Below are positions 1-60,308 of a DNA stretch of 60,308 nt, piece by piece. How positions within the stretch are numbered: position 1 is the stretch's first letter; each line of letters starts with the position of its first letter. The notes under the pieces were generated by a model. The model searched no databases and had not been told where the DNA came from. It worked only from the letters and a program-made list of their open reading frames with translations. The DNA is from an uncultured Flavobacteriaceae bacterium (lineage in GTDB: Bacteria; Bacteroidota; Bacteroidia; Flavobacteriales; Flavobacteriaceae), in NCBI GenBank assembly GCA_905480425.1, contig CAJQQG010000026.1, positions 1 to 60,308 of the forward strand, given 5' to 3'. Position numbers and translations under genes: made by a program.

Positions 1-381
1 CCGGCGGCCTTAAAAACCGAAATATCCATCAGCGGGGTCTATTCACCAAATGATTTAGTTTGGACTGTTGCCGTGTTTATAGCCTTTTTAACGGCAACGA
101 TTTTTAGACCTTCAGAATATAAAATAAAAGCTCAAAAAAACAACACACATAGAGTATTTCAGTTTATGCTTATATGGCTATTAATCAGTATTTTTTTTAG
201 ATATTTTAATCTATATGATGGCACAGGAAAATGGCTTCAAAGCCTTGTTCCAACTGCGTTTTTTATAGGAATAGCAATTGATGTGATAAAGAGTAGTCAG
301 ATAAAAAACCTCATCATAACAGTTGTGGTTTTTGCAGCAACTAGTTTAAAACTGTTTGACTATGGTTTAATTTCTTTTTGA
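1..381 (+). CDS. C-terminal part of a polytopic membrane protein
   Basis: The reading frame is open from the first base of the window and stops with TGA at 379-381, so the start lies outside. The visible 126 residues contain three or four hydrophobic segments (around residues 20-35, 52-66, 84-96 and 103-118) separated by short basic loops, which indicates an integral inner-membrane protein. There is no motif that gives a function. It resembles the C-terminal part of flavobacterial DUF6427-type membrane proteins, but that is only an impression. It converges on the reductase gene on the other strand with a gap of about 20 bases. Confidence 0.7.
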   Translation, partial: PAALKTEISISGVYSPNDLVWTVAVFIAFLTATIFRPSEYKIKAQKNNTHRVFQFMLIWLLISIFFRYFNLYDGTGKWLQSLVPTAFFIGIAIDVIKSSQIKNLIITVVVFAATSLKLFDYGLISF

Positions 382-400
382 GAAAAAGAAACATATCAAA

Positions 401-1442
401 TTAGACATCATCATAATTGAGGCTAATATGTTCTGTTTGCGCAATAGCTTGACAGCTTAAAACAAGTCCCTCTTCAACCTCTTCATCAGTTAAAACTTGA
501 TTATTTTCCATGCCAGCTTTCCCTTGAGTTACCTTTGCGATACAAGTGCTACATACGCCTCCTTGACAAGAATAGGGAACGTCTAACTTTGCTTGAAGTG
601 CGATATCTAAAAGTGTTTTTCCTGGAATTAATTCCAAAGAGTGTGTAACTTCATCAAAGGTTAAAGACAATAATCCTTTTTTTGCAGCCTCTGTCACTTT
701 AGCTTTATTGGTGTTTGAGGAAAACAATTCAAAAAATAGATTTTCTTTAGAAATGCCTTTTTCTAACAACTCCTCTGAGGACATATTGATCATTGCTTCA
801 GGTCCGCAGAGGTAAAAAGAAGCCTTCGAAGGAGTTTTTATTTGGCGAATTAAATAGTTAATTAGCGAAGGATCAATTCTTCCAAAGTGAGAATTCTCAA
901 GATTACTCTGGCTAAATACCCAATTAATTTTAAATCGATCTGGGTACTTTTTCTCAAGTGAAAGAAGTTCATCGTAAAACATTGTTTCTTCAGGACTTTT
1001 ATTTCCATACAATAAAACAAAAGAGGTGTCATGATCGTTGAGAAGAACCGATTTTAGGAGCGATATAATAGGAGTAATTCCACTACCTGCTGCAATTCCC
1101 ACAAACTTTTTAGCTTGTTTAGACTCTTTTAGTGTAAAACGCCCTTCAGGAATCGCTACTTTAAATTCATCACCCACCGAAAGCGATTGATTAACATAGG
1201 TTGAAAACACTCCGCCAGGAACCTCTTTGATACCGACTTGAAGATTACCCGATTGCGGAGAAGAACAAATTGAATAAGAACGCCTTACTAACGTTTCATC
1301 TATAGTCGCCTCAAGGCTAATGTATTGACCCGCTTTGAAGACGAAAGATGTGGTTAGGTTCTTTGGAACCTCAAGAGAAACAACAATAGATTTATTGGTT
1401 AGGCGGTCAATTGCAGAGACTTAGGGAATGTAATGTAGACAT
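401..1442 (-). pseudogene. PaaE-like ferredoxin/flavodoxin reductase with 2Fe-2S domain, frameshifted near its start
   Basis: A multidomain electron-transfer reductase: an FAD domain (RRSYSICSSP, the RxYS motif), an NAD(P) domain (GSGITP and YLCGPEAM) and a C-terminal plant-type 2Fe-2S ferredoxin domain (CQGGVCSTC plus a later LSCQA, i.e. C-x4-C-x2-C...C). Such proteins pass electrons from NADPH to an oxygenase, as PaaE does in phenylacetyl-CoA epoxidation. The long frame opens after a TAA at 1423-1421 and has no ATG before an internal GTG at 1210, which would remove the FAD domain. A fitting start (MSTLHSL) lies at 1442 in another frame. Removing the base at 1421, or adding two there, joins both parts into a normal family member of about 345 residues. 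Everything after the shift looks intact, so a sequencing error or a very recent mutation are both possible. No phenylacetate cluster is visible nearby. Confidence 0.75.
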
Positions 1443-1504
1443 AGTTTTTTTTCAAATTTAAAATCATTATCATTGTCCGCAAAGAAATTCAAAAACAAAT
1501 TTAA

Positions 1505-2989
1505 ATGGCGTACAACTTTAGAGAATCTCTTGGTCTTTCAAAAAAGAAGTTTTTTAGAGCACCTCAGTGGGAACTTAAATTAGCGGTACGCATTTTAATT
1601 GGTTTTTTAGCGCTATATTTTTTGGTTGCTTTTTTGCTTTTAGGGATTGGTCTCTTTTTTATTCTAAGGAAAGAATTTCCAGAACAAGACCCAGTAAGTA
1701 TTGTTAACCAGTGGATAATTTTTTATTTTGGTGCAGATATATTGGCACGTTATTTTTTACAAAATCCACCCGTAACCGACGTAAAAGCCCTTCTTATTCT
1801 GCCTATCCCCAAGGAAAGAATCATAAGAGGGGTTTTGCTTCGTTCTCTTTCTTCAATTTTTAACTGGTTTTCGGTTCTTTTACTGCTTCCCTTTTGTATT
1901 GTTCTGAGTATTGAAAATGGAGTAACATTTTCTGTTTGGAGTTGGTTTTTCGCCATGTTATTATTAACAGGGATTAATAATTTTCTGGGGTTTTTAATTA
2001 ATAAAAACAAGAATGTAGCCATAGGAACTCTTCTTTTTTTAGCAGGGGGCTATGTCCTTGAATATTATATGAAAGTTCCTGTAATTTCTTCAATTGGAAT
2101 AGGTTTTGAAGCACTATATATTGAACCCTTGTGGATCACAGTAATTCTTATGTTTTTTTTAGCTGTATTGAAATTGACAGCAATATTTTTAAAAAAAGAA
2201 TTGTATTTAGACAAAGGGCTAAGCAAAAAAAAAGAAAAAATTATAGGATCAAATCTGTTTTTTCTAGATCACTTGGGACCACTGGGGGGTCTTTTAAAAA
2301 ATGATATCCGCTTAATTATTCGAAACATTCGCGCTAGACAAGTTGTTTTGGCAACAGTCTTTTTTTTGTTTTACGGATTAATTTTTTTCACACAAGAGAT
2401 TTATTTAGAACGTCCAGGCATTTTGATTTTTGCCGGAATTTTTATAACAGGGGGCTTTACCATCACATTTGGCCAGTACATTCCCGCATGGGATAGTGAA
2501 TATTATAGCATGTTAATGAGCCAAAACCTTAACTACAAAAAATACCTAAAATCAAAGCTTTATTTACTCATGTTTTCAGTAGTTATTAGTATGGTTCTCT
2601 CCCTGCCGTACCTTTATTTTGGCAAAAAAGTTATGGTACTTATTATAGGGTGTGGTATTTTTAATTTTGGACTAGGGGCTTTAATAAGTCTTTTTTCTGG
2701 GGCTTATAATGCCACCCCTCTTAAGCTTAATGTTAAAGCGAAAGCTTTTGAAAACACCAAAGGATTTAATTTAACGCAATTTATTTTTGCAATTCCCAAG
2801 TTAGTGCTTCCCGTTCTTGTTTTTTATATCCCATATTTCTTCTTAGGATTTAATGCTGGAATTATGGGACTCATTACCTCAGGTCTAGGAGGGTTTATTT
2901 TTAGAAATCAAATTTTAGGCTGGATTGAAAAAATTTATCAATTAAAGAAATATGAAACTTTAGCTGCATTTAACAAACAAAAGATATGA
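1505..2989 (+). CDS. DUF5687 family membrane protein (ABC exporter permease)
   Basis: A 494-residue polytopic protein with roughly ten or more hydrophobic segments spread over its length and basic loops between them. The size, layout and coupling to an ABC ATPase match the Bacteroidota DUF5687 family, which is thought to act as the membrane half of an ABC-2-like exporter. The stop overlaps the ATG of the downstream ATPase gene by four bases (ATGA), so the two are translationally coupled. The substrate is unknown. The start at 1505 is the first ATG and is followed by a typical basic N-terminus. Confidence 0.75.
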   Translation: MAYNFRESLGLSKKKFFRAPQWELKLAVRILIGFLALYFLVAFLLLGIGLFFILRKEFPEQDPVSIVNQWIIFYFGADILARYFLQNPPVTDVKALLILPIPKERIIRGVLLRSLSSIFNWFSVLLLLPFCIVLSIENGVTFSVWSWFFAMLLLTGINNFLGFLINKNKNVAIGTLLFLAGGYVLEYYMKVPVISSIGIGFEALYIEPLWITVILMFFLAVLKLTAIFLKKELYLDKGLSKKKEKIIGSNLFFLDHLGPLGGLLKNDIRLIIRNIRARQVVLATVFFLFYGLIFFTQEIYLERPGILIFAGIFITGGFTITFGQYIPAWDSEYYSMLMSQNLNYKKYLKSKLYLLMFSVVISMVLSLPYLYFGKKVMVLIIGCGIFNFGLGALISLFSGAYNATPLKLNVKAKAFENTKGFNLTQFIFAIPKLVLPVLVFYIPYFFLGFNAGIMGLITSGLGGFIFRNQILGWIEKIYQLKKYETLAAFNKQKI

Positions 2990-3681
2990 TTAAAACCTAT
3001 TCACTAACAAAAGAGTACGGAGGAGAAAAAGTATTAAATCTTTCAGAACTAGAAATACCTAAAGGAGAGCTTTTCGGATTAATTGGAAATAATGGTGCCG
3101 GAAAAACCACTTTTTTTAGTCTTTTATTGGACTTAATAGAAGCAACAAGTGGAACCGTTGAAATCAACAACATTATGGTTCACCAGAGCGAGGCATGGAA
3201 ACCCTTCATTTCTGCATTTATTGACGAAAGCTATTTAATAGGTTATTTAACTGTTGAGGAATATTTTTATTTTTTGGGAAGCCTTAGAGGAAAAATACAA
3301 GTAGAGGTCGACTCTTGGATAAAGACATATGAACCTTTTTTTAATGGAGAGATCTTAAATCAAAAAAAATACCTTCGCGATTTTTCTAAAGGGAATCAAA
3401 AAAAAGTAGGCATAGTAGGAGCTTTAATCGGTCAGCCCGAGGTAATTGTTTTAGACGAACCGTTCGCTAATTTAGATCCGACCACTCAAATAAGATTAAA
3501 AAGTCTAATTAAAGAAGAGGCAATGAATAATGGGACAACTTTTTTGATTTCTAGCCATGATTTAACCCATGTTACGGAAGTTTGTGACAGAATTGTTTTA
3601 TTAGACAAAGGAACTGTTTTAAAAGATATCAAAAAGACGTCTTCTACCTTAAAAGAATTAGAGCAATATTTTTCTAATTAA
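2986..3681 (+). CDS. ABC transporter ATP-binding protein
   Basis: A 231-residue nucleotide-binding subunit with Walker A GNNGAGKTT (about residues 34-42), a signature-like FSKGNQKKVG, Walker B VIVLDEP followed by the D-loop NLDP, and a switch His in SSHDLTH. This is the ABC-2/CcmA-like group of export ATPases. It overlaps the DUF5687 gene by four bases and would energise that permease. The signature is SKGNQ rather than the canonical LSGGQ, which is common in this group. It is the last gene of the pair; porW starts about 60 bases later. Confidence 0.9.
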   Translation: MIKTYSLTKEYGGEKVLNLSELEIPKGELFGLIGNNGAGKTTFFSLLLDLIEATSGTVEINNIMVHQSEAWKPFISAFIDESYLIGYLTVEEYFYFLGSLRGKIQVEVDSWIKTYEPFFNGEILNQKKYLRDFSKGNQKKVGIVGALIGQPEVIVLDEPFANLDPTTQIRLKSLIKEEAMNNGTTFLISSHDLTHVTEVCDRIVLLDKGTVLKDIKKTSSTLKELEQYFSN

Positions 3682-3742
3682 TCTTCATAGTATTATATAC
3701 TAAAACCTTTGTTTTCAAGTTATTATCTTACAAGTAGAAGAG

Positions 3743-6217
3743 ATGACAACATTGCGGCCCTTTTTTTGGCTATCACTTACTTTTATATTGATTTTAGTTT
3801 CTTGTAGCACATCTAAAAAAAGATTGCTGAATCAAGAATATCACACCCTTGTCACAAAGTATAACGTCTTGTTTAATGGGAAAGAAGCTTTTTCAATTGG
3901 GGGAGAGATTTTATCAGAAGCTTTTGAAGATAATTTTTATGCTTTGCTCCCCATAGAGCCAATAAATTTAAATGGAGAAAACATTGACGAGCCAACTATT
4001 GTTCCAGGTTTTGATCGCGCAGAAGAAAAAGCAGTAAAAGCCATTCAAAAACATTCCATTAAAATAAATGGCCTCCAATACAATCGTAAGATAGATGAGG
4101 CATATTTATTATTAGGGCAAGCAAGATATTTTGATAGGAGGTTTTTCCCAGCCTTAGAGGCATTTAATTTTCTTTTGGAAACTGGCGCTAATCAAAACGT
4201 TTATCTACAGGGTAAAATATGGCGTGAAAAAACAAACATCAGGCTTAAAAATTATCAATTAGCCATTAAGAATCTACGCCCTCTAGCTATGAGACTTATT
4301 TCACAAAACAAACACTTCCCTCAAGCTAACGCGACCCTAGCAAGTGCTTTTATTAATTTAAAAGAAATAGATTCTGCGAGTTTTTATATTAAAAGAGCTG
4401 CGCTGAAAGCACCCAAAAGAAAATTAAAAGCGCGTTATCTATTTATAACAGGCCAGCTTTTTGAAAGTCTAGGCAAAAAAGATTCTGCCTTATGGGCTTA
4501 TCAGGAAATAATTGCTTTAAAAAGAAGAGTACCCCGCAAATTTTCAATACAGGCAAAAATAAAAAAAACTCTTTTAGACAGTTCAGCTCTTTTCGAAGAT
4601 CGTGTCCAGACACTATATGATTTAATTAAAAACTTTGAAAACCTTCCCTATCAACACGTATTGAATCGTTCAATTGGGACTTTATATTTACAAGAAGATC
4701 AAGATAGCACTGCCTTAGTCTATTTTGAGAAGTCACTTCAATCACCATCAATTGATTCCTTCACACAAATTGAAAATTATCAAGATTTAGCCGAATATAA
4801 TTTCGAAAAAGGCAACTACCTTGAAACAGGGTCGTATTTAGATAAACTGCTCCCTCTTTATGAAGAGAATTCGGTTGCTTATAAAAAACTAAAAAGAAAA
4901 CGCGATAATCTTTCTGAAGTTATTATTTATGAAAGAACACTTCAGCAAACAGATAGTCTGATATCCTTAATGTCTCTTTCAAAGAGGGAACAGCTTCAGT
5001 TTTTTGAGGAGTATATTAACAAGCAGCGTGCAATAGAAGAGAAAAATTTAGAAAAGCAATCTAAAAAAAAGCAATTTCAGTTTCAGAATAATGTAAAAAA
5101 TGCTTTTTACTTTTATAATCCTAGGCTTGTTTTAAAGGGACAACAAATGTATAAAGCCAATTGGGGAGATCGCCCTAATGTTGATAATTGGCGTCAGGCT
5201 GCAGTAATTCAAAACGCTTTAAATACCACTAAAAAAACTAGGGATAGGGTGTTAAAAAAAGCGGTTTTTATACAACAAACACCAGAAAGTTATTTAGAAG
5301 CCCTGCCCCAAAAGCCTATAACTAAAGACAGCATTATTAGGGTAAATCAAAAAGCGTACCTCCAGCTAGGATTGATTTATAAAGAAAAATTTGAGGACTT
5401 TCCATTAGCTGCAGCAAGATTAGAAACCTTACTTTCAATTGATCCTCCAAAAGGAATAGCCGTTCAAGCCCTATACCATTTATATAAAATGAATGAAAAC
5501 GAATTCCCTGAAAAAGCATTAACTTTTAAAGAGAGATTAATAGAAAAGCACCCTAAAAGCACTTTTGCAATGCTTCTTTTAGACCCAGAAAACTATGACA
5601 CATCAGGGGTTATAACTCCAGAAAAAATATACCAGAATGTTTTAACCCTATTTGAAAAACAAGACTTTAAAAAAGTCTTGTTTGAAATCAATGCTCTTGA
5701 TGTAGTAATTAGCGGGAGTAGAATAGCCCCAAAAATAGCACTTCTTAAAGCACACGCCCTAGGAAGGCTTAAGGGAGTTGATACTTGGAAAGAGTTATTA
5801 TTAGAGGTGGCAACGAATTATAGCGCTGCCCCAGAGGGCTTATATGCAAAAGAATTGTTAGCACAAATAATAAGTCAAGACGATTTAAAAGAATCAGGTC
5901 CAGTGTATAAAAACTATAAATGGATTTTTCCTTTTTTAAGTGAGGATAAAGAAAGCGCAATGGCCTTTTTTAAAAAGCTAAAAGAAACCATAGCTCATAA
6001 CAAAGAAAGGTGGAACGTAAGTCAAGATGTTTATAACGAAGAGTATGATTTTATTGTGGTTCACGGAATTAGGGATTTACAAGAAATCAAAGCATTGAAA
6101 GGGTTAGATAGCATCGATACTCTTTTGGGGCTAAATACAAAAGATAATTTTGTAACTTTAGCGTCCGAATATAGGACATACATTAAAAATAAAAATTGGA
6201 AAAACACCTTAAAATGA
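3743..6217 (+). CDS. porW: Type IX secretion / gliding lipoprotein PorW (SprE)
   Basis: An 824-residue lipoprotein. It has a signal peptide ending in a lipobox (LVSC at about residues 18-21), then a tetratricopeptide-rich region: repeated helix pairs such as AYLLLGQARYFDRRF and TLYLQEDQDSTALVYFEK run through most of the protein. The N-terminal block (EYHTLVTKYNVLFNGKEAF and LLPIEP) is characteristic of SprE/PorW, an essential periplasmic part of the type IX secretion system that links the motor complex to the translocon and is needed for gliding in Flavobacterium. The length fits the family. It overlaps the bactofilin gene by four bases, so secretion, cytoskeletal and ATP synthase genes sit in one transcriptional direction. 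Confidence 0.87.
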   Translation: MTTLRPFFWLSLTFILILVSCSTSKKRLLNQEYHTLVTKYNVLFNGKEAFSIGGEILSEAFEDNFYALLPIEPINLNGENIDEPTIVPGFDRAEEKAVKAIQKHSIKINGLQYNRKIDEAYLLLGQARYFDRRFFPALEAFNFLLETGANQNVYLQGKIWREKTNIRLKNYQLAIKNLRPLAMRLISQNKHFPQANATLASAFINLKEIDSASFYIKRAALKAPKRKLKARYLFITGQLFESLGKKDSALWAYQEIIALKRRVPRKFSIQAKIKKTLLDSSALFEDRVQTLYDLIKNFENLPYQHVLNRSIGTLYLQEDQDSTALVYFEKSLQSPSIDSFTQIENYQDLAEYNFEKGNYLETGSYLDKLLPLYEENSVAYKKLKRKRDNLSEVIIYERTLQQTDSLISLMSLSKREQLQFFEEYINKQRAIEEKNLEKQSKKKQFQFQNNVKNAFYFYNPRLVLKGQQMYKANWGDRPNVDNWRQAAVIQNALNTTKKTRDRVLKKAVFIQQTPESYLEALPQKPITKDSIIRVNQKAYLQLGLIYKEKFEDFPLAAARLETLLSIDPPKGIAVQALYHLYKMNENEFPEKALTFKERLIEKHPKSTFAMLLLDPENYDTSGVITPEKIYQNVLTLFEKQDFKKVLFEINALDVVISGSRIAPKIALLKAHALGRLKGVDTWKELLLEVATNYSAAPEGLYAKELLAQIISQDDLKESGPVYKNYKWIFPFLSEDKESAMAFFKKLKETIAHNKERWNVSQDVYNEEYDFIVVHGIRDLQEIKALKGLDSIDTLLGLNTKDNFVTLASEYRTYIKNKNWKNTLK

Positions 6218-6597
6218 AAGGATTAGACACAAATGGACAGTATAGTAAAATAGATAAAAGTACTATTTTAAAAGGTTCAATTAATGCTCAAACGGACATT
6301 CGAATTGACGGTAAACTAGAAGGAGATGTTGAGACTATTGGAAAAGTTATAATCGGAAAAGAGGCATCAGTTAATGGAAAAGTTATCTGTACAAATGCTG
6401 ACATTGAAGGATTTTTCAAAGGAAATTTAACCGTTTCAGGAACCCTTACTCTCAAAACAGGAAGCAACCTCGAGGGTGAAGTTCATGTTCAAAAACTAGT
6501 TGTAGACTCGGGGGCAATATTTAACGCAAATTGCTCTATGCACTCTGAAAAAGATGGAATAAAAAAATTAACAGATTCTCGTGAAAAAACAGCCTAA
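6214..6597 (+). CDS. Bactofilin (polymer-forming cytoskeletal protein)
   Basis: A 127-residue protein with the bactofilin (DUF583) right-handed beta-helix core: repeated short strands with regular glycines and valines (for example IDGKLEGDVETIGKVIIGKE and GNLTVSGTLTLKTGSNLEGE). It has the short unstructured ends typical of the family. Bactofilins polymerise without nucleotide and scaffold envelope or cell-shape machinery. I prefer ATG 6214, which forms an ATGA overlap with the porW stop, over a TTG 18 bases upstream. It overlaps the AtpZ-like gene by 17 bases, implying tight co-translation. Confidence 0.85.
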   Translation: MKGLDTNGQYSKIDKSTILKGSINAQTDIRIDGKLEGDVETIGKVIIGKEASVNGKVICTNADIEGFFKGNLTVSGTLTLKTGSNLEGEVHVQKLVVDSGAIFNANCSMHSEKDGIKKLTDSREKTA

Positions 6598-6781
6598 TCG
6601 ATGGCTTACTTTTTCTAGCTTAGCCTTTCAAATTGGTGCTATTATGTATGGAGCAGTTTGGCTAGGGCAATACTTAGACACTTTTTATGTGAATCAAAAA
6701 AGTCTTTTTACTTTGGCATTATCTGTTTTTGGTTTGGTTGTTATTATATACTTGATCATCAAACAAACCAAACACCTTTGA
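6581..6781 (+). CDS. AtpZ/AtpI-like small membrane protein (F0F1-ATPase gene1 family)
   Basis: A 66-residue protein with two transmembrane helices (about residues 10-28 and 41-60) and the family-like segment FQIGAIMYGAVWLGQYLD between them. AtpZ proteins act with AtpI, probably in c-ring assembly or Mg2+/Ca2+ handling of the ATP synthase. The start is GTG 6581, inside the bactofilin end; no ATG exists upstream in frame. The position just before the atp genes supports the call. Confidence 0.75.
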   Translation: MKKQPNRWLTFSSLAFQIGAIMYGAVWLGQYLDTFYVNQKSLFTLALSVFGLVVIIYLIIKQTKHL

Positions 6782-6790
6782 TGCATTATT

Positions 6791-7150
6791 ATGTTAAAAA
6801 AGACTCTTTACATCGTCCTCTTATTAGTTTTAATGATTTTGATGCTTTTTATTCATAGTTTTTTATTGACTAATCGCACTGATTTTCTAATTCAAAGCTA
6901 TGCGATTAATACACTTTTGGCTATCATAGCATTAATTCTTTTGAGCTGGGGGATCAACTCTAAAAAAGAAAATCTATCAACTTTTTATTTACTTACCGTC
7001 GCATTAAAGTTATCAGTATATTTTCTTTTTTTTGCCCCCTACTTTAAAATTGATGGAATAACAACACGATCTGAATTTTTTGTGTTTTTTGTTCCATACG
7101 CAATTGGCCTTCTAGTGGAAATCATTCTTTTAGCAACACGTTTTCGCTGA
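6791..7150 (+). CDS. Small polytopic membrane protein at the AtpI position (DUF6168-like)
   Basis: A 119-residue protein with four predicted transmembrane helices (about residues 4-26, 37-55, 66-83 and 95-115). It lies between the AtpZ-like gene (9-base gap) and atpB, where other bacteria carry atpI. In flavobacteria this slot usually holds a DUF6168-type protein; I recognise position and topology rather than a signature motif. A role in ATP synthase assembly is inferred from context only. Confidence 0.6.
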   Translation: MLKKTLYIVLLLVLMILMLFIHSFLLTNRTDFLIQSYAINTLLAIIALILLSWGINSKKENLSTFYLLTVALKLSVYFLFFAPYFKIDGITTRSEFFVFFVPYAIGLLVEIILLATRFR

Positions 7151-7239
7151 TTTTAAAGTAAAAAACCCCCTCTTTTTTATTATTTTAAAAAAGAACTTTA
7201 AAAAAACTTTCAATTATTTCTTTATTTATCGGAAAGCCT

Positions 7240-7247
7240 TACATTTG
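7240..7247 (+). promoter_or_regulatory. -7 box of the atpB promoter (TACATTTG)
   Basis: A perfect match to the Bacteroidota -7 consensus TAnnTTTG, 34 bases before the atpB ATG. No clear -33 TTG is seen at the usual distance. The 131-base gap before atpB and this box suggest that the ATP synthase genes have their own promoter, separate from porW-bactofilin. Confidence 0.5.
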
Positions 7248-7281
7248 CAGCGCTTAAAAACACCATTTACAATCAAGTTTT

Positions 7282-8382
7282 ATGCCGTTAGTGCTAAACA
7301 AATTTTATTCGATTTTCACTTTATTTGCAGTGATATTTTTTACGGTTAACACGGTGCAAGCTAAAGACGCTGAAGCTTCAGTGGATTTGAAAACAGAAAT
7401 TAAAGAATATATTACACATCACCTTCAGGACACCTATGATTTCAGTTTATTTTCATACACAAATAAATCTGGTAAACATATTTACATAGGAATTCCTCTT
7501 CCTGTAATTTTATGGGATGAAGAATTACATGTTTTTTCTTCATCAAAACTTCATCATGGTGAAGAAGTAGTTGCCTCAGGCAACAAATACTATAAATTAG
7601 ACCACGGTAAAATATACAGGACGGATGCCTCTGGAATCATTTCCTATGATGACACTCATCATGCTAGAAACATAGCGCCTCTAGACCTTTCGATTACCAA
7701 GGGAGTTGCAAGCATGATTTTGATATCCATATTAATGTTCTTCTTGTTTAGAAGTTTAGCAAGATCTTATAAGAAAAATGGAGGTGTTCCTAGTGGTATT
7801 GGACGTTTTTTTGAACCAATAGTTTTATATATTAGAGATGATATTGCACGCCCGAACATTGGTGATAAAAAGCACGGAAAGTATATGAGTTTTTTATTAA
7901 CGGTCTTCTTTTTTATCTGGTTTTTAAACATTCTTGGCCTAACCCCTTTAGGCGTTAATGTTACTGGAAACATAGCCGTTACATTTGGCCTAGCATTACT
8001 AACATTTTTAATTACAAACCTTACTGGCACAAAAGATTATTGGCTACACATATTTGATCCCTTGGGGTCTTCAATGAAATGGTTTGCCAAAATACCAATA
8101 TATATTATTTTGATTCCTATTGAGGTTTTAGGAATCTTCATTAAGCCTTTTTCCTTATTAATTCGATTGTATGCAAATATGCAGGCAGGACATATTGTTT
8201 TGATGAGTTTAATAGGACTAATGTTTATATTTAAAAGCTGGTTGGGAAGTCCATTGTCTTTTGGACTGGCTTTTGCAATCTCAATTATAGAACTATTAGT
8301 GGCTTTATTGCAAGCCTATATTTTCACGATGCTATCTGCGCTTTACTTTGGTTTTGCGGCAGAGGAACATGAGCATCATTAA
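7282..8382 (+). CDS. atpB: F0F1 ATP synthase subunit a
   Basis: The 366-residue a subunit forms the two proton half-channels next to the c-ring. It is longer than the enterobacterial form because, as in other Bacteroidota, it has an extended N-terminus with a signal-peptide-like segment (ending near VQAKDA) and a periplasmic domain of about 110 residues. Five or more transmembrane helices follow, with the essential arginine in LLIRLYANMQAGHIV. It is followed by atpE after 51 bases. Confidence 0.95.
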   Translation: MPLVLNKFYSIFTLFAVIFFTVNTVQAKDAEASVDLKTEIKEYITHHLQDTYDFSLFSYTNKSGKHIYIGIPLPVILWDEELHVFSSSKLHHGEEVVASGNKYYKLDHGKIYRTDASGIISYDDTHHARNIAPLDLSITKGVASMILISILMFFLFRSLARSYKKNGGVPSGIGRFFEPIVLYIRDDIARPNIGDKKHGKYMSFLLTVFFFIWFLNILGLTPLGVNVTGNIAVTFGLALLTFLITNLTGTKDYWLHIFDPLGSSMKWFAKIPIYIILIPIEVLGIFIKPFSLLIRLYANMQAGHIVLMSLIGLMFIFKSWLGSPLSFGLAFAISIIELLVALLQAYIFTMLSALYFGFAAEEHEHH

Positions 8383-8433
8383 CGTAAACACAATAATGTG
8401 TCAAAAAAGAATGTTTAATTTAAATTTATAATT

Positions 8434-8628
8434 ATGGAAATTCCAGTAATGGTTGGAGCCGGATTAGTAGTAATCGGCGTAGGTATCGGTATCGGTAGAG
8501 TGGGTGGTTCTGCAATGGAGGCGATTGGCCGTCAGCCAGATGCTTATGGTAAAATTCAAACAGCGATGTTAATTGCTGCTGCCCTAATAGAGGGAATTGG
8601 ATTTGCTGCACTTTTTGCAGTATCATAA
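8434..8628 (+). CDS. atpE: F0F1 ATP synthase subunit c
   Basis: A 64-residue hairpin of two membrane helices joined by the polar loop RQPD (residues 33-36), with the ion-binding carboxylate Glu53 in ALIEGIGF. The sodium-type ligands (Gln in helix 1, Ser-Thr after the Glu) are absent, so proton coupling is expected. It is short but normal for Bacteroidota. A UUCG-capped hairpin lies just downstream. Confidence 0.95.
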   Translation: MEIPVMVGAGLVVIGVGIGIGRVGGSAMEAIGRQPDAYGKIQTAMLIAAALIEGIGFAALFAVS

Positions 8629-8633
8629 AACTC

Positions 8634-8645
8634 GCCTTTCGAGGC
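8634..8645 (+). promoter_or_regulatory. GCCT-TTCG-AGGC hairpin between atpE and atpF
   Basis: A four-base-pair GC-rich stem closed by a UUCG tetraloop, six bases after the atpE stop and 26 bases before atpF. There is no T-run, so it is not a classical terminator. Such a stem could protect or process the message so that subunit c is made in excess over b. This role is an inference. Confidence 0.35.
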
Positions 8646-8670
8646 ACTTTCAAACTTAAGATTTTAAACT

Positions 8671-9171
8671 ATGGAAAAACTAATAAGTGAATTTTCTTTA
8701 GGGTTGTTTTTTTGGCAATCTCTGATTTTCATAGGCTTGTTATTTATGCTTCGAAAATTTGCGTGGAAGCCAATTTTAGATGCTGTTAACGATCGTGAAA
8801 CTTCAATTAAAGATGCACTAGCTTCAGCAGAAGCTGCTCGAGATGAGATGAAGAATTTACAATCTGACAATCAGCGGATTTTAAAAGAAGCAAGAGCAGA
8901 AAAAGAGTCATTACTCAAAGAAGCTCGTGCCACTCGTTCTGAATTAATTAACAATGCTAAAGAAGAAGCTCAAGAAGAAGCTCAAAAAATATTGTCACAA
9001 ACACAAAATGCTATTCAAAGCGAAAAGCGCGCGGCAGTAAAAGAGCTTAAAGAGCAAGTGGGCTCAATAGCAATGGAGATTGCGGAAAAAGTATTACAAA
9101 AGGAATTGGAAAATAAAGATCGACAACTTGAGTTAGTAGATCAATTATTACAAGACACTAAACTTAAGTAA
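8671..9171 (+). CDS. atpF: F0F1 ATP synthase subunit b
   Basis: A 166-residue peripheral-stalk subunit: one N-terminal membrane helix (about residues 10-26) ending in KFAWKPILDAVNDRE, then a long charged coiled coil rich in Glu, Ala and Lys. It dimerises and connects the a subunit to delta/F1. Its stop is immediately followed by the atpH ATG with no spacer. Confidence 0.95.
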   Translation: MEKLISEFSLGLFFWQSLIFIGLLFMLRKFAWKPILDAVNDRETSIKDALASAEAARDEMKNLQSDNQRILKEARAEKESLLKEARATRSELINNAKEEAQEEAQKILSQTQNAIQSEKRAAVKELKEQVGSIAMEIAEKVLQKELENKDRQLELVDQLLQDTKLK

Positions 9172-9717
9172 ATGAGAGGAACACGCGCTGCCCTTCGTTA
9201 TGCTAAAGCAATGCTTTCATATGCTCAAGAGTCAAAAGCTGATGAAGTCGTTGCTAAAGATATGCATCCCTTAATTTCTTTATTGCATGAGAATAACGAA
9301 GTTCAAACAGTGCTTGAAAATCCAATCCTTCCTGTAGCTGAAAAAGAGGCTGTGTTGAAAGAATTATTTTCTCAGGCGAGTCCTGAAACATTTAAATTAT
9401 TTTCTTTATTAGCAGCAAAAAATCGTTTAGCGATACTTGCGGCTACTGGAGAACAATATGTTCGCCTTTATGCTCAAACTCAAGGAAAAGTGACAGCTAT
9501 TGTCACTTCGGCAATTGGGCTTACCCCCTCACTAAAACAGGCGGTTTTAGAGAAAGCAAAAGGACTTACTAAAGAGAACGTTCAACTTGAAAATAAAATC
9601 GATCCAGGAATTATAGGCGGATTTATTTTAAAGATTGGTGATTTACAATATGATGCGAGTGTTTCTCATCAATTAAAATCAATAAAAACAACATTAATAA
9701 ACACGAATTCGATCTAA
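9172..9717 (+). CDS. atpH: F1 ATP synthase subunit delta (OSCP)
   Basis: A 181-residue soluble subunit that binds the top of F1 and the b stalk. It has the N-terminal helical domain (RYAKAMLSYAQE) and the conserved C-terminal segment (IDPGIIGGFILKIGDLQYDASV). It directly abuts atpF and lies 11 bases before atpA. Confidence 0.95.
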   Translation: MRGTRAALRYAKAMLSYAQESKADEVVAKDMHPLISLLHENNEVQTVLENPILPVAEKEAVLKELFSQASPETFKLFSLLAAKNRLAILAATGEQYVRLYAQTQGKVTAIVTSAIGLTPSLKQAVLEKAKGLTKENVQLENKIDPGIIGGFILKIGDLQYDASVSHQLKSIKTTLINTNSI

Positions 9718-9728
9718 AATAAACGATC

Positions 9729-11306
9729 ATGGCAGATGTAAACCCCGCTGAAGTTTCAGCAATACTAAAAAAACAATTATCCGGTTTTAGCTCAGCATCC
9801 GCTTTGGATGAGGTAGGAACGGTGTTAGAGGTGGGAGATGGTATTGCCCGCGTGTTTGGTCTTTCCAATGCACAATATGGCGAATTAGTTTCTTTTGATA
9901 AAGGCCTTGAAGGAATGGTGCTTAACCTAGAAGAAGACCACGTAGGAGTTGTACTATTAGGTCCTTCCAAAGGTGTTAAAGAAGGAGATACCGTAAAAAG
10001 AACCCAACGAATTGCCTCTATTAAAGTTGGAGAAGGTGTTGTGGGTCGAGTTGTTAATACATTAGGAAATCCTATTGATGGAAAAGGAGATTTACAAGGA
10101 GAACTTTTTGAAATGCCTTTGGAGCGAAAAGCACCTGGGGTAATTTTTCGACAGCCGGTAAATGAACCCCTTCAAACAGGTATTAAATCTATTGACGCTA
10201 TGATTCCTGTTGGTCGTGGTCAAAGAGAATTGGTTATTGGTGATCGCCAAACTGGAAAAACAACCGTATGTATTGACACAATCTTAAACCAGAAAGAATT
10301 TCATGATGCGGGTGAAACGGTTTATTGTGTTTACGTTGCCATTGGTCAAAAAGCATCTACAGTTGCAGGTATTGCCAAAACATTAGAAGATAAAGGCGCA
10401 ATGGCCTACACAACTATTGTAGCTGCAAATGCATCTGATCCTGCACCAATGCAAGTTTATGCACCTTTCGCAGGAGCAGCAATTGGAGAATATTTTAGAG
10501 ACACTGGAAGGCCTGCATTAATTATTTATGATGACCTTTCAAAGCAAGCAGTAGCATACCGTGAAGTTTCTCTTTTATTACGCCGCCCTCCAGGAAGGGA
10601 AGCTTATCCTGGGGATGTTTTTTATCTTCACTCTCGTTTATTAGAGCGTGCAGCAAAAGTTATTGCAGATGATAATATTGCTAAAGAAATGAATGACCTT
10701 CCCACTTCTTTAAAAGAAAAGGTAAAAGGAGGAGGTTCATTAACGGCACTTCCTATAATTGAAACTCAAGCAGGGGATGTTTCGGCATATATACCAACTA
10801 ATGTAATTTCAATTACAGATGGACAAATTTTCTTGGAGTCTGATTTATTTAACTCTGGAGTTCGTCCTGCAATTAATGTGGGAATTTCAGTATCTCGTGT
10901 AGGGGGGAATGCTCAGATTAAATCCATGAAAAAAGTATCTGGAACGCTAAAGTTAGATCAAGCACAATTCCGTGAATTGGAAGCTTTTGCAAAATTTGGT
11001 TCAGATTTAGACGCAGTTACCTTAAACGTAATTGAAAAAGGAAGACGGAATGTTGAAATACTAAAACAAGCTCAAAATGATCCCTTTACTGTAGAAGATC
11101 AAACGGCTATTATTTATGCAGGCTCTAAAAACCTGTTACGCAATGTTCCAGTAAATCAAGTTAAATCTTTTGAAAGAGCTTATTTGGAAGAATTAAACGC
11201 GAAACATCGTGACACATTAGACACCATCAAATCAGGAAAACTGACAGATGAAGTTTTAGATACTTTAAATGCAGTTGCTAAAAGTATTTCCGCTCAATTT
11301 GAATAA
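9729..11306 (+). CDS. atpA: F1 ATP synthase subunit alpha
   Basis: A 525-residue non-catalytic nucleotide-binding subunit. It has an N-terminal beta-barrel domain (residues to about 95), the P-loop GDRQTGKTT near residues 169-177, the alpha-subunit signature around [14 protein letters not shown] with its arginine, and a C-terminal helical domain. The length is normal. It is followed by atpG after six bases. Confidence 0.97.
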
Positions 11307-11312
11307 ACTGTT

Positions 11313-12173
11313 ATGGCTAATTTAAAAGAAATACGAAATAGGATAGCATCAGTCTCGTCGACAATGCAAATTACATCAGCCATGAAGATGGTTTCTGCAG
11401 CAAAACTGAAGAAAGCCCAAGATGCTATTACTGCGATGCGTCCTTATTCGGATAAGCTAACGGAGCTTATCCAAAATTTAAGTGGGTCTATTTCTGGAGA
11501 TACTCCAAACCCATATACACAAGAACGACCCATAAAAAATATTCTTGTTGTGGCCATTACATCTAACCGCGGATTATGTGGAGGATTTAATTCTAACATT
11601 ATTAAGGCAGTTACACAATATGTAAATGATCATACTAACGAAAAGGTTTCTGTAATGACTTTAGGAAAAAAAGGGAATGACATTTTATCTAAAACAAAGA
11701 CAATAGCCTCTAATGACAATAATATTTTTGATGATCTTAGTTTTACCAAAAGCGGTGACATAGCCCAAGGGTTTATGGATTCTTTTGCTACGAAAGAATA
11801 TGATAAGGTAGTAGTTATATATAACCGTTTTAAAAATGCTGCTACCCAGATAGTTACAAAAGAGACACTTCTTCCTGTTATTGCAAAAAAAACAGATATT
11901 GACACAAGTTCAACAGATTATATTTTTGAACCAACACAAGAAGAAATTGTCAATCAATTATTGCCAAAAAGCATAAAAATGCAGCTTTTCAAAGCCTTAA
12001 GAGATTCTTTTGCCAGTGAACACGGTGCTAGAATGACAGCTATGCACAAAGCAACAGACAACGCCACAGAAATGCGAGACCAGCTTAAATTGACATATAA
12101 TCAAGCCCGTCAGGCGTCAATCACAAATGAAATTTTAGAAATTGTAGGGGGTGCGGAAGCACTTAACAATTAA
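11313..12173 (+). CDS. atpG: F1 ATP synthase subunit gamma
   Basis: The 286-residue central rotor shaft. It has the N-terminal helix with ITSAMKMVSAAKLKKAQ, the Rossmann-like middle starting at VVAITSNRGLCGGFN, and the C-terminal helix with MKATDNA-type sequence (MHKATDNATEMR) and ITNEILEIVGGAEAL. It is the last gene of the cluster. atpD and atpC are not here, which is usual in Bacteroidota, where they form a second locus. Confidence 0.96.
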   Translation: MANLKEIRNRIASVSSTMQITSAMKMVSAAKLKKAQDAITAMRPYSDKLTELIQNLSGSISGDTPNPYTQERPIKNILVVAITSNRGLCGGFNSNIIKAVTQYVNDHTNEKVSVMTLGKKGNDILSKTKTIASNDNNIFDDLSFTKSGDIAQGFMDSFATKEYDKVVVIYNRFKNAATQIVTKETLLPVIAKKTDIDTSSTDYIFEPTQEEIVNQLLPKSIKMQLFKALRDSFASEHGARMTAMHKATDNATEMRDQLKLTYNQARQASITNEILEIVGGAEALNN

Positions 12174-12381
12174 AAATAAAACCAATATAAATTATAAAGT
12201 CATTTAGTAGGCTTTTCTATTTAATTATTTCATGACGGAGTTTTATCAACATTTTTAATTAATACAGCTAACACCAGAAATATTTTCATTGGAAAAATAA
12301 AAAGAATGTTAAATCGAGTTTTAAACTTTGTAAAAGTTTCTTTTTTGTATTTATCTTGCTCTTAAAATTTATCATTTTAAA

Positions 12382-12990
12382 ATGACTGCTATGAAACACA
12401 AATCATTATTTTGGTTACAAGGACTTTTTCTTCTAATCCTTGCCTTTAATTCTTGTGAAAAAACTTCTATTGATTTGGAGCCAGAAGCTGAGGCGGAGGA
12501 AGAAGTAGCTGTTATAACAGACCCATTTTACGCGGATTTAAAAGAAGATAGTTCACTAGAGGATTATTGGGAATTATTTGTGGCTGATGCAATTCGTTCT
12601 GGAAAAGCAGACCCTGGATCAGGACGTCTCGTTAACGTTTTTTTTGGTACTGAGCCTGACTTTGCTTCAGGGGTAACAGCAGACCATGCAGGAAGAGCTT
12701 ACAACATTTGTGATGCAGGCACGGTTAGTTTTGAAATAATTGAATCTTTTTGGGAAGATTTTACTGTCGTACAGCGCCTTTATACTTTTTATCATGAAGC
12801 TGGACACGCACGTTATAAATACCGCCACCCTTGCGAATCAAATGAATGCACTTCAAGTCCGGAAGACTTTCCTGTAATGTGGCTCTCAGTTCTTCCAGCA
12901 AATACTCCTTTAGAAGAGTTTATAAAAGATAAGAACAATTTCTTTAAGCAAAGATGGGAGGGAATACGCTATTTTAATTGCCCATCTTAA
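12382..12990 (+). CDS. Putative metallopeptidase-like lipoprotein (HEAGH motif)
   Basis: A 202-residue lipoprotein. It has a signal peptide with a cysteine at about residue 25 (LAFNSC), an acidic linker (EAEAEEE), then a domain carrying FYHEAGHARYKYRH. HEAGH matches the HExxH zinc-binding motif of gluzincin/metzincin peptidases. Four further cysteines near the C-terminus (CESNEC, NCPS, NICD) could form disulfides. No family was recognised, and enzyme activity is inferred from the motif only. A second ATG nine bases downstream (12391) gives a more typical signal peptide and may be the true start. The 208 bases upstream show no clear feature. Confidence 0.6.
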   Translation: MTAMKHKSLFWLQGLFLLILAFNSCEKTSIDLEPEAEAEEEVAVITDPFYADLKEDSSLEDYWELFVADAIRSGKADPGSGRLVNVFFGTEPDFASGVTADHAGRAYNICDAGTVSFEIIESFWEDFTVVQRLYTFYHEAGHARYKYRHPCESNECTSSPEDFPVMWLSVLPANTPLEEFIKDKNNFFKQRWEGIRYFNCPS

Positions 12991-12994
12991 TAAA

Positions 12995-13378
12995 ATGACA
13001 ATAAATCAGATAACAAAGATTTTTAGCGATGATCAGATTAATCCTTTAACTTTAATTTTAGGAGTAACAGGACTAATTTTTTATGTTGCAGGTTACATTC
13101 AATTTAAATATCCTCCAAAAAAAATAAACTTTCTTTACGGTTACCGCACCACAACATCTATTCGAAGCCAAGAGATATGGGACTTTTCACAAACTTTATC
13201 AGCTAAAAAAATTCAGCAGTTAGGTGTTTATTTATTTTTTGGTGGAATTATTGCGTACTTTGTTAATATTGATCAGTTTTTCGCGATGTGGACAGGAATC
13301 TCCTTAATTACAGCATTACCGATTCTTATGATTTTTCAAATTGAAAAAGAACTCAAAAGGCACTTTCCCAAAACATAG
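12995..13378 (+). CDS. SdpI-family membrane protein
   Basis: A 127-residue protein with three transmembrane helices (about residues 19-36, 77-94 and 99-115) and the SdpI signature [19 protein letters not shown]. In Bacillus, SdpI gives immunity to the SdpC toxin; most homologues, including the flavobacterial ones, are uncharacterised. It starts four bases after the preceding lipoprotein gene, so the two are probably co-transcribed. Confidence 0.75.
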
Positions 13379-13469
13379 TTTTTGGTTGAAAAAACAAGGA
13401 AAGAATTTTCTTAAACCAAAAGAAGTAGCCATCCAGTTTTGTATTTTTATAAGACATAAAACAAAACTA

Positions 13470-13904
13470 ATGATCCAGGTTCAAGTTGAAAACGAAAGTA
13501 CATATGAATTGCCGAGTTACGCTACGGTTTCTTCGGCAGGAGTCGATCTAAAAGCAGTCTTAGAGGCTCCACTTGTTCTTAATCCTTTAGAGCGCAAAGT
13601 AATAGGGACAGGGTTAAAAATTGCCTTACCTGAGGGCTTTGAAGCACAAGTACGGCCTAGGAGTGGATTGGCGGCTAAGCATGGGGTTTCAGTGCTTAAC
13701 GCTCCGGGAACAATAGACGCTGATTACCGGGGAGAGATAGGGGTTATTTTAGTGAATCTATCCAATGATCCATTTACAATTGAGCCTGGCGAAAGAATTG
13801 CACAACTTGTTTTAGCGCGCTATGATCAAATAGAATGGAGACCTACTACTAGTCTTTCTGAAACAAATCGAGGAAGTGGTGGTTTTGGAAGTACAGGAAA
13901 ATAA
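13470..13904 (+). CDS. dut: Deoxyuridine 5'-triphosphate nucleotidohydrolase (dUTPase)
   Basis: A trimeric dUTPase that hydrolyses dUTP to dUMP and pyrophosphate, keeping uracil out of DNA. All five motifs are present: [16 protein letters not shown], the uracil-binding hairpin [20 protein letters not shown] and the C-terminal [10 protein letters not shown]. The frame is open 129 bases upstream, but ATG 13470 gives the standard 144 residues and avoids overlap with the SdpI gene. It is followed eight bases later by the nucleotidyltransferase gene. Confidence 0.95.
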
Positions 13905-13911
13905 ATAGAAG

Positions 13912-14928
13912 ATGAAAATTATCGTACCCATGGCAGGACGAGGGTCTAGACTTCGCCCACATAGTTTAACTACTCCAAAGCCACTTCTTCAAGTAGCGGG
14001 ATCCCCAATCGTTCATCAATTAGTTCGTGAAATTGCAAAAGTTGTTGACAGCCCCATTACAGATATAGGTTTTATTCTTGGTGATCCAGCTTTTTTTGGA
14101 GACGAAGTAGAAACGTCTTTAATTGCTCTAGCAGAATCATTAGGGGCAACACCTCACATTTTCAGGCAATTGCAACCCTTAGGAACAGGACATGCTATAA
14201 TGTGTGCCGCTGAAATCTTAGAGGGCCGCACTGTAGTAGCATATGCGGATACACTTATTCGGGCAGATCTTTCCCTGAACCTTGACGCTGATGCAGTTAT
14301 TTGGGTCAAACAAGTTGCCAAACCAGAAGCCTTCGGAGTAGTTGAACTGAACTCAGAAAACACCATTATAAATTTGGTTGAAAAGCCAACAGATTTTGTG
14401 TCTGATTTAGCAGTAATTGGTATCTATTATTTCAAGCAAATTGAATTTTTAAAAAAAGCGCTAGAAGAGGTCGTAAAAAAACGTCTTCAACCCGGAGAAG
14501 AATATCAAATCAATCAAGGTATTTTAGCAATGATGCAAAGTGGAAAAATATTCAAGACAGGAACTGTAAAAGCTTGGATGGATTGTGGAAACCCGGAAGT
14601 TACCTTGAAAACAAATTCAGCAATGCTAGCTTTTAAAGAGGCTGAAGGGGAAAATTTGCTTGATTCTACAGCGATTATTGATAACAGTACAATTATTCCA
14701 CCATGCTTTATTGGAAAAAATGTACACATAAAAAACAGTACGATTGGTCCTGGAGTTTCTTTAGGGGAAGGCACAAAAATCATTAATAGCCAACTTAAAA
14801 ATGCATTGATTCAAAACCATACTCACCTAGAAAATATTCAATGTGACAAAGCAATGATTGGGAATCATGTCCGTTATAATGGAAACCCTACCTTTGTAAG
14901 TCTAGGGGATTACTCGGAATTACATTAA
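13912..14928 (+). CDS. Sugar-phosphate nucleotidyltransferase with left-handed beta-helix tail
   Basis: A 338-residue enzyme that activates a sugar 1-phosphate with an NTP. The N-terminal Rossmann domain has the pyrophosphorylase signature IVPMAGRGSRLRPHSLTTPK and a catalytic-site PLGTGHA. The last 90 residues contain hexapeptide-like repeats (IGKNVHIKNSTIGPGVSLGE) of a left-handed beta-helix. It resembles bacterial RmlA/GlmU-type proteins of this conserved dut-DUF4292-EnvC gene block. The substrate cannot be told from the sequence. Confidence 0.85.
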   Translation: MKIIVPMAGRGSRLRPHSLTTPKPLLQVAGSPIVHQLVREIAKVVDSPITDIGFILGDPAFFGDEVETSLIALAESLGATPHIFRQLQPLGTGHAIMCAAEILEGRTVVAYADTLIRADLSLNLDADAVIWVKQVAKPEAFGVVELNSENTIINLVEKPTDFVSDLAVIGIYYFKQIEFLKKALEEVVKKRLQPGEEYQINQGILAMMQSGKIFKTGTVKAWMDCGNPEVTLKTNSAMLAFKEAEGENLLDSTAIIDNSTIIPPCFIGKNVHIKNSTIGPGVSLGEGTKIINSQLKNALIQNHTHLENIQCDKAMIGNHVRYNGNPTFVSLGDYSELH

Positions 14929-14930
14929 TT

Positions 14931-15710
14931 ATGACTCAAAAGCTTCATCACCATGTTTTTATTTTAGGCATAATATTATTTTTTTCGGCCTGTAAAACAG
15001 TAGCTGTACTACCCACAAATAAACCTATTAAAAATGTAGATATTGCTGCACTGGTTTCAAAAACTAAAGCTAAATATCCTAAGATCGACAAGCTTCGTTC
15101 TCGAATTAGAGCAACTTATGACGACGGAAAACGTAAGCAGCAATTAATAATACAATTAAGATTAGAGAATAAAAAAAAAGTATGGCTAAGCGCCACTATG
15201 ATTATTCCTATAGCAAAACTGATGATTACTCCACAAGGAATTTCTTTTTATGAAAAATTCCAAAAAAATTATTTTGAAGGTGATTTTGATATTATTAATA
15301 CCCCACTTAACTCTTCTTTTAGTTATAATGATGTAGAAAATCTATTACTTGGAAAACCCTTCGCAGACCCATCAGAAGGGCGATGGAAGCAAATCTCAAA
15401 TCCACAATATTATATTTTACTACCTCATGGAAAACGCTTGGGAATTACACCAACTCTATTTTATGACCCGACTACCTTTTTATTAAAAGAACAGCGATTA
15501 CTTATTCCTGGCACATCACGAACATTGACCATAAAATATTTAAACCACAGTCGTTTAAACGGAGAAACTCTTCCTCAAAACATTGAGATAAGTCTTTTTG
15601 ATGGGAAAAATTTTCAGCGCTTAGATTTAGAATTTACACGGACTGATTTTCCGAATGCCCTAAATTTCCCCTTTGAAATACCAGAAGGGTATTCAAAAAT
15701 AAAGTTATAA
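14931..15710 (+). CDS. DUF4292 lipoprotein
   Basis: A 259-residue lipoprotein with a lipobox at FFSAC (about residues 17-21) and a LolA/LolB-like beta-rich body (KVWLSATMIIPIAKLMITP and FSYNDVENLLLG) typical of DUF4292. The family is conserved in flavobacteria next to dut and the EnvC-like gene. A role in lipoprotein or envelope handling is likely but unproven. It starts two bases after the preceding stop. Confidence 0.8.
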   Translation: MTQKLHHHVFILGIILFFSACKTVAVLPTNKPIKNVDIAALVSKTKAKYPKIDKLRSRIRATYDDGKRKQQLIIQLRLENKKKVWLSATMIIPIAKLMITPQGISFYEKFQKNYFEGDFDIINTPLNSSFSYNDVENLLLGKPFADPSEGRWKQISNPQYYILLPHGKRLGITPTLFYDPTTFLLKEQRLLIPGTSRTLTIKYLNHSRLNGETLPQNIEISLFDGKNFQRLDLEFTRTDFPNALNFPFEIPEGYSKIKL

Positions 15711-15711
15711 G

Positions 15712-16929
15712 ATGAAAAGAGCCTTTGCTTTTATCGCTCTTTTTTTACTTATTTCAGAAGCTATTCTGGCTCAAAACTCCAACAAACGACAACAAGAACT
15801 AGAGGTGCAGCGCCTTCGTTTAAAAAAAGAAATTAAGCAAATCAACGCTCTGCTTTTTACTAACACTAAAACACGCAAAAATGCCCTTACAGAAGCAGAG
15901 GACTTGCAGGTTAAGTTAAACGTCCGATCAGAATTGATTAAAGTCACAAATGAACAGGCCAATCTTTTAACAAGACGCATCAGTCTAAACGAACGAAACA
16001 TTGGCAAGCAGCGAAATGAATTAAAGGCTTTAAAAAAAGACTATACTAAAATGATTCAAAAGTCTTACGCTGCTAAATCCTTACAAAATCGATTAATGTT
16101 CTTGTTTTCATCTGAAAACTTTTTACAGGCCTATAAAAGAGTTCAATACTTAAAACAATATGCAAGCTATCGAAGAAAACAAGGCATTGCAATTGGAGAC
16201 AAAACACAGCTGCTTCAAAAACTAAATAAAACTTTAATAGAAGAGAAGACAAAAAAAATCAGCCTTGTTGAAGACAATAGAGCAATACAGGAACAACTTT
16301 CAAAAGAGCGCAAAGAGCAAGAGGCCCTAATTAAAACTCTAAGGCGAAAAGAAAAGTCATTAAACACCCAAATATCTAAAAAAGAAAAGCAGACCACGGC
16401 CATAAATAAGGAAATTGATCGCTTAATCCGGGAAGCTATTCTAGCTTCCAATAAAGCCGCAGGGAAGAAAGGGAATAAAACGTTTGAGCTTACACCAGAA
16501 GCTAGATTAATTTCAGCTAATTTTCAAGCAAATAAAGGACGCCTGCCTTGGCCTTTAGAAAAGGGCGTTGTTACGCAACGTTTTGGTCGCCAACCACATG
16601 CCGTTGTGAAAACAACAACAATACAAAGCAATGGTGTTACTATAGCAACCGAACCCTCTTCACAAGTTCGCACTGTTTTCGAAGGTGTCGTAATGTCTGT
16701 GGTAACTTTTAGAGGAAGTAACCCATCTGTTTTAATTAGACACGGAAATTATATTTCTGTATATAAAAATCTAGGAAAATTATATGTAAAAAAGGGAGAT
16801 AAAGTTCAAGCTAAACAAACTATAGGAGAAGTATTTACCAATAAACAGACAGGTAAAACACAATTACAATTTAGTATTTTTAGCAATGTAAACGCTTTAG
16901 ACCCCAAAGGCTGGATCTATAAGATGTAA
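15712..16929 (+). CDS. EnvC-like murein hydrolase activator (coiled coil + degenerate M23)
   Basis: A 405-residue secreted protein. It has a signal peptide (cleavage after ILAQ), about 220 residues of Lys/Glu-rich coiled coil, then a C-terminal LytM/M23 domain (RFGRQPHAVV, then VLIRHGNYISVYKNL). The zinc ligands of active M23 peptidases (HxxxD and HxH) are not all present, so this is probably a non-catalytic activator of cell-wall amidases, as EnvC is. It starts one base after the DUF4292 stop and ends one base from the convergent SPOR gene. Confidence 0.82.
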   Translation: MKRAFAFIALFLLISEAILAQNSNKRQQELEVQRLRLKKEIKQINALLFTNTKTRKNALTEAEDLQVKLNVRSELIKVTNEQANLLTRRISLNERNIGKQRNELKALKKDYTKMIQKSYAAKSLQNRLMFLFSSENFLQAYKRVQYLKQYASYRRKQGIAIGDKTQLLQKLNKTLIEEKTKKISLVEDNRAIQEQLSKERKEQEALIKTLRRKEKSLNTQISKKEKQTTAINKEIDRLIREAILASNKAAGKKGNKTFELTPEARLISANFQANKGRLPWPLEKGVVTQRFGRQPHAVVKTTTIQSNGVTIATEPSSQVRTVFEGVVMSVVTFRGSNPSVLIRHGNYISVYKNLGKLYVKKGDKVQAKQTIGEVFTNKQTGKTQLQFSIFSNVNALDPKGWIYKM

Positions 16930-16930
16930 T

Positions 16931-17896
16931 TTACTTTTCTTCTAAATACCAGGCATCTTCTTTAAGAGTATATTTTAAAAAATACAATAAGTTAATAGCC
17001 TCTTTTTTAGTGGCAAATCGGCCATAAGAAGCTCTGTATAAACCCTCTGGGTTTACTTGTGCTAGTTCAGCATTTTCATAACCTTCTTGCTTTAATGATT
17101 CAATTTTATTTTCAGCATTTTCTAAAGAGCGAAAAGACCCTGCGATAATACTATAATATACTTGGTCTAAAACGACTTTTTCAGGAGTTGATTCAGTCGT
17201 TACACTCACTTCTATCGCGTCAAGAGACCCTAAATCAAAAGTAGCTTCTTGCACATTTTTTTCAATTTGTTTTTGGGCCTTTTCTTGAGCTACTAAACGC
17301 TGATTAGAAACATATTGATCTCCAAAATAATAGGATGCACTTACTAAAGCAATTCCAATTATTCCTACAGCTGCATATCGAAGGATTCCTGATTTTTTAG
17401 TCCCATCGTTTTCGGGCTTAAACATTAAATCGTCTTTATTTTTATCTTCCATGAGAGAAATTATTTTTGGTTCAACAATAACTTTGAGTATTGGTTTACG
17501 ATGAAAAGAAGATAATCCAAAGGAGTTGATATTAAAATTAACATTTCCCAATGGGCTAAAAGTTATTTTACGATCAAGGTTTAATTGTATTTCTCCTACT
17601 CCAGTAAAATGGAGGGTTTGTGTTTTCATGCGTTTTTTCCAATTACTTACTTCTTTTTCAATTAGACGCAACGCATGCTCATAAGACACCGATTCTTTTT
17701 GTGCATAATGATGTGCTAAAATCCCATCGTTAGTCGTTAAAAGCTGATTAAAAGTAACTTCTTTGCGCGGCGGAAAAAAGGCTCCGCTCAAACTTACTTG
17801 AGCCGGTAAAGGCCGTGTTAAAAAGGCACCAAACTGAGGAATGGTTACACATTCATATTTATAAAGAAGTTCTTGTATGTATATAGATAATTGCAT
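16931..17896 (-). CDS. HU-CCDC81 and SPOR domain protein
   Basis: A 321-residue inner-membrane protein. The N-terminal 150 residues form a tandem HU-like/CCDC81 domain (YIQELLYKYECVTIPQFGAF). One transmembrane helix follows at about residues 170-190 (AAVGIIGIALVSASYYFG), then a periplasmic linker and a C-terminal SPOR domain (YYSIIAGSFRSLENAENK) that binds denuded peptidoglycan at division sites. This architecture is specific to Bacteroidota. A promoter is not obvious in the 92 bases between it and trpS, which reads in the same direction. Confidence 0.85.
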   Translation of the reverse strand: MQLSIYIQELLYKYECVTIPQFGAFLTRPLPAQVSLSGAFFPPRKEVTFNQLLTTNDGILAHHYAQKESVSYEHALRLIEKEVSNWKKRMKTQTLHFTGVGEIQLNLDRKITFSPLGNVNFNINSFGLSSFHRKPILKVIVEPKIISLMEDKNKDDLMFKPENDGTKKSGILRYAAVGIIGIALVSASYYFGDQYVSNQRLVAQEKAQKQIEKNVQEATFDLGSLDAIEVSVTTESTPEKVVLDQVYYSIIAGSFRSLENAENKIESLKQEGYENAELAQVNPEGLYRASYGRFATKKEAINLLYFLKYTLKEDAWYLEEK

Positions 17897-17988
17897 TGAA
17901 TCAAAAATAGTAAAATTAAACTACATGGATAAGAACGAATGGACAGAAGGGTTAGGGAATAGTATTTTCCGCCAAAATTTGTAATGAT

Positions 17989-18957
17989 TTAATAGCCCAA
18001 CTTATCTCGAACATTAAGCAATACTTCACTTGCGACCTTCCGCGCTTTTTCCGCTCCTTTTGCAAGGGCCACATGAACTTCTTCAGGATGTTCATAATAG
18101 TAATTAAATTGGGATCTCTCAGTTTCAAAGCGTTCTAAAATTAAATCTAAGAGAAGTTGTTTGACGTAACCATATCCCATTCCTCCTGATAAATATTTAT
18201 CGTGCAACACCTGAACAGAAGATGGAGAAGCTAATAAAGAGTATATGGCAAAGACATTACATGTTTCAGGATCTTTTGAGTCTTCAACAGGAATACTGTT
18301 TGTTTTAATGCTCATTACTTGTTTTTTTAACTCTTTTTCAGGTAAAAACACATTGATTGTATTTTCTTTCGATTTACTCATTTTTTCACCATCGGTACCT
18401 GGAACAAACTGAGTGTTTTCTTGAATTTTTGCTTGTGGTAAGACAAAAGTATCTCCCATTTGATGGTTAAATTTTGCTGCCACATCTCGGGTAATTTCAA
18501 GATGCTGTAATTGATCTTTTCCTACAGGAACAATTTCTGCATTATACAATAAGATATCAGCAGCCATAAGCATAGGATAAGAAAATAAACCTACATTGAT
18601 GTCTGCAAGCTGCTCAGATTTATCTTTAAATGAATGGGCTAATTTTAAGCGTTTATAGGGAAAAAAACAACTCAAATACCAGGCTAATTCGGTTACCTCA
18701 CTTACATCACTTTGTCTATAAAAGTGTGAATTGTCAATGTCTAATCCACATGCCATCCATGTTGCAGCAGTTGCAAAAGTGTTTTCACGAAGAGTTTCTC
18801 CCTTCTTTATTTGTGTGAGTGAATGAAGATCTGCTATAAATAAAAAGGAATCGTCTTTACTGGCTTTAGCCATTTCAATTGCGGGAAGAACCGCACCTAA
18901 TAAATTTCCTAAGTGGGGAGTTCCAGTTGACTGGACACCTGTTAAAATACGCGCCAT
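17989..18957 (-). CDS. trpS: Tryptophan--tRNA ligase
   Basis: A 322-residue class I aminoacyl-tRNA synthetase that charges tRNA-Trp. It has the HIGH-type motif TPHLGNLLGA near the N-terminus and the KMSKS motif in GEKMSKSKENT near residue 195. The length and sequence are normal. It is divergently oriented from the plsC-like gene with 142 bases between them, which must hold both promoters. Confidence 0.96.
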   Translation of the reverse strand: MARILTGVQSTGTPHLGNLLGAVLPAIEMAKASKDDSFLFIADLHSLTQIKKGETLRENTFATAATWMACGLDIDNSHFYRQSDVSEVTELAWYLSCFFPYKRLKLAHSFKDKSEQLADINVGLFSYPMLMAADILLYNAEIVPVGKDQLQHLEITRDVAAKFNHQMGDTFVLPQAKIQENTQFVPGTDGEKMSKSKENTINVFLPEKELKKQVMSIKTNSIPVEDSKDPETCNVFAIYSLLASPSSVQVLHDKYLSGGMGYGYVKQLLLDLILERFETERSQFNYYYEHPEEVHVALAKGAEKARKVASEVLLNVRDKLGY

Positions 18958-19090
18958 TTTTATACTATTTCCACAAAGGTACTATTACTAATAGATCAGC
19001 GCAACAATGCGGTATAAATTTTTGATGATCGTGAAGATTAAAGGAAGGGATTTTAAAACGACATAAACAAAAAATATATTTTGAAAAAAG

Positions 19091-19098
19091 TATCTTTG
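19091..19098 (+). promoter_or_regulatory. -7-like box TATCTTTG at the plsC-like start
   Basis: A perfect TAnnTTTG match ending one base before the annotated ATG. If it is a real promoter, transcription would begin at or just after the ATG, giving a leaderless message or a start at the next codon (GTG 19103). Chance occurrence in AT-rich DNA is a fair alternative. Confidence 0.3.
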
Positions 19099-19099
19099 A

Positions 19100-19876
19100 A
19101 TGGTGAATAAGATATTATTGGTTTTATGGAGAGTTTGGTTTTATGTGCTTACAGCGATTCCCGTTATTGTATTATTTTTTCCACTTGCTTTTTTTTTAGC
19201 AATTCCGAATGGATATAAATATTTGTTTTGGATTGCCCGCAATATTTGGGCGCCATTTGTATTATATGGCACAGGGTGTTGGGTTAAAAAAACAACTGCT
19301 TTCCCTGAAGAAGGTAAAAGCTTTATGCTGATTGCAAACCATACTAGTGTTATAGACGTAATGGTTATTTTAAGATTAAGAAAAACACCTTTTGTTTTTG
19401 TGGGAAAAAAGGAATTGGTCCAAATACCTATTTTCGGTTATATATATAAACGTGCAGCCATTATGGTAGATCGAAGCAGCTCTAAAAGTCGTTATGGGGT
19501 ATATAGCCGTGCTCAAAAAGTAATTGATAAAGGCTACAGTATCTGTATTTTTCCAGAAAAGGATTACACGGACGAAAGTATAGCTTTAAATCCTTTTAAA
19601 AAAGGAGCTTTTAAGCTTGCTATTGAACATCAGATCCCAATCTTTCCTATGGCTTTTTTAGATTGTAAGCGAAAATTCCCTTGGAATACCAACTATGGAT
19701 ACCCAGGTGAATTACGTGTTAAGGCACTTTCTGTTATTCCCGTAGTAAACTTATCAGAATCGGATATTCCTGCATTACAAAAACAAGCATATCAAGCGAT
19801 AAAAAAAGAATTGCTTAATGACCCAAAAGAGAACATAAAAAATGCAATTGAACTATGGGAAAAGCATTTATATTAG
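19100..19876 (+). CDS. 1-acyl-sn-glycerol-3-phosphate acyltransferase (PlsC family)
   Basis: A 258-residue membrane-associated enzyme that acylates lysophosphatidic acid to phosphatidic acid in phospholipid synthesis. An N-terminal hydrophobic region is followed by the NHxxxxD motif (NHTSVID), the glycerophosphate-binding [11 protein letters not shown] and a later IPIFPMAF block. In Bacteroidota such proteins can also be amino-lipid acyltransferases, so the exact acceptor is uncertain. Its end overlaps the convergent recA end by four bases. Confidence 0.85.
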
Positions 19877-20880
19877 GCGTCAACAGCTTTTAAAGTGGCC
19901 ATTATTTTTTGTTCTAACTCCTCCATCAATTCGGGATTATCAATTAACAGTGTTTTAACGGAATCTCTGCCTTGACCAATTTTCGTGTCCCCATAACTGA
20001 ACCAAGAGCCACTTTTTTTGATGATTTCATAATTTACACCCAAATCAATTATTTCTCCAATTTTCGAAATACCTTCTCCATAGATAATGTCAAATTCAGT
20101 AGTACGAAATGGTGGAGCCACTTTATTTTTAACAACTTTTACACGGGTTTTGTTTCCCAGCACTTCAGACTCAATATTTTTAATTTGTGTTGATCTACGA
20201 ATATCTAGACGCACAGAAGCATAAAATTTTAAGGCATTACCACCAGTAGTTGTTTCTGGGTTCCCAAACATTACACCAATTTTTTCACGTAATTGGTTAA
20301 TGAAAAATACAGTACAATTAGTTTTACTAATTGAAGCAGTTAGCTTTCGCAAGGCTTGGGACATTAAACGAGCATGAAGCCCCATTTTAGAGTCACCCAT
20401 TTCCCCTTCAATTTCACTTTTTGGCGTTAAGGCTGCTACGGAGTCAATTACAACAATGTCAATGGCCCCAGAACGAATAAGGTTATCAGCAATTTCTAGA
20501 GCCTGTTCACCATGGTCTGGCTGTGAAATGATGAGTTCGCCAACATCAATACCCAAATTTTCAGCATAAAAACGATCAAAAGCATGTTCAGCATCAATAA
20601 ATGCAGCAATACCCCCTGCTTTTTGACATTCTGCGATTGCATGAAGGGTAAGTGTTGTTTTACCAGAAGATTCGGGACCATATATTTCGATAACACGTCC
20701 ACGGGGATAACCACCAACACCTAAAGCAATATCTAGTCCAATAGACCCAGAGGAAATAGATTCAACTTCAACAATTGCTTGATCCCCCATTTTCATTACC
20801 GCACCTTTTCCATAGGTTTTGTCTAATTTGTCTAGGGTAAGTTGAAGGGCTTTTTGTTTAGCACTTTTTTGATCTGACAT
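19873..20880 (-). CDS. recA: Recombinase RecA
   Basis: A 335-residue DNA strand-exchange protein that also triggers SOS. It has the P-loop GPESSGKTT, a Walker B-type VVIDSVAAL, the L1/L2 DNA-binding loops ([33 protein letters not shown]) and the C-terminal domain. A longer open frame begins at 20925, but I choose ATG 20880: it gives the [13 protein letters not shown]-terminus usual in the family, and a promoter-like TTG-N20-TATTTTAG lies inside the longer version. No SOS box was recognised. Confidence 0.96.
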
Positions 20881-20894
20881 AGCTCGCTTTTTAG

Positions 20895-20925
20895 CTAAAA
20901 TACATTTTCTTTTATTCCCTTCCAA
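20895..20925 (-). promoter_or_regulatory. Predicted recA promoter
   Basis: On the minus strand a TTG (20925-20923) is followed after 20 bases by TATTTTAG (20902-20895), one mismatch from TAnnTTTG at the spacing typical of Flavobacterium promoters. It lies 15 bases upstream of the chosen recA ATG and so supports the shorter start. Confidence 0.45.
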
Positions 20926-20987
20926 GCCGCATATCTATGCATTATTAACAATTTTTCGTAGGTTTAAACTTTAAAGAACCTTCCATC

Positions 20988-22307
20988 ATGAAATACCATA
21001 TTTTATTATTTGTGTTTATTACCCAATCACTTTTAAGTCAAACTATTTTAACCCTTAGAGATCGCGCATCTCTTATTAATGAGATTCAGAAAGACAGAAT
21101 TGAAAACCTGTTACCAAAACTTATGGAGGAGCAAAACATTGATCTTTGGGTTCTAATTACTCGAGAATACAACGAAGACCCTGTTGTAAAAACACTATTA
21201 CCTCCTACTTGGCTTAATGCCAGAAGAAGAACTATTATAGTTTTTTCAAAAACCAAAAAAGAAATAGATGCAGTAGCGATTACCCGCTATAATTTCGGAA
21301 ATAATATAAGGTCTATTTGGGATAAAGAGAAACAACCCGACCAGTGGGAAGCATTATCTGATTATATTATAAGTAAAAATCCAAAAAGAATTGGAATCAA
21401 CACTTCAGAAGCTTATGGTTTAGCGGATGGTTTGGTAAAAACAGATTATGATGGTATGATAAAAGCTCTTCCAAAAGCATATCATAATCGCATTGTCTCT
21501 GCAGAAAAATTAGCAGTACGATGGATTGAAACCCGTACCGTTTTGGAGATGACTCTTTTCAGTCAATTAGTAGAAATCACCCATAATATTATTGCAGAGG
21601 CATTTTCTTCAGCGGTTATTACACCAGGCAGAACAACCACAGAAGAGTTGGTTTGGTGGCTTCGAGAAAAAGTGCAAAAGTTGGGGCTGAAAACATGGTT
21701 TCATCCTACTGTAGATATACAACGCTCAGGGAAAAGTGATTTATATGCCTTTGATGGGGAATCCAAATACGATATAATTTATCCAGGAGATCTTTTGCAT
21801 TGTGATTTTGGAATTAGCTATCTTACGTTAAATACAGATTGTCAAGAATTAGCTTATGTTTTAAAACCAGAAGAGACAAAAGCTCCTTTATTTTTAGAAA
21901 ATGCTTTAGCTGAAGGGAATGCCGTACAAGATTATTTGACTCAAAATTTTATAGCAGGAAAAACAGGAAATGAAATTTTAAAAAATGCGCTATCTGATAG
22001 TAAAGCTGCTGGATTAATTCCACAAATCTACACTCACCCTCTAGGACTTTTTGGACACTCTGCAGGAACTACCATTGGAATGTGGGACTCGCAAGAAGGG
22101 GTGCCAGGCTCAGGGGACCATCCCCTTAAATTTGACACTGTTTATGCAATTGAACTTAATGCCAAGGTTTATATTCCAACTTGGGAAAAGGAAGTCAGAA
22201 TTATGTTAGAGGAGGCAGGTTATTTTGGCACAAAAGGATTTAGGTATGTAAATGGTCGTCAAAAAAAACTCCTCTTGGTGGGTAAAAAACAATCTCATTT
22301 AGAATAA
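20988..22307 (+). CDS. Secreted M24 family (Xaa-Pro-type) metallopeptidase
   Basis: A 439-residue protein with a signal peptide (cleavage near LLSQ) and a pita-bread M24 fold. The N-terminal creatinase-like domain is followed by the catalytic domain with the two metal-binding Asp (HCDFG and LNTDCQ), the His in HPLGLFGHSAG, and Glu in YAIELN and MLEEAGYF. Members are aminopeptidase P/prolidase-like and release N-terminal residues before proline. The periplasmic or secreted form fits peptide scavenging. It is divergent from recA. Confidence 0.82.
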   Translation: MKYHILLFVFITQSLLSQTILTLRDRASLINEIQKDRIENLLPKLMEEQNIDLWVLITREYNEDPVVKTLLPPTWLNARRRTIIVFSKTKKEIDAVAITRYNFGNNIRSIWDKEKQPDQWEALSDYIISKNPKRIGINTSEAYGLADGLVKTDYDGMIKALPKAYHNRIVSAEKLAVRWIETRTVLEMTLFSQLVEITHNIIAEAFSSAVITPGRTTTEELVWWLREKVQKLGLKTWFHPTVDIQRSGKSDLYAFDGESKYDIIYPGDLLHCDFGISYLTLNTDCQELAYVLKPEETKAPLFLENALAEGNAVQDYLTQNFIAGKTGNEILKNALSDSKAAGLIPQIYTHPLGLFGHSAGTTIGMWDSQEGVPGSGDHPLKFDTVYAIELNAKVYIPTWEKEVRIMLEEAGYFGTKGFRYVNGRQKKLLLVGKKQSHLE

Positions 22308-22385
22308 ATAACCGGCTTTAATTAGCAAGGTTGATAAAGCTTTTCTTGAACCAAATGGTTTAGAGCTATTTTAACCCAATTTCAT

Positions 22386-22393
22386 TACCTTTG
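22386..22393 (+). promoter_or_regulatory. -7 box TACCTTTG upstream of trhO
   Basis: A perfect TAnnTTTG match 30 bases before ATG 22423. Because it overlaps a possible upstream start at 22393, it argues for the downstream ATG as the true trhO start. Confidence 0.5.
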
Positions 22394-22422
22394 TGATATC
22401 TTTTAATCTTAATAAGTATAGC

Positions 22423-23466
22423 ATGCAACTGTACAATACCTTAAGCTCAAAAGAGCGTGCGTACCTCATAGAAAAAGCTGGACAAGAAAGGTTAACACTC
22501 TCTTTTTATCAATATACCCATATAGGAAATCCACAATTATTCAGAGATTTTTTATTCATTCATTGGAATCCTTTGGAAGTTTTAGGCAGAATTTATGTCG
22601 CCAATGAAGGTATAAACGCTCAACTTTCTGTTCCTGCAAAACAATTTGAGACTTTTAAAGCTTCTCTGGACACAATTACTTTTTTAGAAGGGGTACGTTT
22701 AAACATAGCGATTGAACAAGACAATAAATCGTTTTTAAAACTTACAGTTAAAGTTCGGAACAAAATTGTTTCAGATGGATTGAAAGATGAAAAATTTGAT
22801 GTTACCCAAAGAGGGATTCATGTTAATGCTCAAGAATTCAATGACTTATTAAATGACAAAAATGCTCTTTGTGTTGACATGCGGAACCATTATGAAAGCG
22901 AGATTGGTCATTTTGATAATGCGATTACCCCTGACGTTGACACTTTTCGTGATTCGTTACCCATAATAGAAGAAGAATTGGAGGCGCATAAAGAAGACAG
23001 GAAAATAGTTATGTATTGTACTGGCGGAATACGATGTGAAAAGGCTTCTGCATATTTTAAACATAAAGGATTTAAAGAAGTATATCAATTAGAAGGAGGC
23101 ATTATAGAATATGCACGACAGGTTAAAGCCCAATCACTAGAAAATAAATTTATTGGTAAAAACTTTGTTTTTGATGAACGTCGTAGCGAACGTATTTCGG
23201 AAGATGTGATAGCCCAATGTCACCAATGTGGTGCTCCTTGTGATTCCCATGTAAACTGCATAAATGAAGCATGTCATCTACTTTTCATCCAATGTGCTGC
23301 TTGCCAAGAAAAAATGAATGAGTGTTGTTCCATAAGCTGCAAGGAAATTTCGACTCTTCCACCTGAAGATCAACGAGAACTTCGCAAAGGTCTGCACAAT
23401 AGCAATAAAATTTTTAAAAAGGGGCGTTCAAAAGTCCTTAAATTTAAACAGCAATTTAAGATTTAA
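22423..23466 (+). CDS. trhO: tRNA uridine(34) hydroxylase TrhO (rhodanese family)
   Basis: A 347-residue enzyme using oxygen to hydroxylate wobble uridine 34 of tRNAs, the first step to (c)mo5U. It has an N-terminal UPF0176 domain (RIYVANEGINAQLSV), a central rhodanese domain with the active-site loop YCTGGIRCEKAS, and a Cys-rich C-terminal region with several paired cysteines (CHQCGAPC, CINEACHLLFIQCAAC), probably a zinc ribbon. An ATG 30 bases earlier is excluded by the promoter position. Confidence 0.92.
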   Translation: MQLYNTLSSKERAYLIEKAGQERLTLSFYQYTHIGNPQLFRDFLFIHWNPLEVLGRIYVANEGINAQLSVPAKQFETFKASLDTITFLEGVRLNIAIEQDNKSFLKLTVKVRNKIVSDGLKDEKFDVTQRGIHVNAQEFNDLLNDKNALCVDMRNHYESEIGHFDNAITPDVDTFRDSLPIIEEELEAHKEDRKIVMYCTGGIRCEKASAYFKHKGFKEVYQLEGGIIEYARQVKAQSLENKFIGKNFVFDERRSERISEDVIAQCHQCGAPCDSHVNCINEACHLLFIQCAACQEKMNECCSISCKEISTLPPEDQRELRKGLHNSNKIFKKGRSKVLKFKQQFKI

Positions 23467-23471
23467 TTAAG

Positions 23472-23501
23472 TTGTCATTGTTTGAATTCCCTTTACCTTT
23501 A
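23472..23501 (+). promoter_or_regulatory. Predicted gldH promoter
   Basis: TTG (23472-23474) followed after 19 bases by TACCTTTA (23494-23501), one mismatch from TAnnTTTG. The element overlaps the 5' end of a longer open frame and sits seven bases before the ATG-ATG pair, which therefore looks like the real gldH start. Confidence 0.4.
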
Positions 23502-23507
23502 TATTTC

Positions 23508-24011
23508 ATGATGAATCTAAATAAAATTAAAACAGTAATCGCTTTCGTTTTGATAAGCTCAATTTCTTGTACATCTCAAGCAGGGTTTACTCATTATGAA
23601 TCTGTCGCAAAAGAAGGTCTTTCTCCAAGACCAGTTATTTTTAAAATCCCGTCTTCAGCCCTTAAAGAGAATCCACAAAATTTATTTATCCGCATAAGAA
23701 ATAATACAGAATATGAATTTTCAAACATCTTTTTGATCGCTACTCTAAAAGCAGGAGACCAACAAGTGCTTCAAGACACTTTAGAATATGCGATGGCAGC
23801 CCCAGACGGTTCATGGCTGGGGATCGGATTCACAGAATTAAAAGAGAGTAAGTTATGGTGGAAAAAAGGCATTAAAATACCCACTGAAAGACCTGTGCAA
23901 ATTGAAATTTCTCAGGCGATTCGAGTTAATGGGAGTGCAACTGGCGTGACAGAACTAAAAGGAATTGTTTCAGTTGGAATATCTATAGAAGATCAAGAAG
24001 ATCCAAAATGA
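23508..24011 (+). CDS. gldH: Gliding motility lipoprotein GldH
   Basis: A 167-residue outer-envelope lipoprotein (start ATG 23508 or the adjacent 23511). The signal peptide ends at ISSISC, followed by the GldH core with IRNNTEYEFSNIFLIATL, DTLEYAMAAPDGSWLG and GFTELKESKLWWK. GldH is required for gliding in Flavobacterium johnsoniae and is thought to work with the Gld/Spr type IX secretion apparatus. It overlaps the PBP1A gene by four bases (ATGA), an arrangement known in other flavobacteria. Together with porW it shows the organism belongs to a T9SS/gliding lineage. Confidence 0.9.
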   Translation: MMNLNKIKTVIAFVLISSISCTSQAGFTHYESVAKEGLSPRPVIFKIPSSALKENPQNLFIRIRNNTEYEFSNIFLIATLKAGDQQVLQDTLEYAMAAPDGSWLGIGFTELKESKLWWKKGIKIPTERPVQIEISQAIRVNGSATGVTELKGIVSVGISIEDQEDPK

Positions 24012-26332
24012 GTAAAAACAAAAAGCGTGTAAAAAAAGGAATTTATAGAAAACCTATTCTATTTATTTGGGTGGTTTTTTTAATAGGTGTCCTCTGTTTA
24101 TTCTTCCTTTTTGGGGGAGCGGCTCTTGGTTTATACGGACCTATGCCAGATTTACGACAGCTAGAAAATCCTAGAACGAATTTAGCCTCTCAAATTATCT
24201 CATCAGATGGAGAAATTTTAGGGAAGTATTATTTAAAAGATAATCGAACCCCTATTAACTTTGAGGAACTGCCTACCAATATGGTAGAGGCTCTAATTGC
24301 TACTGAGGACGAACGATTTTACGAGCACTCCGGAATTGACTGGAGAGGAACTCTTAGAGCTTTTGTTTATATGGGCAAACGTGGGGGGGCAAGTACAATT
24401 ACTCAGCAGCTCGCCCGACAAATTTTTGTTGGTGTGCGTTCCCGAAATATATTAAAAACAGTACTTCAAAAGGCACAAGAATGGGTAATTTCTGTGCAAT
24501 TAGAACAACGATATACTAAAAAGGAAATACTGACAATGTATTTAAATAATTATGATTTTGGTTATCAAGCAGACGGGGTTCAATCTGCGGCAAAAATATT
24601 TTTTGATAAAACACCCCAAACCCTTAGCATAGATGAATCTGCAACCTTAGTCGGAATGCTTAAAAACTCTTCTTATTACAATCCCATTAGAAGATCAGAA
24701 TTGGTAAGGAAGAGAAGAAATATAGTATTTCAGCAAATGGTTCGTAATAAAGTAATCACCGAAAGAGTAAGGGACTCTCTTTCTGAACTACCTCTAGTAA
24801 TAACTTATACACCACAATCTCATAGAGAAGGTTTGGCAACTTATTTCAGGGCATATTTAAAAGAATTTATGGATGGTTGGATTCGTGAAAACCGAAAACC
24901 AGATGGAAGTAAGCATGATTTATATGGAGATGGTCTTCGAATTTTTACTACTATAGATTCTCGTATGCAACTAGCTGGTGAGGAAGCAGTTTCAGCACAC
25001 ATGAAAAATTTACAAAGAGAGTTTTTCCTTCAAAATGACAAAGATAGAAATCCAACAGCTCCTTTTTTAGATTTAAGAAGCGGAGAAATCGATACACTTA
25101 TGCTTCGAACAGCCTACCGCACTGAACGTTGGCGAAAAATGAGACTAGCAGATATTCCAGAAGAAGAAATAAAAAAATCGTTTTATGTAAAGGTTCCAAT
25201 GCGTATTTTTAGCTGGAAAGGGGAAAGAGATACCATTATGACGCCAATGGACTCAATCCGATATTACAAATACTTTCTAAAAGCAGCAATGATGTCAATG
25301 GAGCCAGAGTCAGGTCATGTAAAAGCTTGGGTTGGAGGCTTTAATTACAAACATTTTCAATATGATCAAGTAAAACAAGGACGCAGACAAATTGGTTCAA
25401 CATTTAAGCCTTTCTTATATGCTACAGCCATTGATCAACTAAAACTATCTCCCTGTGATTCATTGCCAGACGCTTTGTATTGTATTGATCCCATGAAGCA
25501 CGGAAATATAGATGCTTGGTGTCCAAAGAATTCAGGAAACAAATATGGTCAGACACGAACATTAAAAAACGCTTTAGCTAATTCTGTTAATACTGTCAGC
25601 GCACGCCTGATGGATCTTGTAGGCCCTCTACCTGTCATTAACCTAGCGCGGAAAATGGGAATTACATCAAGACTTCCTGCAGTTCCTTCTATTGCACTTG
25701 GAACACCAGATATTAGTCTTTTTGAAATGGTTGGTGCATATAGCACTTTTGCAAACCGCGGAATTTATGTTAAACCAGTTATGATTACAAGGATAGAAGA
25801 TAAAAATGGCCGTGCATTATTTGAGGTCGTTCCCGAAACACGAGATGTTTTAAGCGAAGAGGTTGCCTATGTAACTGTTAATTTGATGCAAGGGGTTACC
25901 AAGTATGGTTCAGGTGCTCGTCTTCGCCATGCGGGGCTAGAAAAGACAAATTATATCTATGAAAAAATAGTAACAGGTTATCCCTATGTTTTTGACAACC
26001 CTATTGCAGGAAAAACAGGAACTACTCAAAATCAGAGTGATGGTTGGTTTATGGGAATGGTGCCTAATTTAGCAACAGGGGTGTGGGTTGGAGGAGATGA
26101 TCGTTCAATACATTTTGAAGAAATAGGTTTTGGACAAGGAGCAACAATGGCGCTTCCCATTTGGGGAAGCTATATGAAAGCCTTGTATCAAAACCCTGAC
26201 TTAGGAGTTTCTGTAGGAGAGTTTTTTCCACCAGAAAAACAAAGTATTTCTGTTGATTGTAATGATATTATTGATTCCAAAAAAAAGAAAAAACCTAAAC
26301 AAAAAGCTGATTTAGACGCTTTAGGGTTTTAA
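24008..26332 (+). CDS. Bifunctional penicillin-binding protein 1A (transglycosylase/transpeptidase)
   Basis: A 774-residue class A PBP that polymerises glycan strands and crosslinks peptidoglycan. It has a basic cytoplasmic tail, one membrane helix (about residues 17-40), a GT51 glycosyltransferase domain (ATEDERFYEHSGIDWRG and STITQQLARQIF) and a transpeptidase domain with SxxK in GSTFKPF, SVN in LANSVNTVS and KTGTT. The length is normal. It ends in a lysine-rich tail and converges on the queD-like gene with a seven-base gap. Confidence 0.93.
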   Translation: MSKNKKRVKKGIYRKPILFIWVVFLIGVLCLFFLFGGAALGLYGPMPDLRQLENPRTNLASQIISSDGEILGKYYLKDNRTPINFEELPTNMVEALIATEDERFYEHSGIDWRGTLRAFVYMGKRGGASTITQQLARQIFVGVRSRNILKTVLQKAQEWVISVQLEQRYTKKEILTMYLNNYDFGYQADGVQSAAKIFFDKTPQTLSIDESATLVGMLKNSSYYNPIRRSELVRKRRNIVFQQMVRNKVITERVRDSLSELPLVITYTPQSHREGLATYFRAYLKEFMDGWIRENRKPDGSKHDLYGDGLRIFTTIDSRMQLAGEEAVSAHMKNLQREFFLQNDKDRNPTAPFLDLRSGEIDTLMLRTAYRTERWRKMRLADIPEEEIKKSFYVKVPMRIFSWKGERDTIMTPMDSIRYYKYFLKAAMMSMEPESGHVKAWVGGFNYKHFQYDQVKQGRRQIGSTFKPFLYATAIDQLKLSPCDSLPDALYCIDPMKHGNIDAWCPKNSGNKYGQTRTLKNALANSVNTVSARLMDLVGPLPVINLARKMGITSRLPAVPSIALGTPDISLFEMVGAYSTFANRGIYVKPVMITRIEDKNGRALFEVVPETRDVLSEEVAYVTVNLMQGVTKYGSGARLRHAGLEKTNYIYEKIVTGYPYVFDNPIAGKTGTTQNQSDGWFMGMVPNLATGVWVGGDDRSIHFEEIGFGQGATMALPIWGSYMKALYQNPDLGVSVGEFFPPEKQSISVDCNDIIDSKKKKKPKQKADLDALGF

Positions 26333-26339
26333 TCGAATC

Positions 26340-26801
26340 TTATTGATCTGATGCATACCATTCAGCAAAAGAGGTTTCGGTTTCTCTTAACATGAGGTGA
26401 TGTAATGTTGTGTTTTTTGGTAGAGCAGCTGCAATTTTTTTAGCAAAATCAATTATCATCATTTCACTAGTGGGCTGATAACTGACACGAACAATTTTAT
26501 GCCCTCTAGATTCCATGGCCTCCGCTAATTCTTTGTGTGGGGAATCTATATTAAGAACAGTTGCATGATCAAATAGAGCTACTACACATTCATTCACAAT
26601 TTTCTTCAAATCACTAAAATCTATAACCATTCCGAACTTAACATGTTTATTATCTATAATAGGAGTTCCTAACAGTGTAACAGTAAGCTTATAGCTATGG
26701 CCATGCACATTTTTGCAAAGACCATCGTAGCCGTATAAGGCATGTCCCGTTTCAAACTTAAACTCCTTAGAGACTCTAATTTTATTATTCATCTGAATCA
26801 T
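26340..26801 (-). CDS. queD: 6-carboxytetrahydropterin synthase (QueD / PTPS family)
   Basis: A 153-residue T-fold enzyme converting dihydroneopterin triphosphate to a tetrahydropterin, early in queuosine/preQ0 synthesis. The zinc His are in FETGHAL and VHGHSY, and the catalytic Cys in GLCKNVHGH. The ATG overlaps the upstream enoyl-CoA hydratase stop (ATGA), so they are translationally coupled. Other PTPS-family roles (biopterin) are less likely in this lineage. Confidence 0.85.
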   Translation of the reverse strand: MIQMNNKIRVSKEFKFETGHALYGYDGLCKNVHGHSYKLTVTLLGTPIIDNKHVKFGMVIDFSDLKKIVNECVVALFDHATVLNIDSPHKELAEAMESRGHKIVRVSYQPTSEMMIIDFAKKIAAALPKNTTLHHLMLRETETSFAEWYASDQ

Positions 26802-27547
26802 AATGTTTTAAGAATATTTTGTGTTGTTGATTCAAGGGCTAATTTAGCTGTAATTCTCGCATTCTTAGCGAGTAGTATCTCCCAATGGTCAGTCTGTTTC
26901 CAGTGAAGTTTGCGTAATGTTTTCACCGCCTTTTCAGAATAATTGGCTAAACGCTCTGCATGAAAGTTAACTGTTTGGTTAAGATCGTCACTACTACTAG
27001 AGCAAACGGAAGTATATAGTCCTTTTTCAAGGGCCCACTCAGCACTTTTCCATATGTGTGCGTCTAATGAAAGTTGTGAAAAGGCAGTTATCCCAATTTT
27101 TCTAGAAACAACAGGTTCAATAACGAAAGGCCCTATGCCAATTGATAATTCAGAAAGTTTTATTTCTGCTTTAGAATTGGCAATAACATAATCACATGCA
27201 GCTACTAATCCAACACCACCACCTACTACTTTTCCTTGCACACGCGCTACAACAAATTTACTTAATGAGCGAATTGTATTAATCAAATCGGCAATTCCCA
27301 TAAAAAATTTTGTCGCCTCTTTTAACGTTTTTAAGGTTTTCATTTCTACAAGGGAAGCACCCCCACAAAAAGCACGTATTCCATAGCTTTGAATTATGAT
27401 TACCCTAACGGTAGCATCTTTTTCCAAGGCAATCAAATGAGTTTTAAATTCGTTTAATATAGGAGTAGAAAGAGAATTTCCTGCAGAATTTCCAAACTCC
27501 AACACACCATGTGTGCCCTCTTTATATTGTTTTACGTAAGCTTTCAT
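26798..27547 (-). CDS. Enoyl-CoA hydratase/isomerase family protein
   Basis: A 249-residue crotonase-fold protein. The oxyanion-hole segments are GIRAFCGGASLVEM and GKVVGGGVGLVAACDYVIA, and the C-terminal helix is standard. Crotonase members hydrate or isomerise acyl-CoA thioesters; the catalytic Glu pair typical of enoyl-CoA hydratase is not unambiguous here, so the exact reaction (beta-oxidation, methylglutaconyl-CoA or isomerase) is open. It is co-transcribed with the queD-like gene, an arrangement without obvious metabolic logic. Confidence 0.82.
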   Translation of the reverse strand: MKAYVKQYKEGTHGVLEFGNSAGNSLSTPILNEFKTHLIALEKDATVRVIIIQSYGIRAFCGGASLVEMKTLKTLKEATKFFMGIADLINTIRSLSKFVVARVQGKVVGGGVGLVAACDYVIANSKAEIKLSELSIGIGPFVIEPVVSRKIGITAFSQLSLDAHIWKSAEWALEKGLYTSVCSSSSDDLNQTVNFHAERLANYSEKAVKTLRKLHWKQTDHWEILLAKNARITAKLALESTTQNILKTL

Positions 27548-27657
27548 AATGTTGTAAAAGTAGACAATCTATAAGGGTTCTAAAAATATTTTATGCTTAT
27601 GAAAGATAAAAACAGTGTTTTTTTTAGTTTAATTAATCATTGTAATTTTAGACTTAG

Positions 27658-27665
27658 TATTTTTG
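27658..27665 (+). promoter_or_regulatory. -7 box TATTTTTG upstream of the universal stress gene
   Basis: A perfect TAnnTTTG match 13 bases before the ATG at 27679, in the 131-base divergent region. A TTG lies 15 bases upstream of it, closer than the usual 17-23. Confidence 0.4.
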
Positions 27666-27678
27666 TGTAAAATTTATC

Positions 27679-28473
27679 ATGCAAAACATCCTAGTACCTG
27701 TTGGAGTTTCTAAGTATGCAAAGGGTACCTTATCTTACGCCATAGATTTAGCATCTCACTTTAAATGCAATGTTTATGTCATTGATGCATTCCCGGCACA
27801 TTCTTCTTTAACAATCTTATCGAATTTGAATGCTCGTTTAGAGATTAAAAACGTTCAAAGAATAAAAAAAATGGTAGCTACTATTACTACTAAAAAAGAT
27901 CAAGTTAAGATTGTTAGTAGTGAGCGTGATTTAGTCGGAACAATAAGAAAATTAGATCAAGAGTTAGGATTAGATCTAATTGTTACGGGGCCTTTAAATA
28001 ATGAAATTAATGAAGCCGTTTTTCTCGGAAAAATTGCCGGAAGTATGATCAAAAGAACCCAAGTACCTGTAATTATAGCACCATTAGACAAAACGTTTAC
28101 ACCATCAAAAAAGATACTTTTAGCCTTTAGGACAGGTGAAGTAAAAACCTCAAGTACCCTAAACGCATTAATGTATTTTCAGGATTCTTTTTTGGCTTCA
28201 CTTAAATTATTATTGGTTAAGGTTCCTGGTTTTGCAAATCGAAACCACCAGCTTAATGATGAGCTAATGCAAAGATCAGATCAAATGCTTTTTTCGGAAA
28301 ATGCTACTGTTTACCAGGGAGTCTTAGAGCATTTTCAGGCAAATCAACCCGATATGTTAATTGTTTTTAAGAGAGAAAGAGGCTTTTTTGAGAAATTATG
28401 GGAAACTGATATTGTTTTCAAAAAAGACTTTTATTGTACAATTCCATTGTTAATTCTAAAAAACAAAGATTGA
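27679..28473 (+). CDS. Universal stress protein (UspA family, tandem)
   Basis: A 264-residue cytoplasmic protein. The first UspA domain (MQNILVPVGVSKYAKGTL to VPVIIAPLDK) is clear; a second, degenerate one follows (KKILLAFRTGEV to PLLILKN). The ATP-binding G-2x-G-9x-G(S/T) motif is only partly kept (VTGPLN and GKIAGSMIKRT). Tandem Usp proteins are common in flavobacteria and respond to stress or starvation. The next gene begins four bases after the stop. Confidence 0.82.
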   Translation: MQNILVPVGVSKYAKGTLSYAIDLASHFKCNVYVIDAFPAHSSLTILSNLNARLEIKNVQRIKKMVATITTKKDQVKIVSSERDLVGTIRKLDQELGLDLIVTGPLNNEINEAVFLGKIAGSMIKRTQVPVIIAPLDKTFTPSKKILLAFRTGEVKTSSTLNALMYFQDSFLASLKLLLVKVPGFANRNHQLNDELMQRSDQMLFSENATVYQGVLEHFQANQPDMLIVFKRERGFFEKLWETDIVFKKDFYCTIPLLILKNKD

Positions 28474-28476
28474 CCA

Positions 28477-29394
28477 TTGATAAATGTATTGACAAAAAAA
28501 CATTTTCTTATCCTCTTTTTCGGATGTCTTTATGGCAGTTTAGCTGCACAGAGTTATCTAGGGTTTAATGTAGATAACGATCTGTATTTTGGAAGCGATA
28601 GATATTATAGCAGCGGGATATTTTTAGAATATGGTTTTCATAGAAAAGTGAAATCAGATTCTACGAATCATAAATATTTTATATCCAAGCATTGGACTTT
28701 AGGCCAAGAAATAAACACACCTTCTCTACATAAGACAATTGACAAAAAAGATATGGATTACCCATACAGCGGTTGGTTGTTTTTAAGGTTTTCGAAAGAG
28801 CGTTATAAAAACTCTGATTTTGGTGTTGGATGGGGTGTCACTTTTGGAGTTTCTGGAGCAGAAGCTTCTTTGGCAAAAAAAATGCAAAACACGTATCACA
28901 TACTTATTTTAAATCTAGAGGAACTATCATGGTCTTTTTCTATTCCCCAGGCTTTTCATATTAATGCACAAACCTCATTTTCTTCTGGAATTATCATAAG
29001 GCAAAATATAAAATTTGTTCAACAATCTCATTTAGAATTTGGCACATTCAGATCAGGGGCAAAAACAAGACTTGGATTTCAATTAGGGAATTTACATGGG
29101 TTACCTTTTTTTGGTCACAGACTAGAAAAAATTATGCGAGGCTTCGCACTATTTGCAGGCACTGTATTGGAATATAAATATCACGATTATTCTTTAACAG
29201 GAAGTCTATTCAAAGATAACAGTCCTTTTGATTTTGAAATGAAACGTTTCACGAATAATCTTCAAGCAGGAATTATGATTCATCAAAATCCATGGAGGCT
29301 TAAACTTCTTTTTAATTCTATATCTAAAAACATCTCTGAGCAAGAATATAAACGCCATCCTTTTTTGAATATTACATTAAGTAGAGTATTCTAG
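28477..29394 (+). CDS. LpxR-like (DUF2219) outer-membrane lipid A deacylase family protein
   Basis: A 305-residue outer-membrane protein with a signal peptide ending near SLAAQ, then a beta-barrel-like alternation and the LpxR-family opening NVDNDLYFGSDRYYSSG, where the Asn-Asp and the Tyr-rich turn recall the calcium/substrate site. LpxR removes the 3'-acyloxyacyl chain of lipid A. No in-frame ATG exists upstream of the signal peptide; translation must start at TTG 28477 or, giving a better signal peptide, TTG 28489. It is probably co-transcribed with the Usp gene. Confidence 0.65.
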   Translation: MINVLTKKHFLILFFGCLYGSLAAQSYLGFNVDNDLYFGSDRYYSSGIFLEYGFHRKVKSDSTNHKYFISKHWTLGQEINTPSLHKTIDKKDMDYPYSGWLFLRFSKERYKNSDFGVGWGVTFGVSGAEASLAKKMQNTYHILILNLEELSWSFSIPQAFHINAQTSFSSGIIIRQNIKFVQQSHLEFGTFRSGAKTRLGFQLGNLHGLPFFGHRLEKIMRGFALFAGTVLEYKYHDYSLTGSLFKDNSPFDFEMKRFTNNLQAGIMIHQNPWRLKLLFNSISKNISEQEYKRHPFLNITLSRVF

Positions 29395-29415
29395 AAAAAA
29401 CATGAGATTTTTTTA

Positions 29416-30087
29416 TTACCCCTCGTGTTGCTGCATTTTTTTTGATCGCAAAAAAGTATAAGTAAGACTAACTTGTAGTCCCTTAGAATTATTGCTTTGA
29501 GGCTGAGTAGCAGGGCTATATTTTTTGGCCCAACGATAGGTTACTGTTGCATTAAAGCGGTCCCAAAAATGATAGTCTACTTGGGCACTAAATCCAAGTG
29601 GATTTGAAAAAACCCCTTTTGGATACTCAGTAATTAATTTAGCATCTTCAAATCTAAGAATTCTTTGTCCTTTTTCATAATGATTGTAAAGTATACCCAA
29701 TCCAAAGCTTATTTTTTTAAAAGGGTTTAACTTTAGAATCAAGGGGATTGTCAAATATTTTAGACGATCCTTTTCAATAGAACCTTCTGACATGTAGCGA
29801 TAAGATATTGGCACAAACTTTAACCCTGAAAGAAGGCCTACAGTTTTCGAAAAACGATATTCTATATTTATCATTCCTCCAAAGGTTATCGTTGGATAAG
29901 CGGTGTTTAGATCGGAATTAATTCGGTTAATTTCAGGGCCAATTGAAAAGCTCCATTTCGAATACATTTGATTTAATTCAGGACCTTTACTGTATTGCTG
30001 AATAAGAATACCTCCTGCTTGAGAAAATATATTTAGCCCCGATAAAAGGGCAATTAAAATATAAAGGCGGAAAGGGGAGAAAAACAT
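29416..30087 (-). CDS. Outer-membrane beta-barrel protein (porin family)
   Basis: A 223-residue protein with a signal peptide (MFFSPFRLYILIALLSGLN, cleavage near FSQAGG), then alternating amphipathic strands with aromatic girdle residues and a terminal strand ending near VSLTYTFLRSK, typical of the OmpA-like/PorT-like small barrels of Bacteroidota. ATG 30087 is chosen because 24 codons of a longer open frame upstream would precede the signal peptide. The function is unknown. It converges on the LpxR-like gene. Confidence 0.65.
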   Translation of the reverse strand: MFFSPFRLYILIALLSGLNIFSQAGGILIQQYSKGPELNQMYSKWSFSIGPEINRINSDLNTAYPTITFGGMINIEYRFSKTVGLLSGLKFVPISYRYMSEGSIEKDRLKYLTIPLILKLNPFKKISFGLGILYNHYEKGQRILRFEDAKLITEYPKGVFSNPLGFSAQVDYHFWDRFNATVTYRWAKKYSPATQPQSNNSKGLQVSLTYTFLRSKKMQQHEG

Positions 30088-30141
30088 CTCTAAACTTTTT
30101 ACTTTACAAGCTTTATCATTAATTATAAAAAAATTGAATTC

Positions 30142-30177
30142 AAAATCTAAATAAAGCAAGTGCTTTATTTAGATTTT
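30142..30177. terminator. Perfect 17-bp inverted repeat (terminator-like hairpin)
   Basis: The arms 30142-30158 and 30161-30177 are exact reverse complements separated by only AG. On the minus strand the hairpin covers the stop codon of the 27-residue gene and is followed by a seven-base T-run, so it fits an intrinsic terminator for that gene, isolating it from the beta-barrel gene downstream. A perfect 17-bp AT-rich palindrome could also be a protein-binding site. Confidence 0.6.
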
Positions 30178-30248
30178 TTAATATCAACTAAAATAACAAT
30201 TAAGGTAATGATAGTGGTGATAATTACGGTTACTGCAACAAGTGTCAT
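30165..30248 (-). CDS. 27-residue single-helix membrane peptide
   Basis: Reads MTLVAVTVIITTIITLIVIL followed by VDIKKSK: one hydrophobic helix of about 20 residues with a short basic cytoplasmic tail. The stop lies inside the right arm of a perfect 17-bp hairpin, which gives this tiny frame its own terminator and makes it credible as a gene. It sits in the divergent region before alkB. Similar peptides act as regulatory or toxin-like membrane proteins, but no function can be assigned. Confidence 0.4.
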   Translation of the reverse strand: MTLVAVTVIITTIITLIVILVDIKKSK

Positions 30249-30337
30249 TATATTATCTTTTATTTTGCGTTAAAGGTACTAAATCTGAGTAATTCAAATC
30301 AATTTCTCTTCTAAAACCATTGAAACAATAAGTTTAT

Positions 30338-30345
30338 TATTTTTG
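30338..30345 (+). promoter_or_regulatory. -7 box TATTTTTG upstream of alkB
   Basis: A perfect TAnnTTTG match 13 bases before the alkB ATG. A TTG lies 15 bases upstream, the same short spacing seen before the universal stress gene at 27658. Confidence 0.4.
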
Positions 30346-30358
30346 TTTAAATTTAATC

Positions 30359-31414
30359 ATGAGTGATCTTAAATATCTTTTTGCATATTCGATTCCTTTA
30401 GCCACACTTTTATCGGTTTTTTCTTCAGGCATGCTTACGTATAGTGCACCAATTTACGCGTTTATAGTAATCCCTTTATTGGAGCTTTTATTAAATGATT
30501 TTGACATCTCTTATTCTGATGCTAAAAAAGAAAAAAGAGTAAATAATATTTTTTTTGACCTTCTTTTGTACTTTAATATTCCTTTTGTTTTTGGGATCTT
30601 ATGCTATGGTTTCTATATCCTGAATAGCGGGGTATTATTGAACTATGAAACGATTGGGATTATATTGTCCTTAGGAATTTTATTGGCAACAAATGCTATT
30701 AATGTAGCACATGAACTGGGGCATAGAACTTCACAAAGCGAACGAATACTTTCTAAGTTATTACTCTTGCCATGTTTATACATGCATTTTTATTTAGAGC
30801 ATAATTTTGGCCACCACAAAAATGTAGCAACTCCTGAAGATCCAGCAACTTCAAGGCTAAATCAATCTGTTTATCATTTTTGGGTAACTTCAGTATTTAA
30901 TCAGTATTTAAATGCTTGGCGAATTCAAAATAGATTGCTAAAGAAAGAAAATAAAGGTTTTTTATCTTTTAAAAATGATATGATGTGGTATACACTTTTT
31001 CAAACCGCGTATTTAGCCATTTGGGTAATTACTTTTGGAACAACAGGTCTTTTCTTTGCTATTATAGTGGGGATCCTTTCTTTCGTTTTTTTAGAAACAA
31101 TTAACTACATAGAACATTATGGATTAGTGAGAAAAAAACTACCATCAGGAAGATACGAAAGAGTACAAACGCATCATTCTTGGAATTCCAATCACATTAT
31201 CGGACGTATTGTTTTATATGAATTAACACGTCATAGCGATCATCATTTTAAGGCATCCAAAAAATATCAAATTTTGGAAAATAAAAAAGAAAGTCCACAA
31301 CTTCCCTTTGGTTATCCAACCTCTATTTTATTGTCGTTAGTTCCACCTCTCTGGTTCTTGATAATGAATTCTCGAATTCCTGAGGATAAATCCAATCCAA
31401 TCTTTTTAAAGTAA
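30359..31414 (+). CDS. alkB: Alkane 1-monooxygenase (AlkB, membrane non-heme diiron)
   Basis: A 351-residue integral membrane hydroxylase that oxidises the terminal carbon of medium-chain alkanes with O2 and rubredoxin electrons. All histidine boxes are present: HELGHRT (Hist-1), EHNFGHHKN (Hist-2), the HYG motif NYIEHYG, and LTRHSDHH (Hist-3), plus about six membrane helices. No rubredoxin gene or domain is visible nearby. The end overlaps the convergent GMC oxidoreductase by nine bases. In marine flavobacteria the substrate may be alkanes or fatty acyl chains. Confidence 0.9.
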   Translation: MSDLKYLFAYSIPLATLLSVFSSGMLTYSAPIYAFIVIPLLELLLNDFDISYSDAKKEKRVNNIFFDLLLYFNIPFVFGILCYGFYILNSGVLLNYETIGIILSLGILLATNAINVAHELGHRTSQSERILSKLLLLPCLYMHFYLEHNFGHHKNVATPEDPATSRLNQSVYHFWVTSVFNQYLNAWRIQNRLLKKENKGFLSFKNDMMWYTLFQTAYLAIWVITFGTTGLFFAIIVGILSFVFLETINYIEHYGLVRKKLPSGRYERVQTHHSWNSNHIIGRIVLYELTRHSDHHFKASKKYQILENKKESPQLPFGYPTSILLSLVPPLWFLIMNSRIPEDKSNPIFLK

Positions 31415-33097
31415 TTCTTTTTTCATTTGTTCAACAGCATAATTAGCAGCTCTTGCTGTAATTGCCATAAAGGTTAAAGAAGGGTTTTGTGTACTTGTTG
31501 ATGTCATGCAAGCACCATCCGTAACAAAAACGTTTTTACATTCATGTAATTGATTCCACTTATTTAGTAATGATGTTTTTGGGTCTTTTCCCATTCTAAC
31601 TCCTCCCATTTCATGTATGTCATTTCCAGGTCTTCTTTTGCTGTCGTTTGTTTTTATATTTACAAATCCAGCTTTTTTAAACATCACTGTAAATTGTTCA
31701 AAAAAGTCTTCAATCATTTTTTCATCATTTTCATCATACTCTACATTTATATTTAAAAGTGGAATTCCCCAAGAATCAACTTTTTCTTTATCTAAGGTTA
31801 CTTGATTACTTACTTTAGGAATAGTTTCTCCCATCATATGAGAATTAACATTCCAAACACCTGTTTCTTTGGTTTCGAGGAGTTGTTTTTTAAGCGGTGC
31901 ACCAAAACCTCCACGATCAGTTACTCTAGCTGGTGAAGCACCAAACCCAGCAGCATATCCGCGTAAAAAGTCTGTCTCCTGTCTGTATACATTTCTAAAA
32001 CGTGGAACATAATGTGAGGTCGGTTTTGCTCCCTCAATGGTATTTTTGGGAAACCCTTCACACTGTGCATTGATTGTTGCTCTATAATTATGAAAGGCAA
32101 TGTATTTTCCCATCAACCCATTATCATTTCCTAAGCCGTTTGGGAAACGTTTAGATTTAGAATTCAATAAAATAAGATTGGTATTTAGTGTAGCTGCAGT
32201 TATAAATATAACCTTAGCAAAGTAATCTTTTGTTTTTTTTGTTTTTGAGTCAATAACCCGAACACCAATTGCTTTTTGTTTTACCTCGTCATACAATACA
32301 GATTGAACTACAGAATTCGGCTTAAGAGTCATGTTTCCGGTTTTTAAAGCCCATGGAATCAGAGTAGAATTAACATTAAAATAACCTCCCAAAGGGCAGC
32401 CCCTTTGGCATATTCTTCTGCTCATGCACAGACCTCTTCCTTGTTCGATGAATTGAGGCTTGCTTTCAGTTAGATGTGCACAACGGCCATAAATAACATG
32501 CCGATCCTTATAGTGTTTTTTCATCTCTTTACTGAAATAATCTTCTACCACGTTAGATTCCCATGGCTTCAAAAAATCACCATCTGGTAAGGTGTCTAAA
32601 CCATCTTTATTTCCACTTACACCCACAAATTTTTCAACATAAGTGTACCATGTCTCTAAGTCTTTATATCTAATGGGCCAATCTACTGCAAAACCGTCTC
32701 GTTTAGGGCCTTCAAAATCATATTTACTCCAGCGTTGAACTTGGCGTGCCCACATTATTGATTTTCCACCTACTTGATAACCTCTTAGCCAGTCAAAAGG
32801 TTTCTTTTGGATATAGGGATGCTCATTATCTTTAACAAAAAAGTGTTTGGCATCCTCTTTGAAAGCATAGCATCTACTGGCTATAGGATTTTCTTTCTTT
32901 TCTTTTGCAGTAAGCCTACCACGGTACTTAAATTCCCATGGCTGTGTATTGGTTGTTGGGTAGTCTTTTAAATGCTCCACATTGGGGCCACGTTCCAATA
33001 AAAGGGTTTTAAATCCTTGTTCACTAAACTCTTTGGCAGCCCATCCCCCTGACATTCCTGCCCCAATTACGATGGTATCAAAAGTATTTGATTTCAT
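31406..33097 (-). CDS. GMC family FAD-dependent oxidoreductase
   Basis: A 563-residue flavoprotein of the glucose-methanol-choline family. It has the N-terminal FAD-binding TIVIGAGMSGGWAAKEF, a middle substrate domain, and the C-terminal FAD-binding segment VTDGACMTSTSTQNPSLTF. CMSRRICQRGCPLGG in the middle is a Cys-rich stretch seen in the gluconate/2-keto-gluconate dehydrogenase-like subgroup. It is followed on the same strand upstream by a gluconate 2-dehydrogenase subunit 3 gene (12-base gap), so it is the large subunit of a sugar or polyol dehydrogenase feeding the respiratory chain. Confidence 0.87.
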   Translation of the reverse strand: MKSNTFDTIVIGAGMSGGWAAKEFSEQGFKTLLLERGPNVEHLKDYPTTNTQPWEFKYRGRLTAKEKKENPIASRCYAFKEDAKHFFVKDNEHPYIQKKPFDWLRGYQVGGKSIMWARQVQRWSKYDFEGPKRDGFAVDWPIRYKDLETWYTYVEKFVGVSGNKDGLDTLPDGDFLKPWESNVVEDYFSKEMKKHYKDRHVIYGRCAHLTESKPQFIEQGRGLCMSRRICQRGCPLGGYFNVNSTLIPWALKTGNMTLKPNSVVQSVLYDEVKQKAIGVRVIDSKTKKTKDYFAKVIFITAATLNTNLILLNSKSKRFPNGLGNDNGLMGKYIAFHNYRATINAQCEGFPKNTIEGAKPTSHYVPRFRNVYRQETDFLRGYAAGFGASPARVTDRGGFGAPLKKQLLETKETGVWNVNSHMMGETIPKVSNQVTLDKEKVDSWGIPLLNINVEYDENDEKMIEDFFEQFTVMFKKAGFVNIKTNDSKRRPGNDIHEMGGVRMGKDPKTSLLNKWNQLHECKNVFVTDGACMTSTSTQNPSLTFMAITARAANYAVEQMKKELL

Positions 33098-33109
33098 AAT
33101 ATAATGTGT

Positions 33110-33619
33110 TTAAACGGTCACGTCACCTATATAACGTCCTGGCATAAATTCAAAGTCTAAATAGTTTTTCATATAATTTTCGGATGTTTCAAAATGCAAA
33201 AGAGAGTAATTTTTTAACATTTCTAAGAATATTTTAATGGCACCTTTCTTTTCAAATTGTAGACTTAAAAAAACAAATTGTTCTTCTGGAGTTAGCCAAT
33301 CAATTTTTATTTCTTTAGTAGGAGATAAGGCTAGCTGAAAAGACTCAAGACCCTTTAAAAATCGAAGAATAATTTTCGTGTTTTCACAATCATTAATTTG
33401 AGTTAACACAAAAAACTGCCGACTTTCAGGCGTAGGAAAGTTTTCTAGATCTTCCGGCAGAATACAATTACAAACCCACCCAATCAAATCTTGTTGCTCT
33501 TTTTTAACATTGGCTAAGCGTTTAAATACAAGCTCAGGGGTTAGGGAACATGAATAGGGAATAAAGGTTAACCCTCCGGTCAAGAGGCCCATATTTTTTA
33601 ATGCATTTCTTCTATTCAT
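33110..33619 (-). CDS. Gluconate 2-dehydrogenase subunit 3 family protein
   Basis: A 169-residue small subunit with an N-terminal twin-arginine-like signal (MNRRNALKNMGLLTGG) and the family core of helices, including EDLENFPTPESRQFF and PEEQFVFLSLQFE. These subunits accompany GMC dehydrogenases and are thought to carry the folded flavoprotein to the periplasm by the Tat route. The gene precedes the GMC gene by 12 bases in the same operon. The signal supports periplasmic oxidation of sugars or alcohols. Confidence 0.8.
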   Translation of the reverse strand: MNRRNALKNMGLLTGGLTFIPYSCSLTPELVFKRLANVKKEQQDLIGWVCNCILPEDLENFPTPESRQFFVLTQINDCENTKIILRFLKGLESFQLALSPTKEIKIDWLTPEEQFVFLSLQFEKKGAIKIFLEMLKNYSLLHFETSENYMKNYLDFEFMPGRYIGDVTV

Positions 33620-33755
33620 AAAACCTTCTATTTTAATGAATAATTAAATTTTAATTCGATTATAAAAATAGTCAATTAAGCTAAATGTTTTTGCCTTAAT
33701 TTAATAAAACAAATCCTCTATTTATTGAGTACTTTTATCATAAATTAAAAACATC

Positions 33756-34169
33756 ATGGAATTAGATTTTGGTGAAAAAGTTGAGCTTATTATTGGAAGA
33801 GAAACGGATCTGGGCTTTAATGTAGTAATCAATGGATCTTTAGAAGGGTTACTCTACAAAAATGAAGTTTTTGAGCCGCTAGAAAGAAACACCAAAAAAA
33901 TCGGATATATTAAAAAAATAAGAGAGGATGGGAAGTATGACATTTCTCTTCAGCCACAAGGTTTTTTGAATGTTATTGATACACATTGTGAAACTATTTT
34001 AAAGAAACTTGATCATTCTGGAGAATTGCATCTTTCTGATAAGAGCAGTCCAAATGATATTATGCAACAGCTTCACTTAAGTAAAAAGGCTTTTAAAAAA
34101 GCACTAGGTGTACTTTATAAAAAAAAGAAAATTTTTATTGAAAAAGATAAAATCACTTTAGTAAAGTAA
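33756..34169 (+). CDS. CvfB-like protein: S1-like domain plus winged helix (short form)
   Basis: A 137-residue protein that matches the C-terminal half of CvfB/YitL RNA-binding proteins: an S1-like beta-barrel (GEKVELIIGRETDLGFNVVI to KIREDGKYDISLQP) followed by a winged-helix-like segment (SPNDIMQQLHLSKKAFKKAL). Full CvfB is about 280 residues with two more S1 domains; this is a natural short version, as no coding remnant is visible upstream. It is 18 bases from the luciferase-like gene. Confidence 0.7.
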   Translation: MELDFGEKVELIIGRETDLGFNVVINGSLEGLLYKNEVFEPLERNTKKIGYIKKIREDGKYDISLQPQGFLNVIDTHCETILKKLDHSGELHLSDKSSPNDIMQQLHLSKKAFKKALGVLYKKKKIFIEKDKITLVK

Positions 34170-34187
34170 CCATTTAATAAGTATTTC

Positions 34188-35216
34188 ATGGAAATAGGAA
34201 TTGACAGTTTTGCAGCAGTAGACATTTCAAAAGGGAAACCTTCTTCTGAGGATCGTGTTCAGGTAATAAAGGATCTCATAGATAGAATTATTTATGCTGA
34301 TGAAGTAGGCATCGATTTATTTGGGATTGGGGAACACCATAGAGAAGAGTTCTTAGATGCTGCACCACACATTATTTTGGCGGCAGCGGCAGCCCAAACA
34401 AAGCAGATAAAATTGAGTAGTGCTGTTGCTGTTCTTAGCGCCGCAGATCCAGTACGAGTTTTTCAAAATTATGCTACTCTCGATCTAATTAGTTCAGGGC
34501 GAGTAGAAATAGTTGTTGGTCGGGGCTCTTTTTCAGAGTCATTTCCATTGTTTGGAATTCAATTTGAAGATTATGACGCACTTTTTAAAGAAAAATTAGA
34601 GTTACTATTACAAATTCGTGATTCTGAAGTAATTACCTGGTCTGGAAAATATCGTGCTCCTTTAAATCAACAGCTCATAACCCCTAGGGCCTTTCAAAAA
34701 AAAATGCCTATTTGGCTTGGTGCTGGAGGAACACCCTCTTCTTTTGTCCGCGCAGGGAGTATGGGACTGCCGCTTATGATTGCTATTATAGGTGGTGAAA
34801 CTCATCGTTTCCGGCCTTTAGTAGATTTATATCGAAAGGCAGGAGCTGAAGCTGGTTTTACTCCCAATGAATTAAGTATAGGCATTCATTCCTTAGGTTA
34901 TGTCGCAGAGACAAAAGATGAGGCAGTATCAAATTATTTTCCAGGCTATGCAAAAAACTTTACCCGTATAGGCAGAGAACGAGGATGGCCATCGGTTACA
35001 AAACAAGGGTTTGACGCACAAAATAGTCCAAAAGGAGCTTTGTTAGTGGGGAGTCCCGAAGAAGTTGCTGAAAAGATTCTACAACACAGTGCCGCTTTAG
35101 GAGGAATTTCACGTTTTACCTTTCAATTGGACAATGCTAATTTAACGCATGATCAACTAAAAAAAACTATGGGATTGATTGCTCAAAAAGTAAAACCTAT
35201 CGTCAATCAATACTAA
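34188..35216 (+). CDS. LLM class flavin-dependent oxidoreductase
   Basis: A 342-residue TIM-barrel flavin-dependent monooxygenase-like protein (luciferase family). It opens with MEIGIDSFA and has HHREEF, the SGRVEIVVGRG segment that contacts FMN, and a C-terminal ending near LTHDQLKK. It resembles the actinobacterial/flavobacterial Atu2307/SP_0267-type group. The substrate is unknown. It is probably co-transcribed with the CvfB-like gene. Confidence 0.85.
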   Translation: MEIGIDSFAAVDISKGKPSSEDRVQVIKDLIDRIIYADEVGIDLFGIGEHHREEFLDAAPHIILAAAAAQTKQIKLSSAVAVLSAADPVRVFQNYATLDLISSGRVEIVVGRGSFSESFPLFGIQFEDYDALFKEKLELLLQIRDSEVITWSGKYRAPLNQQLITPRAFQKKMPIWLGAGGTPSSFVRAGSMGLPLMIAIIGGETHRFRPLVDLYRKAGAEAGFTPNELSIGIHSLGYVAETKDEAVSNYFPGYAKNFTRIGRERGWPSVTKQGFDAQNSPKGALLVGSPEEVAEKILQHSAALGGISRFTFQLDNANLTHDQLKKTMGLIAQKVKPIVNQY

Positions 35217-35257
35217 TATTTTCTAAAAGAGGAATATTTTAATAATTATTTATCAGT

Positions 35258-36994
35258 TTACATTCTTGTTTGATAGGTATATAATTCATGATACCTTCCC
35301 TTTGTCTTTATAAGTTCCTCGTGTTTTCCTCGCTCTACAATGTCACCTTCTTCTATGACCAATATTTGATCAGCTTTTTGGATTGTGCTCAGACGATGAG
35401 CTATAACAAATGTAGTTCTGTTGCGCATTAATACTGCTAAACTTTTTTGAATAAAAGCTTCACTTTGAGTGTCTAAATTAGATGTGGCCTCATCTAAAAT
35501 AACAATTTTAGGTTTTGCTAGTAAGGCTCTTGCAATTGAAATCCGCTGGCGTTGCCCACCTGATAATTTAACCCCTCGCTCACCAATAACCGTTTCTAAG
35601 CCATTTTCAAAGCGATCTGTAAATTCATTAACATAGGCTCCTTCAACTGCTTCTAAAAGATCTTCTTCTGAAGCTTTGGGTCGTGGGAAAAGTATGTTTT
35701 CTCGAATGGTTCCCTCATATAAAAAATCATCTTGAAGTACAACGCCTAATTGACTTCTAAAGCTTTTTAAATCTACTTTTGACAGATCAATTTCATCTAT
35801 AAGCACTTGTCCAGAATTAGGATTTAAAAAGGCAGTGACTAAGCCTGCAATAGTTGATTTTCCTGACCCTGAAGATCCAACAAGTGCGGTTACACTTCCT
35901 TGTGGCGCTTCAAAAGAAATATTTCTAAGTACTTCTGTGGTATCATCATAACTAAATGAAATATTGTTAAATGTGATGTTCCCCTTAATTTTATCTAGTG
36001 ATATGGTTCTTGTTTTCAAGTTATTTTCTTCATCAATACCCATTAATTCTTGGGTTCTATCCAAACCTGCAAAGGCTTCTGTTAATTGACTCCCAATGTT
36101 ACTCATTTGAACAATTGGGGCAATCATAAAACCTAAAAAAAGTGTAAAGGACACAAACTCACCATAAGTCATAGAATTATTCATAATAAAATACCCTCCC
36201 ATTCCCATAATACCAGCAGAAGCTAAACCCAATAAAAACGTTGAAGAACTCGTCATAAATGCAGTAGCTGTTAAACTTTTTTTAACATTTTGATATAAAT
36301 CTTCTACCCCTTTTTCAAATACTTTTTGTTCTTGAGCTTCAGCATTAAAACCTTTAATTACTCTAATTCCATTAAGGGTTTCTGTAAGACGTCCCGTGAC
36401 TTCAGCATTTATTTTTCCGCGAGCTCTAAAAATTGGACGAATGTATCCAAAGGCCTTTAATGCAATTACAGCAAATATTAGTATAGGTACAAGAACAAAT
36501 AAAGTCATTTGAGCATTTATCCGAATTAAAATAATAAGTGATATAATGGCAGTTACACTTCCACCTATTAATTGCACTAACCCAGTTCCCACTAAATTCC
36601 TTACACCTTCAACGTCTGTCATGACTCTAGAAACTAATGCACCTGATTTATTATTGTCAAAAAAGCTAATAGGGAGGGTAAGTAATTTTTGTTGCACTTT
36701 GGCCCGTAGAATTGAAATTAAATGTTGTGCCTCAACACTTAAAAGTCTTGTTAGTGAGAATGCACTAACTGATTGAAATAATAAAGCAATGCAAACCACT
36801 AACAATAAAATTGTGAGAGAATGAGTATCTTTTGATGGAATAACATCATCGATTAGTGATTTACTTGCGTAAGGAAGAACTAAGCCAGACAAACTGCGAA
36901 CTAAGATTAAAAAAAGGCCTAAAAAGAGAATTTTTCTTCTTGGCCAAATAAATTCTTTAAAGGCCCATTTAAAGGAAACGTTGTTTTTATTCAT
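35258..36994 (-). CDS. ABC transporter, fused permease/ATPase (MsbA-like)
   Basis: A 578-residue half-transporter that dimerises. Six transmembrane helices occupy about residues 20-310, then a nucleotide-binding domain with Walker A GSSGSGKST, signature LSGGQRQR, Walker B VILDEATS and H-loop AHRLST. The family exports lipids (MsbA), drugs or peptides. In Bacteroidota close relatives are usually annotated as MsbA/lipid or multidrug exporters; the substrate cannot be decided from sequence. It stands alone. Confidence 0.9.
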   Translation of the reverse strand: MNKNNVSFKWAFKEFIWPRRKILFLGLFLILVRSLSGLVLPYASKSLIDDVIPSKDTHSLTILLLVVCIALLFQSVSAFSLTRLLSVEAQHLISILRAKVQQKLLTLPISFFDNNKSGALVSRVMTDVEGVRNLVGTGLVQLIGGSVTAIISLIILIRINAQMTLFVLVPILIFAVIALKAFGYIRPIFRARGKINAEVTGRLTETLNGIRVIKGFNAEAQEQKVFEKGVEDLYQNVKKSLTATAFMTSSSTFLLGLASAGIMGMGGYFIMNNSMTYGEFVSFTLFLGFMIAPIVQMSNIGSQLTEAFAGLDRTQELMGIDEENNLKTRTISLDKIKGNITFNNISFSYDDTTEVLRNISFEAPQGSVTALVGSSGSGKSTIAGLVTAFLNPNSGQVLIDEIDLSKVDLKSFRSQLGVVLQDDFLYEGTIRENILFPRPKASEEDLLEAVEGAYVNEFTDRFENGLETVIGERGVKLSGGQRQRISIARALLAKPKIVILDEATSNLDTQSEAFIQKSLAVLMRNRTTFVIAHRLSTIQKADQILVIEEGDIVERGKHEELIKTKGRYHELYTYQTRM

Positions 36995-37141
36995 GCGATA
37001 AAAGTAGATAATTCTTTTAGTTCTTTTCAGCTAGATTTCAGAAGCTTTATTTTCTAAAAAAATACCAAGAAAATTTCATTAAATTAGGTTTAAATCATAT
37101 AGACAATTTATTTAACTTGAAAGACTCTTTGAAAACTGTTT

Positions 37142-37588
37142 ATGATAAAAGAAAAGTTGTTTTTTCATTGTGAAAACTATCTTCAAAAAAGAAAGGATTT
37201 GTTGGAACAAAGAAAAAACGAGCTACAATTAGCATTGACTTCTGAAACTAAAAGTAGTGCTGGAGACAAGCATGAAACAGGGAGGGCAATGATCCAGATT
37301 GAACGTGAAAAACTAGGAAACCAACTATTGGTATTGGAGAAGGAGTTTCAAAAGTTACGATCACTTAAAAACCATTATGACACAGGCATAGTTGGTCTGG
37401 GTTCTGTTGTTCGAACAGATAATGGAAATTATTATATTGCATTAGCCGCAGAATCGTGTGATATTGAAATCTATACGTATTATTGTATTTCTCCTATAAG
37501 TCCCATTGGCAAACTATTACTTGGGAAAAAAGTAAAAGAACATATAAAGTTTAATACTAAGATAAGTACGATTACTGAAATTTTATAA
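37142..37588 (+). CDS. GreA/GreB-like transcription elongation factor family protein
   Basis: A 148-residue protein with an N-terminal coiled coil containing SAGDKHETGRAMIQIERE, the segment typical of Bacteroidota GreA-like proteins (often misnamed 3-oxoacyl-ACP synthase), and a C-terminal FKBP-like domain ending with SPIGKLLLGKKVKE. Gre factors restart backtracked RNA polymerase. The tip acidic residues needed for transcript cleavage are not obvious, so it may bind polymerase without cleavage. Confidence 0.75.
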   Translation: MIKEKLFFHCENYLQKRKDLLEQRKNELQLALTSETKSSAGDKHETGRAMIQIEREKLGNQLLVLEKEFQKLRSLKNHYDTGIVGLGSVVRTDNGNYYIALAAESCDIEIYTYYCISPISPIGKLLLGKKVKEHIKFNTKISTITEIL

Positions 37589-37659
37589 TAGTAATTTTCA
37601 ATTGAAAATTCAGTCAAAAATCTCATTGAATTTTTTAAAATAGAGGATTAGTTTTTTGG

Positions 37660-37667
37660 TATCTTTA
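37660..37667 (+). promoter_or_regulatory. -7-like box TATCTTTA before the 42-residue gene
   Basis: One mismatch from TAnnTTTG, five bases before the ATG at 37672. The distance implies an almost leaderless message. Confidence 0.3.
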
Positions 37668-37671
37668 TGTA

Positions 37672-37800
37672 ATGGAAGAAAAAAAAGCTAAAAATAAAAA
37701 AACTAATTTAGGGGGTTCATATAAATTCAAAATTGCCAAAAAATATAATAAGCCAAGAACAAAAGGGGACAAAATTGCTAACAGAAGAAAGAAAAAATAG
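37672..37800 (+). CDS. Small highly basic protein (42 aa)
   Basis: MEEKKAKNKKTNLGGSYKFK and a tail with RTKGDKIANRRKKK: about 17 Lys/Arg in 42 residues and no hydrophobic core, suggesting binding to RNA or ribosomes. It faintly recalls small ribosomal THX-type peptides (GKGDKK...GSY), but the order of motifs differs, so I do not equate them. It has a promoter-like box and lies just after the GreA-like gene. It is probably real because the composition contrasts with the surrounding AT-rich noncoding DNA. Confidence 0.55.
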   Translation: MEEKKAKNKKTNLGGSYKFKIAKKYNKPRTKGDKIANRRKKK

Positions 37801-37927
37801 CCATTTATTTTTGAGAATGACAAGACAAGTCATTATTCCAATTCCATTAATTATATATTAATTTATAATCAACACTCAGGTTACATCCTTTCTTTATTTT
37901 TTAAATTTGTGCGAGAAATTCAACCCT

Positions 37928-38308
37928 CTAGGATCTTTCTTTTTTATGAAGATAGAGCACTGTTAAACTAGAAATAAAAAGTAGTCCAGCAGGTAAAAAT
38001 TTAATGGCTTCATCATTTATTTTAAAATGCATTATAATGGCACCAAGCATTAAAGTTCCCATTAAAGATACCGATGGAAGGATAGTTTTTTCAAAAAAAA
38101 ACCCAAATAAAAGTCCAAATGCTGCCAAAATTTTTAACCCTCCAATTATGTAGACCACTGTTTCACTAAAACCATAAACAGCAAATTCCTCAATCATATT
38201 AGTTGCATTTCCACCCCTGTATATAGTAAAAGTGTTGAAACGGAAGAACCATACATTTAATACAATCAATGAAATGGTTGACATTAAAAGGTACTTAAGG
38301 ATTTTCAT
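37928..38308 (-). CDS. DoxX-like membrane protein 2
   Basis: A 126-residue protein with four transmembrane helices (about residues 6-24, 46-68, 74-92 and 100-119) and the DoxX-like pattern VVYIIGGLKILAAFGLLFGF. DoxX-family proteins are small quinone- or sulfur-redox-associated membrane proteins. It overlaps the upstream DoxX-like gene by four bases (ATGA), so the two paralogues are made together. Confidence 0.65.
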   Translation of the reverse strand: MKILKYLLMSTISLIVLNVWFFRFNTFTIYRGGNATNMIEEFAVYGFSETVVYIIGGLKILAAFGLLFGFFFEKTILPSVSLMGTLMLGAIIMHFKINDEAIKFLPAGLLFISSLTVLYLHKKERS

Positions 38309-38643
38309 TTTTGTATGCTTTTTATAAAGATAAAAGAATTTATTAATAAGTAGCCTAAAGCTGGTAAAGACTGTATTAATTCATCTTTAATTATGATTCT
38401 AGTTATAAGTGCTCCAGCCATCATAATTGACAATAGCCCTGAACTAATCTCGGTTAATTTAATTTTCCGAAAGTCAAGCAGAAGACCTAATCCAAAAAAA
38501 ACTTGACTAAGGGCAATTAAAAGCCTAAATTTTGAAAATCCAAACCTTTCAAATTCATCAACGTAAAACGGATGAGATAATGCAAGAATTCCATAAGCTA
38601 AGTGTGAAAGGCCAGAAAATATGCGGAACATATTTAAAATCAT
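38305..38643 (-). CDS. DoxX-like membrane protein 1
   Basis: A 112-residue four-helix membrane protein with FRIFSGLSHLAYGILAL and a second repeat SQVFFGLGLLLDF, in the same fold as its neighbour. It is first in a two-gene operon. A third DoxX-type gene lies at 50695, supporting a redox theme in this accessory region. Confidence 0.6.
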   Translation of the reverse strand: MILNMFRIFSGLSHLAYGILALSHPFYVDEFERFGFSKFRLLIALSQVFFGLGLLLDFRKIKLTEISSGLLSIMMAGALITRIIIKDELIQSLPALGYLLINSFIFIKSIQK

Positions 38644-38759
38644 AGCGCGAAACTAAATCATCTATTTTGATTATTCCATAGAAAGACATCTTATTATAAA
38701 AAATACAAGAATTTATTATATTTAATTAATTATGAAAACACTGATCTTGAAGTTTTTTA

Positions 38760-38876
38760 TTGATTATTACTGCTGAAAACTTTAGTGAGACAAGAAAATT
38801 TGGGATTAAGGACCTAGATTCTGAAGAAATTATTTCTAATAATAATGGTGGATCAAAAATTTTCCAAGAGATATGA
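38760..38876 (+). CDS. Micro-ORF with double-glycine leader-like peptide
   Basis: A 38-residue frame from TTG 38760 containing ENFSETRKFGIKDLDSEEII followed by SNNNGGSKIF and a stop. The pattern, an amphipathic acidic leader ending in GG, resembles leaders of bacteriocin- or pheromone-type precursors cut by C39 peptidases, but only seven residues follow GG, and no C39 transporter is visible. A separate frame starting at ATG 38732 (MKTLILKFF) ends just inside it, so this may be a frameshifted remnant of a precursor gene. Confidence 0.3.
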   Translation: MIITAENFSETRKFGIKDLDSEEIISNNNGGSKIFQEI

Positions 38877-39084
38877 TAAAATTTTAAACTTAATTTTCCA
38901 AAATTATGCTAGTTTTATGAACATAAATCGTTGAAAAACATAAATTTTAACGATATTGGAAAATCTGAATAAAACTGTGTTTAAAAGACAAATTATATCT
39001 AACCTTAGTGAAAAAGAATATATTATTTTTTAAAGCTCAAAACAGAAAAGACAAAAGTACAAAACAGAATAAATTAAAATTAGG

Positions 39085-39246
39085 ATGAAAAAAAAAGAAT
39101 GCGAAAAGTGTAAAAAAAATTTTAGAATGGCTTTTCGTGCATCATACAAGCCAATTAAAGAATGGGTTTTTCTATGTAATGATTGCCTTATTGAAGTAAG
39201 AAGAGACAATGAACATTATCGCTATGGAGGGACATGGAAAGGATAG
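39085..39246 (+). CDS. Small CxxC...CxxC zinc-ribbon-like protein (53 aa)
   Basis: The frame has CEKC near residue 6 and CNDC near residue 31, a spacing consistent with one zinc ribbon, flanked by basic and aromatic residues (MAFRASYKPIKEW). It starts with ATG 39085. It may bind nucleic acid or a partner protein. No family was recognised. Confidence 0.5.
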   Translation: MKKKECEKCKKNFRMAFRASYKPIKEWVFLCNDCLIEVRRDNEHYRYGGTWKG

Positions 39247-39518
39247 CTTCACTATTAATCAGTTTGATATAATCGGTTTACATTTAATCTAAAATTGTTA
39301 TCCTAATCTATATGAAAGGACTTTTATTTTTCATTACCACTTTCTTCTATTCCAAAAAACACACTAAAGGTTTAAATAGATAAGATGGGGTTTAAAAAAT
39401 ATAATAAAACCTAAACCGTTTTCACCTTTAAGATCATTAAAAAGCTAGATCAATTTTATTATTTAGACTACATAATTTTAACGTTATTTGTTAGAAATAA
39501 AATTTATATTTTTAATTA

Positions 39519-39806
39519 ATGAAACGACAAGATTTGATAAATGAGTTTCTTTTAGAGTTTAAGCCAAAAAAAGATCAGAGTTGGAAAAGCTGCTATTTTT
39601 TCTCTCACCACTTAAATAAGAAACACAAAATAGCCGTTGAATTACTTGAGGGAATTTCTAAAATTAACAAAGTTGATTATTGGGTGGTACGCTTTGATAA
39701 TGAAGACTTGGATATTCATGCACTAGCAATCGGCAATCCTCCAGACTTTATTGAAAATCCAGAAGTGATATGGAGTTTAAAAGAGTTTGAAAAAGATAAT
39801 TTTTAG
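39519..39806 (+). CDS. Hypothetical protein (95 aa)
   Basis: A soluble, mixed charged protein of 95 residues with no signal peptide or membrane helix; it contains DYWVVRFDNEDLDIHALAIG and ends acidic. It is not recognised. An AT-rich leader with no repeat copy precedes it. It may be co-transcribed with the DUF4468 gene 54 bases downstream. Confidence 0.55.
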   Translation: MKRQDLINEFLLEFKPKKDQSWKSCYFFSHHLNKKHKIAVELLEGISKINKVDYWVVRFDNEDLDIHALAIGNPPDFIENPEVIWSLKEFEKDNF

Positions 39807-39860
39807 ATTTTTCCGAGAAACCAATTTTCTCAATTTAGCATCATTAACGTATTATTTAAT

Positions 39861-40508
39861 ATGAAAATTAATCACATAATTATTCTATTATTTTTAGTGA
39901 GTATAAAATCTTTTTCTCAGGAAATTGACGGCAATAAAATTTCACAGGTTTATGAAGTTAGGGGGGCTTCAGCAGCCCAAGTTTTTTCAAAAATAAATTT
40001 TGCAATAGCTCTTATTTATCAAAATGCCAATGATGTAATTGTTTTTAACGATTCAGACTCAAAGCGAATCGTAATAAAAGCAATGGCAAAGGTGCCAGTT
40101 ATCAATTCATATAAGTTAATAAATCCAAAAGACCCTAGTCTTTTAGATTATGTTGATTACAACCATGACTACACCATTATTTTAGAGGCAAGGGACGATA
40201 AATTTCGAATTGAAATGCAGTATCAAGACGGGAAATATTATGATTCTGAAGGAACAGATTTTAAACTACCTTTTCCCGCTAAAATGGATTTTTTAGCAGC
40301 AGACCTTGAGCGTTTTAAGCTTAAAGCTATTGAAGAAATGAATCAAGATTATTTTGAATCGACGAATAAAAGGAAAAAAGAACTTTACATACAGTCTCAA
40401 CCCAGAGTTATTAATAATTATCAAAAGACATTAAAGGAGTATTCTACTATTCTATTTCAATCTATCTATAAAAAAATAATAGATGACCTTAATAAAAACG
40501 AGTGGTAA
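39861..40508 (+). CDS. Secreted DUF4468-like protein
   Basis: A 215-residue protein with a signal peptide (cleavage near SIKSFSQ). The domain that follows begins VYEVRGASAAQVFSKINFAI and has a strand-helix pattern ending near ILEARDDKFRIEMQYQDGKY, characteristic of DUF4468 (TBP2-like fold), which is common in Bacteroidota periplasmic proteins of unknown role. The C-terminal third is helical and charged. It converges on the ABM-like gene with a hairpin between them. Confidence 0.6.
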   Translation: MKINHIIILLFLVSIKSFSQEIDGNKISQVYEVRGASAAQVFSKINFAIALIYQNANDVIVFNDSDSKRIVIKAMAKVPVINSYKLINPKDPSLLDYVDYNHDYTIILEARDDKFRIEMQYQDGKYYDSEGTDFKLPFPAKMDFLAADLERFKLKAIEEMNQDYFESTNKRKKELYIQSQPRVINNYQKTLKEYSTILFQSIYKKIIDDLNKNEW

Positions 40509-40554
40509 CTAGATTCCAAACAATGACAAATTTATATTTTAAGAAAAATAATAA

Positions 40555-40567
40555 CCCTCCATGAGGG
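40555..40567. terminator. Short hairpin between convergent genes
   Basis: CCCTC-CAT-GAGGG, with T-rich sequence on both sides on the respective strands, so it can serve as a bidirectional terminator between the genes at 39861 and 40579. Confidence 0.45.
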
Positions 40568-40578
40568 AGTGTTCTGTT

Positions 40579-41307
40579 TTATTTTGTTGCTGAAATAACT
40601 TTCATGATATACCTATTTTCCCAATCTATTATTTTACTAAATTTTTCATAGGGAAGTCCGTCCATAACTCCATAGCCAGCTAAGTGCTTCATTACATTTG
40701 AAAGATTATCATATGAATCCCAGGTCATCATAGAAGAATATTCTTTTCCTTGTGGTGTAATTTTTGTTGCAAAACCCCATCCAACCATTCCAAATTTTTT
40801 CATATTTTTTTTGAAATGTGGGATTACATATTTTTCTGTTTCATTCATATGAATTGAAACATCATTTGGGCGGGCAAAGTTTAAGATAACATAACTTGCC
40901 TGCTGATTATTGGGAATTTGTTGTTTTACTTCATAAAAATATCTTCTGTCAAATTCTAAACCAGAATAAACATCTAATAAAATATTTGGTTTTACACCAA
41001 CAACTTCTTCCGATTTATTCCACCAATTTGCATTTGTAGAGGTTGCAGCGTTAAAATCTTTATATATGTTGACAAACATATAATTAAAATCATCAGAGCC
41101 GGGATTAAAAGTCTCTAACAAGCGCCATCCTAATAAGTCTCCATTTTCAACTGCTTTTTGAGCAATTTTCTTCATGTAGTTAGTCTCTATATCAAGAAAA
41201 CTTTCAAGTTGATTAGCACTTACCTTAACAGGATGGAAAGCAACAATTTGTGCGGATATTCCAGTTAAAAAAAATAATGAGATTACTAAAAGTAAAAATT
41301 TTTTCAT
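40579..41307 (-). CDS. Secreted ABM-like protein A (tandem dimeric alpha/beta barrel)
   Basis: A 242-residue secreted protein with a signal peptide ending near TGISAQ, then two alpha/beta halves each with a strand-helix-strand rhythm and conserved Trp (GDLLGWRLLETF, NANWWNK, VGWGFATK, MMTWDSYDN), as in antibiotic-biosynthesis-monooxygenase-like dimeric barrels. It is paralogous in style to the genes at 49102 and 51222. The start is ATG 41307; the 20 codons upstream of it are the shared 5' leader (CATAAATCAATTAAAATG) and are not coding. The fold call is inferred from pattern only. Confidence 0.55.
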   Translation of the reverse strand: MKKFLLLVISLFFLTGISAQIVAFHPVKVSANQLESFLDIETNYMKKIAQKAVENGDLLGWRLLETFNPGSDDFNYMFVNIYKDFNAATSTNANWWNKSEEVVGVKPNILLDVYSGLEFDRRYFYEVKQQIPNNQQASYVILNFARPNDVSIHMNETEKYVIPHFKKNMKKFGMVGWGFATKITPQGKEYSSMMTWDSYDNLSNVMKHLAGYGVMDGLPYEKFSKIIDWENRYIMKVISATK

Positions 41308-41425
41308 TTTAATTGATTTATGGTTAATAATATTCAAACATAACTTATTTAAGTAAATAATAATCACAGTTTATTAAGCTAACTTATTTTTATATATATA
41401 GATATAAAGGGCGTTTGTGAGTTTA

Positions 41426-42082
41426 TTATAAATCTTTTATCATTTCTTTATTATAAATCACATGATTTCCCAGCGGTTTAATCTTAGAATATTTAAGCAT
41501 TGATTTTGCAACAGAGGTTGCTTTTATAGGTTTATAATTATCGGAAAATAAAAAAGAAAATAAAGGCATTAAAATTTGAGCAATCTTTTCCCCAAAACGA
41601 AATTCATTTCTTTTTCCTAACAATAAAGAGGGTCTCAAAATAACAGCCGAAGGTAATTTTAAATCAAAAACGGCAACCTCTATTTCCCCCTTTAGTTTTA
41701 AATAAAAGTTTTTACTTGAGGCATCTGCTCCTCCTGATGAGACAAGTTGAAACTGATTAACTTTCATTTTTAGGCAAGACTTAGCAATGGAAAGATTAAT
41801 GTCAAAATCTATTCTTCTGTAGGCATTTTTATCTCCGTTAACCTTGGCTTTTGTGGAACCAATTGTTGAGAAAACCACTACACTATCAGCAACACTTTTT
41901 TCAAGTTCTTTTTGATCTGAAAAAGATATCTGAAAAAAAATAATTTTTTCATGAACGAATTTAATAGGCCCTCTTGAAGCAATTTTTATTTTTGAAATGG
42001 AAGGATCTTCTAAAAGTTGTTTTATCAAAACACCACCAATTAATCCTGATGCACCAAAAAGCGTAACCTGTTTATCCTTCAT
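41426..42082 (-). CDS. NAD(P)-binding SDR / NmrA-like oxidoreductase (TIP30-like)
   Basis: A 218-residue Rossmann protein with the dinucleotide motif FGASGLIGGVL near residues 9-19, a VVFSTIGST loop, the QLVSSGGADA strand, and a YLKLKGEIE segment that fits the YxxxK catalytic pair. It is short like the HTATIP2/TIP30 and NmrA-like groups, which act as NADP(H) sensors or oxidoreductases on small molecules. It stands between the ABM-like gene and a small membrane protein. Confidence 0.75.
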   Translation of the reverse strand: MKDKQVTLFGASGLIGGVLIKQLLEDPSISKIKIASRGPIKFVHEKIIFFQISFSDQKELEKSVADSVVVFSTIGSTKAKVNGDKNAYRRIDFDINLSIAKSCLKMKVNQFQLVSSGGADASSKNFYLKLKGEIEVAVFDLKLPSAVILRPSLLLGKRNEFRFGEKIAQILMPLFSFLFSDNYKPIKATSVAKSMLKYSKIKPLGNHVIYNKEMIKDL

Positions 42083-42157
42083 AGCTATAAAGGTAATATT
42101 ACTTATAATTTTTTTAAAAACAGTTTCTAGAAAGTTTAAATAGCAGATCAGTTTAAT

Positions 42158-42358
42158 TTATTCATACTGATATACATCGCCATTTTTTAGAATATATTTT
42201 CTTTCATCTAATAAATAGATTGTACCCTCTTTTTTGTCTAATAGTTGTTTCCCTTCTATATGTGAATACCTATTTACAAGATGCCCAAAATAAAGGGAAA
42301 GACTTATAAATATGGAGCCAATGACAATTGCATATGGGATAGATAATTTTTTCATCAT
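42158..42358 (-). CDS. Small single-helix membrane protein (66 aa)
   Basis: One N-terminal transmembrane helix (about residues 7-25) and a charged extracytoplasmic tail with two short repeats (LLDKKEGTIYLLDERKYILK). Not recognised. It precedes the SDR gene on the same strand with a gap of about 75 bases. The start could be ATG 42358 or the adjacent ATG. Confidence 0.45.
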   Translation of the reverse strand: MMKKLSIPYAIVIGSIFISLSLYFGHLVNRYSHIEGKQLLDKKEGTIYLLDERKYILKNGDVYQYE

Positions 42359-42523
42359 TTATATTTCAAGTTATTTATAGTCAATAGATTTTTAAGGATA
42401 TTTTTACATTTACTAGTAAAGCTATTAAAAAAACAAATACTTTTTCCTTCATCAAAAAAAATATAATTTAAGAATAAGAATATTTTGAACAATTGGCTTA
42501 TGAAAAGTTTAATAAATATGATT

Positions 42524-42572
42524 AAACCACACGCATATTGAGAGGAGTAGGCTTTAGGATTTATTATATTTG
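42524..42572 (+). repeat. Promoter-borne repeat, copy H (degenerate)
   Basis: Begins AAACCACACGCATAT and ends TTTATTATATTTG; the middle is diverged from the family core. It ends with a perfect -7 box TATATTTG (42565-42572), 17 bases before the lipoprotein ATG at 42590. Confidence 0.5.
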
Positions 42573-42589
42573 ATTAAAATAATGAATTA

Positions 42590-42811
42590 ATGAAAAAAGC
42601 ACTCATATTTTTAATTCTACTAGTCTCCTTTTGTTCAAAAGAAACAGGATGTGTTGAAATCAAAGACAAAGGATCAGGAGGAGGCAAATATTTTTTCTAT
42701 TGGAATGAAAAACTAAAAAATGTTAAAAATCAAATAGTTATTGTGTCTGGTAGTGTTTCCGAAGAAGTTTATAATTCATTTGAAATAGGAGATGAATATT
42801 GTACAGATTAA
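42590..42811 (+). CDS. Small cysteine-containing lipoprotein (73 aa)
   Basis: The signal peptide has its lipobox Cys in LLVSFC, followed by SKETGCVEIKDKGSGGGKYF. It shares CSKETGC and FFYW with the frameshifted gene at 57797, so the two are paralogues about 15 kb apart, each served by a copy of the same repeat. The other conserved Cys (GC and EYC) could pair. No function is known. Confidence 0.55.
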   Translation: MKKALIFLILLVSFCSKETGCVEIKDKGSGGGKYFFYWNEKLKNVKNQIVIVSGSVSEEVYNSFEIGDEYCTD

Positions 42812-42855
42812 ACACCCATTATATGTTTTAAACCAGCGAAAGTTTATTATCACTA

Positions 42856-43877
42856 ATGACTAAATCATAAAGTATATCAAAAAAGAAATTCCAATAGATG
42901 TTGTCATAACATGGGTAAATGGAAGTGATCCTGATCTAAAACAAAAGAGAGCTTTTTTTTTAGAAAAAGAAAAATCATATTCTTCCCATAGTTCGTTAAA
43001 TACTCGTTTCGAATCCAAAAATGAAATTGAATATTGTGTTGGCTCAATCTTAAAATTCGCTCCTTTTGTAAGAAATATTTTTATTATAACTGATGGTCAA
43101 GCACCAAAATTCTCAGATATTTTTAAAAATCATTTTTCAAAAGGGATTAATTCCATTAAAATAATTGATCATAAAGAAATATTTAAAGGGAACGAATTTT
43201 GTTTACCTAGTTTTAATAGTCGATCAATTGAAAGTTTACTTTGGAAAATAAATTCTCTTTCTGATAATTTTGTTTATTTTAATGATGATTTTTTCCTGAT
43301 TCGTCCTGTGAAACAGAAAGATTGGTTTGTAAACGGAACTCCTGTTTTAAGGGGTAAATGGAAATCCAAACCAAAGATTAAATTAGCCTATAATACGATT
43401 ATAAAATACATCAAAAAAACTATCTTAAACAGCAAGAATTTTTTGCTTCGTCCAAATTATTACATCGGACAGTGGAACGCCGCAAATAAGCTTGGATATA
43501 TTAAAAAATATTTTCGAGTAGAACACACTCCTCACCCAATAAACAAGAAGACATTAAAACTTTTTTTTAGTAATAATGATAAACTATTAAAAAAAAATAT
43601 TTCTTATCGTTTTAGAAATTATGATCAATTTAATACAGTTTCACTTGCAAATAATTTAGAGCTTCAAAATCAAAATATTCATATATCCTCGATAGATGGA
43701 GTTTATATATATCCTGTAAATAGACACAAAAAATATGTTGAAAAAAAATTGAATCTTTGTATTTCAAATGAAAACATAAAATTTCTTTGTATTCAAAGTT
43801 TAGATAGTGCGAAGAAAAAAGATGAAAAAGCTATTAAAGTTTGGTTAAAAAGCATCATTTTTAAAAAGACATTTTAA
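42856..43877 (+). pseudogene. Stealth-family polysaccharide phosphotransferase, frameshifted at codon 3-4
   Basis: A protein of about 338 residues with all Stealth hallmarks: CR1 (DVVITWVNGSDPD), CR2 (RFESKNEIEYCVGSILKFAP, IITDGQAP, PSFNSRSIE, FVYFNDDFF), CR3 (EHTPHP) and a CR4-like end. Stealth enzymes transfer hexose-1-phosphate in capsule synthesis (e.g. SacB, LcbA). From 42864 to the stop the frame has no ATG, GTG or TTG until GTG 43308, which would lose CR1-CR2. A start ATG at 42856 (MTK) is in another frame; one additional A after ACTAAA would join them as MTKIIKYIKKE. No capsule genes are adjacent. Confidence 0.75.
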
Positions 43878-43932
43878 ACACTATGATTGCTATTACCTTT
43901 ATAAAATTTCTGTAAACCCTCTCTAATTAAGT

Positions 43933-44121
43933 TTAATATTCTATTAGATAATTTACCACACCAAAAACGCAAAAACAAATAGTTAGAATTACATTAATAA
44001 ATCCCACTCTCCGCGAAAAAAATTTATCTGTCTTTTTCCCAATCCATTCGATGGATGGTTTAGCACCATTAGTAATAACAAAAAAACCGAATAATGTTAA
44101 AGGATAGGCTAATAGTTTCAT
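43933..44121 (-). CDS. Small membrane protein (62 aa)
   Basis: Two hydrophobic segments (about residues 3-19 and 41-58) around a basic middle (GKKTDKFFSRRVGF). It ends 55 bases from the Stealth gene on the opposite strand. No family recognised. Confidence 0.4.
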   Translation of the reverse strand: MKLLAYPLTLFGFFVITNGAKPSIEWIGKKTDKFFSRRVGFINVILTICFCVFGVVNYLIEY

Positions 44122-44312
44122 AATTAAATATAAAGACTATTTATCAATAATCAATATTTACCTATTTAACACACATTTTTAAATTATATAAATCTTATAT
44201 GTAATCAAAAAAATTGATGTCTGTCATGTTATGTATGTCACGATAATTCTGACTAACTTTAGTTATTATTTTTTAAATTATCAGTAATATTAATACAACG
44301 ATTATTAGTTAT

Positions 44313-44531
44313 ATGGATTATTACCAAAAGAGAAAAAGAGAAATTGTTGAGGCAATATTATCAACCATAAGCACTATTAGAGATAATGAGTATAGCACTA
44401 TTGAAAATGCTTTTGACAGATTTGAGCTAGAAGGAGCAAAACATGTAACCAACATTGGACAAAACACTTTTAATGAAGTAATTATCGACGCTCTTGATGA
44501 AGTAAAAACAACAATTGAAAAGAGTTTATGA
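44313..44531 (+). CDS. Small helical protein (72 aa)
   Basis: Mostly charged helices, no signal peptide; MDYYQKRKREIVEAILSTIS then a helix ending VKTTIEKSL. It resembles no named family. It stands alone, with about 190 bases of AT-rich DNA before it and no repeat copy. Confidence 0.45.
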   Translation: MDYYQKRKREIVEAILSTISTIRDNEYSTIENAFDRFELEGAKHVTNIGQNTFNEVIIDALDEVKTTIEKSL

Positions 44532-44626
44532 AACCAAACAATTTTTAAAATTTGGTATTAGTTCTAAAATAATTTAATGCAATAGAATAAAAAGATTTAT
44601 TTGCTTCTTAAAGTCAGATTAGTTAA

Positions 44627-44755
44627 TTAAATACGACCTAAAATATAACCAACCAAAAAAGCAATTAGAACCAAAACCCTCAGTTCAACTCCTAGACTTT
44701 TGGCAATCGAATCTACTATTTTGAGTATTGCAATTTTTATTTTTTCTAGATCCAT
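44627..44755 (-). CDS. 42-residue single-helix protein
   Basis: MDLEKIKIAILKIVDSIAKS then GVELRVLVLIAFLVGYILGR: an amphipathic N-terminal helix and a C-terminal hydrophobic helix with a Gly-x-x-x-Gly-type end. The frame is clean with ATG 44755 and TAA. It may be a regulatory membrane peptide; its function is unknown. Confidence 0.45.
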   Translation of the reverse strand: MDLEKIKIAILKIVDSIAKSLGVELRVLVLIAFLVGYILGRI

Positions 44756-45067
44756 ATTATTAGTTTTTTATCCATTAAGTTTAAATTATATATCTTTTTA
44801 GTTATCTATTTTTAGGCTCTTATTTAAGAAGATATTTAATTATTAATGTTGTTATTACATCCATAAAAACGAAAACAGAGCTAATCGAAACACACCAAAT
44901 TTCTCAAGTAACCAAATGTCACTAAATTTATTTTCATCGCGTTATCTTTTTCAGATAATTAAATGTAATGATACTTATTTATAATTCAAAAACTATATGT
45001 CCAATTGAAGAATTTTGATGCACAAAAGAGATGATATGCCAAAAGTTTAAATGAATATTGGTATTTT
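44756..45067. other. 312-base gap; holds one inverted core of the repeat family
   Basis: No coding frame is visible. At 45030-45040 the plus strand reads GATGATATGCC, an exact reverse complement of the GGCATATCATC core, but no gene lies immediately downstream of it in that orientation. It may mark a repeat copy whose gene was lost. The rest is AT-rich with no hairpin of note. Confidence 0.35.
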
Positions 45068-45601
45068 TTAATACGGAAATTCTCCAACAAAATTACCCTG
45101 AGGACTATATCTCGCCACAACATATGTCTTGCCTGAATCTGAAACAGCCATTGCCATTCCAACTTCGGTAGTGCTATTCCAAACCATTTGAGTATAATGC
45201 CCTATTTCGTAAAAATCATTTTCTCCTGATAGAATTGGGGAATAGGTGTATAATTCAATTTCTTCATACCAAAGTTGAGACCCATTTCTAGCAGATGTTG
45301 TTGAATCTGTCGCAGTTGTATAATATAAATTTTCTCCTTGTCCTGTGCGCGAGTCGTTTTCAGAATGATACATTCTATCTTCTTTGGCCATTTGTAGCGC
45401 CCATTTTGACGCATCTTTAGACAGTGAAGATGACCACTTAAGGCTTGCAACACCAACCTCTGAGCGCGCATTATTATGAATGATCAATGCCTGGTCTATA
45501 TCTTCCTGTGAAAGTCCGTAAAGATTTATGGTCAATTTATCAGAATCTTTAGAGCAGTTAGTCAAAAAAAGAAGTAAAAGAGGGATAATAATTCCTTTCA
45601 T
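45068..45601 (-). CDS. CAP-domain (SCP/PR-1) lipoprotein
   Basis: A 177-residue lipoprotein with a lipobox at LLFLTNC (about residues 10-16), then the CAP fold: HNNARSEVGVASLKW with its conserved His, HSENDSR with His-Ser-Glu, GENLYY and GHYTQMVWNSTTEVGMA (the CAP-1 signature). Bacterial CAP proteins (YkwD-like) are secreted proteins of unclear activity; some bind sterols or act as proteases. It stands alone; the last strand ends in GEFPY. The signal and domain make the call firm. Confidence 0.85.
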   Translation of the reverse strand: MKGIIIPLLLLFLTNCSKDSDKLTINLYGLSQEDIDQALIIHNNARSEVGVASLKWSSSLSKDASKWALQMAKEDRMYHSENDSRTGQGENLYYTTATDSTTSARNGSQLWYEEIELYTYSPILSGENDFYEIGHYTQMVWNSTTEVGMAMAVSDSGKTYVVARYSPQGNFVGEFPY

Positions 45602-45763
45602 TTTATTTGTGCTTAATGATGCCTAAATATAACAAATCCTAATCAAACAATAATTTATCTTTAGTAAGAACGGGAATATTTTATCACTAATCATTCGGTA
45701 ACTTTTAATCTACTTCAAAGGCGTCAATAATTATAAGGTTTATATAATTATTATATTTAGACT

Positions 45764-46387
45764 ATGAAGAAACTAGTTATATTATTAATATTTATTCCAC
45801 TTCTTTTTTTTGGGCAAAAAAATAACAAAAAAGCAGAACTATTAAAAACTCGTTTTATGGAACTGAACATTAAAGAAAATATAGCTCTTTCAGAAATGTT
45901 AAAATCTAACAGGATAAAATCAAATGATTATAAAGTTAGACTCGAAAAACTTAAGAGTCAATTTTTTAAAACAAAATTTATATTAAATAAAATTCCACCA
46001 AACATTCAAAATCTAAATAAAATTTTATTAGACCCTGAAATAAGGTTTAAAAACAATGAATTCCAATTTAAAGGAAAAAACAGGTGGCTTTCTGATGTTG
46101 AATTTATTTCATTTTTAATTAAAAACAAGGAAGACAATTTTTTAAATAAAAATGACTCTAAGCAAATTATAAGTAATTTACATAACTCTAATACTAAGTA
46201 TTTTTTTAAAAATAAAAACTACTTAATTTTTGAAAAACCAATTTCAACATCAAGAGTTATTCATAGAATTCAAGGAGGATATTCTTTTAGGATTTTAGAC
46301 AGAAGTAATTCCGAGTATTTTTTTATTCAAACTGAAAAAAGAGAATTAGGGTATGTTTTAAAAAATAAACTGCCTGAAATAAATTAA
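45764..46387 (+). CDS. Secreted hypothetical protein (207 aa)
   Basis: The signal peptide (MKKLVILLIFIPLLFFGQ) is followed by a lysine-rich, helical domain and a C-terminal beta-rich part (IQGGYSFRILDRSNSEYFFI). No family recognised. A -7-like TATATTTA lies about 10 bases upstream of ATG. No copy of the core repeat was seen here. Confidence 0.5.
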   Translation: MKKLVILLIFIPLLFFGQKNNKKAELLKTRFMELNIKENIALSEMLKSNRIKSNDYKVRLEKLKSQFFKTKFILNKIPPNIQNLNKILLDPEIRFKNNEFQFKGKNRWLSDVEFISFLIKNKEDNFLNKNDSKQIISNLHNSNTKYFFKNKNYLIFEKPISTSRVIHRIQGGYSFRILDRSNSEYFFIQTEKRELGYVLKNKLPEIN

Positions 46388-46688
46388 ATCTTACGATATT
46401 AAATACTAATAACCTAACGGCACCTTTTATTAAGAATGTTTTAGGCTTTTTAGTTTTTGAGGATTATTAGTAACTCTTAGAAATTGACATTTATTTCTTT
46501 TGATTTAATAAAAATCCTGCTCTTTTCTGGAGGCCTGAAATTTAAAACACAAATTAAACTATATGCATGTAAACTTCAGTAAGTTTATGAAAAATACTGC
46601 TTTTAAAATTCTCTATATGGTTATGTTTATCTACGAATATTGACTTAAGAGGTTGTAGCTTTACAATTAATCATTAATAATAAACAAC
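46388..46688. other. 301-base gap with a degenerate repeat copy (K)
   Basis: No gene is apparent. A weak copy of the repeat family is present at 46561-46590: a shared CTTCAGTAAGTT within a diverged ATGCATGTAAA background, about 100 bases before the ATG at 46689. This distance is larger than for the other copies, so its role is uncertain. Confidence 0.3.
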
Positions 46689-46913
46689 ATGGATAGCGAA
46701 ACCTTTCATAAAATCAAAAAGTTTAAAATTCAGATAGATTTAAAAGTTAAAAGCGGAAAATATTCTCATTATGTTTTAGAGCAATTTGATACCATTGGAG
46801 AATTATTCGGATTAAGCGAAAACTTATTGATAGATGATGCTAATGAAGAGTATTATGATGAATTGAGTATATATTTAATTAATAGTTTAGTTAAAGAAGT
46901 TTATAAAAAGTAG
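46689..46913 (+). CDS. Small acidic helical protein (74 aa)
   Basis: 74 residues, no signal peptide: MDSETFHKIKKFKIQIDLKV, then an acidic stretch (DDANEEYYDEL) and a basic end. Not recognised. It resembles in size and composition the 72-residue protein at 44313, but no alignment was possible by eye. Confidence 0.4.
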   Translation: MDSETFHKIKKFKIQIDLKVKSGKYSHYVLEQFDTIGELFGLSENLLIDDANEEYYDELSIYLINSLVKEVYKK

Positions 46914-47045
46914 AAAAATACACAGAGTTATGCTATTGTGTATTTTAATTGCATCTAATAGTTTTTCCTAATAACTCTTTTACTTAATATCAATAAGAGT
47001 AAAAGATAACTATATGAAAAAAGCATTTCCTTTAAAAGTAAGCAT

Positions 47046-47240
47046 TTAAGGCGCTCTATTTTTCACATCTTTATCCGGGATTCTACCTTGATTTCCTATC
47101 CCGTCAAAATCACTTGAATCATATGAATTCATATTTTCTTTACGTTGAATTTTGTGTTGTTTTCTGATTATTGTCAAAAGAAAATATACGTAGACAATAA
47201 ATATTATTACTCCTACGATAAACATAATTTGGTTTTTCAT
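47046..47240 (-). CDS. Small single-helix membrane protein (64 aa)
   Basis: An N-terminal transmembrane helix (about residues 5-25) and a polar tail with SSDFDGIGNQGRIPDKD. The ATG overlaps the stop of the upstream gene (ATGA), so it is co-translated with its 61-residue neighbour. Not recognised. Confidence 0.45.
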   Translation of the reverse strand: MKNQIMFIVGVIIFIVYVYFLLTIIRKQHKIQRKENMNSYDSSDFDGIGNQGRIPDKDVKNRAP

Positions 47241-47422
47241 AGTCCGGAATTTTTATCATCACTTCTTCTTTGCCTTATCACAAATGCAAAGGCAAGAATA
47301 GTTACTGGCCATAGACCTACATATATGCCTTCAAGCTGATTGCCCGAAAACCACAAAAATATTGAATATAAAAAACTTAAAAAAGCAAGTATTACAGGGT
47401 AGTATTTTTCTACAAAAATCAT
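47237..47422 (-). CDS. Small two-helix membrane protein (61 aa)
   Basis: Two hydrophobic segments (about residues 8-24 and 33-50) and a basic C-terminal tail (RQRRSDDKNSG). First gene of a two-gene operon with the 64-residue membrane protein through a four-base overlap. Not recognised. Confidence 0.45.
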   Translation of the reverse strand: MIFVEKYYPVILAFLSFLYSIFLWFSGNQLEGIYVGLWPVTILAFAFVIRQRRSDDKNSGL

Positions 47423-47464
47423 TTTTATTGAAAGTTAATAAAATTAATTATAATAAATGTTTTT

Positions 47465-47511
47465 AACCACGGGGATATTATCTTAAGTAAGTTTTAGAAT
47501 TTGTTATATTT
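47465..47511 (+). repeat. Promoter-borne repeat, copy A
   Basis: Reads AACCACGGGGATATTATC then TTAAGTAAGTTTTAGAATTT and ends in GTTATATTTATATG. It lies 19 bases before the ATG of the DUF3784 gene (47530), in the same orientation. Confidence 0.6.
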
Positions 47512-47529
47512 ATATGTTATTAATTTACT

Positions 47530-47856
47530 ATGATGAATTCTCCTTTTATTGCAGTTTTAATTGCAGACATAATTTTTATATCAACTGCTTTAGGCTTAAA
47601 TAAAGAAAACGCTAAATATCTTTTGAGCGGTTATAATGCTATGTCAAAAAAGGAAAGAGAAAATTTTGATATTGTAAACTATCTTACACTTTTAAAAAAG
47701 TTTTTTTTAATACTTGCAGGATCTTCAACTATTGTATTTACTCTTTTAATTAATTTACTAAACGCAAAAATCGCGGTGATAAGTTATTCTTCGTATTTAA
47801 TTATTATGCTTATTTGGTTTATATTTAAGGGGAATAAATTTAAAATAAAACAGTAA
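47530..47856 (+). CDS. DUF3784-like membrane protein
   Basis: A 108-residue protein with three hydrophobic segments and the motif YLLSGYNAMSKKERENFDI between the first two, which is the hallmark of DUF3784 (a small Gram-positive/Bacteroidota membrane family of unknown function). The first two codons are both ATG, so the start may be 47533. It is preceded by repeat copy A. Confidence 0.65.
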   Translation: MMNSPFIAVLIADIIFISTALGLNKENAKYLLSGYNAMSKKERENFDIVNYLTLLKKFFLILAGSSTIVFTLLINLLNAKIAVISYSSYLIIMLIWFIFKGNKFKIKQ

Positions 47857-47915
47857 TAATTTTTATTTAAACTTCAGGTGTAAAATATTCAGCAATTCCA
47901 TTTTATGTAATAAAA

Positions 47916-48653
47916 TCATTTTCTTGAGTTAAGCTTTGCTAGTAACCTTAATATTTCAAGATATAACCATATAAGAGTAACTAATAAACCGAATGCCCCA
48001 TACCATTCCATATATTTTGGTGCCCCCTTTTCAGCCCCCTCCTCAATAAAATCAAAATCTAAAACTAGATTTAGAGCGGCTATTATTACAACAACAATAC
48101 TAAACCCAATACTTATTGGAGAAGCCTTATTTACACTCATTACACCCAGACCTGAGCCAAAAAAGCCCATAAAAAAGTTTATTAAGTAGACAATAGCAAT
48201 TCCTCCTGTTGCAGCAAATATTCCAAGTTTAAAATTTTCAGTTGCTTTTATATAGCCTGATCGATATGCGATCAATAACGAAACTAAGATCCCCACTGTT
48301 AAAAGTATAGCGTTTGTTACAATACCATCATATAAAGAATTGTACATATAAGATATTCCACCCAACATACCACCTTCTAATACTGCATAAATAGGAACAG
48401 TTATTGGAGCCCACTCTTTTTTATAAACAGTGATAATAGCTAATATGAATCCCCCTATACCACATCCAATTAGCAAGACTAGATTAATGGTGTTGAAAGT
48501 TAAATAACCCGCACCAACTAGAAGAAAAAGGCTTATTGCAGTTTTATTTACAGTCCCTTCAATAGTCATTTTATTATCACTGGAAATGGTGTTATCGAAA
48601 GTTTTTTTTGAAAGAACAGGATTACCTGACCTTAAAGATAGGTGTCTACTCAT
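47916..48653 (-). CDS. Bax inhibitor-1/YccA-like membrane protein
   Basis: A 245-residue polytopic protein with about seven transmembrane helices. The N-terminal soluble segment (RSGNPVLSKKTFDN) and the C-terminal DFDFIEEGAEKGAPKYMEWY region, with the conserved Asp-Glu pair, are typical of the bacterial YccA-like BI-1 group, which are pH-sensitive calcium leak channels or FtsH-interacting proteins. It is a well conserved, housekeeping-like gene inside the accessory region. Confidence 0.8.
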   Translation of the reverse strand: MSRHLSLRSGNPVLSKKTFDNTISSDNKMTIEGTVNKTAISLFLLVGAGYLTFNTINLVLLIGCGIGGFILAIITVYKKEWAPITVPIYAVLEGGMLGGISYMYNSLYDGIVTNAILLTVGILVSLLIAYRSGYIKATENFKLGIFAATGGIAIVYLINFFMGFFGSGLGVMSVNKASPISIGFSIVVVIIAALNLVLDFDFIEEGAEKGAPKYMEWYGAFGLLVTLIWLYLEILRLLAKLNSRK

Positions 48654-48813
48654 AATAAGTTTTTAATAGTAAAATTCAAATAACAAAGATATTAGGTTGA
48701 AATAAATTAGACTCTAAATTATTGTATTAAGATTTATACGGTATTTGTGACGAATTAATACCCTTTATAATGCCTAAAAACAAAAAAGTAGCTTCAATAT
48801 CAGCCTAAGTTTA

Positions 48814-48859
48814 TGGTTTCCAAAGCATATAAGATGATACTGTTTTATTTGTAACTTTA
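48814..48859 (+). repeat. Promoter-borne repeat, copy L (degenerate)
   Basis: Contains CCAAAGCATATAAGATGAT and TACTGTTTTATTTG, resembling copy E at its start and end, five bases before the ATG at 48864. The identity is low, and the assignment rests on its position and on those two blocks. Confidence 0.3.
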
Positions 48860-48863
48860 GGGA

Positions 48864-48965
48864 ATGAAAAAATGGAGTACTCCAAGGCAGATTATTTTTC
48901 AAGGTTTACTTATAATTATTGTATTAGTTGCATATAACCTATATACGGGAAGACTTTCCTTCTGA
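48864..48965 (+). CDS. 33-residue single-helix membrane peptide
   Basis: MKKWSTPRQIIFQGLLIIIV and LVAYNLYTGRLSF: a short basic N-terminus and one hydrophobic helix. It may be a real small gene because a -7-like TAACTTTA and a weak repeat copy precede it. Function unknown. Confidence 0.35.
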   Translation: MKKWSTPRQIIFQGLLIIIVLVAYNLYTGRLSF

Positions 48966-49006
48966 CTTAAAAATCACATAAGAGTTTTAAAGTTTCTTTT
49001 TCTTTT

Positions 49007-49050
49007 AAACCACAGCCATATAATCTTAAGTAAGTCATATGATTTGGGAT
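49007..49050 (+). repeat. Promoter-borne repeat, copy B
   Basis: Starts AAACCACAGCCATATAATC, continues TTAAGTAAGTCATATGATTT and is followed by GGGATTG. It lies about 50 bases before the ATG at 49102, and the remaining leader carries the second conserved element (AATCATAAACCAATTACAATG). Confidence 0.6.
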
Positions 49051-49101
49051 TGCATAGGAATATGTTTAAGTTTGAATGTTATTAATCATAAACCAATTAC
49101 A

Positions 49102-49779
49102 ATGAAAAAAATAATATTAATATTAATTTCTACAATGTCATTTGGACAGACTAGATATTGGACTTCCTATAATGTTACTATAGAGCCTGAAAATATTGAA
49201 GCGGTATACAATCTTTTTGATGATTATTTTAAATCGAATCCCACTTCAGAAGATGTTGATGCCTATTTATATGAAAATCATTTTAGAGATTATGGCAATA
49301 ACTATACGCATTCATTTATTTGGGCTGGGAGTCTTGAAGGAATGGGCGCACAATATGCACCAAAAGAGAATAATGCTTGGGAATTGTTAATAACAAAAGC
49401 AAGTCAATTAATCAAAGAAACGCATAGTGCTTCAATGGGTAATACTCTTGTAAATGTTGGTGAAAATAAACCAATTCAGAGATATTTTTATTTAGATGTT
49501 GAAGACCCTGAAAAATACTTAATAGCTTTTAAAAAATCTCTAAAATTCAGATCTAAAGATCGTCAAACATTATTAGGCGGTTTTTCTGCTGGTCTTTCTC
49601 CAGATGGTGAATCCCATTGGGTTATTGTTGGGTTTGATGATATGAAATCTGCTATGGATCCTGGAGCTTTCAGAAGAAGCAATCCAGAAGCACAAAAGTC
49701 TTGGGACGAATACCGAAAAAATAGAGGTAATTCTCGCTTGGTAAGATCGGGATTACGTCTTTTAATGGGAAGCTGGTAA
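49102..49779 (+). CDS. Secreted ABM-like protein B
   Basis: A 225-residue secreted protein (signal peptide to about MSFGQ). Its pattern of two strand-helix halves with Trp-rich strands (TRYWTSYNVTIEP, FIWAGSLEG, SHWVIVGFDD) is like the protein at 41307. ATG 49102 replaces an upstream open frame start, because the 21 codons before it are the repeat and leader region. It ends in RLLMGSW. Function unknown; the fold is inferred. Confidence 0.55.
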   Translation: MKKIILILISTMSFGQTRYWTSYNVTIEPENIEAVYNLFDDYFKSNPTSEDVDAYLYENHFRDYGNNYTHSFIWAGSLEGMGAQYAPKENNAWELLITKASQLIKETHSASMGNTLVNVGENKPIQRYFYLDVEDPEKYLIAFKKSLKFRSKDRQTLLGGFSAGLSPDGESHWVIVGFDDMKSAMDPGAFRRSNPEAQKSWDEYRKNRGNSRLVRSGLRLLMGSW

Positions 49780-49874
49780 GTAAAAATTAATTTTATGTTT
49801 TTTTAGTCCCCCTAGCAGAAGAATTAACATTAATACATTCAACATTCTAAACAAATACATTTATTGAGTAATCC

Positions 49875-49904
49875 AAACCTCACTAATTAGATTTAGTGAC
49901 GTTT
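49875..49904 (+). terminator. Hairpin AAACCTCACTAA / TTAGTGACGTTT with T-rich tail
   Basis: A 12-bp stem with one C-C mismatch around loop TTAGAT, followed by GTTTTATTTCTTTT. It lies about 100 bases after the ABM-like B gene and fits an intrinsic terminator. A weaker relative (ACTAA...TTAGTGACG) occurs near 57604, after the gene at 57133. Confidence 0.5.
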
Positions 49905-50055
49905 TATTTCTTTTAACTTTTTTTATTTTAAGTAGGCCAATTAATAATATAATTGACTACTTTTAATTAATCTAAACACAAACTACTGTATTGCAGTTAT
50001 TTACGTAATAATATTTGTTGCTTTCATAAATTACATTAGTTTAGAATCAGTAAAA

Positions 50056-50496
50056 ATGTATAGGAGTAAATGTGCTTTAGCAAATTTTCTTGATCACTTT
50101 GGTGATAAATGGTCTTTATTAATAATCAGAGATATATTTATTGAAAAAACAACTTTCAGTGATTTTATCAAAAGTGCCGAAGGAATTGCTTCTAATATTT
50201 TAACAAATAGATTAAAAAGTTTGATAGAGCATGGATTAATAGATTATAAAATTAATCCAGAGAATAAAAAAATCAAATGGTATTATCTAACTGATAAGGC
50301 AGTTGATGTCTATCCTGTAATTATTGAAATGGTTAAATGGAGTGATAAAAAATTAAATAAAGAATTTGGTCCAATAACTAACCAGTGGATAAAAGAAAAC
50401 AGTATGGGTTCAACTAATTTTGTTTCTAACGAAAAAATTTTAAAATATAAAAAGTTTAGAAATGAAATTTTTCTTAAATGTTTAAATCAAGAATGA
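50056..50496 (+). CDS. HxlR family transcriptional regulator
   Basis: A 146-residue winged helix-turn-helix protein: CALANFLDHFGDKWSLLIIR with its conserved Cys, then the recognition region ASNILTNRLKSLIEHGLIDY and the wing KIKWYYLTDK. HxlR members respond to aldehydes, quinones or other electrophiles through an N-terminal Cys, and here Cys6 is in the expected place. It is followed by a DoxX gene 199 bases downstream, a common partner of such regulators. It is the only transcription factor in the accessory region. Confidence 0.85.
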   Translation: MYRSKCALANFLDHFGDKWSLLIIRDIFIEKTTFSDFIKSAEGIASNILTNRLKSLIEHGLIDYKINPENKKIKWYYLTDKAVDVYPVIIEMVKWSDKKLNKEFGPITNQWIKENSMGSTNFVSNEKILKYKKFRNEIFLKCLNQE

Positions 50497-50649
50497 TTTA
50501 AACATTTAGACTATTTTTCCCAATATACTTTCTATCAAATATATCTTTAATTATGAATTTTTATAAAAAAATTACTATGATTATTGGTTTAGAAGAGATT
50601 TAAGATTGTATGATAAAGAAGGAATTTTTAATTCTTGAACAATGAACTT

Positions 50650-50690
50650 ATAGGCATATCATCTTCAGTATTTTCAGAGAATTTGCAATT
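50650..50690 (+). repeat. Promoter-borne repeat, copy G
   Basis: Contains ATAGGCATATCATCTTCAGT, nearly the consensus, then TTTTCAGAGAATTTGCAATT. It falls inside the first codons of a longer open frame and so argues that translation begins at ATG 50695, just after it. Confidence 0.6.
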
Positions 50691-50694
50691 TTTT

Positions 50695-51126
50695 ATGACA
50701 ATTAAAACAAATACTTTTCAAAATAGCATTAGAATCCTATTAGGTTTAATTATGATATACATAGGAATAGGGCATTTAACATTTTTACAAATTGCTTTTC
50801 AAGCACAAGTCCCTTCTTGGTTAACAAAACAGAAAAACTTAATTGATTTGATAATAATTACTTCTGGAATTATTGAAATTATTTTAGGAATTTTGATGGT
50901 AGTAGGAGGTAAATTAAAAGTAAAAACAGGAATTTCCTTAGCAATTTTTTATGTTTTAATTTTCCCAGGAAACATTAACCAATATGTAAATGAAATAGAT
51001 GCTTTCAATTTAAATACTGATACAAGTAGATTTATGCGTTTGTTATTTCAGCCCATACTAGTTTTACTGGCTTTATTTTCTTCGGGAGGATTATGGTTTT
51101 TAAAAAACAGAAAACAAACAAACTAA
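50695..51126 (+). CDS. DoxX family membrane protein
   Basis: A 143-residue protein with four helices and the conserved end FPGNINQYVNEIDAFNLNTD then RLLFQPILVLLALFSSG, typical of DoxX-like proteins next to HxlR or quinone-response genes. The start is set by repeat copy G, which overlaps 20 codons of a longer open frame; those codons lack a signal. It is a third DoxX-type protein in the window. A -7-like element was not seen other than the repeat's end. Confidence 0.75.
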   Translation: MTIKTNTFQNSIRILLGLIMIYIGIGHLTFLQIAFQAQVPSWLTKQKNLIDLIIITSGIIEIILGILMVVGGKLKVKTGISLAIFYVLIFPGNINQYVNEIDAFNLNTDTSRFMRLLFQPILVLLALFSSGGLWFLKNRKQTN

Positions 51127-51168
51127 ACCAAAATTATGATGTCTTCAGTAAGTTTTTTTATTTGGGTC
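51125..51168 (+). repeat. Promoter-borne repeat, copy I (degenerate)
   Basis: Begins AAACCAAAATTATGATG, keeps CTTCAGTAAGTT and has a T-rich remainder with TTTGGG. It starts at the stop of the DoxX gene and precedes the ABM-like C gene (51222) with leader AATCATAAATCAAATTAAAATG between. Confidence 0.5.
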
Positions 51169-51221
51169 TCTTTTATAAATTATATATAAATTGCAAATTA
51201 TTAATCATAAATCAAATTAAA

Positions 51222-51968
51222 ATGAAAAAAATACTTTTATTTATTTGTATCGTTATGTTTTCAAATTCATATGGTCAAAGAAATTCAGATGCAGAATATT
51301 GGAATACATTTCATTACAAAGCAAAATCAGGAATGGAAAATAAATTTATCCAGTCGGCAGCAAAAAAGACAAAAAAATATAATGCTGAACAAGACAACTT
51401 TATTATTACCTATAAGATAAGTACAGGTCAGAATGCCGGAGTATTTGAAAGAATAATGCCTTTTCAAACTTCAGAAGGATATGACAGAGATACTTCAGCA
51501 GAACTTAAATATTGGGCTGATAATGTTATGCCGTTTGCAGAATCAGTAGGAGGTCAGCAAATTTGGGAAAGAGAAAAATGGGCTGATGTGAACGTGGATG
51601 TAACGACTCCCCCTTATAAACATTTGATTAAAAATATTTATGTTGTAAAACAGACCCATAATGAATATTTTGGGAGATGGACTCAAAGAATAGGTAAGGT
51701 TATGGCAAAAAGACGACCAGATAGTAGTAGAATTATGTTAAGCCTTGTTTCAGGTGGGCGAAGTAATACTTTTGTTTCATATGTAGGATTTAATACATTT
51801 AAACATTCCAATCCAGATTTTGATTCTTCTTGGGAAGAAGACTACAATGAAATGTTTGGCTGGGAAACATTTAAAGCAGATCAAAAAGCATTTCGGGAGT
51901 CATTAGAGATGATTATTGGTCACCAAAGGGAATCTCTTGAATTAGTTGAGGAGCTTCTCCCAAATTAA
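51222..51968 (+). CDS. Secreted ABM-like protein C
   Basis: A 248-residue secreted protein (signal peptide to NSYGQR). Its halves have Trp/Phe-rich strands (AEYWNTFHYKAKSG, ELKYWADNVMPF, YVGFNTFKHSN) and long amphipathic helices, like proteins A and B. The upstream 43 codons of the open frame are not coding: they cover repeat copy I and the common leader. It ends just before a terminator. Function unknown. Confidence 0.55.
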   Translation: MKKILLFICIVMFSNSYGQRNSDAEYWNTFHYKAKSGMENKFIQSAAKKTKKYNAEQDNFIITYKISTGQNAGVFERIMPFQTSEGYDRDTSAELKYWADNVMPFAESVGGQQIWEREKWADVNVDVTTPPYKHLIKNIYVVKQTHNEYFGRWTQRIGKVMAKRRPDSSRIMLSLVSGGRSNTFVSYVGFNTFKHSNPDFDSSWEEDYNEMFGWETFKADQKAFRESLEMIIGHQRESLELVEELLPN

Positions 51969-51979
51969 AAATATAAATT

Positions 51980-52000
51980 AACCCTCCCAATTGGAGGGTT
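51980..52000 (+). terminator. Strong hairpin AACCCTCC / GGAGGGTT
   Basis: A perfect 8-bp GC-rich stem with loop CAATT, 11 bases after the ABM-like C stop, followed by TACTTTT. It likely terminates that gene and the convergent gene at 52048. Confidence 0.7.
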
Positions 52001-52047
52001 TACTTTTAGATCAAAGCAACTTCATTTTAATTAAGTCCTGTTTTTAG

Positions 52048-52518
52048 TTATTTTCTGACATATCCTCCAATGGATTCTCTATATTCAATCACAAAGCCAT
52101 TTTCAGAACAAAACTTTTTAAACTCATCAGATGCTTTTCCTAAAACAATGAATGATTCAATCTCAAAAAACTTGAAAAATTTTTCAAAATTTGGGCCACT
52201 AATAAAATCTTCGCCGTGTTTAATTCCATCTAAACTATTATTATATTTCTCGATCAATGTTACCTTATTCCCATCATCTGAAATATAGTATCCGTATATA
52301 GTTGAAGGCTCTCTTTCTAAGATAAAATCAGATAAATATTGAGTAAAATCTTCAACTTCAGCTTTTAAATTATTTTTTGTGCTCATCTCTAAAATGAATA
52401 TTAGCTCATTTGAATCAGAATTGTTTAAAACATTTGAATCTTTGTGAATTATATTTTTGCAGCTTAAAATTGCAAATAAAAGAGCTAATAAAATTGAGAT
52501 CGATTTAAGTTGTCGCAT
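52048..52518 (-). CDS. ABM-like lipoprotein
   Basis: A 156-residue lipoprotein (lipobox LFAILSC). It contains an antibiotic-biosynthesis-monooxygenase/quinol monooxygenase-like domain: FILEREPSTIYGYYISDDGN followed by a strand and helix ending KFFKFFEIESFIVLGKAS, the order of ABM proteins. A short helix and strand follow. The start ATG 52518 is preceded by AACCATAAATTAATTACA, the same leader as the other secreted genes. A conserved His (IKHGED) is where the ABM family places one. Confidence 0.6.
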   Translation of the reverse strand: MRQLKSISILLALLFAILSCKNIIHKDSNVLNNSDSNELIFILEMSTKNNLKAEVEDFTQYLSDFILEREPSTIYGYYISDDGNKVTLIEKYNNSLDGIKHGEDFISGPNFEKFFKFFEIESFIVLGKASDEFKKFCSENGFVIEYRESIGGYVRK

Positions 52519-52557
52519 TGTAATTAATTTATGGTTAGAAGATTTAAACTTTTAGAG

Positions 52558-52610
52558 ATTCTTATAAAAAACTAAATCCCTATCCTTACGAAAGATGATA
52601 TACTCATGAA
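52558..52610 (-). repeat. Promoter-borne repeat, copy N (minus strand)
   Basis: On the minus strand it reads CATGAGTATATCATCTTTCG and TAAGGATAGGGATTTAG, matching the family with about ten differences, and precedes the ABM-like lipoprotein gene (52518) in the same orientation. Confidence 0.5.
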
Positions 52611-52804
52611 TTTTTTTCTTTGTGTTATTGAAGTATGTACTAAATCCTAAGGGGCTTAGTGCGATTATAAAAATAATAATAATATTCGTGTAATTTAAAT
52701 ATTATGGCATACCTTTTAATAATTCAGATGAAAAAATAGAAACATATCAGCTTGTTAAATTTTGATTTATAATAAAACGGCCCTTAAGCTTATTATAATT
52801 GATT

Positions 52805-53653
52805 TTAATGTTTGTATGAGCCGTCGGGAAGTATAGTTGGTAAATTATATATTGGATTAGTCAATAATTCAAATATTTCATTATCTGTGTTTTCTAATAA
52901 ATCCGCAGTATTTAATTTCCATTCTTTACCAATTTCATTTAATCGATTTTCTTGAGCGCCCAGAATAGATGTTAATGCCCAGTATAAATATTCAATAGTT
53001 TGGCAAGTTTCATAATCACAAGTTGAATCGTAATAACTGAACCAAGCATTTGCAGGATAAATAGAAGGGATTTTAAAAAATCGTCCTCCACGAGCGACAT
53101 CCATTGCTTTTGACAATGCTGATTTTTTATTTTTACCAAAAGTTCCAGGGTAAGCATATGAATGTCCAGCATTGTTGATTAAATGAAGTACTTCCTCTAA
53201 AGTTGCATCGAATCTTCCAGTTTTGCCATTAGAAACAAAAGAAGGATTGGTTTCGTCATTTCCTAAATCTTGACCAATTCTCACCGAAGGGGGCCTTATA
53301 TTTAAATCCTTTTCTTTCTTCCACATAACTAAAAAGGCCTTATTCTCTAGCATTTTATTCAATACCAATTGATTGTCTATTAAACCATCCTCATCATTAT
53401 CAAGATATTGAGCCATTACGTTAGCAGCGTGTAATAGTTTAGCGTCTTCTACTTCTCTAACGGCATAAAGGTCAATACCAAAAACAATAACCTTTTTGTT
53501 AAAACTGGATAAACCAATGTCATTATTTGGGACAATATTGAAGTTTGGATCTTTTCCCACATCGATTGGCCCACCCTTGAGATTTAACGTTTTACAAGAA
53601 ATAAAGGTCAAGTAGATTAAGAACAACAATCTATTTATTTTAATGCAATCCAT
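52805..53653 (-). CDS. Hypothetical lipoprotein with EF-hand-like loop and EEVLH motif
   Basis: A 282-residue lipoprotein (lipobox LTFISC). It contains a calcium-binding-like DNDEDGLIDN loop near residue 85, an EEVLHLINNAGH segment that might chelate metal, and CDYETCQTIEYLYW. No recognised family by eye. The Cys pair suggests a disulfide. It stands alone with ample spacers. The metal idea is speculative. Confidence 0.5.
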   Translation of the reverse strand: MDCIKINRLLFLIYLTFISCKTLNLKGGPIDVGKDPNFNIVPNNDIGLSSFNKKVIVFGIDLYAVREVEDAKLLHAANVMAQYLDNDEDGLIDNQLVLNKMLENKAFLVMWKKEKDLNIRPPSVRIGQDLGNDETNPSFVSNGKTGRFDATLEEVLHLINNAGHSYAYPGTFGKNKKSALSKAMDVARGGRFFKIPSIYPANAWFSYYDSTCDYETCQTIEYLYWALTSILGAQENRLNEIGKEWKLNTADLLENTDNEIFELLTNPIYNLPTILPDGSYKH

Positions 53654-53732
53654 AAAATCACAAGATATAAATCTTTAAAAAAGAATAACACTTAAACTCA
53701 CTAAAATGAATCAAAAATAAATGACCCTTAAA

Positions 53733-54146
53733 CTATTTTGCCTTCTCGAATTTAAATGACTTAATAAACACATACAAGAAAAACAGAAAGAAGAGCCAAT
53801 CATTTATACCATATAAAGCGTAGAAAATTCCTGCCATTTGGTCTTTATTAAACAATGCAAAGAGATCATTATTAGAAATCCAATTGATCCAATTTAATCC
53901 ATAAAGAAATTTTTCGATTGCAAACACTCCAACAAGCCAATTCAATTCCTCATATTTTTGAGAGACAGATAAAAACACTAAGCCCCAAACAACAATCATT
54001 AGCAAACCAAAATTAGATATTACAACTGGGTCAGCAGCAGTGATAGCATCATTTGTAAAAAATCTTGAAAAAATCAAAACACCTCCAATATTCATTATTC
54101 CCGAAAGAACAAATCCTTTTGTAATTACTCCTTTACTGATTTTCAT
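53733..54146 (-). CDS. Four-helix membrane protein (137 aa)
   Basis: Hydrophobic segments at about residues 9-30, 42-60, 70-88 and 104-126, with short loops, MNIGGVLIFSRFF and GLNWINWIS between them. Not recognised by family. Its promoter region holds TTATATTAG about 30 bases upstream of the ATG, similar to the -7-like end of repeat copy E. It faces the terminator-repeat block at 54181-54260. Confidence 0.5.
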   Translation of the reverse strand: MKISKGVITKGFVLSGIMNIGGVLIFSRFFTNDAITAADPVVISNFGLLMIVVWGLVFLSVSQKYEELNWLVGVFAIEKFLYGLNWINWISNNDLFALFNKDQMAGIFYALYGINDWLFFLFFLYVFIKSFKFEKAK

Positions 54147-54180
54147 AAAACATACTTAGGTTAAAGCTAATATAAGAAAA

Positions 54181-54210
54181 CCCTCTAATTATATTTAGGG
54201 GCGTTTTTTT
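54181..54210 (+). terminator. Imperfect hairpin with T-run; no plus-strand gene upstream
   Basis: CCCT...AGGGG stem with one bulge followed by GCGTTTTTTT. It looks like a plus-strand intrinsic terminator, but the nearest upstream gene is on the minus strand. It could serve the minus-strand message weakly or be left from a lost gene. Repeat copy C begins immediately after it. Confidence 0.4.
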
Positions 54211-54260
54211 AACCACAGGCATATCATCTTCAGTAAGTTCTAAAGCGATAAATTTATTTC
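54211..54260 (+). repeat. Promoter-borne repeat, copy C
   Basis: AACCACAGGCATATCATC followed by TTCAGTAAGTTCTAAAG: identical to copies E and F over the core. It directly follows the T-run of a terminator, and is about 115 bases before the GNAT-like gene, farther than other copies. A later TATATTTA at about 54280 may be the -7 box. Confidence 0.65.
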
Positions 54261-54373
54261 GAACAATAAACTTTTTGCTATATTTAAAGAACTAAAAGCT
54301 ACCATAATAAAAAAAGTACATTTGATCTAGGAAATATATTTTATTCACTCTCATAAGTTTCACTTTTTTCATA

Positions 54374-54931
54374 TTGAATATCACAGAAATAAAAATAATA
54401 AGAACATTTAATCAGCTTAAAGAAGTAAAAAAGCTTCAGTCAAAAAACTTAAAAAGCAATCTTTCTTCAACGACCAAATTTAGTGATGGCTTTCTAACTG
54501 CGAGCTATTCAATTTCATTTTTAAAAAGTATAACAAAAAAATCTCCTTCAATTATTGCTGAGGCGGAAGGAGAAATTGTTGGCTACCTATTAGCATCAAC
54601 AAAAGATTCGACAAAAGGAGATGAGTTTTTAAAAAATTTAATTATGAAAATTAATCGAAAAGTTTATAAGTCAAAACAGCTCTCTAAACTTGATTTTATT
54701 ATTGTAGCTCAACTTTGTATAGCAGCAACTCATCGAGCTCAGGGCATAGTTAAAAAAATGTACACACTTTTTAAAAATAAATATTCATCTATATATCCAT
54801 TTTGTTTAACGGTTGTTGATATAGAAAATAAGAGATCAGTTAGAGCTCACCTAAATGAAGGATTTAAGATAATAGATTCAATTAAAATGGGAAATAGTGA
54901 AGCTTTTATAATCATTTGGGATTGGCATTAA
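54374..54931 (+). CDS. GNAT-like N-acetyltransferase
   Basis: A 185-residue protein with a GNAT-like core: IIAEAEGEIVGYLLAS (beta 2-4), VAQLCIAATHRAQGIVKKMY (the acetyl-CoA loop; the usual RxxGxG is present as HRAQGIV), and VVDIENKRSVRAHLNEGFKI (the C-terminal helix-strand). The substrate is unknown. No ATG is present; translation starts at TTG 54374 or further inside. The spacing from repeat copy C is long. Confidence 0.6.
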   Translation: MNITEIKIIRTFNQLKEVKKLQSKNLKSNLSSTTKFSDGFLTASYSISFLKSITKKSPSIIAEAEGEIVGYLLASTKDSTKGDEFLKNLIMKINRKVYKSKQLSKLDFIIVAQLCIAATHRAQGIVKKMYTLFKNKYSSIYPFCLTVVDIENKRSVRAHLNEGFKIIDSIKMGNSEAFIIIWDWH

Positions 54932-54947
54932 AAAAGTATTTTCTTTT

Positions 54948-54990
54948 AAACTAGAGGCATATCATCTCCATTAGGTTTAGTGCATTTTGA
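54948..54990 (+). repeat. Promoter-borne repeat, copy D
   Basis: AAACTAGAGGCATATCATC then TCCATTAGGTTTAGTGC, the second half diverged, ending in TTTTGAATATTATTAACC. It is followed directly by the shared leader and the ATG at 55017. Confidence 0.55.
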
Positions 54991-55016
54991 ATATTATTAA
55001 CCATAAATCAATTAAA

Positions 55017-55555
55017 ATGAGAACCAAATTTTTTTTATTCTTTTCCCACTTTTAATTCATAGCCAACAAACGCAACAGGTTAGAAACTATGGAGATGTAG
55101 AACAAATAAATATAGAAACTAAAAAACATGATAATAGCTGGAAGTTAAACATTATTGGTTCAAAATTTTATCACGATGAATTCCTGCAAACAATTGTTAA
55201 CGGAAAAGAAATTAAGGTCAAGTATGACGCACTAGATGATTTTATGCGCTCGCAGGTTGGACCTAATCTTTTTTCTTTTCCTGAAAATGAAATTCTACTT
55301 TTAGATAACAAGGAACCTTGGATTACATATAATAATAGTTGGTTTAGAATATTAGTTAGGAGGAATGATTTCACATATTTGTTAAAACCAATTGCTAAAT
55401 ATTATCCTGCAAAAAAATCAGATGGGTTTTCAGAAAACACACCTCACGAATTTAAGATTATAAATAAATTTTATTCTTTGAAAGATGATAACATCATTTT
55501 GTTAAAGAGAAAGGAAATAAAAAAACTGGGATTAAAAAAAATGTTTAAAAACTAA
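55017..55555 (+). pseudogene. Secreted protein with T8 frameshift in the signal peptide
   Basis: ATG 55017 reads MRTKFFLFFSHF then stops. The long frame (ending 55555) continues as FILFPLLIHSQQTQQVRNYG, giving about 179 residues: signal peptide, then a domain including NSWKLNIIGSKFYHDEFLQT and LLDNKEPWITYNN. The two join if the eight T at 55029-55036 were nine: the tract is one short. This may be a sequencing error or a phase-variable locus. No family recognised. Leader and repeat copy D precede it. Confidence 0.7.
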
Positions 55556-55633
55556 AGTTAGTAATAGACGTCATTAAGTTAGATATTAATCAACGTATTA
55601 AGATGTTTCAAACAGCCTTACAATAAACTTTAC

Positions 55634-55686
55634 CAAGAATAAAGAAAAGCCACTAATGAAGTAAGTGAAAACTTGCCTTTGTTTGT
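55634..55686 (+). repeat. Mobile-element tail repeat, copy 1
   Basis: About 53 bases alike at roughly 85 percent to 60168-60220. Both carry a coding-like ATNEV.E.LPLFV peptide. This copy has no intact gene upstream and is probably a fragment left from an element like that at 59.7-60.2 kb. Confidence 0.55.
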
Positions 55687-55698
55687 GTGATAGATTTA

Positions 55699-56144
55699 TC
55701 AATCACTTAATATCCCAAATTGACTAAAATGATATGAAGTGTGAAAAGCGATTAATCTTTTAAATAAATTAGATGATATTTTTCCATAGAGTTGATGTTG
55801 AATTATTTTAGTATCAATATTTTGAACTTTGTTTAAATTTTCAATTAATCTTTTTTTCTCATTATTAAAATCAATTGATAAAGGGTATGATTTAAAAACT
55901 TTTAGTGTTGTTGAATTTTTTTTAAATTTCGTAATATCAAATTCTATATATTTTAAATATTGTAAAAAAAAGCTCTAAATAAAATTCTGTTTACGAAATA
56001 TATTTTTTTGATTCCAAAAGATACTTCTATGTATTTATTACAATGGTATAGCATTTGGCTAGAATTCATAATTCCCCAATTCGGATTGCTATCTTCATTG
56101 AGTTTATTTAAATAAATTTTAATTTTAGTAGAATTTAATTCCAT
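55699..56144 (-). pseudogene. DUF1569 (DinB-like) family protein with A8/T8 frameshift
   Basis: From ATG 56144 the frame reads MELNSTKIKIYLNKLNEDSN then PNWGIMNSSQMLYHCNKYIE, the metal-site-bearing opening of DUF1569, and ends at a TAA near 55953. Shifting by one base at the eight-T run (55971-55964 on minus) restores the rest: LQYLKYIEFDITK, IIQHQLYGKIS and a final HTSYHFSQFG, the expected second histidine cluster. A nine-T tract would restore about 148 residues, normal for the family. A sequencing error or phase variation are possible. Confidence 0.7.
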
Positions 56145-56186
56145 TTTCAAAGATAAAAAGTTCTGATTAAAAAGTATATTTACCCG

Positions 56187-56235
56187 AAACCAAAGGCATA
56201 TCATCTTCAGTAAGTTTTGGGATTTGCTATATTAG
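56187..56235 (+). repeat. Promoter-borne repeat, copy E
   Basis: AAACCAAAGGCATATCATC then TTCAGTAAGTTTTGGGATTT and GCTATATTAG. It differs from copy F at only a few bases. It ends 22 bases before the 33-residue gene. Confidence 0.7.
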
Positions 56236-56257
56236 CTGGAACTATTAAACAGACATT

Positions 56258-56359
56258 ATGAATAAACTGATAGCCTTTTGCGCAAAGAATAGTTTGCCAG
56301 GTAAGATTATTTTAGTTTGCGTTATTATCAATGTTATATCATTGACAATTAACTTTTAA
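56258..56359 (+). CDS. 33-residue hydrophobic peptide
   Basis: MNKLIAFCAKNSLPGKIILV followed by CVIINVISLTINF: two short hydrophobic stretches and a few basic residues, ATG placed just after repeat copy E. It is probably co-transcribed with the 151-residue gene nine bases on. Not recognised. Confidence 0.4.
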   Translation: MNKLIAFCAKNSLPGKIILVCVIINVISLTINF

Positions 56360-56366
56360 TATAATT

Positions 56367-56822
56367 ATGAAAATAAAGATATTAGCATATACTTTCTTAG
56401 GTGGAAAAAAAGAATACTTAAAAGAATTTAAAGATAAAGCAGATTTAGATAAACATATTAGTTTCATTACCAATGAAGATAGTTTATTTAGAGATGTTCA
56501 ATATACTTATAAGGATAAAGATTATAGAGTATTTAATAAGAAAAGAAATGATAGTGATTATGTATCTAAATACAGAAAAAATCAAGCAGATAATAGAACT
56601 AAATTATTCAGGAAACATTCTATAATTACTAGTATGAATGTAACAGATAATATGCGAAATAAATATAAAGAGTTTTTAAAGACAGCCATATTAAGTGAAA
56701 AAGACATTAAGTCTGCGAAGTTAATACTAAACGCAACCTCCCTAAAGGAGAGCCATATAGGCATATTAAACGCTTTAGTAGATAAGAGCAGAAGATTTAA
56801 GAGCAAAAAAAAGAAAAAATAA
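56367..56822 (+). CDS. Highly basic hypothetical protein (151 aa)
   Basis: Lys/Arg-rich (ending in a run of lysines), no signal peptide: MKIKILAYTFLGGKKEYLKE, then a charged middle and helical end (LNATSLKESHIGILNALVDK). Suggests a nucleic-acid or ribosome-associated protein. Unrecognised. Reads in the same direction as the 33-residue gene before it. Confidence 0.5.
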   Translation: MKIKILAYTFLGGKKEYLKEFKDKADLDKHISFITNEDSLFRDVQYTYKDKDYRVFNKKRNDSDYVSKYRKNQADNRTKLFRKHSIITSMNVTDNMRNKYKEFLKTAILSEKDIKSAKLILNATSLKESHIGILNALVDKSRRFKSKKKKK

Positions 56823-56899
56823 GATTTATGAAACCAGGAACAATATGATTTCGCTTTGATTTTACTTTGTTTCCCTCAAGAGTCTTCTTCTTTTAATCC

Positions 56900-57034
56900 T
56901 CAATTTATAGATTCACCATCTTCTTTGTTAAGTCTTTCATTGTGATCGTAATTCCATCCATTAAGTTATTTAATACCTTGAATGGATACACCATCTCCAA
57001 TAATTTGATCCCAAATATTTTTATCATCAACATT
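56900..57034 (-). pseudogene. Possible degenerate gene remnant in the 310-base gap
   Basis: The gap 56823-57132 has no intact gene. On the minus strand a frame reads NVDDKNIWDQIIGDGVSIQG, then a stop, then LNGWNYDHNERLNKEDGES in the same frame. The amino-acid make-up looks protein-like, so it may be a decayed gene, but it is short and could be chance. Confidence 0.2.
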
Positions 57035-57132
57035 TATTTTTTATATCCTTAAAGGACTGAAATAACTTTTAAAAGTATATATTCCAATAAGAGCAATAGG
57101 GTAGTATTTTACCAATATTATATATTTGACAT

Positions 57133-57534
57133 ATGAAATTTAACTTACGCATTTTTATAACATTTATTTTTATAATATTTTTAGCTCAAGGGCACTCTCA
57201 AGATTCAATTAATCAGTACGAGGCTCTTCGCCTTAAAAATGAACTAGGATTTCAAAAGTCTTATCGAGTATTAAAAACTACATTTAAAAGTTTAGAAGGG
57301 TTTCAAACTTTTTATCCTGGAACTAAAATAACCCTTGAAAAAATACTCCGATACCACTTTTATACGGCAATTCATGTTAATCAAAAAGAGAATAAATTGT
57401 TTTCAATGGATTTAACGGAATTCGAATTAAAAAACAATACTTCAGAAGAAGAAATAACAAAAGAAACAGTTACACTAATTGGAGATATGTTTTTCGGCTC
57501 AAATGAACTTAAAGTAATATCTATTAAAAATTAA
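57133..57534 (+). CDS. Secreted hypothetical protein (133 aa)
   Basis: Signal peptide ending near GHSQ, then a mixed domain: DSINQYEALRLKNELGFQKS and KITLEKILRYHFYTAIHVNQ. Not recognised. It lies about 165 bases before the strong terminator at 57700. Compositionally like neighbouring accessory genes. Confidence 0.5.
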   Translation: MKFNLRIFITFIFIIFLAQGHSQDSINQYEALRLKNELGFQKSYRVLKTTFKSLEGFQTFYPGTKITLEKILRYHFYTAIHVNQKENKLFSMDLTEFELKNNTSEEEITKETVTLIGDMFFGSNELKVISIKN

Positions 57535-57699
57535 CCAAAAACACAATGATATTTCTGTTGATTCTCTTCACAGCAATAAATAATATATTTTCAAGCATAA
57601 TTTTACTAATTGACTTTAGTGACGTTTTCTTTAAAACTAATCTTAATAAAATTGTCTTAATACTATAAGCCTTTCATTTTGGTTTATGGTTAAGTAGAG

Positions 57700-57731
57700 A
57701 ACCCTTTTGTTAATTCAGAAGGGTTTTTTTT
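57700..57731 (+). terminator. Strong intrinsic terminator
   Basis: Stem AACCCTTTTG / CAGAAGGGTT (10 bp with one G-T pair) with loop TTAATT and an eight-T tail. It ends directly where repeat copy F begins. Confidence 0.75.
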
Positions 57732-57780
57732 AAACCTCAGGCATATCATCTTCAGTAAGTTCTGGGATTTGTTATATTTG
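57732..57780 (+). repeat. Promoter-borne repeat, copy F (closest to consensus)
   Basis: AAACCTCAGGCATATCATC then TTCAGTAAGTTCTGGGATTT and a final GTTATATTTG that contains a perfect TAnnTTTG (57773-57780), 16 bases before the ATG at 57797. It is the best copy of the family and shows the promoter nature of its 3' end. Confidence 0.75.
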
Positions 57781-57796
57781 AGTAAACCATAAATAA

Positions 57797-58004
57797 ATGA
57801 ATAAATTCGTTTATTTAATGATTTTTATTGCTTTTAGTTGCTCTAAAGAAACTGGGTGTCTGGAAATAACAAATAAACAGAGTTACGACATCACCTTTTT
57901 TTTATTGGCATAAAGGTATTAAAGCCAATAGTAATGTTGAAGACAAATACAGCTTTAGAGCTGTCTCATTTGGAGCTGTAACTAAAAAAAATATAAAAGC
58001 ATGA
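57797..58004 (+). pseudogene. Paralogue of the 42590 lipoprotein, frameshifted in a T8 run
   Basis: MNKFVYLMIFIAFSCSKETG, then CLEITNKQSYDIT, and a premature TAA. Beyond the eight-T run at 57896-57903 the next frame continues FFYWHKGIKANSNVEDKYSF to a TGA at 58002-58004, matching the FFYWNEKLK region of the 42590 gene. Seven T would give one intact reading frame of about 68 residues. Lipobox Cys and GC motif are kept. Error, decay or phase variation are all possible. Confidence 0.65.
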
Positions 58005-58093
58005 AGTTGGAGATACTCATTGTGTGGATTAAATCACGCAATAAGATCATACACAAAAACGTGTGCAATAATAATTTATTAATGAACTTACAT

Positions 58094-59380
58094 ATGAGGA
58101 AAAAAATAATTTTAGGCATACTTCTTATAGGGTTAATTTTTTTTGGAATCTATCTTTATAATTTGGGGGAGAGACCAGATAGAGAATATCCGTCGTTTCC
58201 ACTTCACCCTGAAAAAAAAGCCGCAACAGTTCATGACAGTATTCCTTTACAGGATGTTGTGCTAGCAGGTAATAACTGGGACGGGGTCATTACCATTTTT
58301 GACCCAAATACTTTTAAAATCATAAAAAAAGTAAGTGCCATGCCCGACCGAGAGGAAAGATTTGAAGAAATCTATTCAGGCCTGAAAAGAAGTCTTGCTT
58401 CAGGTTTTATCAGGGAATATATCGGTGAAGGCAATGATCAATTGGTTGACGACATGTTTACGTCAAATGATGGTAGGTATATTTATGCATCAAGACCAAG
58501 TTTTGCCGACGTTGTTGCCATTGATGTTAATTCTGGCGAAATTTTTTGGCGAACAAGTGTTGAGGGCCTTCGAGCTGATCATTCGGCTATATCCCCAGAT
58601 GGAAAAATCTTTTTGGTTTCAGCCTCGACAGCAAGAAAAGTACATGCAATTGATGTTTCAACGGGAGAAATCATTGGTAGTTTTGAATCTGGAGACCAAC
58701 CCCATGAAAATATATACTCTGAAGATGGTAAAAAAATATACCATGCAAGTATCGGAAAAGTTTTTTTTGCTTCGCCAAATCTCGACTTTTTAAAGGGGGA
58801 TCGTTGGTTTCAAATTGTTGATGCTAACACCTATGAAGTTATACGTCGTGTTGATATGAAGCAAAAATTGGAAGAAGCTGGTTTTGATTGGATTGACCGA
58901 GCAATTCGTCCAATGGCCATTACCAAAGATGAAAAATTTGCTTACTTGCAAATTTCATTGTTCCATGGTTTTTTTGAATACGATATAGAGAATGACAAAA
59001 TCACCCGAAAATTAGATTTACCTATTCCTAAAACAAATAAAAGTCTATCACTTGGAGGCCACCTTTTAAACTCAGGACATCATGGTATTTCTCTCAGCGG
59101 AGATGATAAAACTATATGTGTAGCGGGTACTATGGATGGCTATATCGCCATAGTGGATAGGGAAACTTTCAAATATAGCACTATCAAACTTTCTGACGAT
59201 CCAAAAGAAGCAAAGCCGTACTGGGCAACTTCAAGTAAAGATGGCAAAAAGGCTTATATATCTATAAGCGGTCTTGACAAGATTTCTGTATTGGATTACG
59301 CCACTGGAAAAGTAGTTGCCGAAGTTCCAGTCGGAAACCATCCTCAAAGGGTTCGAAATGGACAACTGCGGTTAAAATAA
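58094..59380 (+). CDS. Membrane-anchored YVTN-type beta-propeller protein
   Basis: A 428-residue protein with an N-terminal helix (IILGILLIGLIFFGIYLYNL) then a seven-bladed beta-propeller of the YncE/YVTN type: repeated strands with D-x-x-S/T-G-E (DVNSGEIFWRTS, DVSTGEIIGSFES, DYATGKVVAEVPVG). Such proteins bind metal or metabolites or carry out redox work; no catalytic motif is evident. A 93-base open extension upstream is not coding (start ATG 58094 or 58082). Its codon and base composition are less AT-rich than its neighbours, consistent with a separate origin. Confidence 0.78.
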   Translation: MRKKIILGILLIGLIFFGIYLYNLGERPDREYPSFPLHPEKKAATVHDSIPLQDVVLAGNNWDGVITIFDPNTFKIIKKVSAMPDREERFEEIYSGLKRSLASGFIREYIGEGNDQLVDDMFTSNDGRYIYASRPSFADVVAIDVNSGEIFWRTSVEGLRADHSAISPDGKIFLVSASTARKVHAIDVSTGEIIGSFESGDQPHENIYSEDGKKIYHASIGKVFFASPNLDFLKGDRWFQIVDANTYEVIRRVDMKQKLEEAGFDWIDRAIRPMAITKDEKFAYLQISLFHGFFEYDIENDKITRKLDLPIPKTNKSLSLGGHLLNSGHHGISLSGDDKTICVAGTMDGYIAIVDRETFKYSTIKLSDDPKEAKPYWATSSKDGKKAYISISGLDKISVLDYATGKVVAEVPVGNHPQRVRNGQLRLK

Positions 59381-59423
59381 ATATTAAAGCCTCTAAAACT
59401 AAAAAAAATCTATTAAGGTTATA

Positions 59424-59603
59424 TCACACTTTGTTGAAGTAATTTCTGAACTTAAAATAAAGGGCTATAAGGCATAAAATTGTTCCTGCTGGTAACAATA
59501 AAAGCACAAATAACAGTGAGATAAATTTACCCTTGCTAGCTTGTTCTACTCTTGCAGGAATATCAGCTAAATTCTTTTTAAAAATGTTTAAGAACTTTTT
59601 CAT
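59424..59603 (-). CDS. Small two-part membrane protein (59 aa)
   Basis: An amphipathic N-terminal helix (MKKFLNIFKKNLADIPARVE) and one C-terminal transmembrane helix (ISLLFVLLLLPAGTILCLIA). ATG 59603, clean frame, TGA. Unrecognised. Adjacent to mobile-element remnants. Confidence 0.45.
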   Translation of the reverse strand: MKKFLNIFKKNLADIPARVEQASKGKFISLLFVLLLLPAGTILCLIALYFKFRNYFNKV

Positions 59604-59767
59604 TTCATGTTAAAATAACACAAAATAACATGGAATAGTAAACAATCGTATTTCAAAATTCACAAATAGTCACAATTAAATATAGCACCCCTTTGCTGTC
59701 CTTGTGTCAGTAATAGTTCATGCGTTATTATTGTATAGAGTTTAACCCAAATAAAAACACCTATACC

Positions 59768-59948
59768 ATGGCTAGAAGAAACCTTGAAACAAACATCAAT
59801 AAGATTAAATCTTGACGAAATTAACGTTCTAAAAAAACAAGCTGAAAAATTAAGGGCACCTATCTTGACGTATTGCAGAACCAAATTAATTCAAGATATA
59901 AATCCTGAATTAATCCCTAATGTAACTTTTATCAAAGATGCCATTTAA
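59768..59948 (+). pseudogene. Ribbon-helix-helix-like (mobilization-type) protein, frameshifted
   Basis: ATG 59768 starts MARRNLETN and stops soon. The next frame reads TLKQTSIRLNLDEINVLKKQ, then AEKLRAPILTYCRTKL, an RHH-like strand-helix-helix typical of small DNA-binding proteins of mobile elements. Removing one A from AGAAGAAACC joins them to MARRTLKQTSIRLNL. It overlaps the next gene by 11 bases in the usual coupled way. Confidence 0.55.
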
Positions 59949-60176
59949 AGAAGTGAACAATATAGGGAAGGAAAGGCCAAAGGGGGCCTCTAACAAATCA
60001 AAGGAAGTCATAAAGTAAATATATCAATGCTTTTAGAAAACAACATAGACAGCGTTCAAAATGACTTACATGAAATGCAGCCCAGGGATCGAGTAAACGC
60101 ATTACTTCAATTTATGAAGTTTGTCATTCCAACTCAGAAAGCAATTGAGCTTGAAAATAGAGTGCGCCAAGAATGA
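59938..60176 (+). pseudogene. DUF5681-like mobile-element protein, frameshifted
   Basis: ATG 59938 gives MPFKEVNNIGKERPKGASNK then SKEVIK and stops. The second part, MLLENNIDSVQNDLHEMQPR then ALLQFMKFVIPTQKAIELEN, is in another frame, and one more A in TAAAGTAA restores a single protein of about 79 residues. GKERPKGASNK and FVIPTQKAIELE resemble the GRPKGATNK...FVLPTLKA motifs of small proteins in flavobacterial integrative or phage elements. Confidence 0.6.
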
Positions 60177-60220
60177 AACAAGCTACTAATGAAGTATGTG
60201 AAGACTTGCCTTTGTTTGTT
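60168..60220 (+). repeat. Mobile-element tail repeat, copy 2
   Basis: Counterpart of 55634-55686; it covers the last codons of the DUF5681-like gene and most of the 17-codon frame that follows. Confidence 0.55.
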
Positions 60221-60226
60221 AAGTAA
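60173..60226 (+). CDS. 17-residue frame overlapping the DUF5681-like stop
   Basis: MKQATNEVCEDLPLFVK, with its ATG overlapping the preceding TGA (ATGA). The peptide is conserved in the copy at 55634 (ATNEVSENLPLFV), with substitutions that mostly keep the reading frame, so it may be a real microgene or a C-terminal domain split off the preceding protein. Confidence 0.3.
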   Translation: MKQATNEVCEDLPLFVK

Positions 60227-60308
60227 GTTCAAGAAGAAAAAATAAGGAGTAGAGATATTGTAGAGTTTCTTATATTAGTTACTTATAAATCATAAATTCA
60301 TTTGAAAT

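What the first reader, a model, noticed from the sequence alone, without database searches (positions are those of the whole stretch)
42524..57780. Family of promoter-borne repeats in front of unrelated accessory genes
At least eight clear and about four weak copies of a roughly 45-base element are found between 42.5 and 57.8 kb (42524, 47465, 49007, 50650, 51125, 54211, 54948, 56187, 57732, and 52610 on minus; weak at 46561 and 48814). They share AAACCAC or AGGCATATCATC, then CTTCAGTAAGTT, GGGATTT and often a final TATATTTG, which is a perfect -7 box. Each stands just upstream of a start codon and in the gene's own orientation, on both strands, while the genes are unrelated (DUF3784, DoxX, ABM-like, GNAT, lipoproteins). 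None was seen in the core half of the window. This looks like a spreading or recombining promoter module that places many small genes in one regulon, and I know of no named element like it.
Basis: seen in the sequence. Interest (0 to 1): 0.85.

Follow-up and report, generated by a model that had tools for sequence, protein, structure and literature searches.

The report
Integron-like gene cassettes with integrase-tail sites
The repeated element is not a shared promoter but the joining site of small mobile gene cassettes in marine flavobacteria, and the same site forms the very end of a DNA-recombining enzyme's gene, so these bacteria appear to run an integron-like gene-swapping system built from unusual parts.

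Summary
The repeats are real but not primarily promoters. Eight strong copies lie at 46.5-57.8 kb, all on the plus strand, none in the core half. The conserved block YTAAAYCAYMGGCATATCMTCTTCAKTAAGTTC is, read backwards, the last codons and stop of a tyrosine-recombinase gene (..EL[TN]E[DE]DMPxx-stop). Full-length copies of that integrase end such arrays in sister species; homologues occur in other Flavobacteriales. DNA right of the site is of several kinds, only some promoter-like. Among 237 sites, 66 pairs share a left neighbour, 63 a right neighbour, 1 both; identity switches at the core A(G/T)TAAGTTC (controls 92, 93). At sites not beside an integrase body, the tail's stop position reads TAA, TAG or TGA in 175 of 232. 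Best reading: integron-like cassette arrays whose insertion site lies inside the integrase's 3' end, each cassette bringing the enzyme a new tail. It is not a true integron: IntI-model, attC-motif and attC-fold tests failed. No reaction was tested, and in this 85%-complete genome only a broken remnant of the integrase was found.

The parts
46554..46590 (+). attachment-site copy (23.8 bits); core at its right part
   Evidence: weight matrix; also present at the matching place in G004 (L063 near 3198)
47462..47498 (+). attachment-site copy (25.3 bits), followed by a TATATTTA-containing arm and the DUF3784 gene
   Evidence: gene PF12650 E 5.4e-13
47530..48653 (.). cassette content: DUF3784 gene (47530-47856 +) and Bax-inhibitor-1-like gene (47916-48653 -); block 46946-48746 is moved relative to 49006-49803 in G004
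49005..49041 (+). attachment-site copy (22.5 bits); homology to G004 starts here while the left neighbours differ
49102..50496 (+). cassette content: gene 49102-49779 (no Pfam match at E 1) and HxlR-like regulator 50056-50496
50643..50679 (+). attachment-site copy (32.1 bits)
54208..54244 (+). attachment-site copy (49.9 bits) directly after a terminator-like hairpin and T run; tail frame has no stop at the expected codon
54374..54931 (+). cassette gene, GNAT-like only below the Pfam cut-off (16.1 against 20.7 bits); cassette 54211-55023 is 89% identical to G004 L061:11646-12468
54946..54982 (+). attachment-site copy (33.5 bits) with intact tail frame KPNGDDMPLV-stop
56185..56221 (+). attachment-site copy (48.9 bits)
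57730..57766 (+). attachment-site copy (55.5 bits) after a terminator-like hairpin; intact tail frame ELTEDDMPEV-stop; followed by TATATTTG
55643..55686 (+). P3 arm remnant: 3' end of a small gene whose stop abuts the core in other copies
60176..60219 (+). P3 arm followed by a core-like TTAAGTAAGTTC and a P2-type arm, at the contig end (whole 37-mer score only -14.4)

Best explanation
The element is the attachment site of a cassette-exchange system that works like an integron but uses a different tyrosine recombinase. Shown by sequence: the conserved block is the last codons and stop of the integrase gene; stretches with accessory genes (median 1.06 kb between same-strand sites) lie between blocks; the neighbours of a site are shuffled between species and loci, the switch falling at the core A(G/T)TAAGTTC; where an array is visible beside a full-length integrase it points at the integrase gene, which is antisense with its 3' end on the last core. 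Inferred: the integrase exchanges strands in that core; a free cassette enters at the core inside the integrase gene, so the incoming cassette's right end becomes the integrase's new C-terminal tail, and the old tail becomes a cassette boundary. Many cassettes bring their own promoter-like left arm. Arrays without an integrase nearby, such as those in this window, would be frozen or served in trans.
For: Block joined to integrase bodies. Architecture visible in G021, G050 and G017; in G046 and G015 the contig ends at the site. Neighbour shuffling: 66 left-sharing and 63 right-sharing pairs, 1 sharing both; collinearity kept in 21 of 450 at sites against 72 of 302 at intergenic and 1042 of 2062 at grid control positions; 28 of 173 homology ends at sites in both loci against a random mean of 0.16%. 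Stop-codon signature 175 of 232. Assembly branch: C21 continues into C34 or C52 through the same 141 bp holding the site. Different cassette order at one shared place in G004.
Against: No intact integrase in the own genome, only a remnant (genome 85% complete); 22 of 38 genus genomes show no match, and G004 with at least 41 copies is among them. No circular cassette or empty site was observed and nothing was assayed. Tail frame intact at only 25 of 41 own-genome sites and 3 of 8 window sites. Some intervals hold several genes or antisense genes. Synonymous sites of the integrase 3' end are not clearly more conserved than elsewhere across genera. Related sites and genomes are not independent samples.
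Confidence: 0.75

Rival explanations
1. Ordinary homologous recombination between dispersed repeats shuffles the genes; the repeats are scars of old, decayed integrase genes and are no longer active sites.
For: Arrays without an integrase and with decayed sites are common; degenerate integrase remnants occur in several genomes; some arms (P1 with leader, P3) extend the repeat and could serve as homology.
Against: The switch of identity falls at a core of about nine bases rather than spreading over the repeat; the shared block is only about 35 bases; the stop-codon signature persists away from integrases.
Confidence: 0.12
2. The host's XerC/XerD recombinases move the cassettes, as in Acinetobacter dif modules, and the integrase tail is only where the site came from.
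For: The own genome has two full-length Phage_integrase proteins and no intact P0001-type integrase.
Against: The site's sequence changes with the integrase between genera and stays its 3' end; a Xer site would not need a stop-codon signature.
Confidence: 0.08
3. One reading: a mobile promoter element that binds many genes into one regulon.
For: A TAnnTT(T/A)G box within 110 bp at 37% of 81 sites against 12% of random positions.
Against: The conserved part lies outside the promoter and encodes an integrase tail; right arms are of several types.
Confidence: 0.04

Closest known systems
Integrons and CALINs (IntI, attI, attC)
   Same: Arrays of small accessory-gene cassettes between repeated recombination sites, a tyrosine recombinase gene at one end, and arrays without an integrase nearby. 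True integrons are reported from Bacteroidota (passages of PMC8618304).
   Different: The recombinase scores 28 bits against the IntI cut-off of 265; no RYYYAAC/GTTRRRY pair at 266 sites and no folding signal in 90 sampled; the insertion site lies inside the 3' end of the integrase gene and the array points at it (in standard integrons the array leads away from intI; recalled).
Myxococcus phage Mx8 integrase
   Same: Attachment site within the integrase coding sequence; integration creates a new 3' end of the gene without inactivating it and changes its specificity (passages of PMC6070905).
   Different: A single prophage, not cassette arrays; no relation of the proteins was tested.
Archaeal 'suicidal' (SSV-type) integrases
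   Same: Recombination site within the integrase's own gene (passages of PMC8371274).
   Different: There integration splits the gene; here only the last codons are exchanged. The review calls own-gene-disrupting recombinases exclusive to Archaea; here the gene is not disrupted.
Acinetobacter dif modules
   Same: Small gene modules between short recombination sites, shuffled among replicons (abstracts in the listing).
   Different: Served by XerC/XerD at dif sites according to those abstracts; here the site belongs to a dedicated integrase gene. Xer action here was not excluded.

Membership tests
Integron | IntI-type integrase | tested here: not met
   TIGR02249 28.3 bits against cut-off 265 for P0001
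Integron | attC sites: RYYYAAC/GTTRRRY core pair and a folding strand | tested here: not met
   0 of 266 sites with the pair; mean folding z between -0.26 and 0.17 in 90 sampled sites
Integron | Array of cassettes bounded by the sites, with neighbours shuffled | tested here: met
Integron | Integrase-mediated attC x attI recombination | not testable with these tools
   needs an assay
Site-inside-integrase-gene recombinases (Mx8, SSV type) | Recombination site within the integrase's own coding sequence | tested here: met
   sequence overlap in full-length genes; recombination at it is inferred from shuffling
Archaeal suicidal integrases | Integration splits the gene into two inactive parts | tested here: not met
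   genes joined to a site read full length, 346-369 aa, in the 21 ORFs listed
dif modules | Sites recombined by XerC/XerD | not tested
   two Phage_integrase proteins exist in the own genome; no test of Xer binding was made
Promoter-type repeat / regulon | One conserved promoter in the copies | tested here: not met
   several right-arm types; box at 37% of 81 sites

The most novel reading that the evidence does not exclude
A second, independently built integron: its insertion site is inside the integrase gene, and every cassette carries a functional C-terminal tail with stop codon for the enzyme, so each capture rewrites the enzyme's end and may retune its activity, as integration does in phage Mx8.
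Probability: 0.5. Interest if true: 0.9.

Novelty: new variant of a known kind. Interest (0 to 1): 0.8.

Why it matters
Gene-cassette capture is known mainly from integrons and dif modules. A dedicated system with a different recombinase, with homologues in five Flavobacteriales families sampled and at least 36 copies in each of two marine genomes, could explain part of their accessory-gene turnover. Cassettes that re-supply the enzyme's own tail would give a directly testable link between gene capture and control of the recombinase.

Tried and rejected
Integron: rejected as membership. Known RNA family: 0 Rfam matches at the gathering score over 42.0-60.3 kb. Viral origin: no integrase relative and no exact site pattern in viral contigs; in the phage and plasmid collections only 2 and 1 records, at about 26% identity over part of the protein. 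One regulon: see the first-reader verdict. The structure model of the integrase was too weak (mean pLDDT 64.7, pTM 0.39), so no fold search was run. DNA-level constraint on the integrase 3' end across genera: not shown; codon identity among same-residue pairs is 0.58-0.61 in the last two windows, inside the 0.38-0.67 range of the other windows. The 48814 copy is rejected, and 42524, 51125 and 52610 are demoted. Literature: searches listed no paper on this system; titles, abstracts and term counts were seen, passages only of PMC9122927, PMC8618304, PMC8371274 and PMC6070905. That library lacks most subscription papers and bioRxiv, so absence there is weak. Classification caveat: a number of the 53 'other' sites look like P3 or integrase-arm variants; one search used looser limits and so counts 34, not 29, integrase-arm sites. 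One search counted pairs of sites with at least 350 bp of flank on both sides; one search compared each site with all held loci and therefore finds 21 collinear cases, not 1.
Full report
OBSERVATION. The window contains 8 strong copies of a 37-base block between 46.5 and 57.8 kb, all plus strand and all above the best of 20 simulated windows (exact-pattern count). The window is contig C26 of a 1.85 Mb draft genome (79 contigs, 85% complete) with 36 copies at up to 3 mismatches and 0 of the reversed control. Of 25 genus genomes searched (own included) 21 have a copy; 0 of 15 genomes of other families do at this stringency. An exact degenerate pattern hit 102 stretches of named genomes; the 80 listed are labelled marine-type Flavobacteriaceae, Flavobacteriales, Cryomorphaceae or Bacteroidetes, some 'MS024-2A' and one Ca. 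Arcticimaribacter. That this genus is the NS5 marine group is my inference from those names and the listing. The closed Arcticimaribacter genome has only 2 copies.

WHAT IT IS. Read backwards, the block is the 3' end of a tyrosine-recombinase gene (..GLEIPELTEDDMPVV-stop), seen where the block is joined to the body of such a gene. The integrase P0001 (357 aa) matches Phage_integrase (E 1e-10), phrog_1 integrase (E 1.6e-28) and, as a six-sequence profile, a XerC-like solved structure (4a8e, E 1.4e-9); it stays far below the XerC, XerD and IntI cut-offs. In the genus 16 of 38 genomes have a match, 5 of them over nearly the full length; the own genome has only a remnant with two stops, and G004, richest in sites, has none. 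Homologues occur in 18 of 397 genomes and 14 of 237 genera of the family at E 1e-20, and in 19 of 395 genomes and 8 of 109 genera of an order-wide sample at E 1e-30, spread over four further families. Of 15 loci fetched around family homologues, 11 show a version of the site at up to 6 mismatches, mostly at the integrase's end; G240, G412, G367 and, from another family, G702 show further copies in the same stretch.

ARCHITECTURE. Where contigs reach far enough (G021, G050, G017) the array points at the integrase, which is antisense to it with its 3' end on the last core; G046 and G015 contigs end at that site. In G017 a weak site (5 mismatches) also lies on the other side of the integrase. In G021 and G007, arrays with different genes stand a few kb from a shared 2.1-kb homologous stretch with a membrane-protease-like gene (name recalled). 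Same-strand neighbouring sites lie a median 1.06 kb apart (n=51).

SHUFFLING. Parts of the window's cassettes reappear elsewhere in G004: 54211-55023, 54987-55556, 56195-56833, 57049-57637 and 49006-49803 at 87-92% identity; for four of these five one end of the homology lies at a site in both genomes, for 57049-57637 neither does. At one shared chromosomal place the order differs: window blocks 43353-46926, 46946-48746, 49006-49803 stand in G004 as first, third, second, and the third begins there at a site with a different left neighbour. In the own assembly contig C21 overlaps by exactly 141 bp, site included, with both C34 and C52. Of 190 homology ends 49 lie within 60 bp of a site (random mean 4.4%), and of 173 ends 28 lie at sites in both loci (random mean 0.16%). 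Across 237 sites, 66 pairs share the left flank, 63 the right and 1 both; excess identity over random pairs holds on the left to about +16 and rises on the right from about +23 of the 22-mer coordinates, which brackets the core. Collinearity is kept in 21 of 450 cases at sites, 72 of 302 at intergenic controls and 1042 of 2062 on a control grid.

THE TAIL. The conserved block begins at the integrase's stop codon. At 232 sites not classed as integrase arms the stop position reads TAA 129, TAG 31 or TGA 15 (175), while near non-stop triplets are rare (plus-strand ATA 6, GTA 2, TTG 4; TTT 10 is the commonest); the stop falls in the exact frame at 165 of 232, and at 30 of 34 integrase-arm sites. 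In the own genome 25 of 41 and in the window 3 of 8 are intact. I infer that cassettes are, or recently were, selected to provide a valid tail, because insertion at the core replaces it. Common descent of the sites limits the strength of these counts.

RIGHT ARMS. To the right of the core the arms are of several kinds. P3 is the 3' end of a small gene found whole in L057, L206 and L100; I call it small-terminase-like from memory, and a similar L066 protein matched no family. Another arm is the integrase body. Promoter-like arms are only part.

COMPARISON AND NOVELTY. It works like an integron but fails its two molecular definitions. A site inside the integrase gene is known from phage Mx8 (passages) and archaeal suicidal integrases (passages). 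I found no description of this combination in the held library (searches under Tried and rejected); the NS5 paper PMC9122927 was only searched for terms, and its main text has no 'integrase' or 'integron'. Confidence: 0.75 for the system as described, 0.5 for the bolder tail-supply reading.

Noticed in passing
window 55643-55686 and 60176-60219; L057 near 13783; L206 near 12715; L100 near 4: A recurrent 3' fragment (QYTLPRMKQATNEVSEDLPLFV) of a small terminase-like gene (label recalled) stands at many sites, sometimes between two cores; it may be a relic of the mobile element that founded the sites.
   Followed up: partly
L066 6805-8679: Beside the G021 array: a 469-aa protein without any significant family match (P0002) and a 110-aa protein without a match, possibly parts of a small mobile element.
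   Followed up: partly
window 47916-48653 and L066 4149-4898: A Bax-inhibitor-1-like gene lies antisense within site-bounded stretches in two species, about 79% identical as DNA.
   Followed up: partly
window 55018-55555: The gene after the 54946 site starts and continues in different reading frames; probably a broken cassette gene.
   Followed up: no
window 41301-41338 (minus strand): The same leader (ATTATTAACCATAAATCAATTAAAATG) as at site-borne genes precedes a gene with no recognisable site, 97% identical to 54986-55023.
   Followed up: no
L229 17920-19029, L233 17508-18584: Two integrases of other genera read past the usual stop into longer, unlike tails, as expected if their tails were exchanged.
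   Followed up: no
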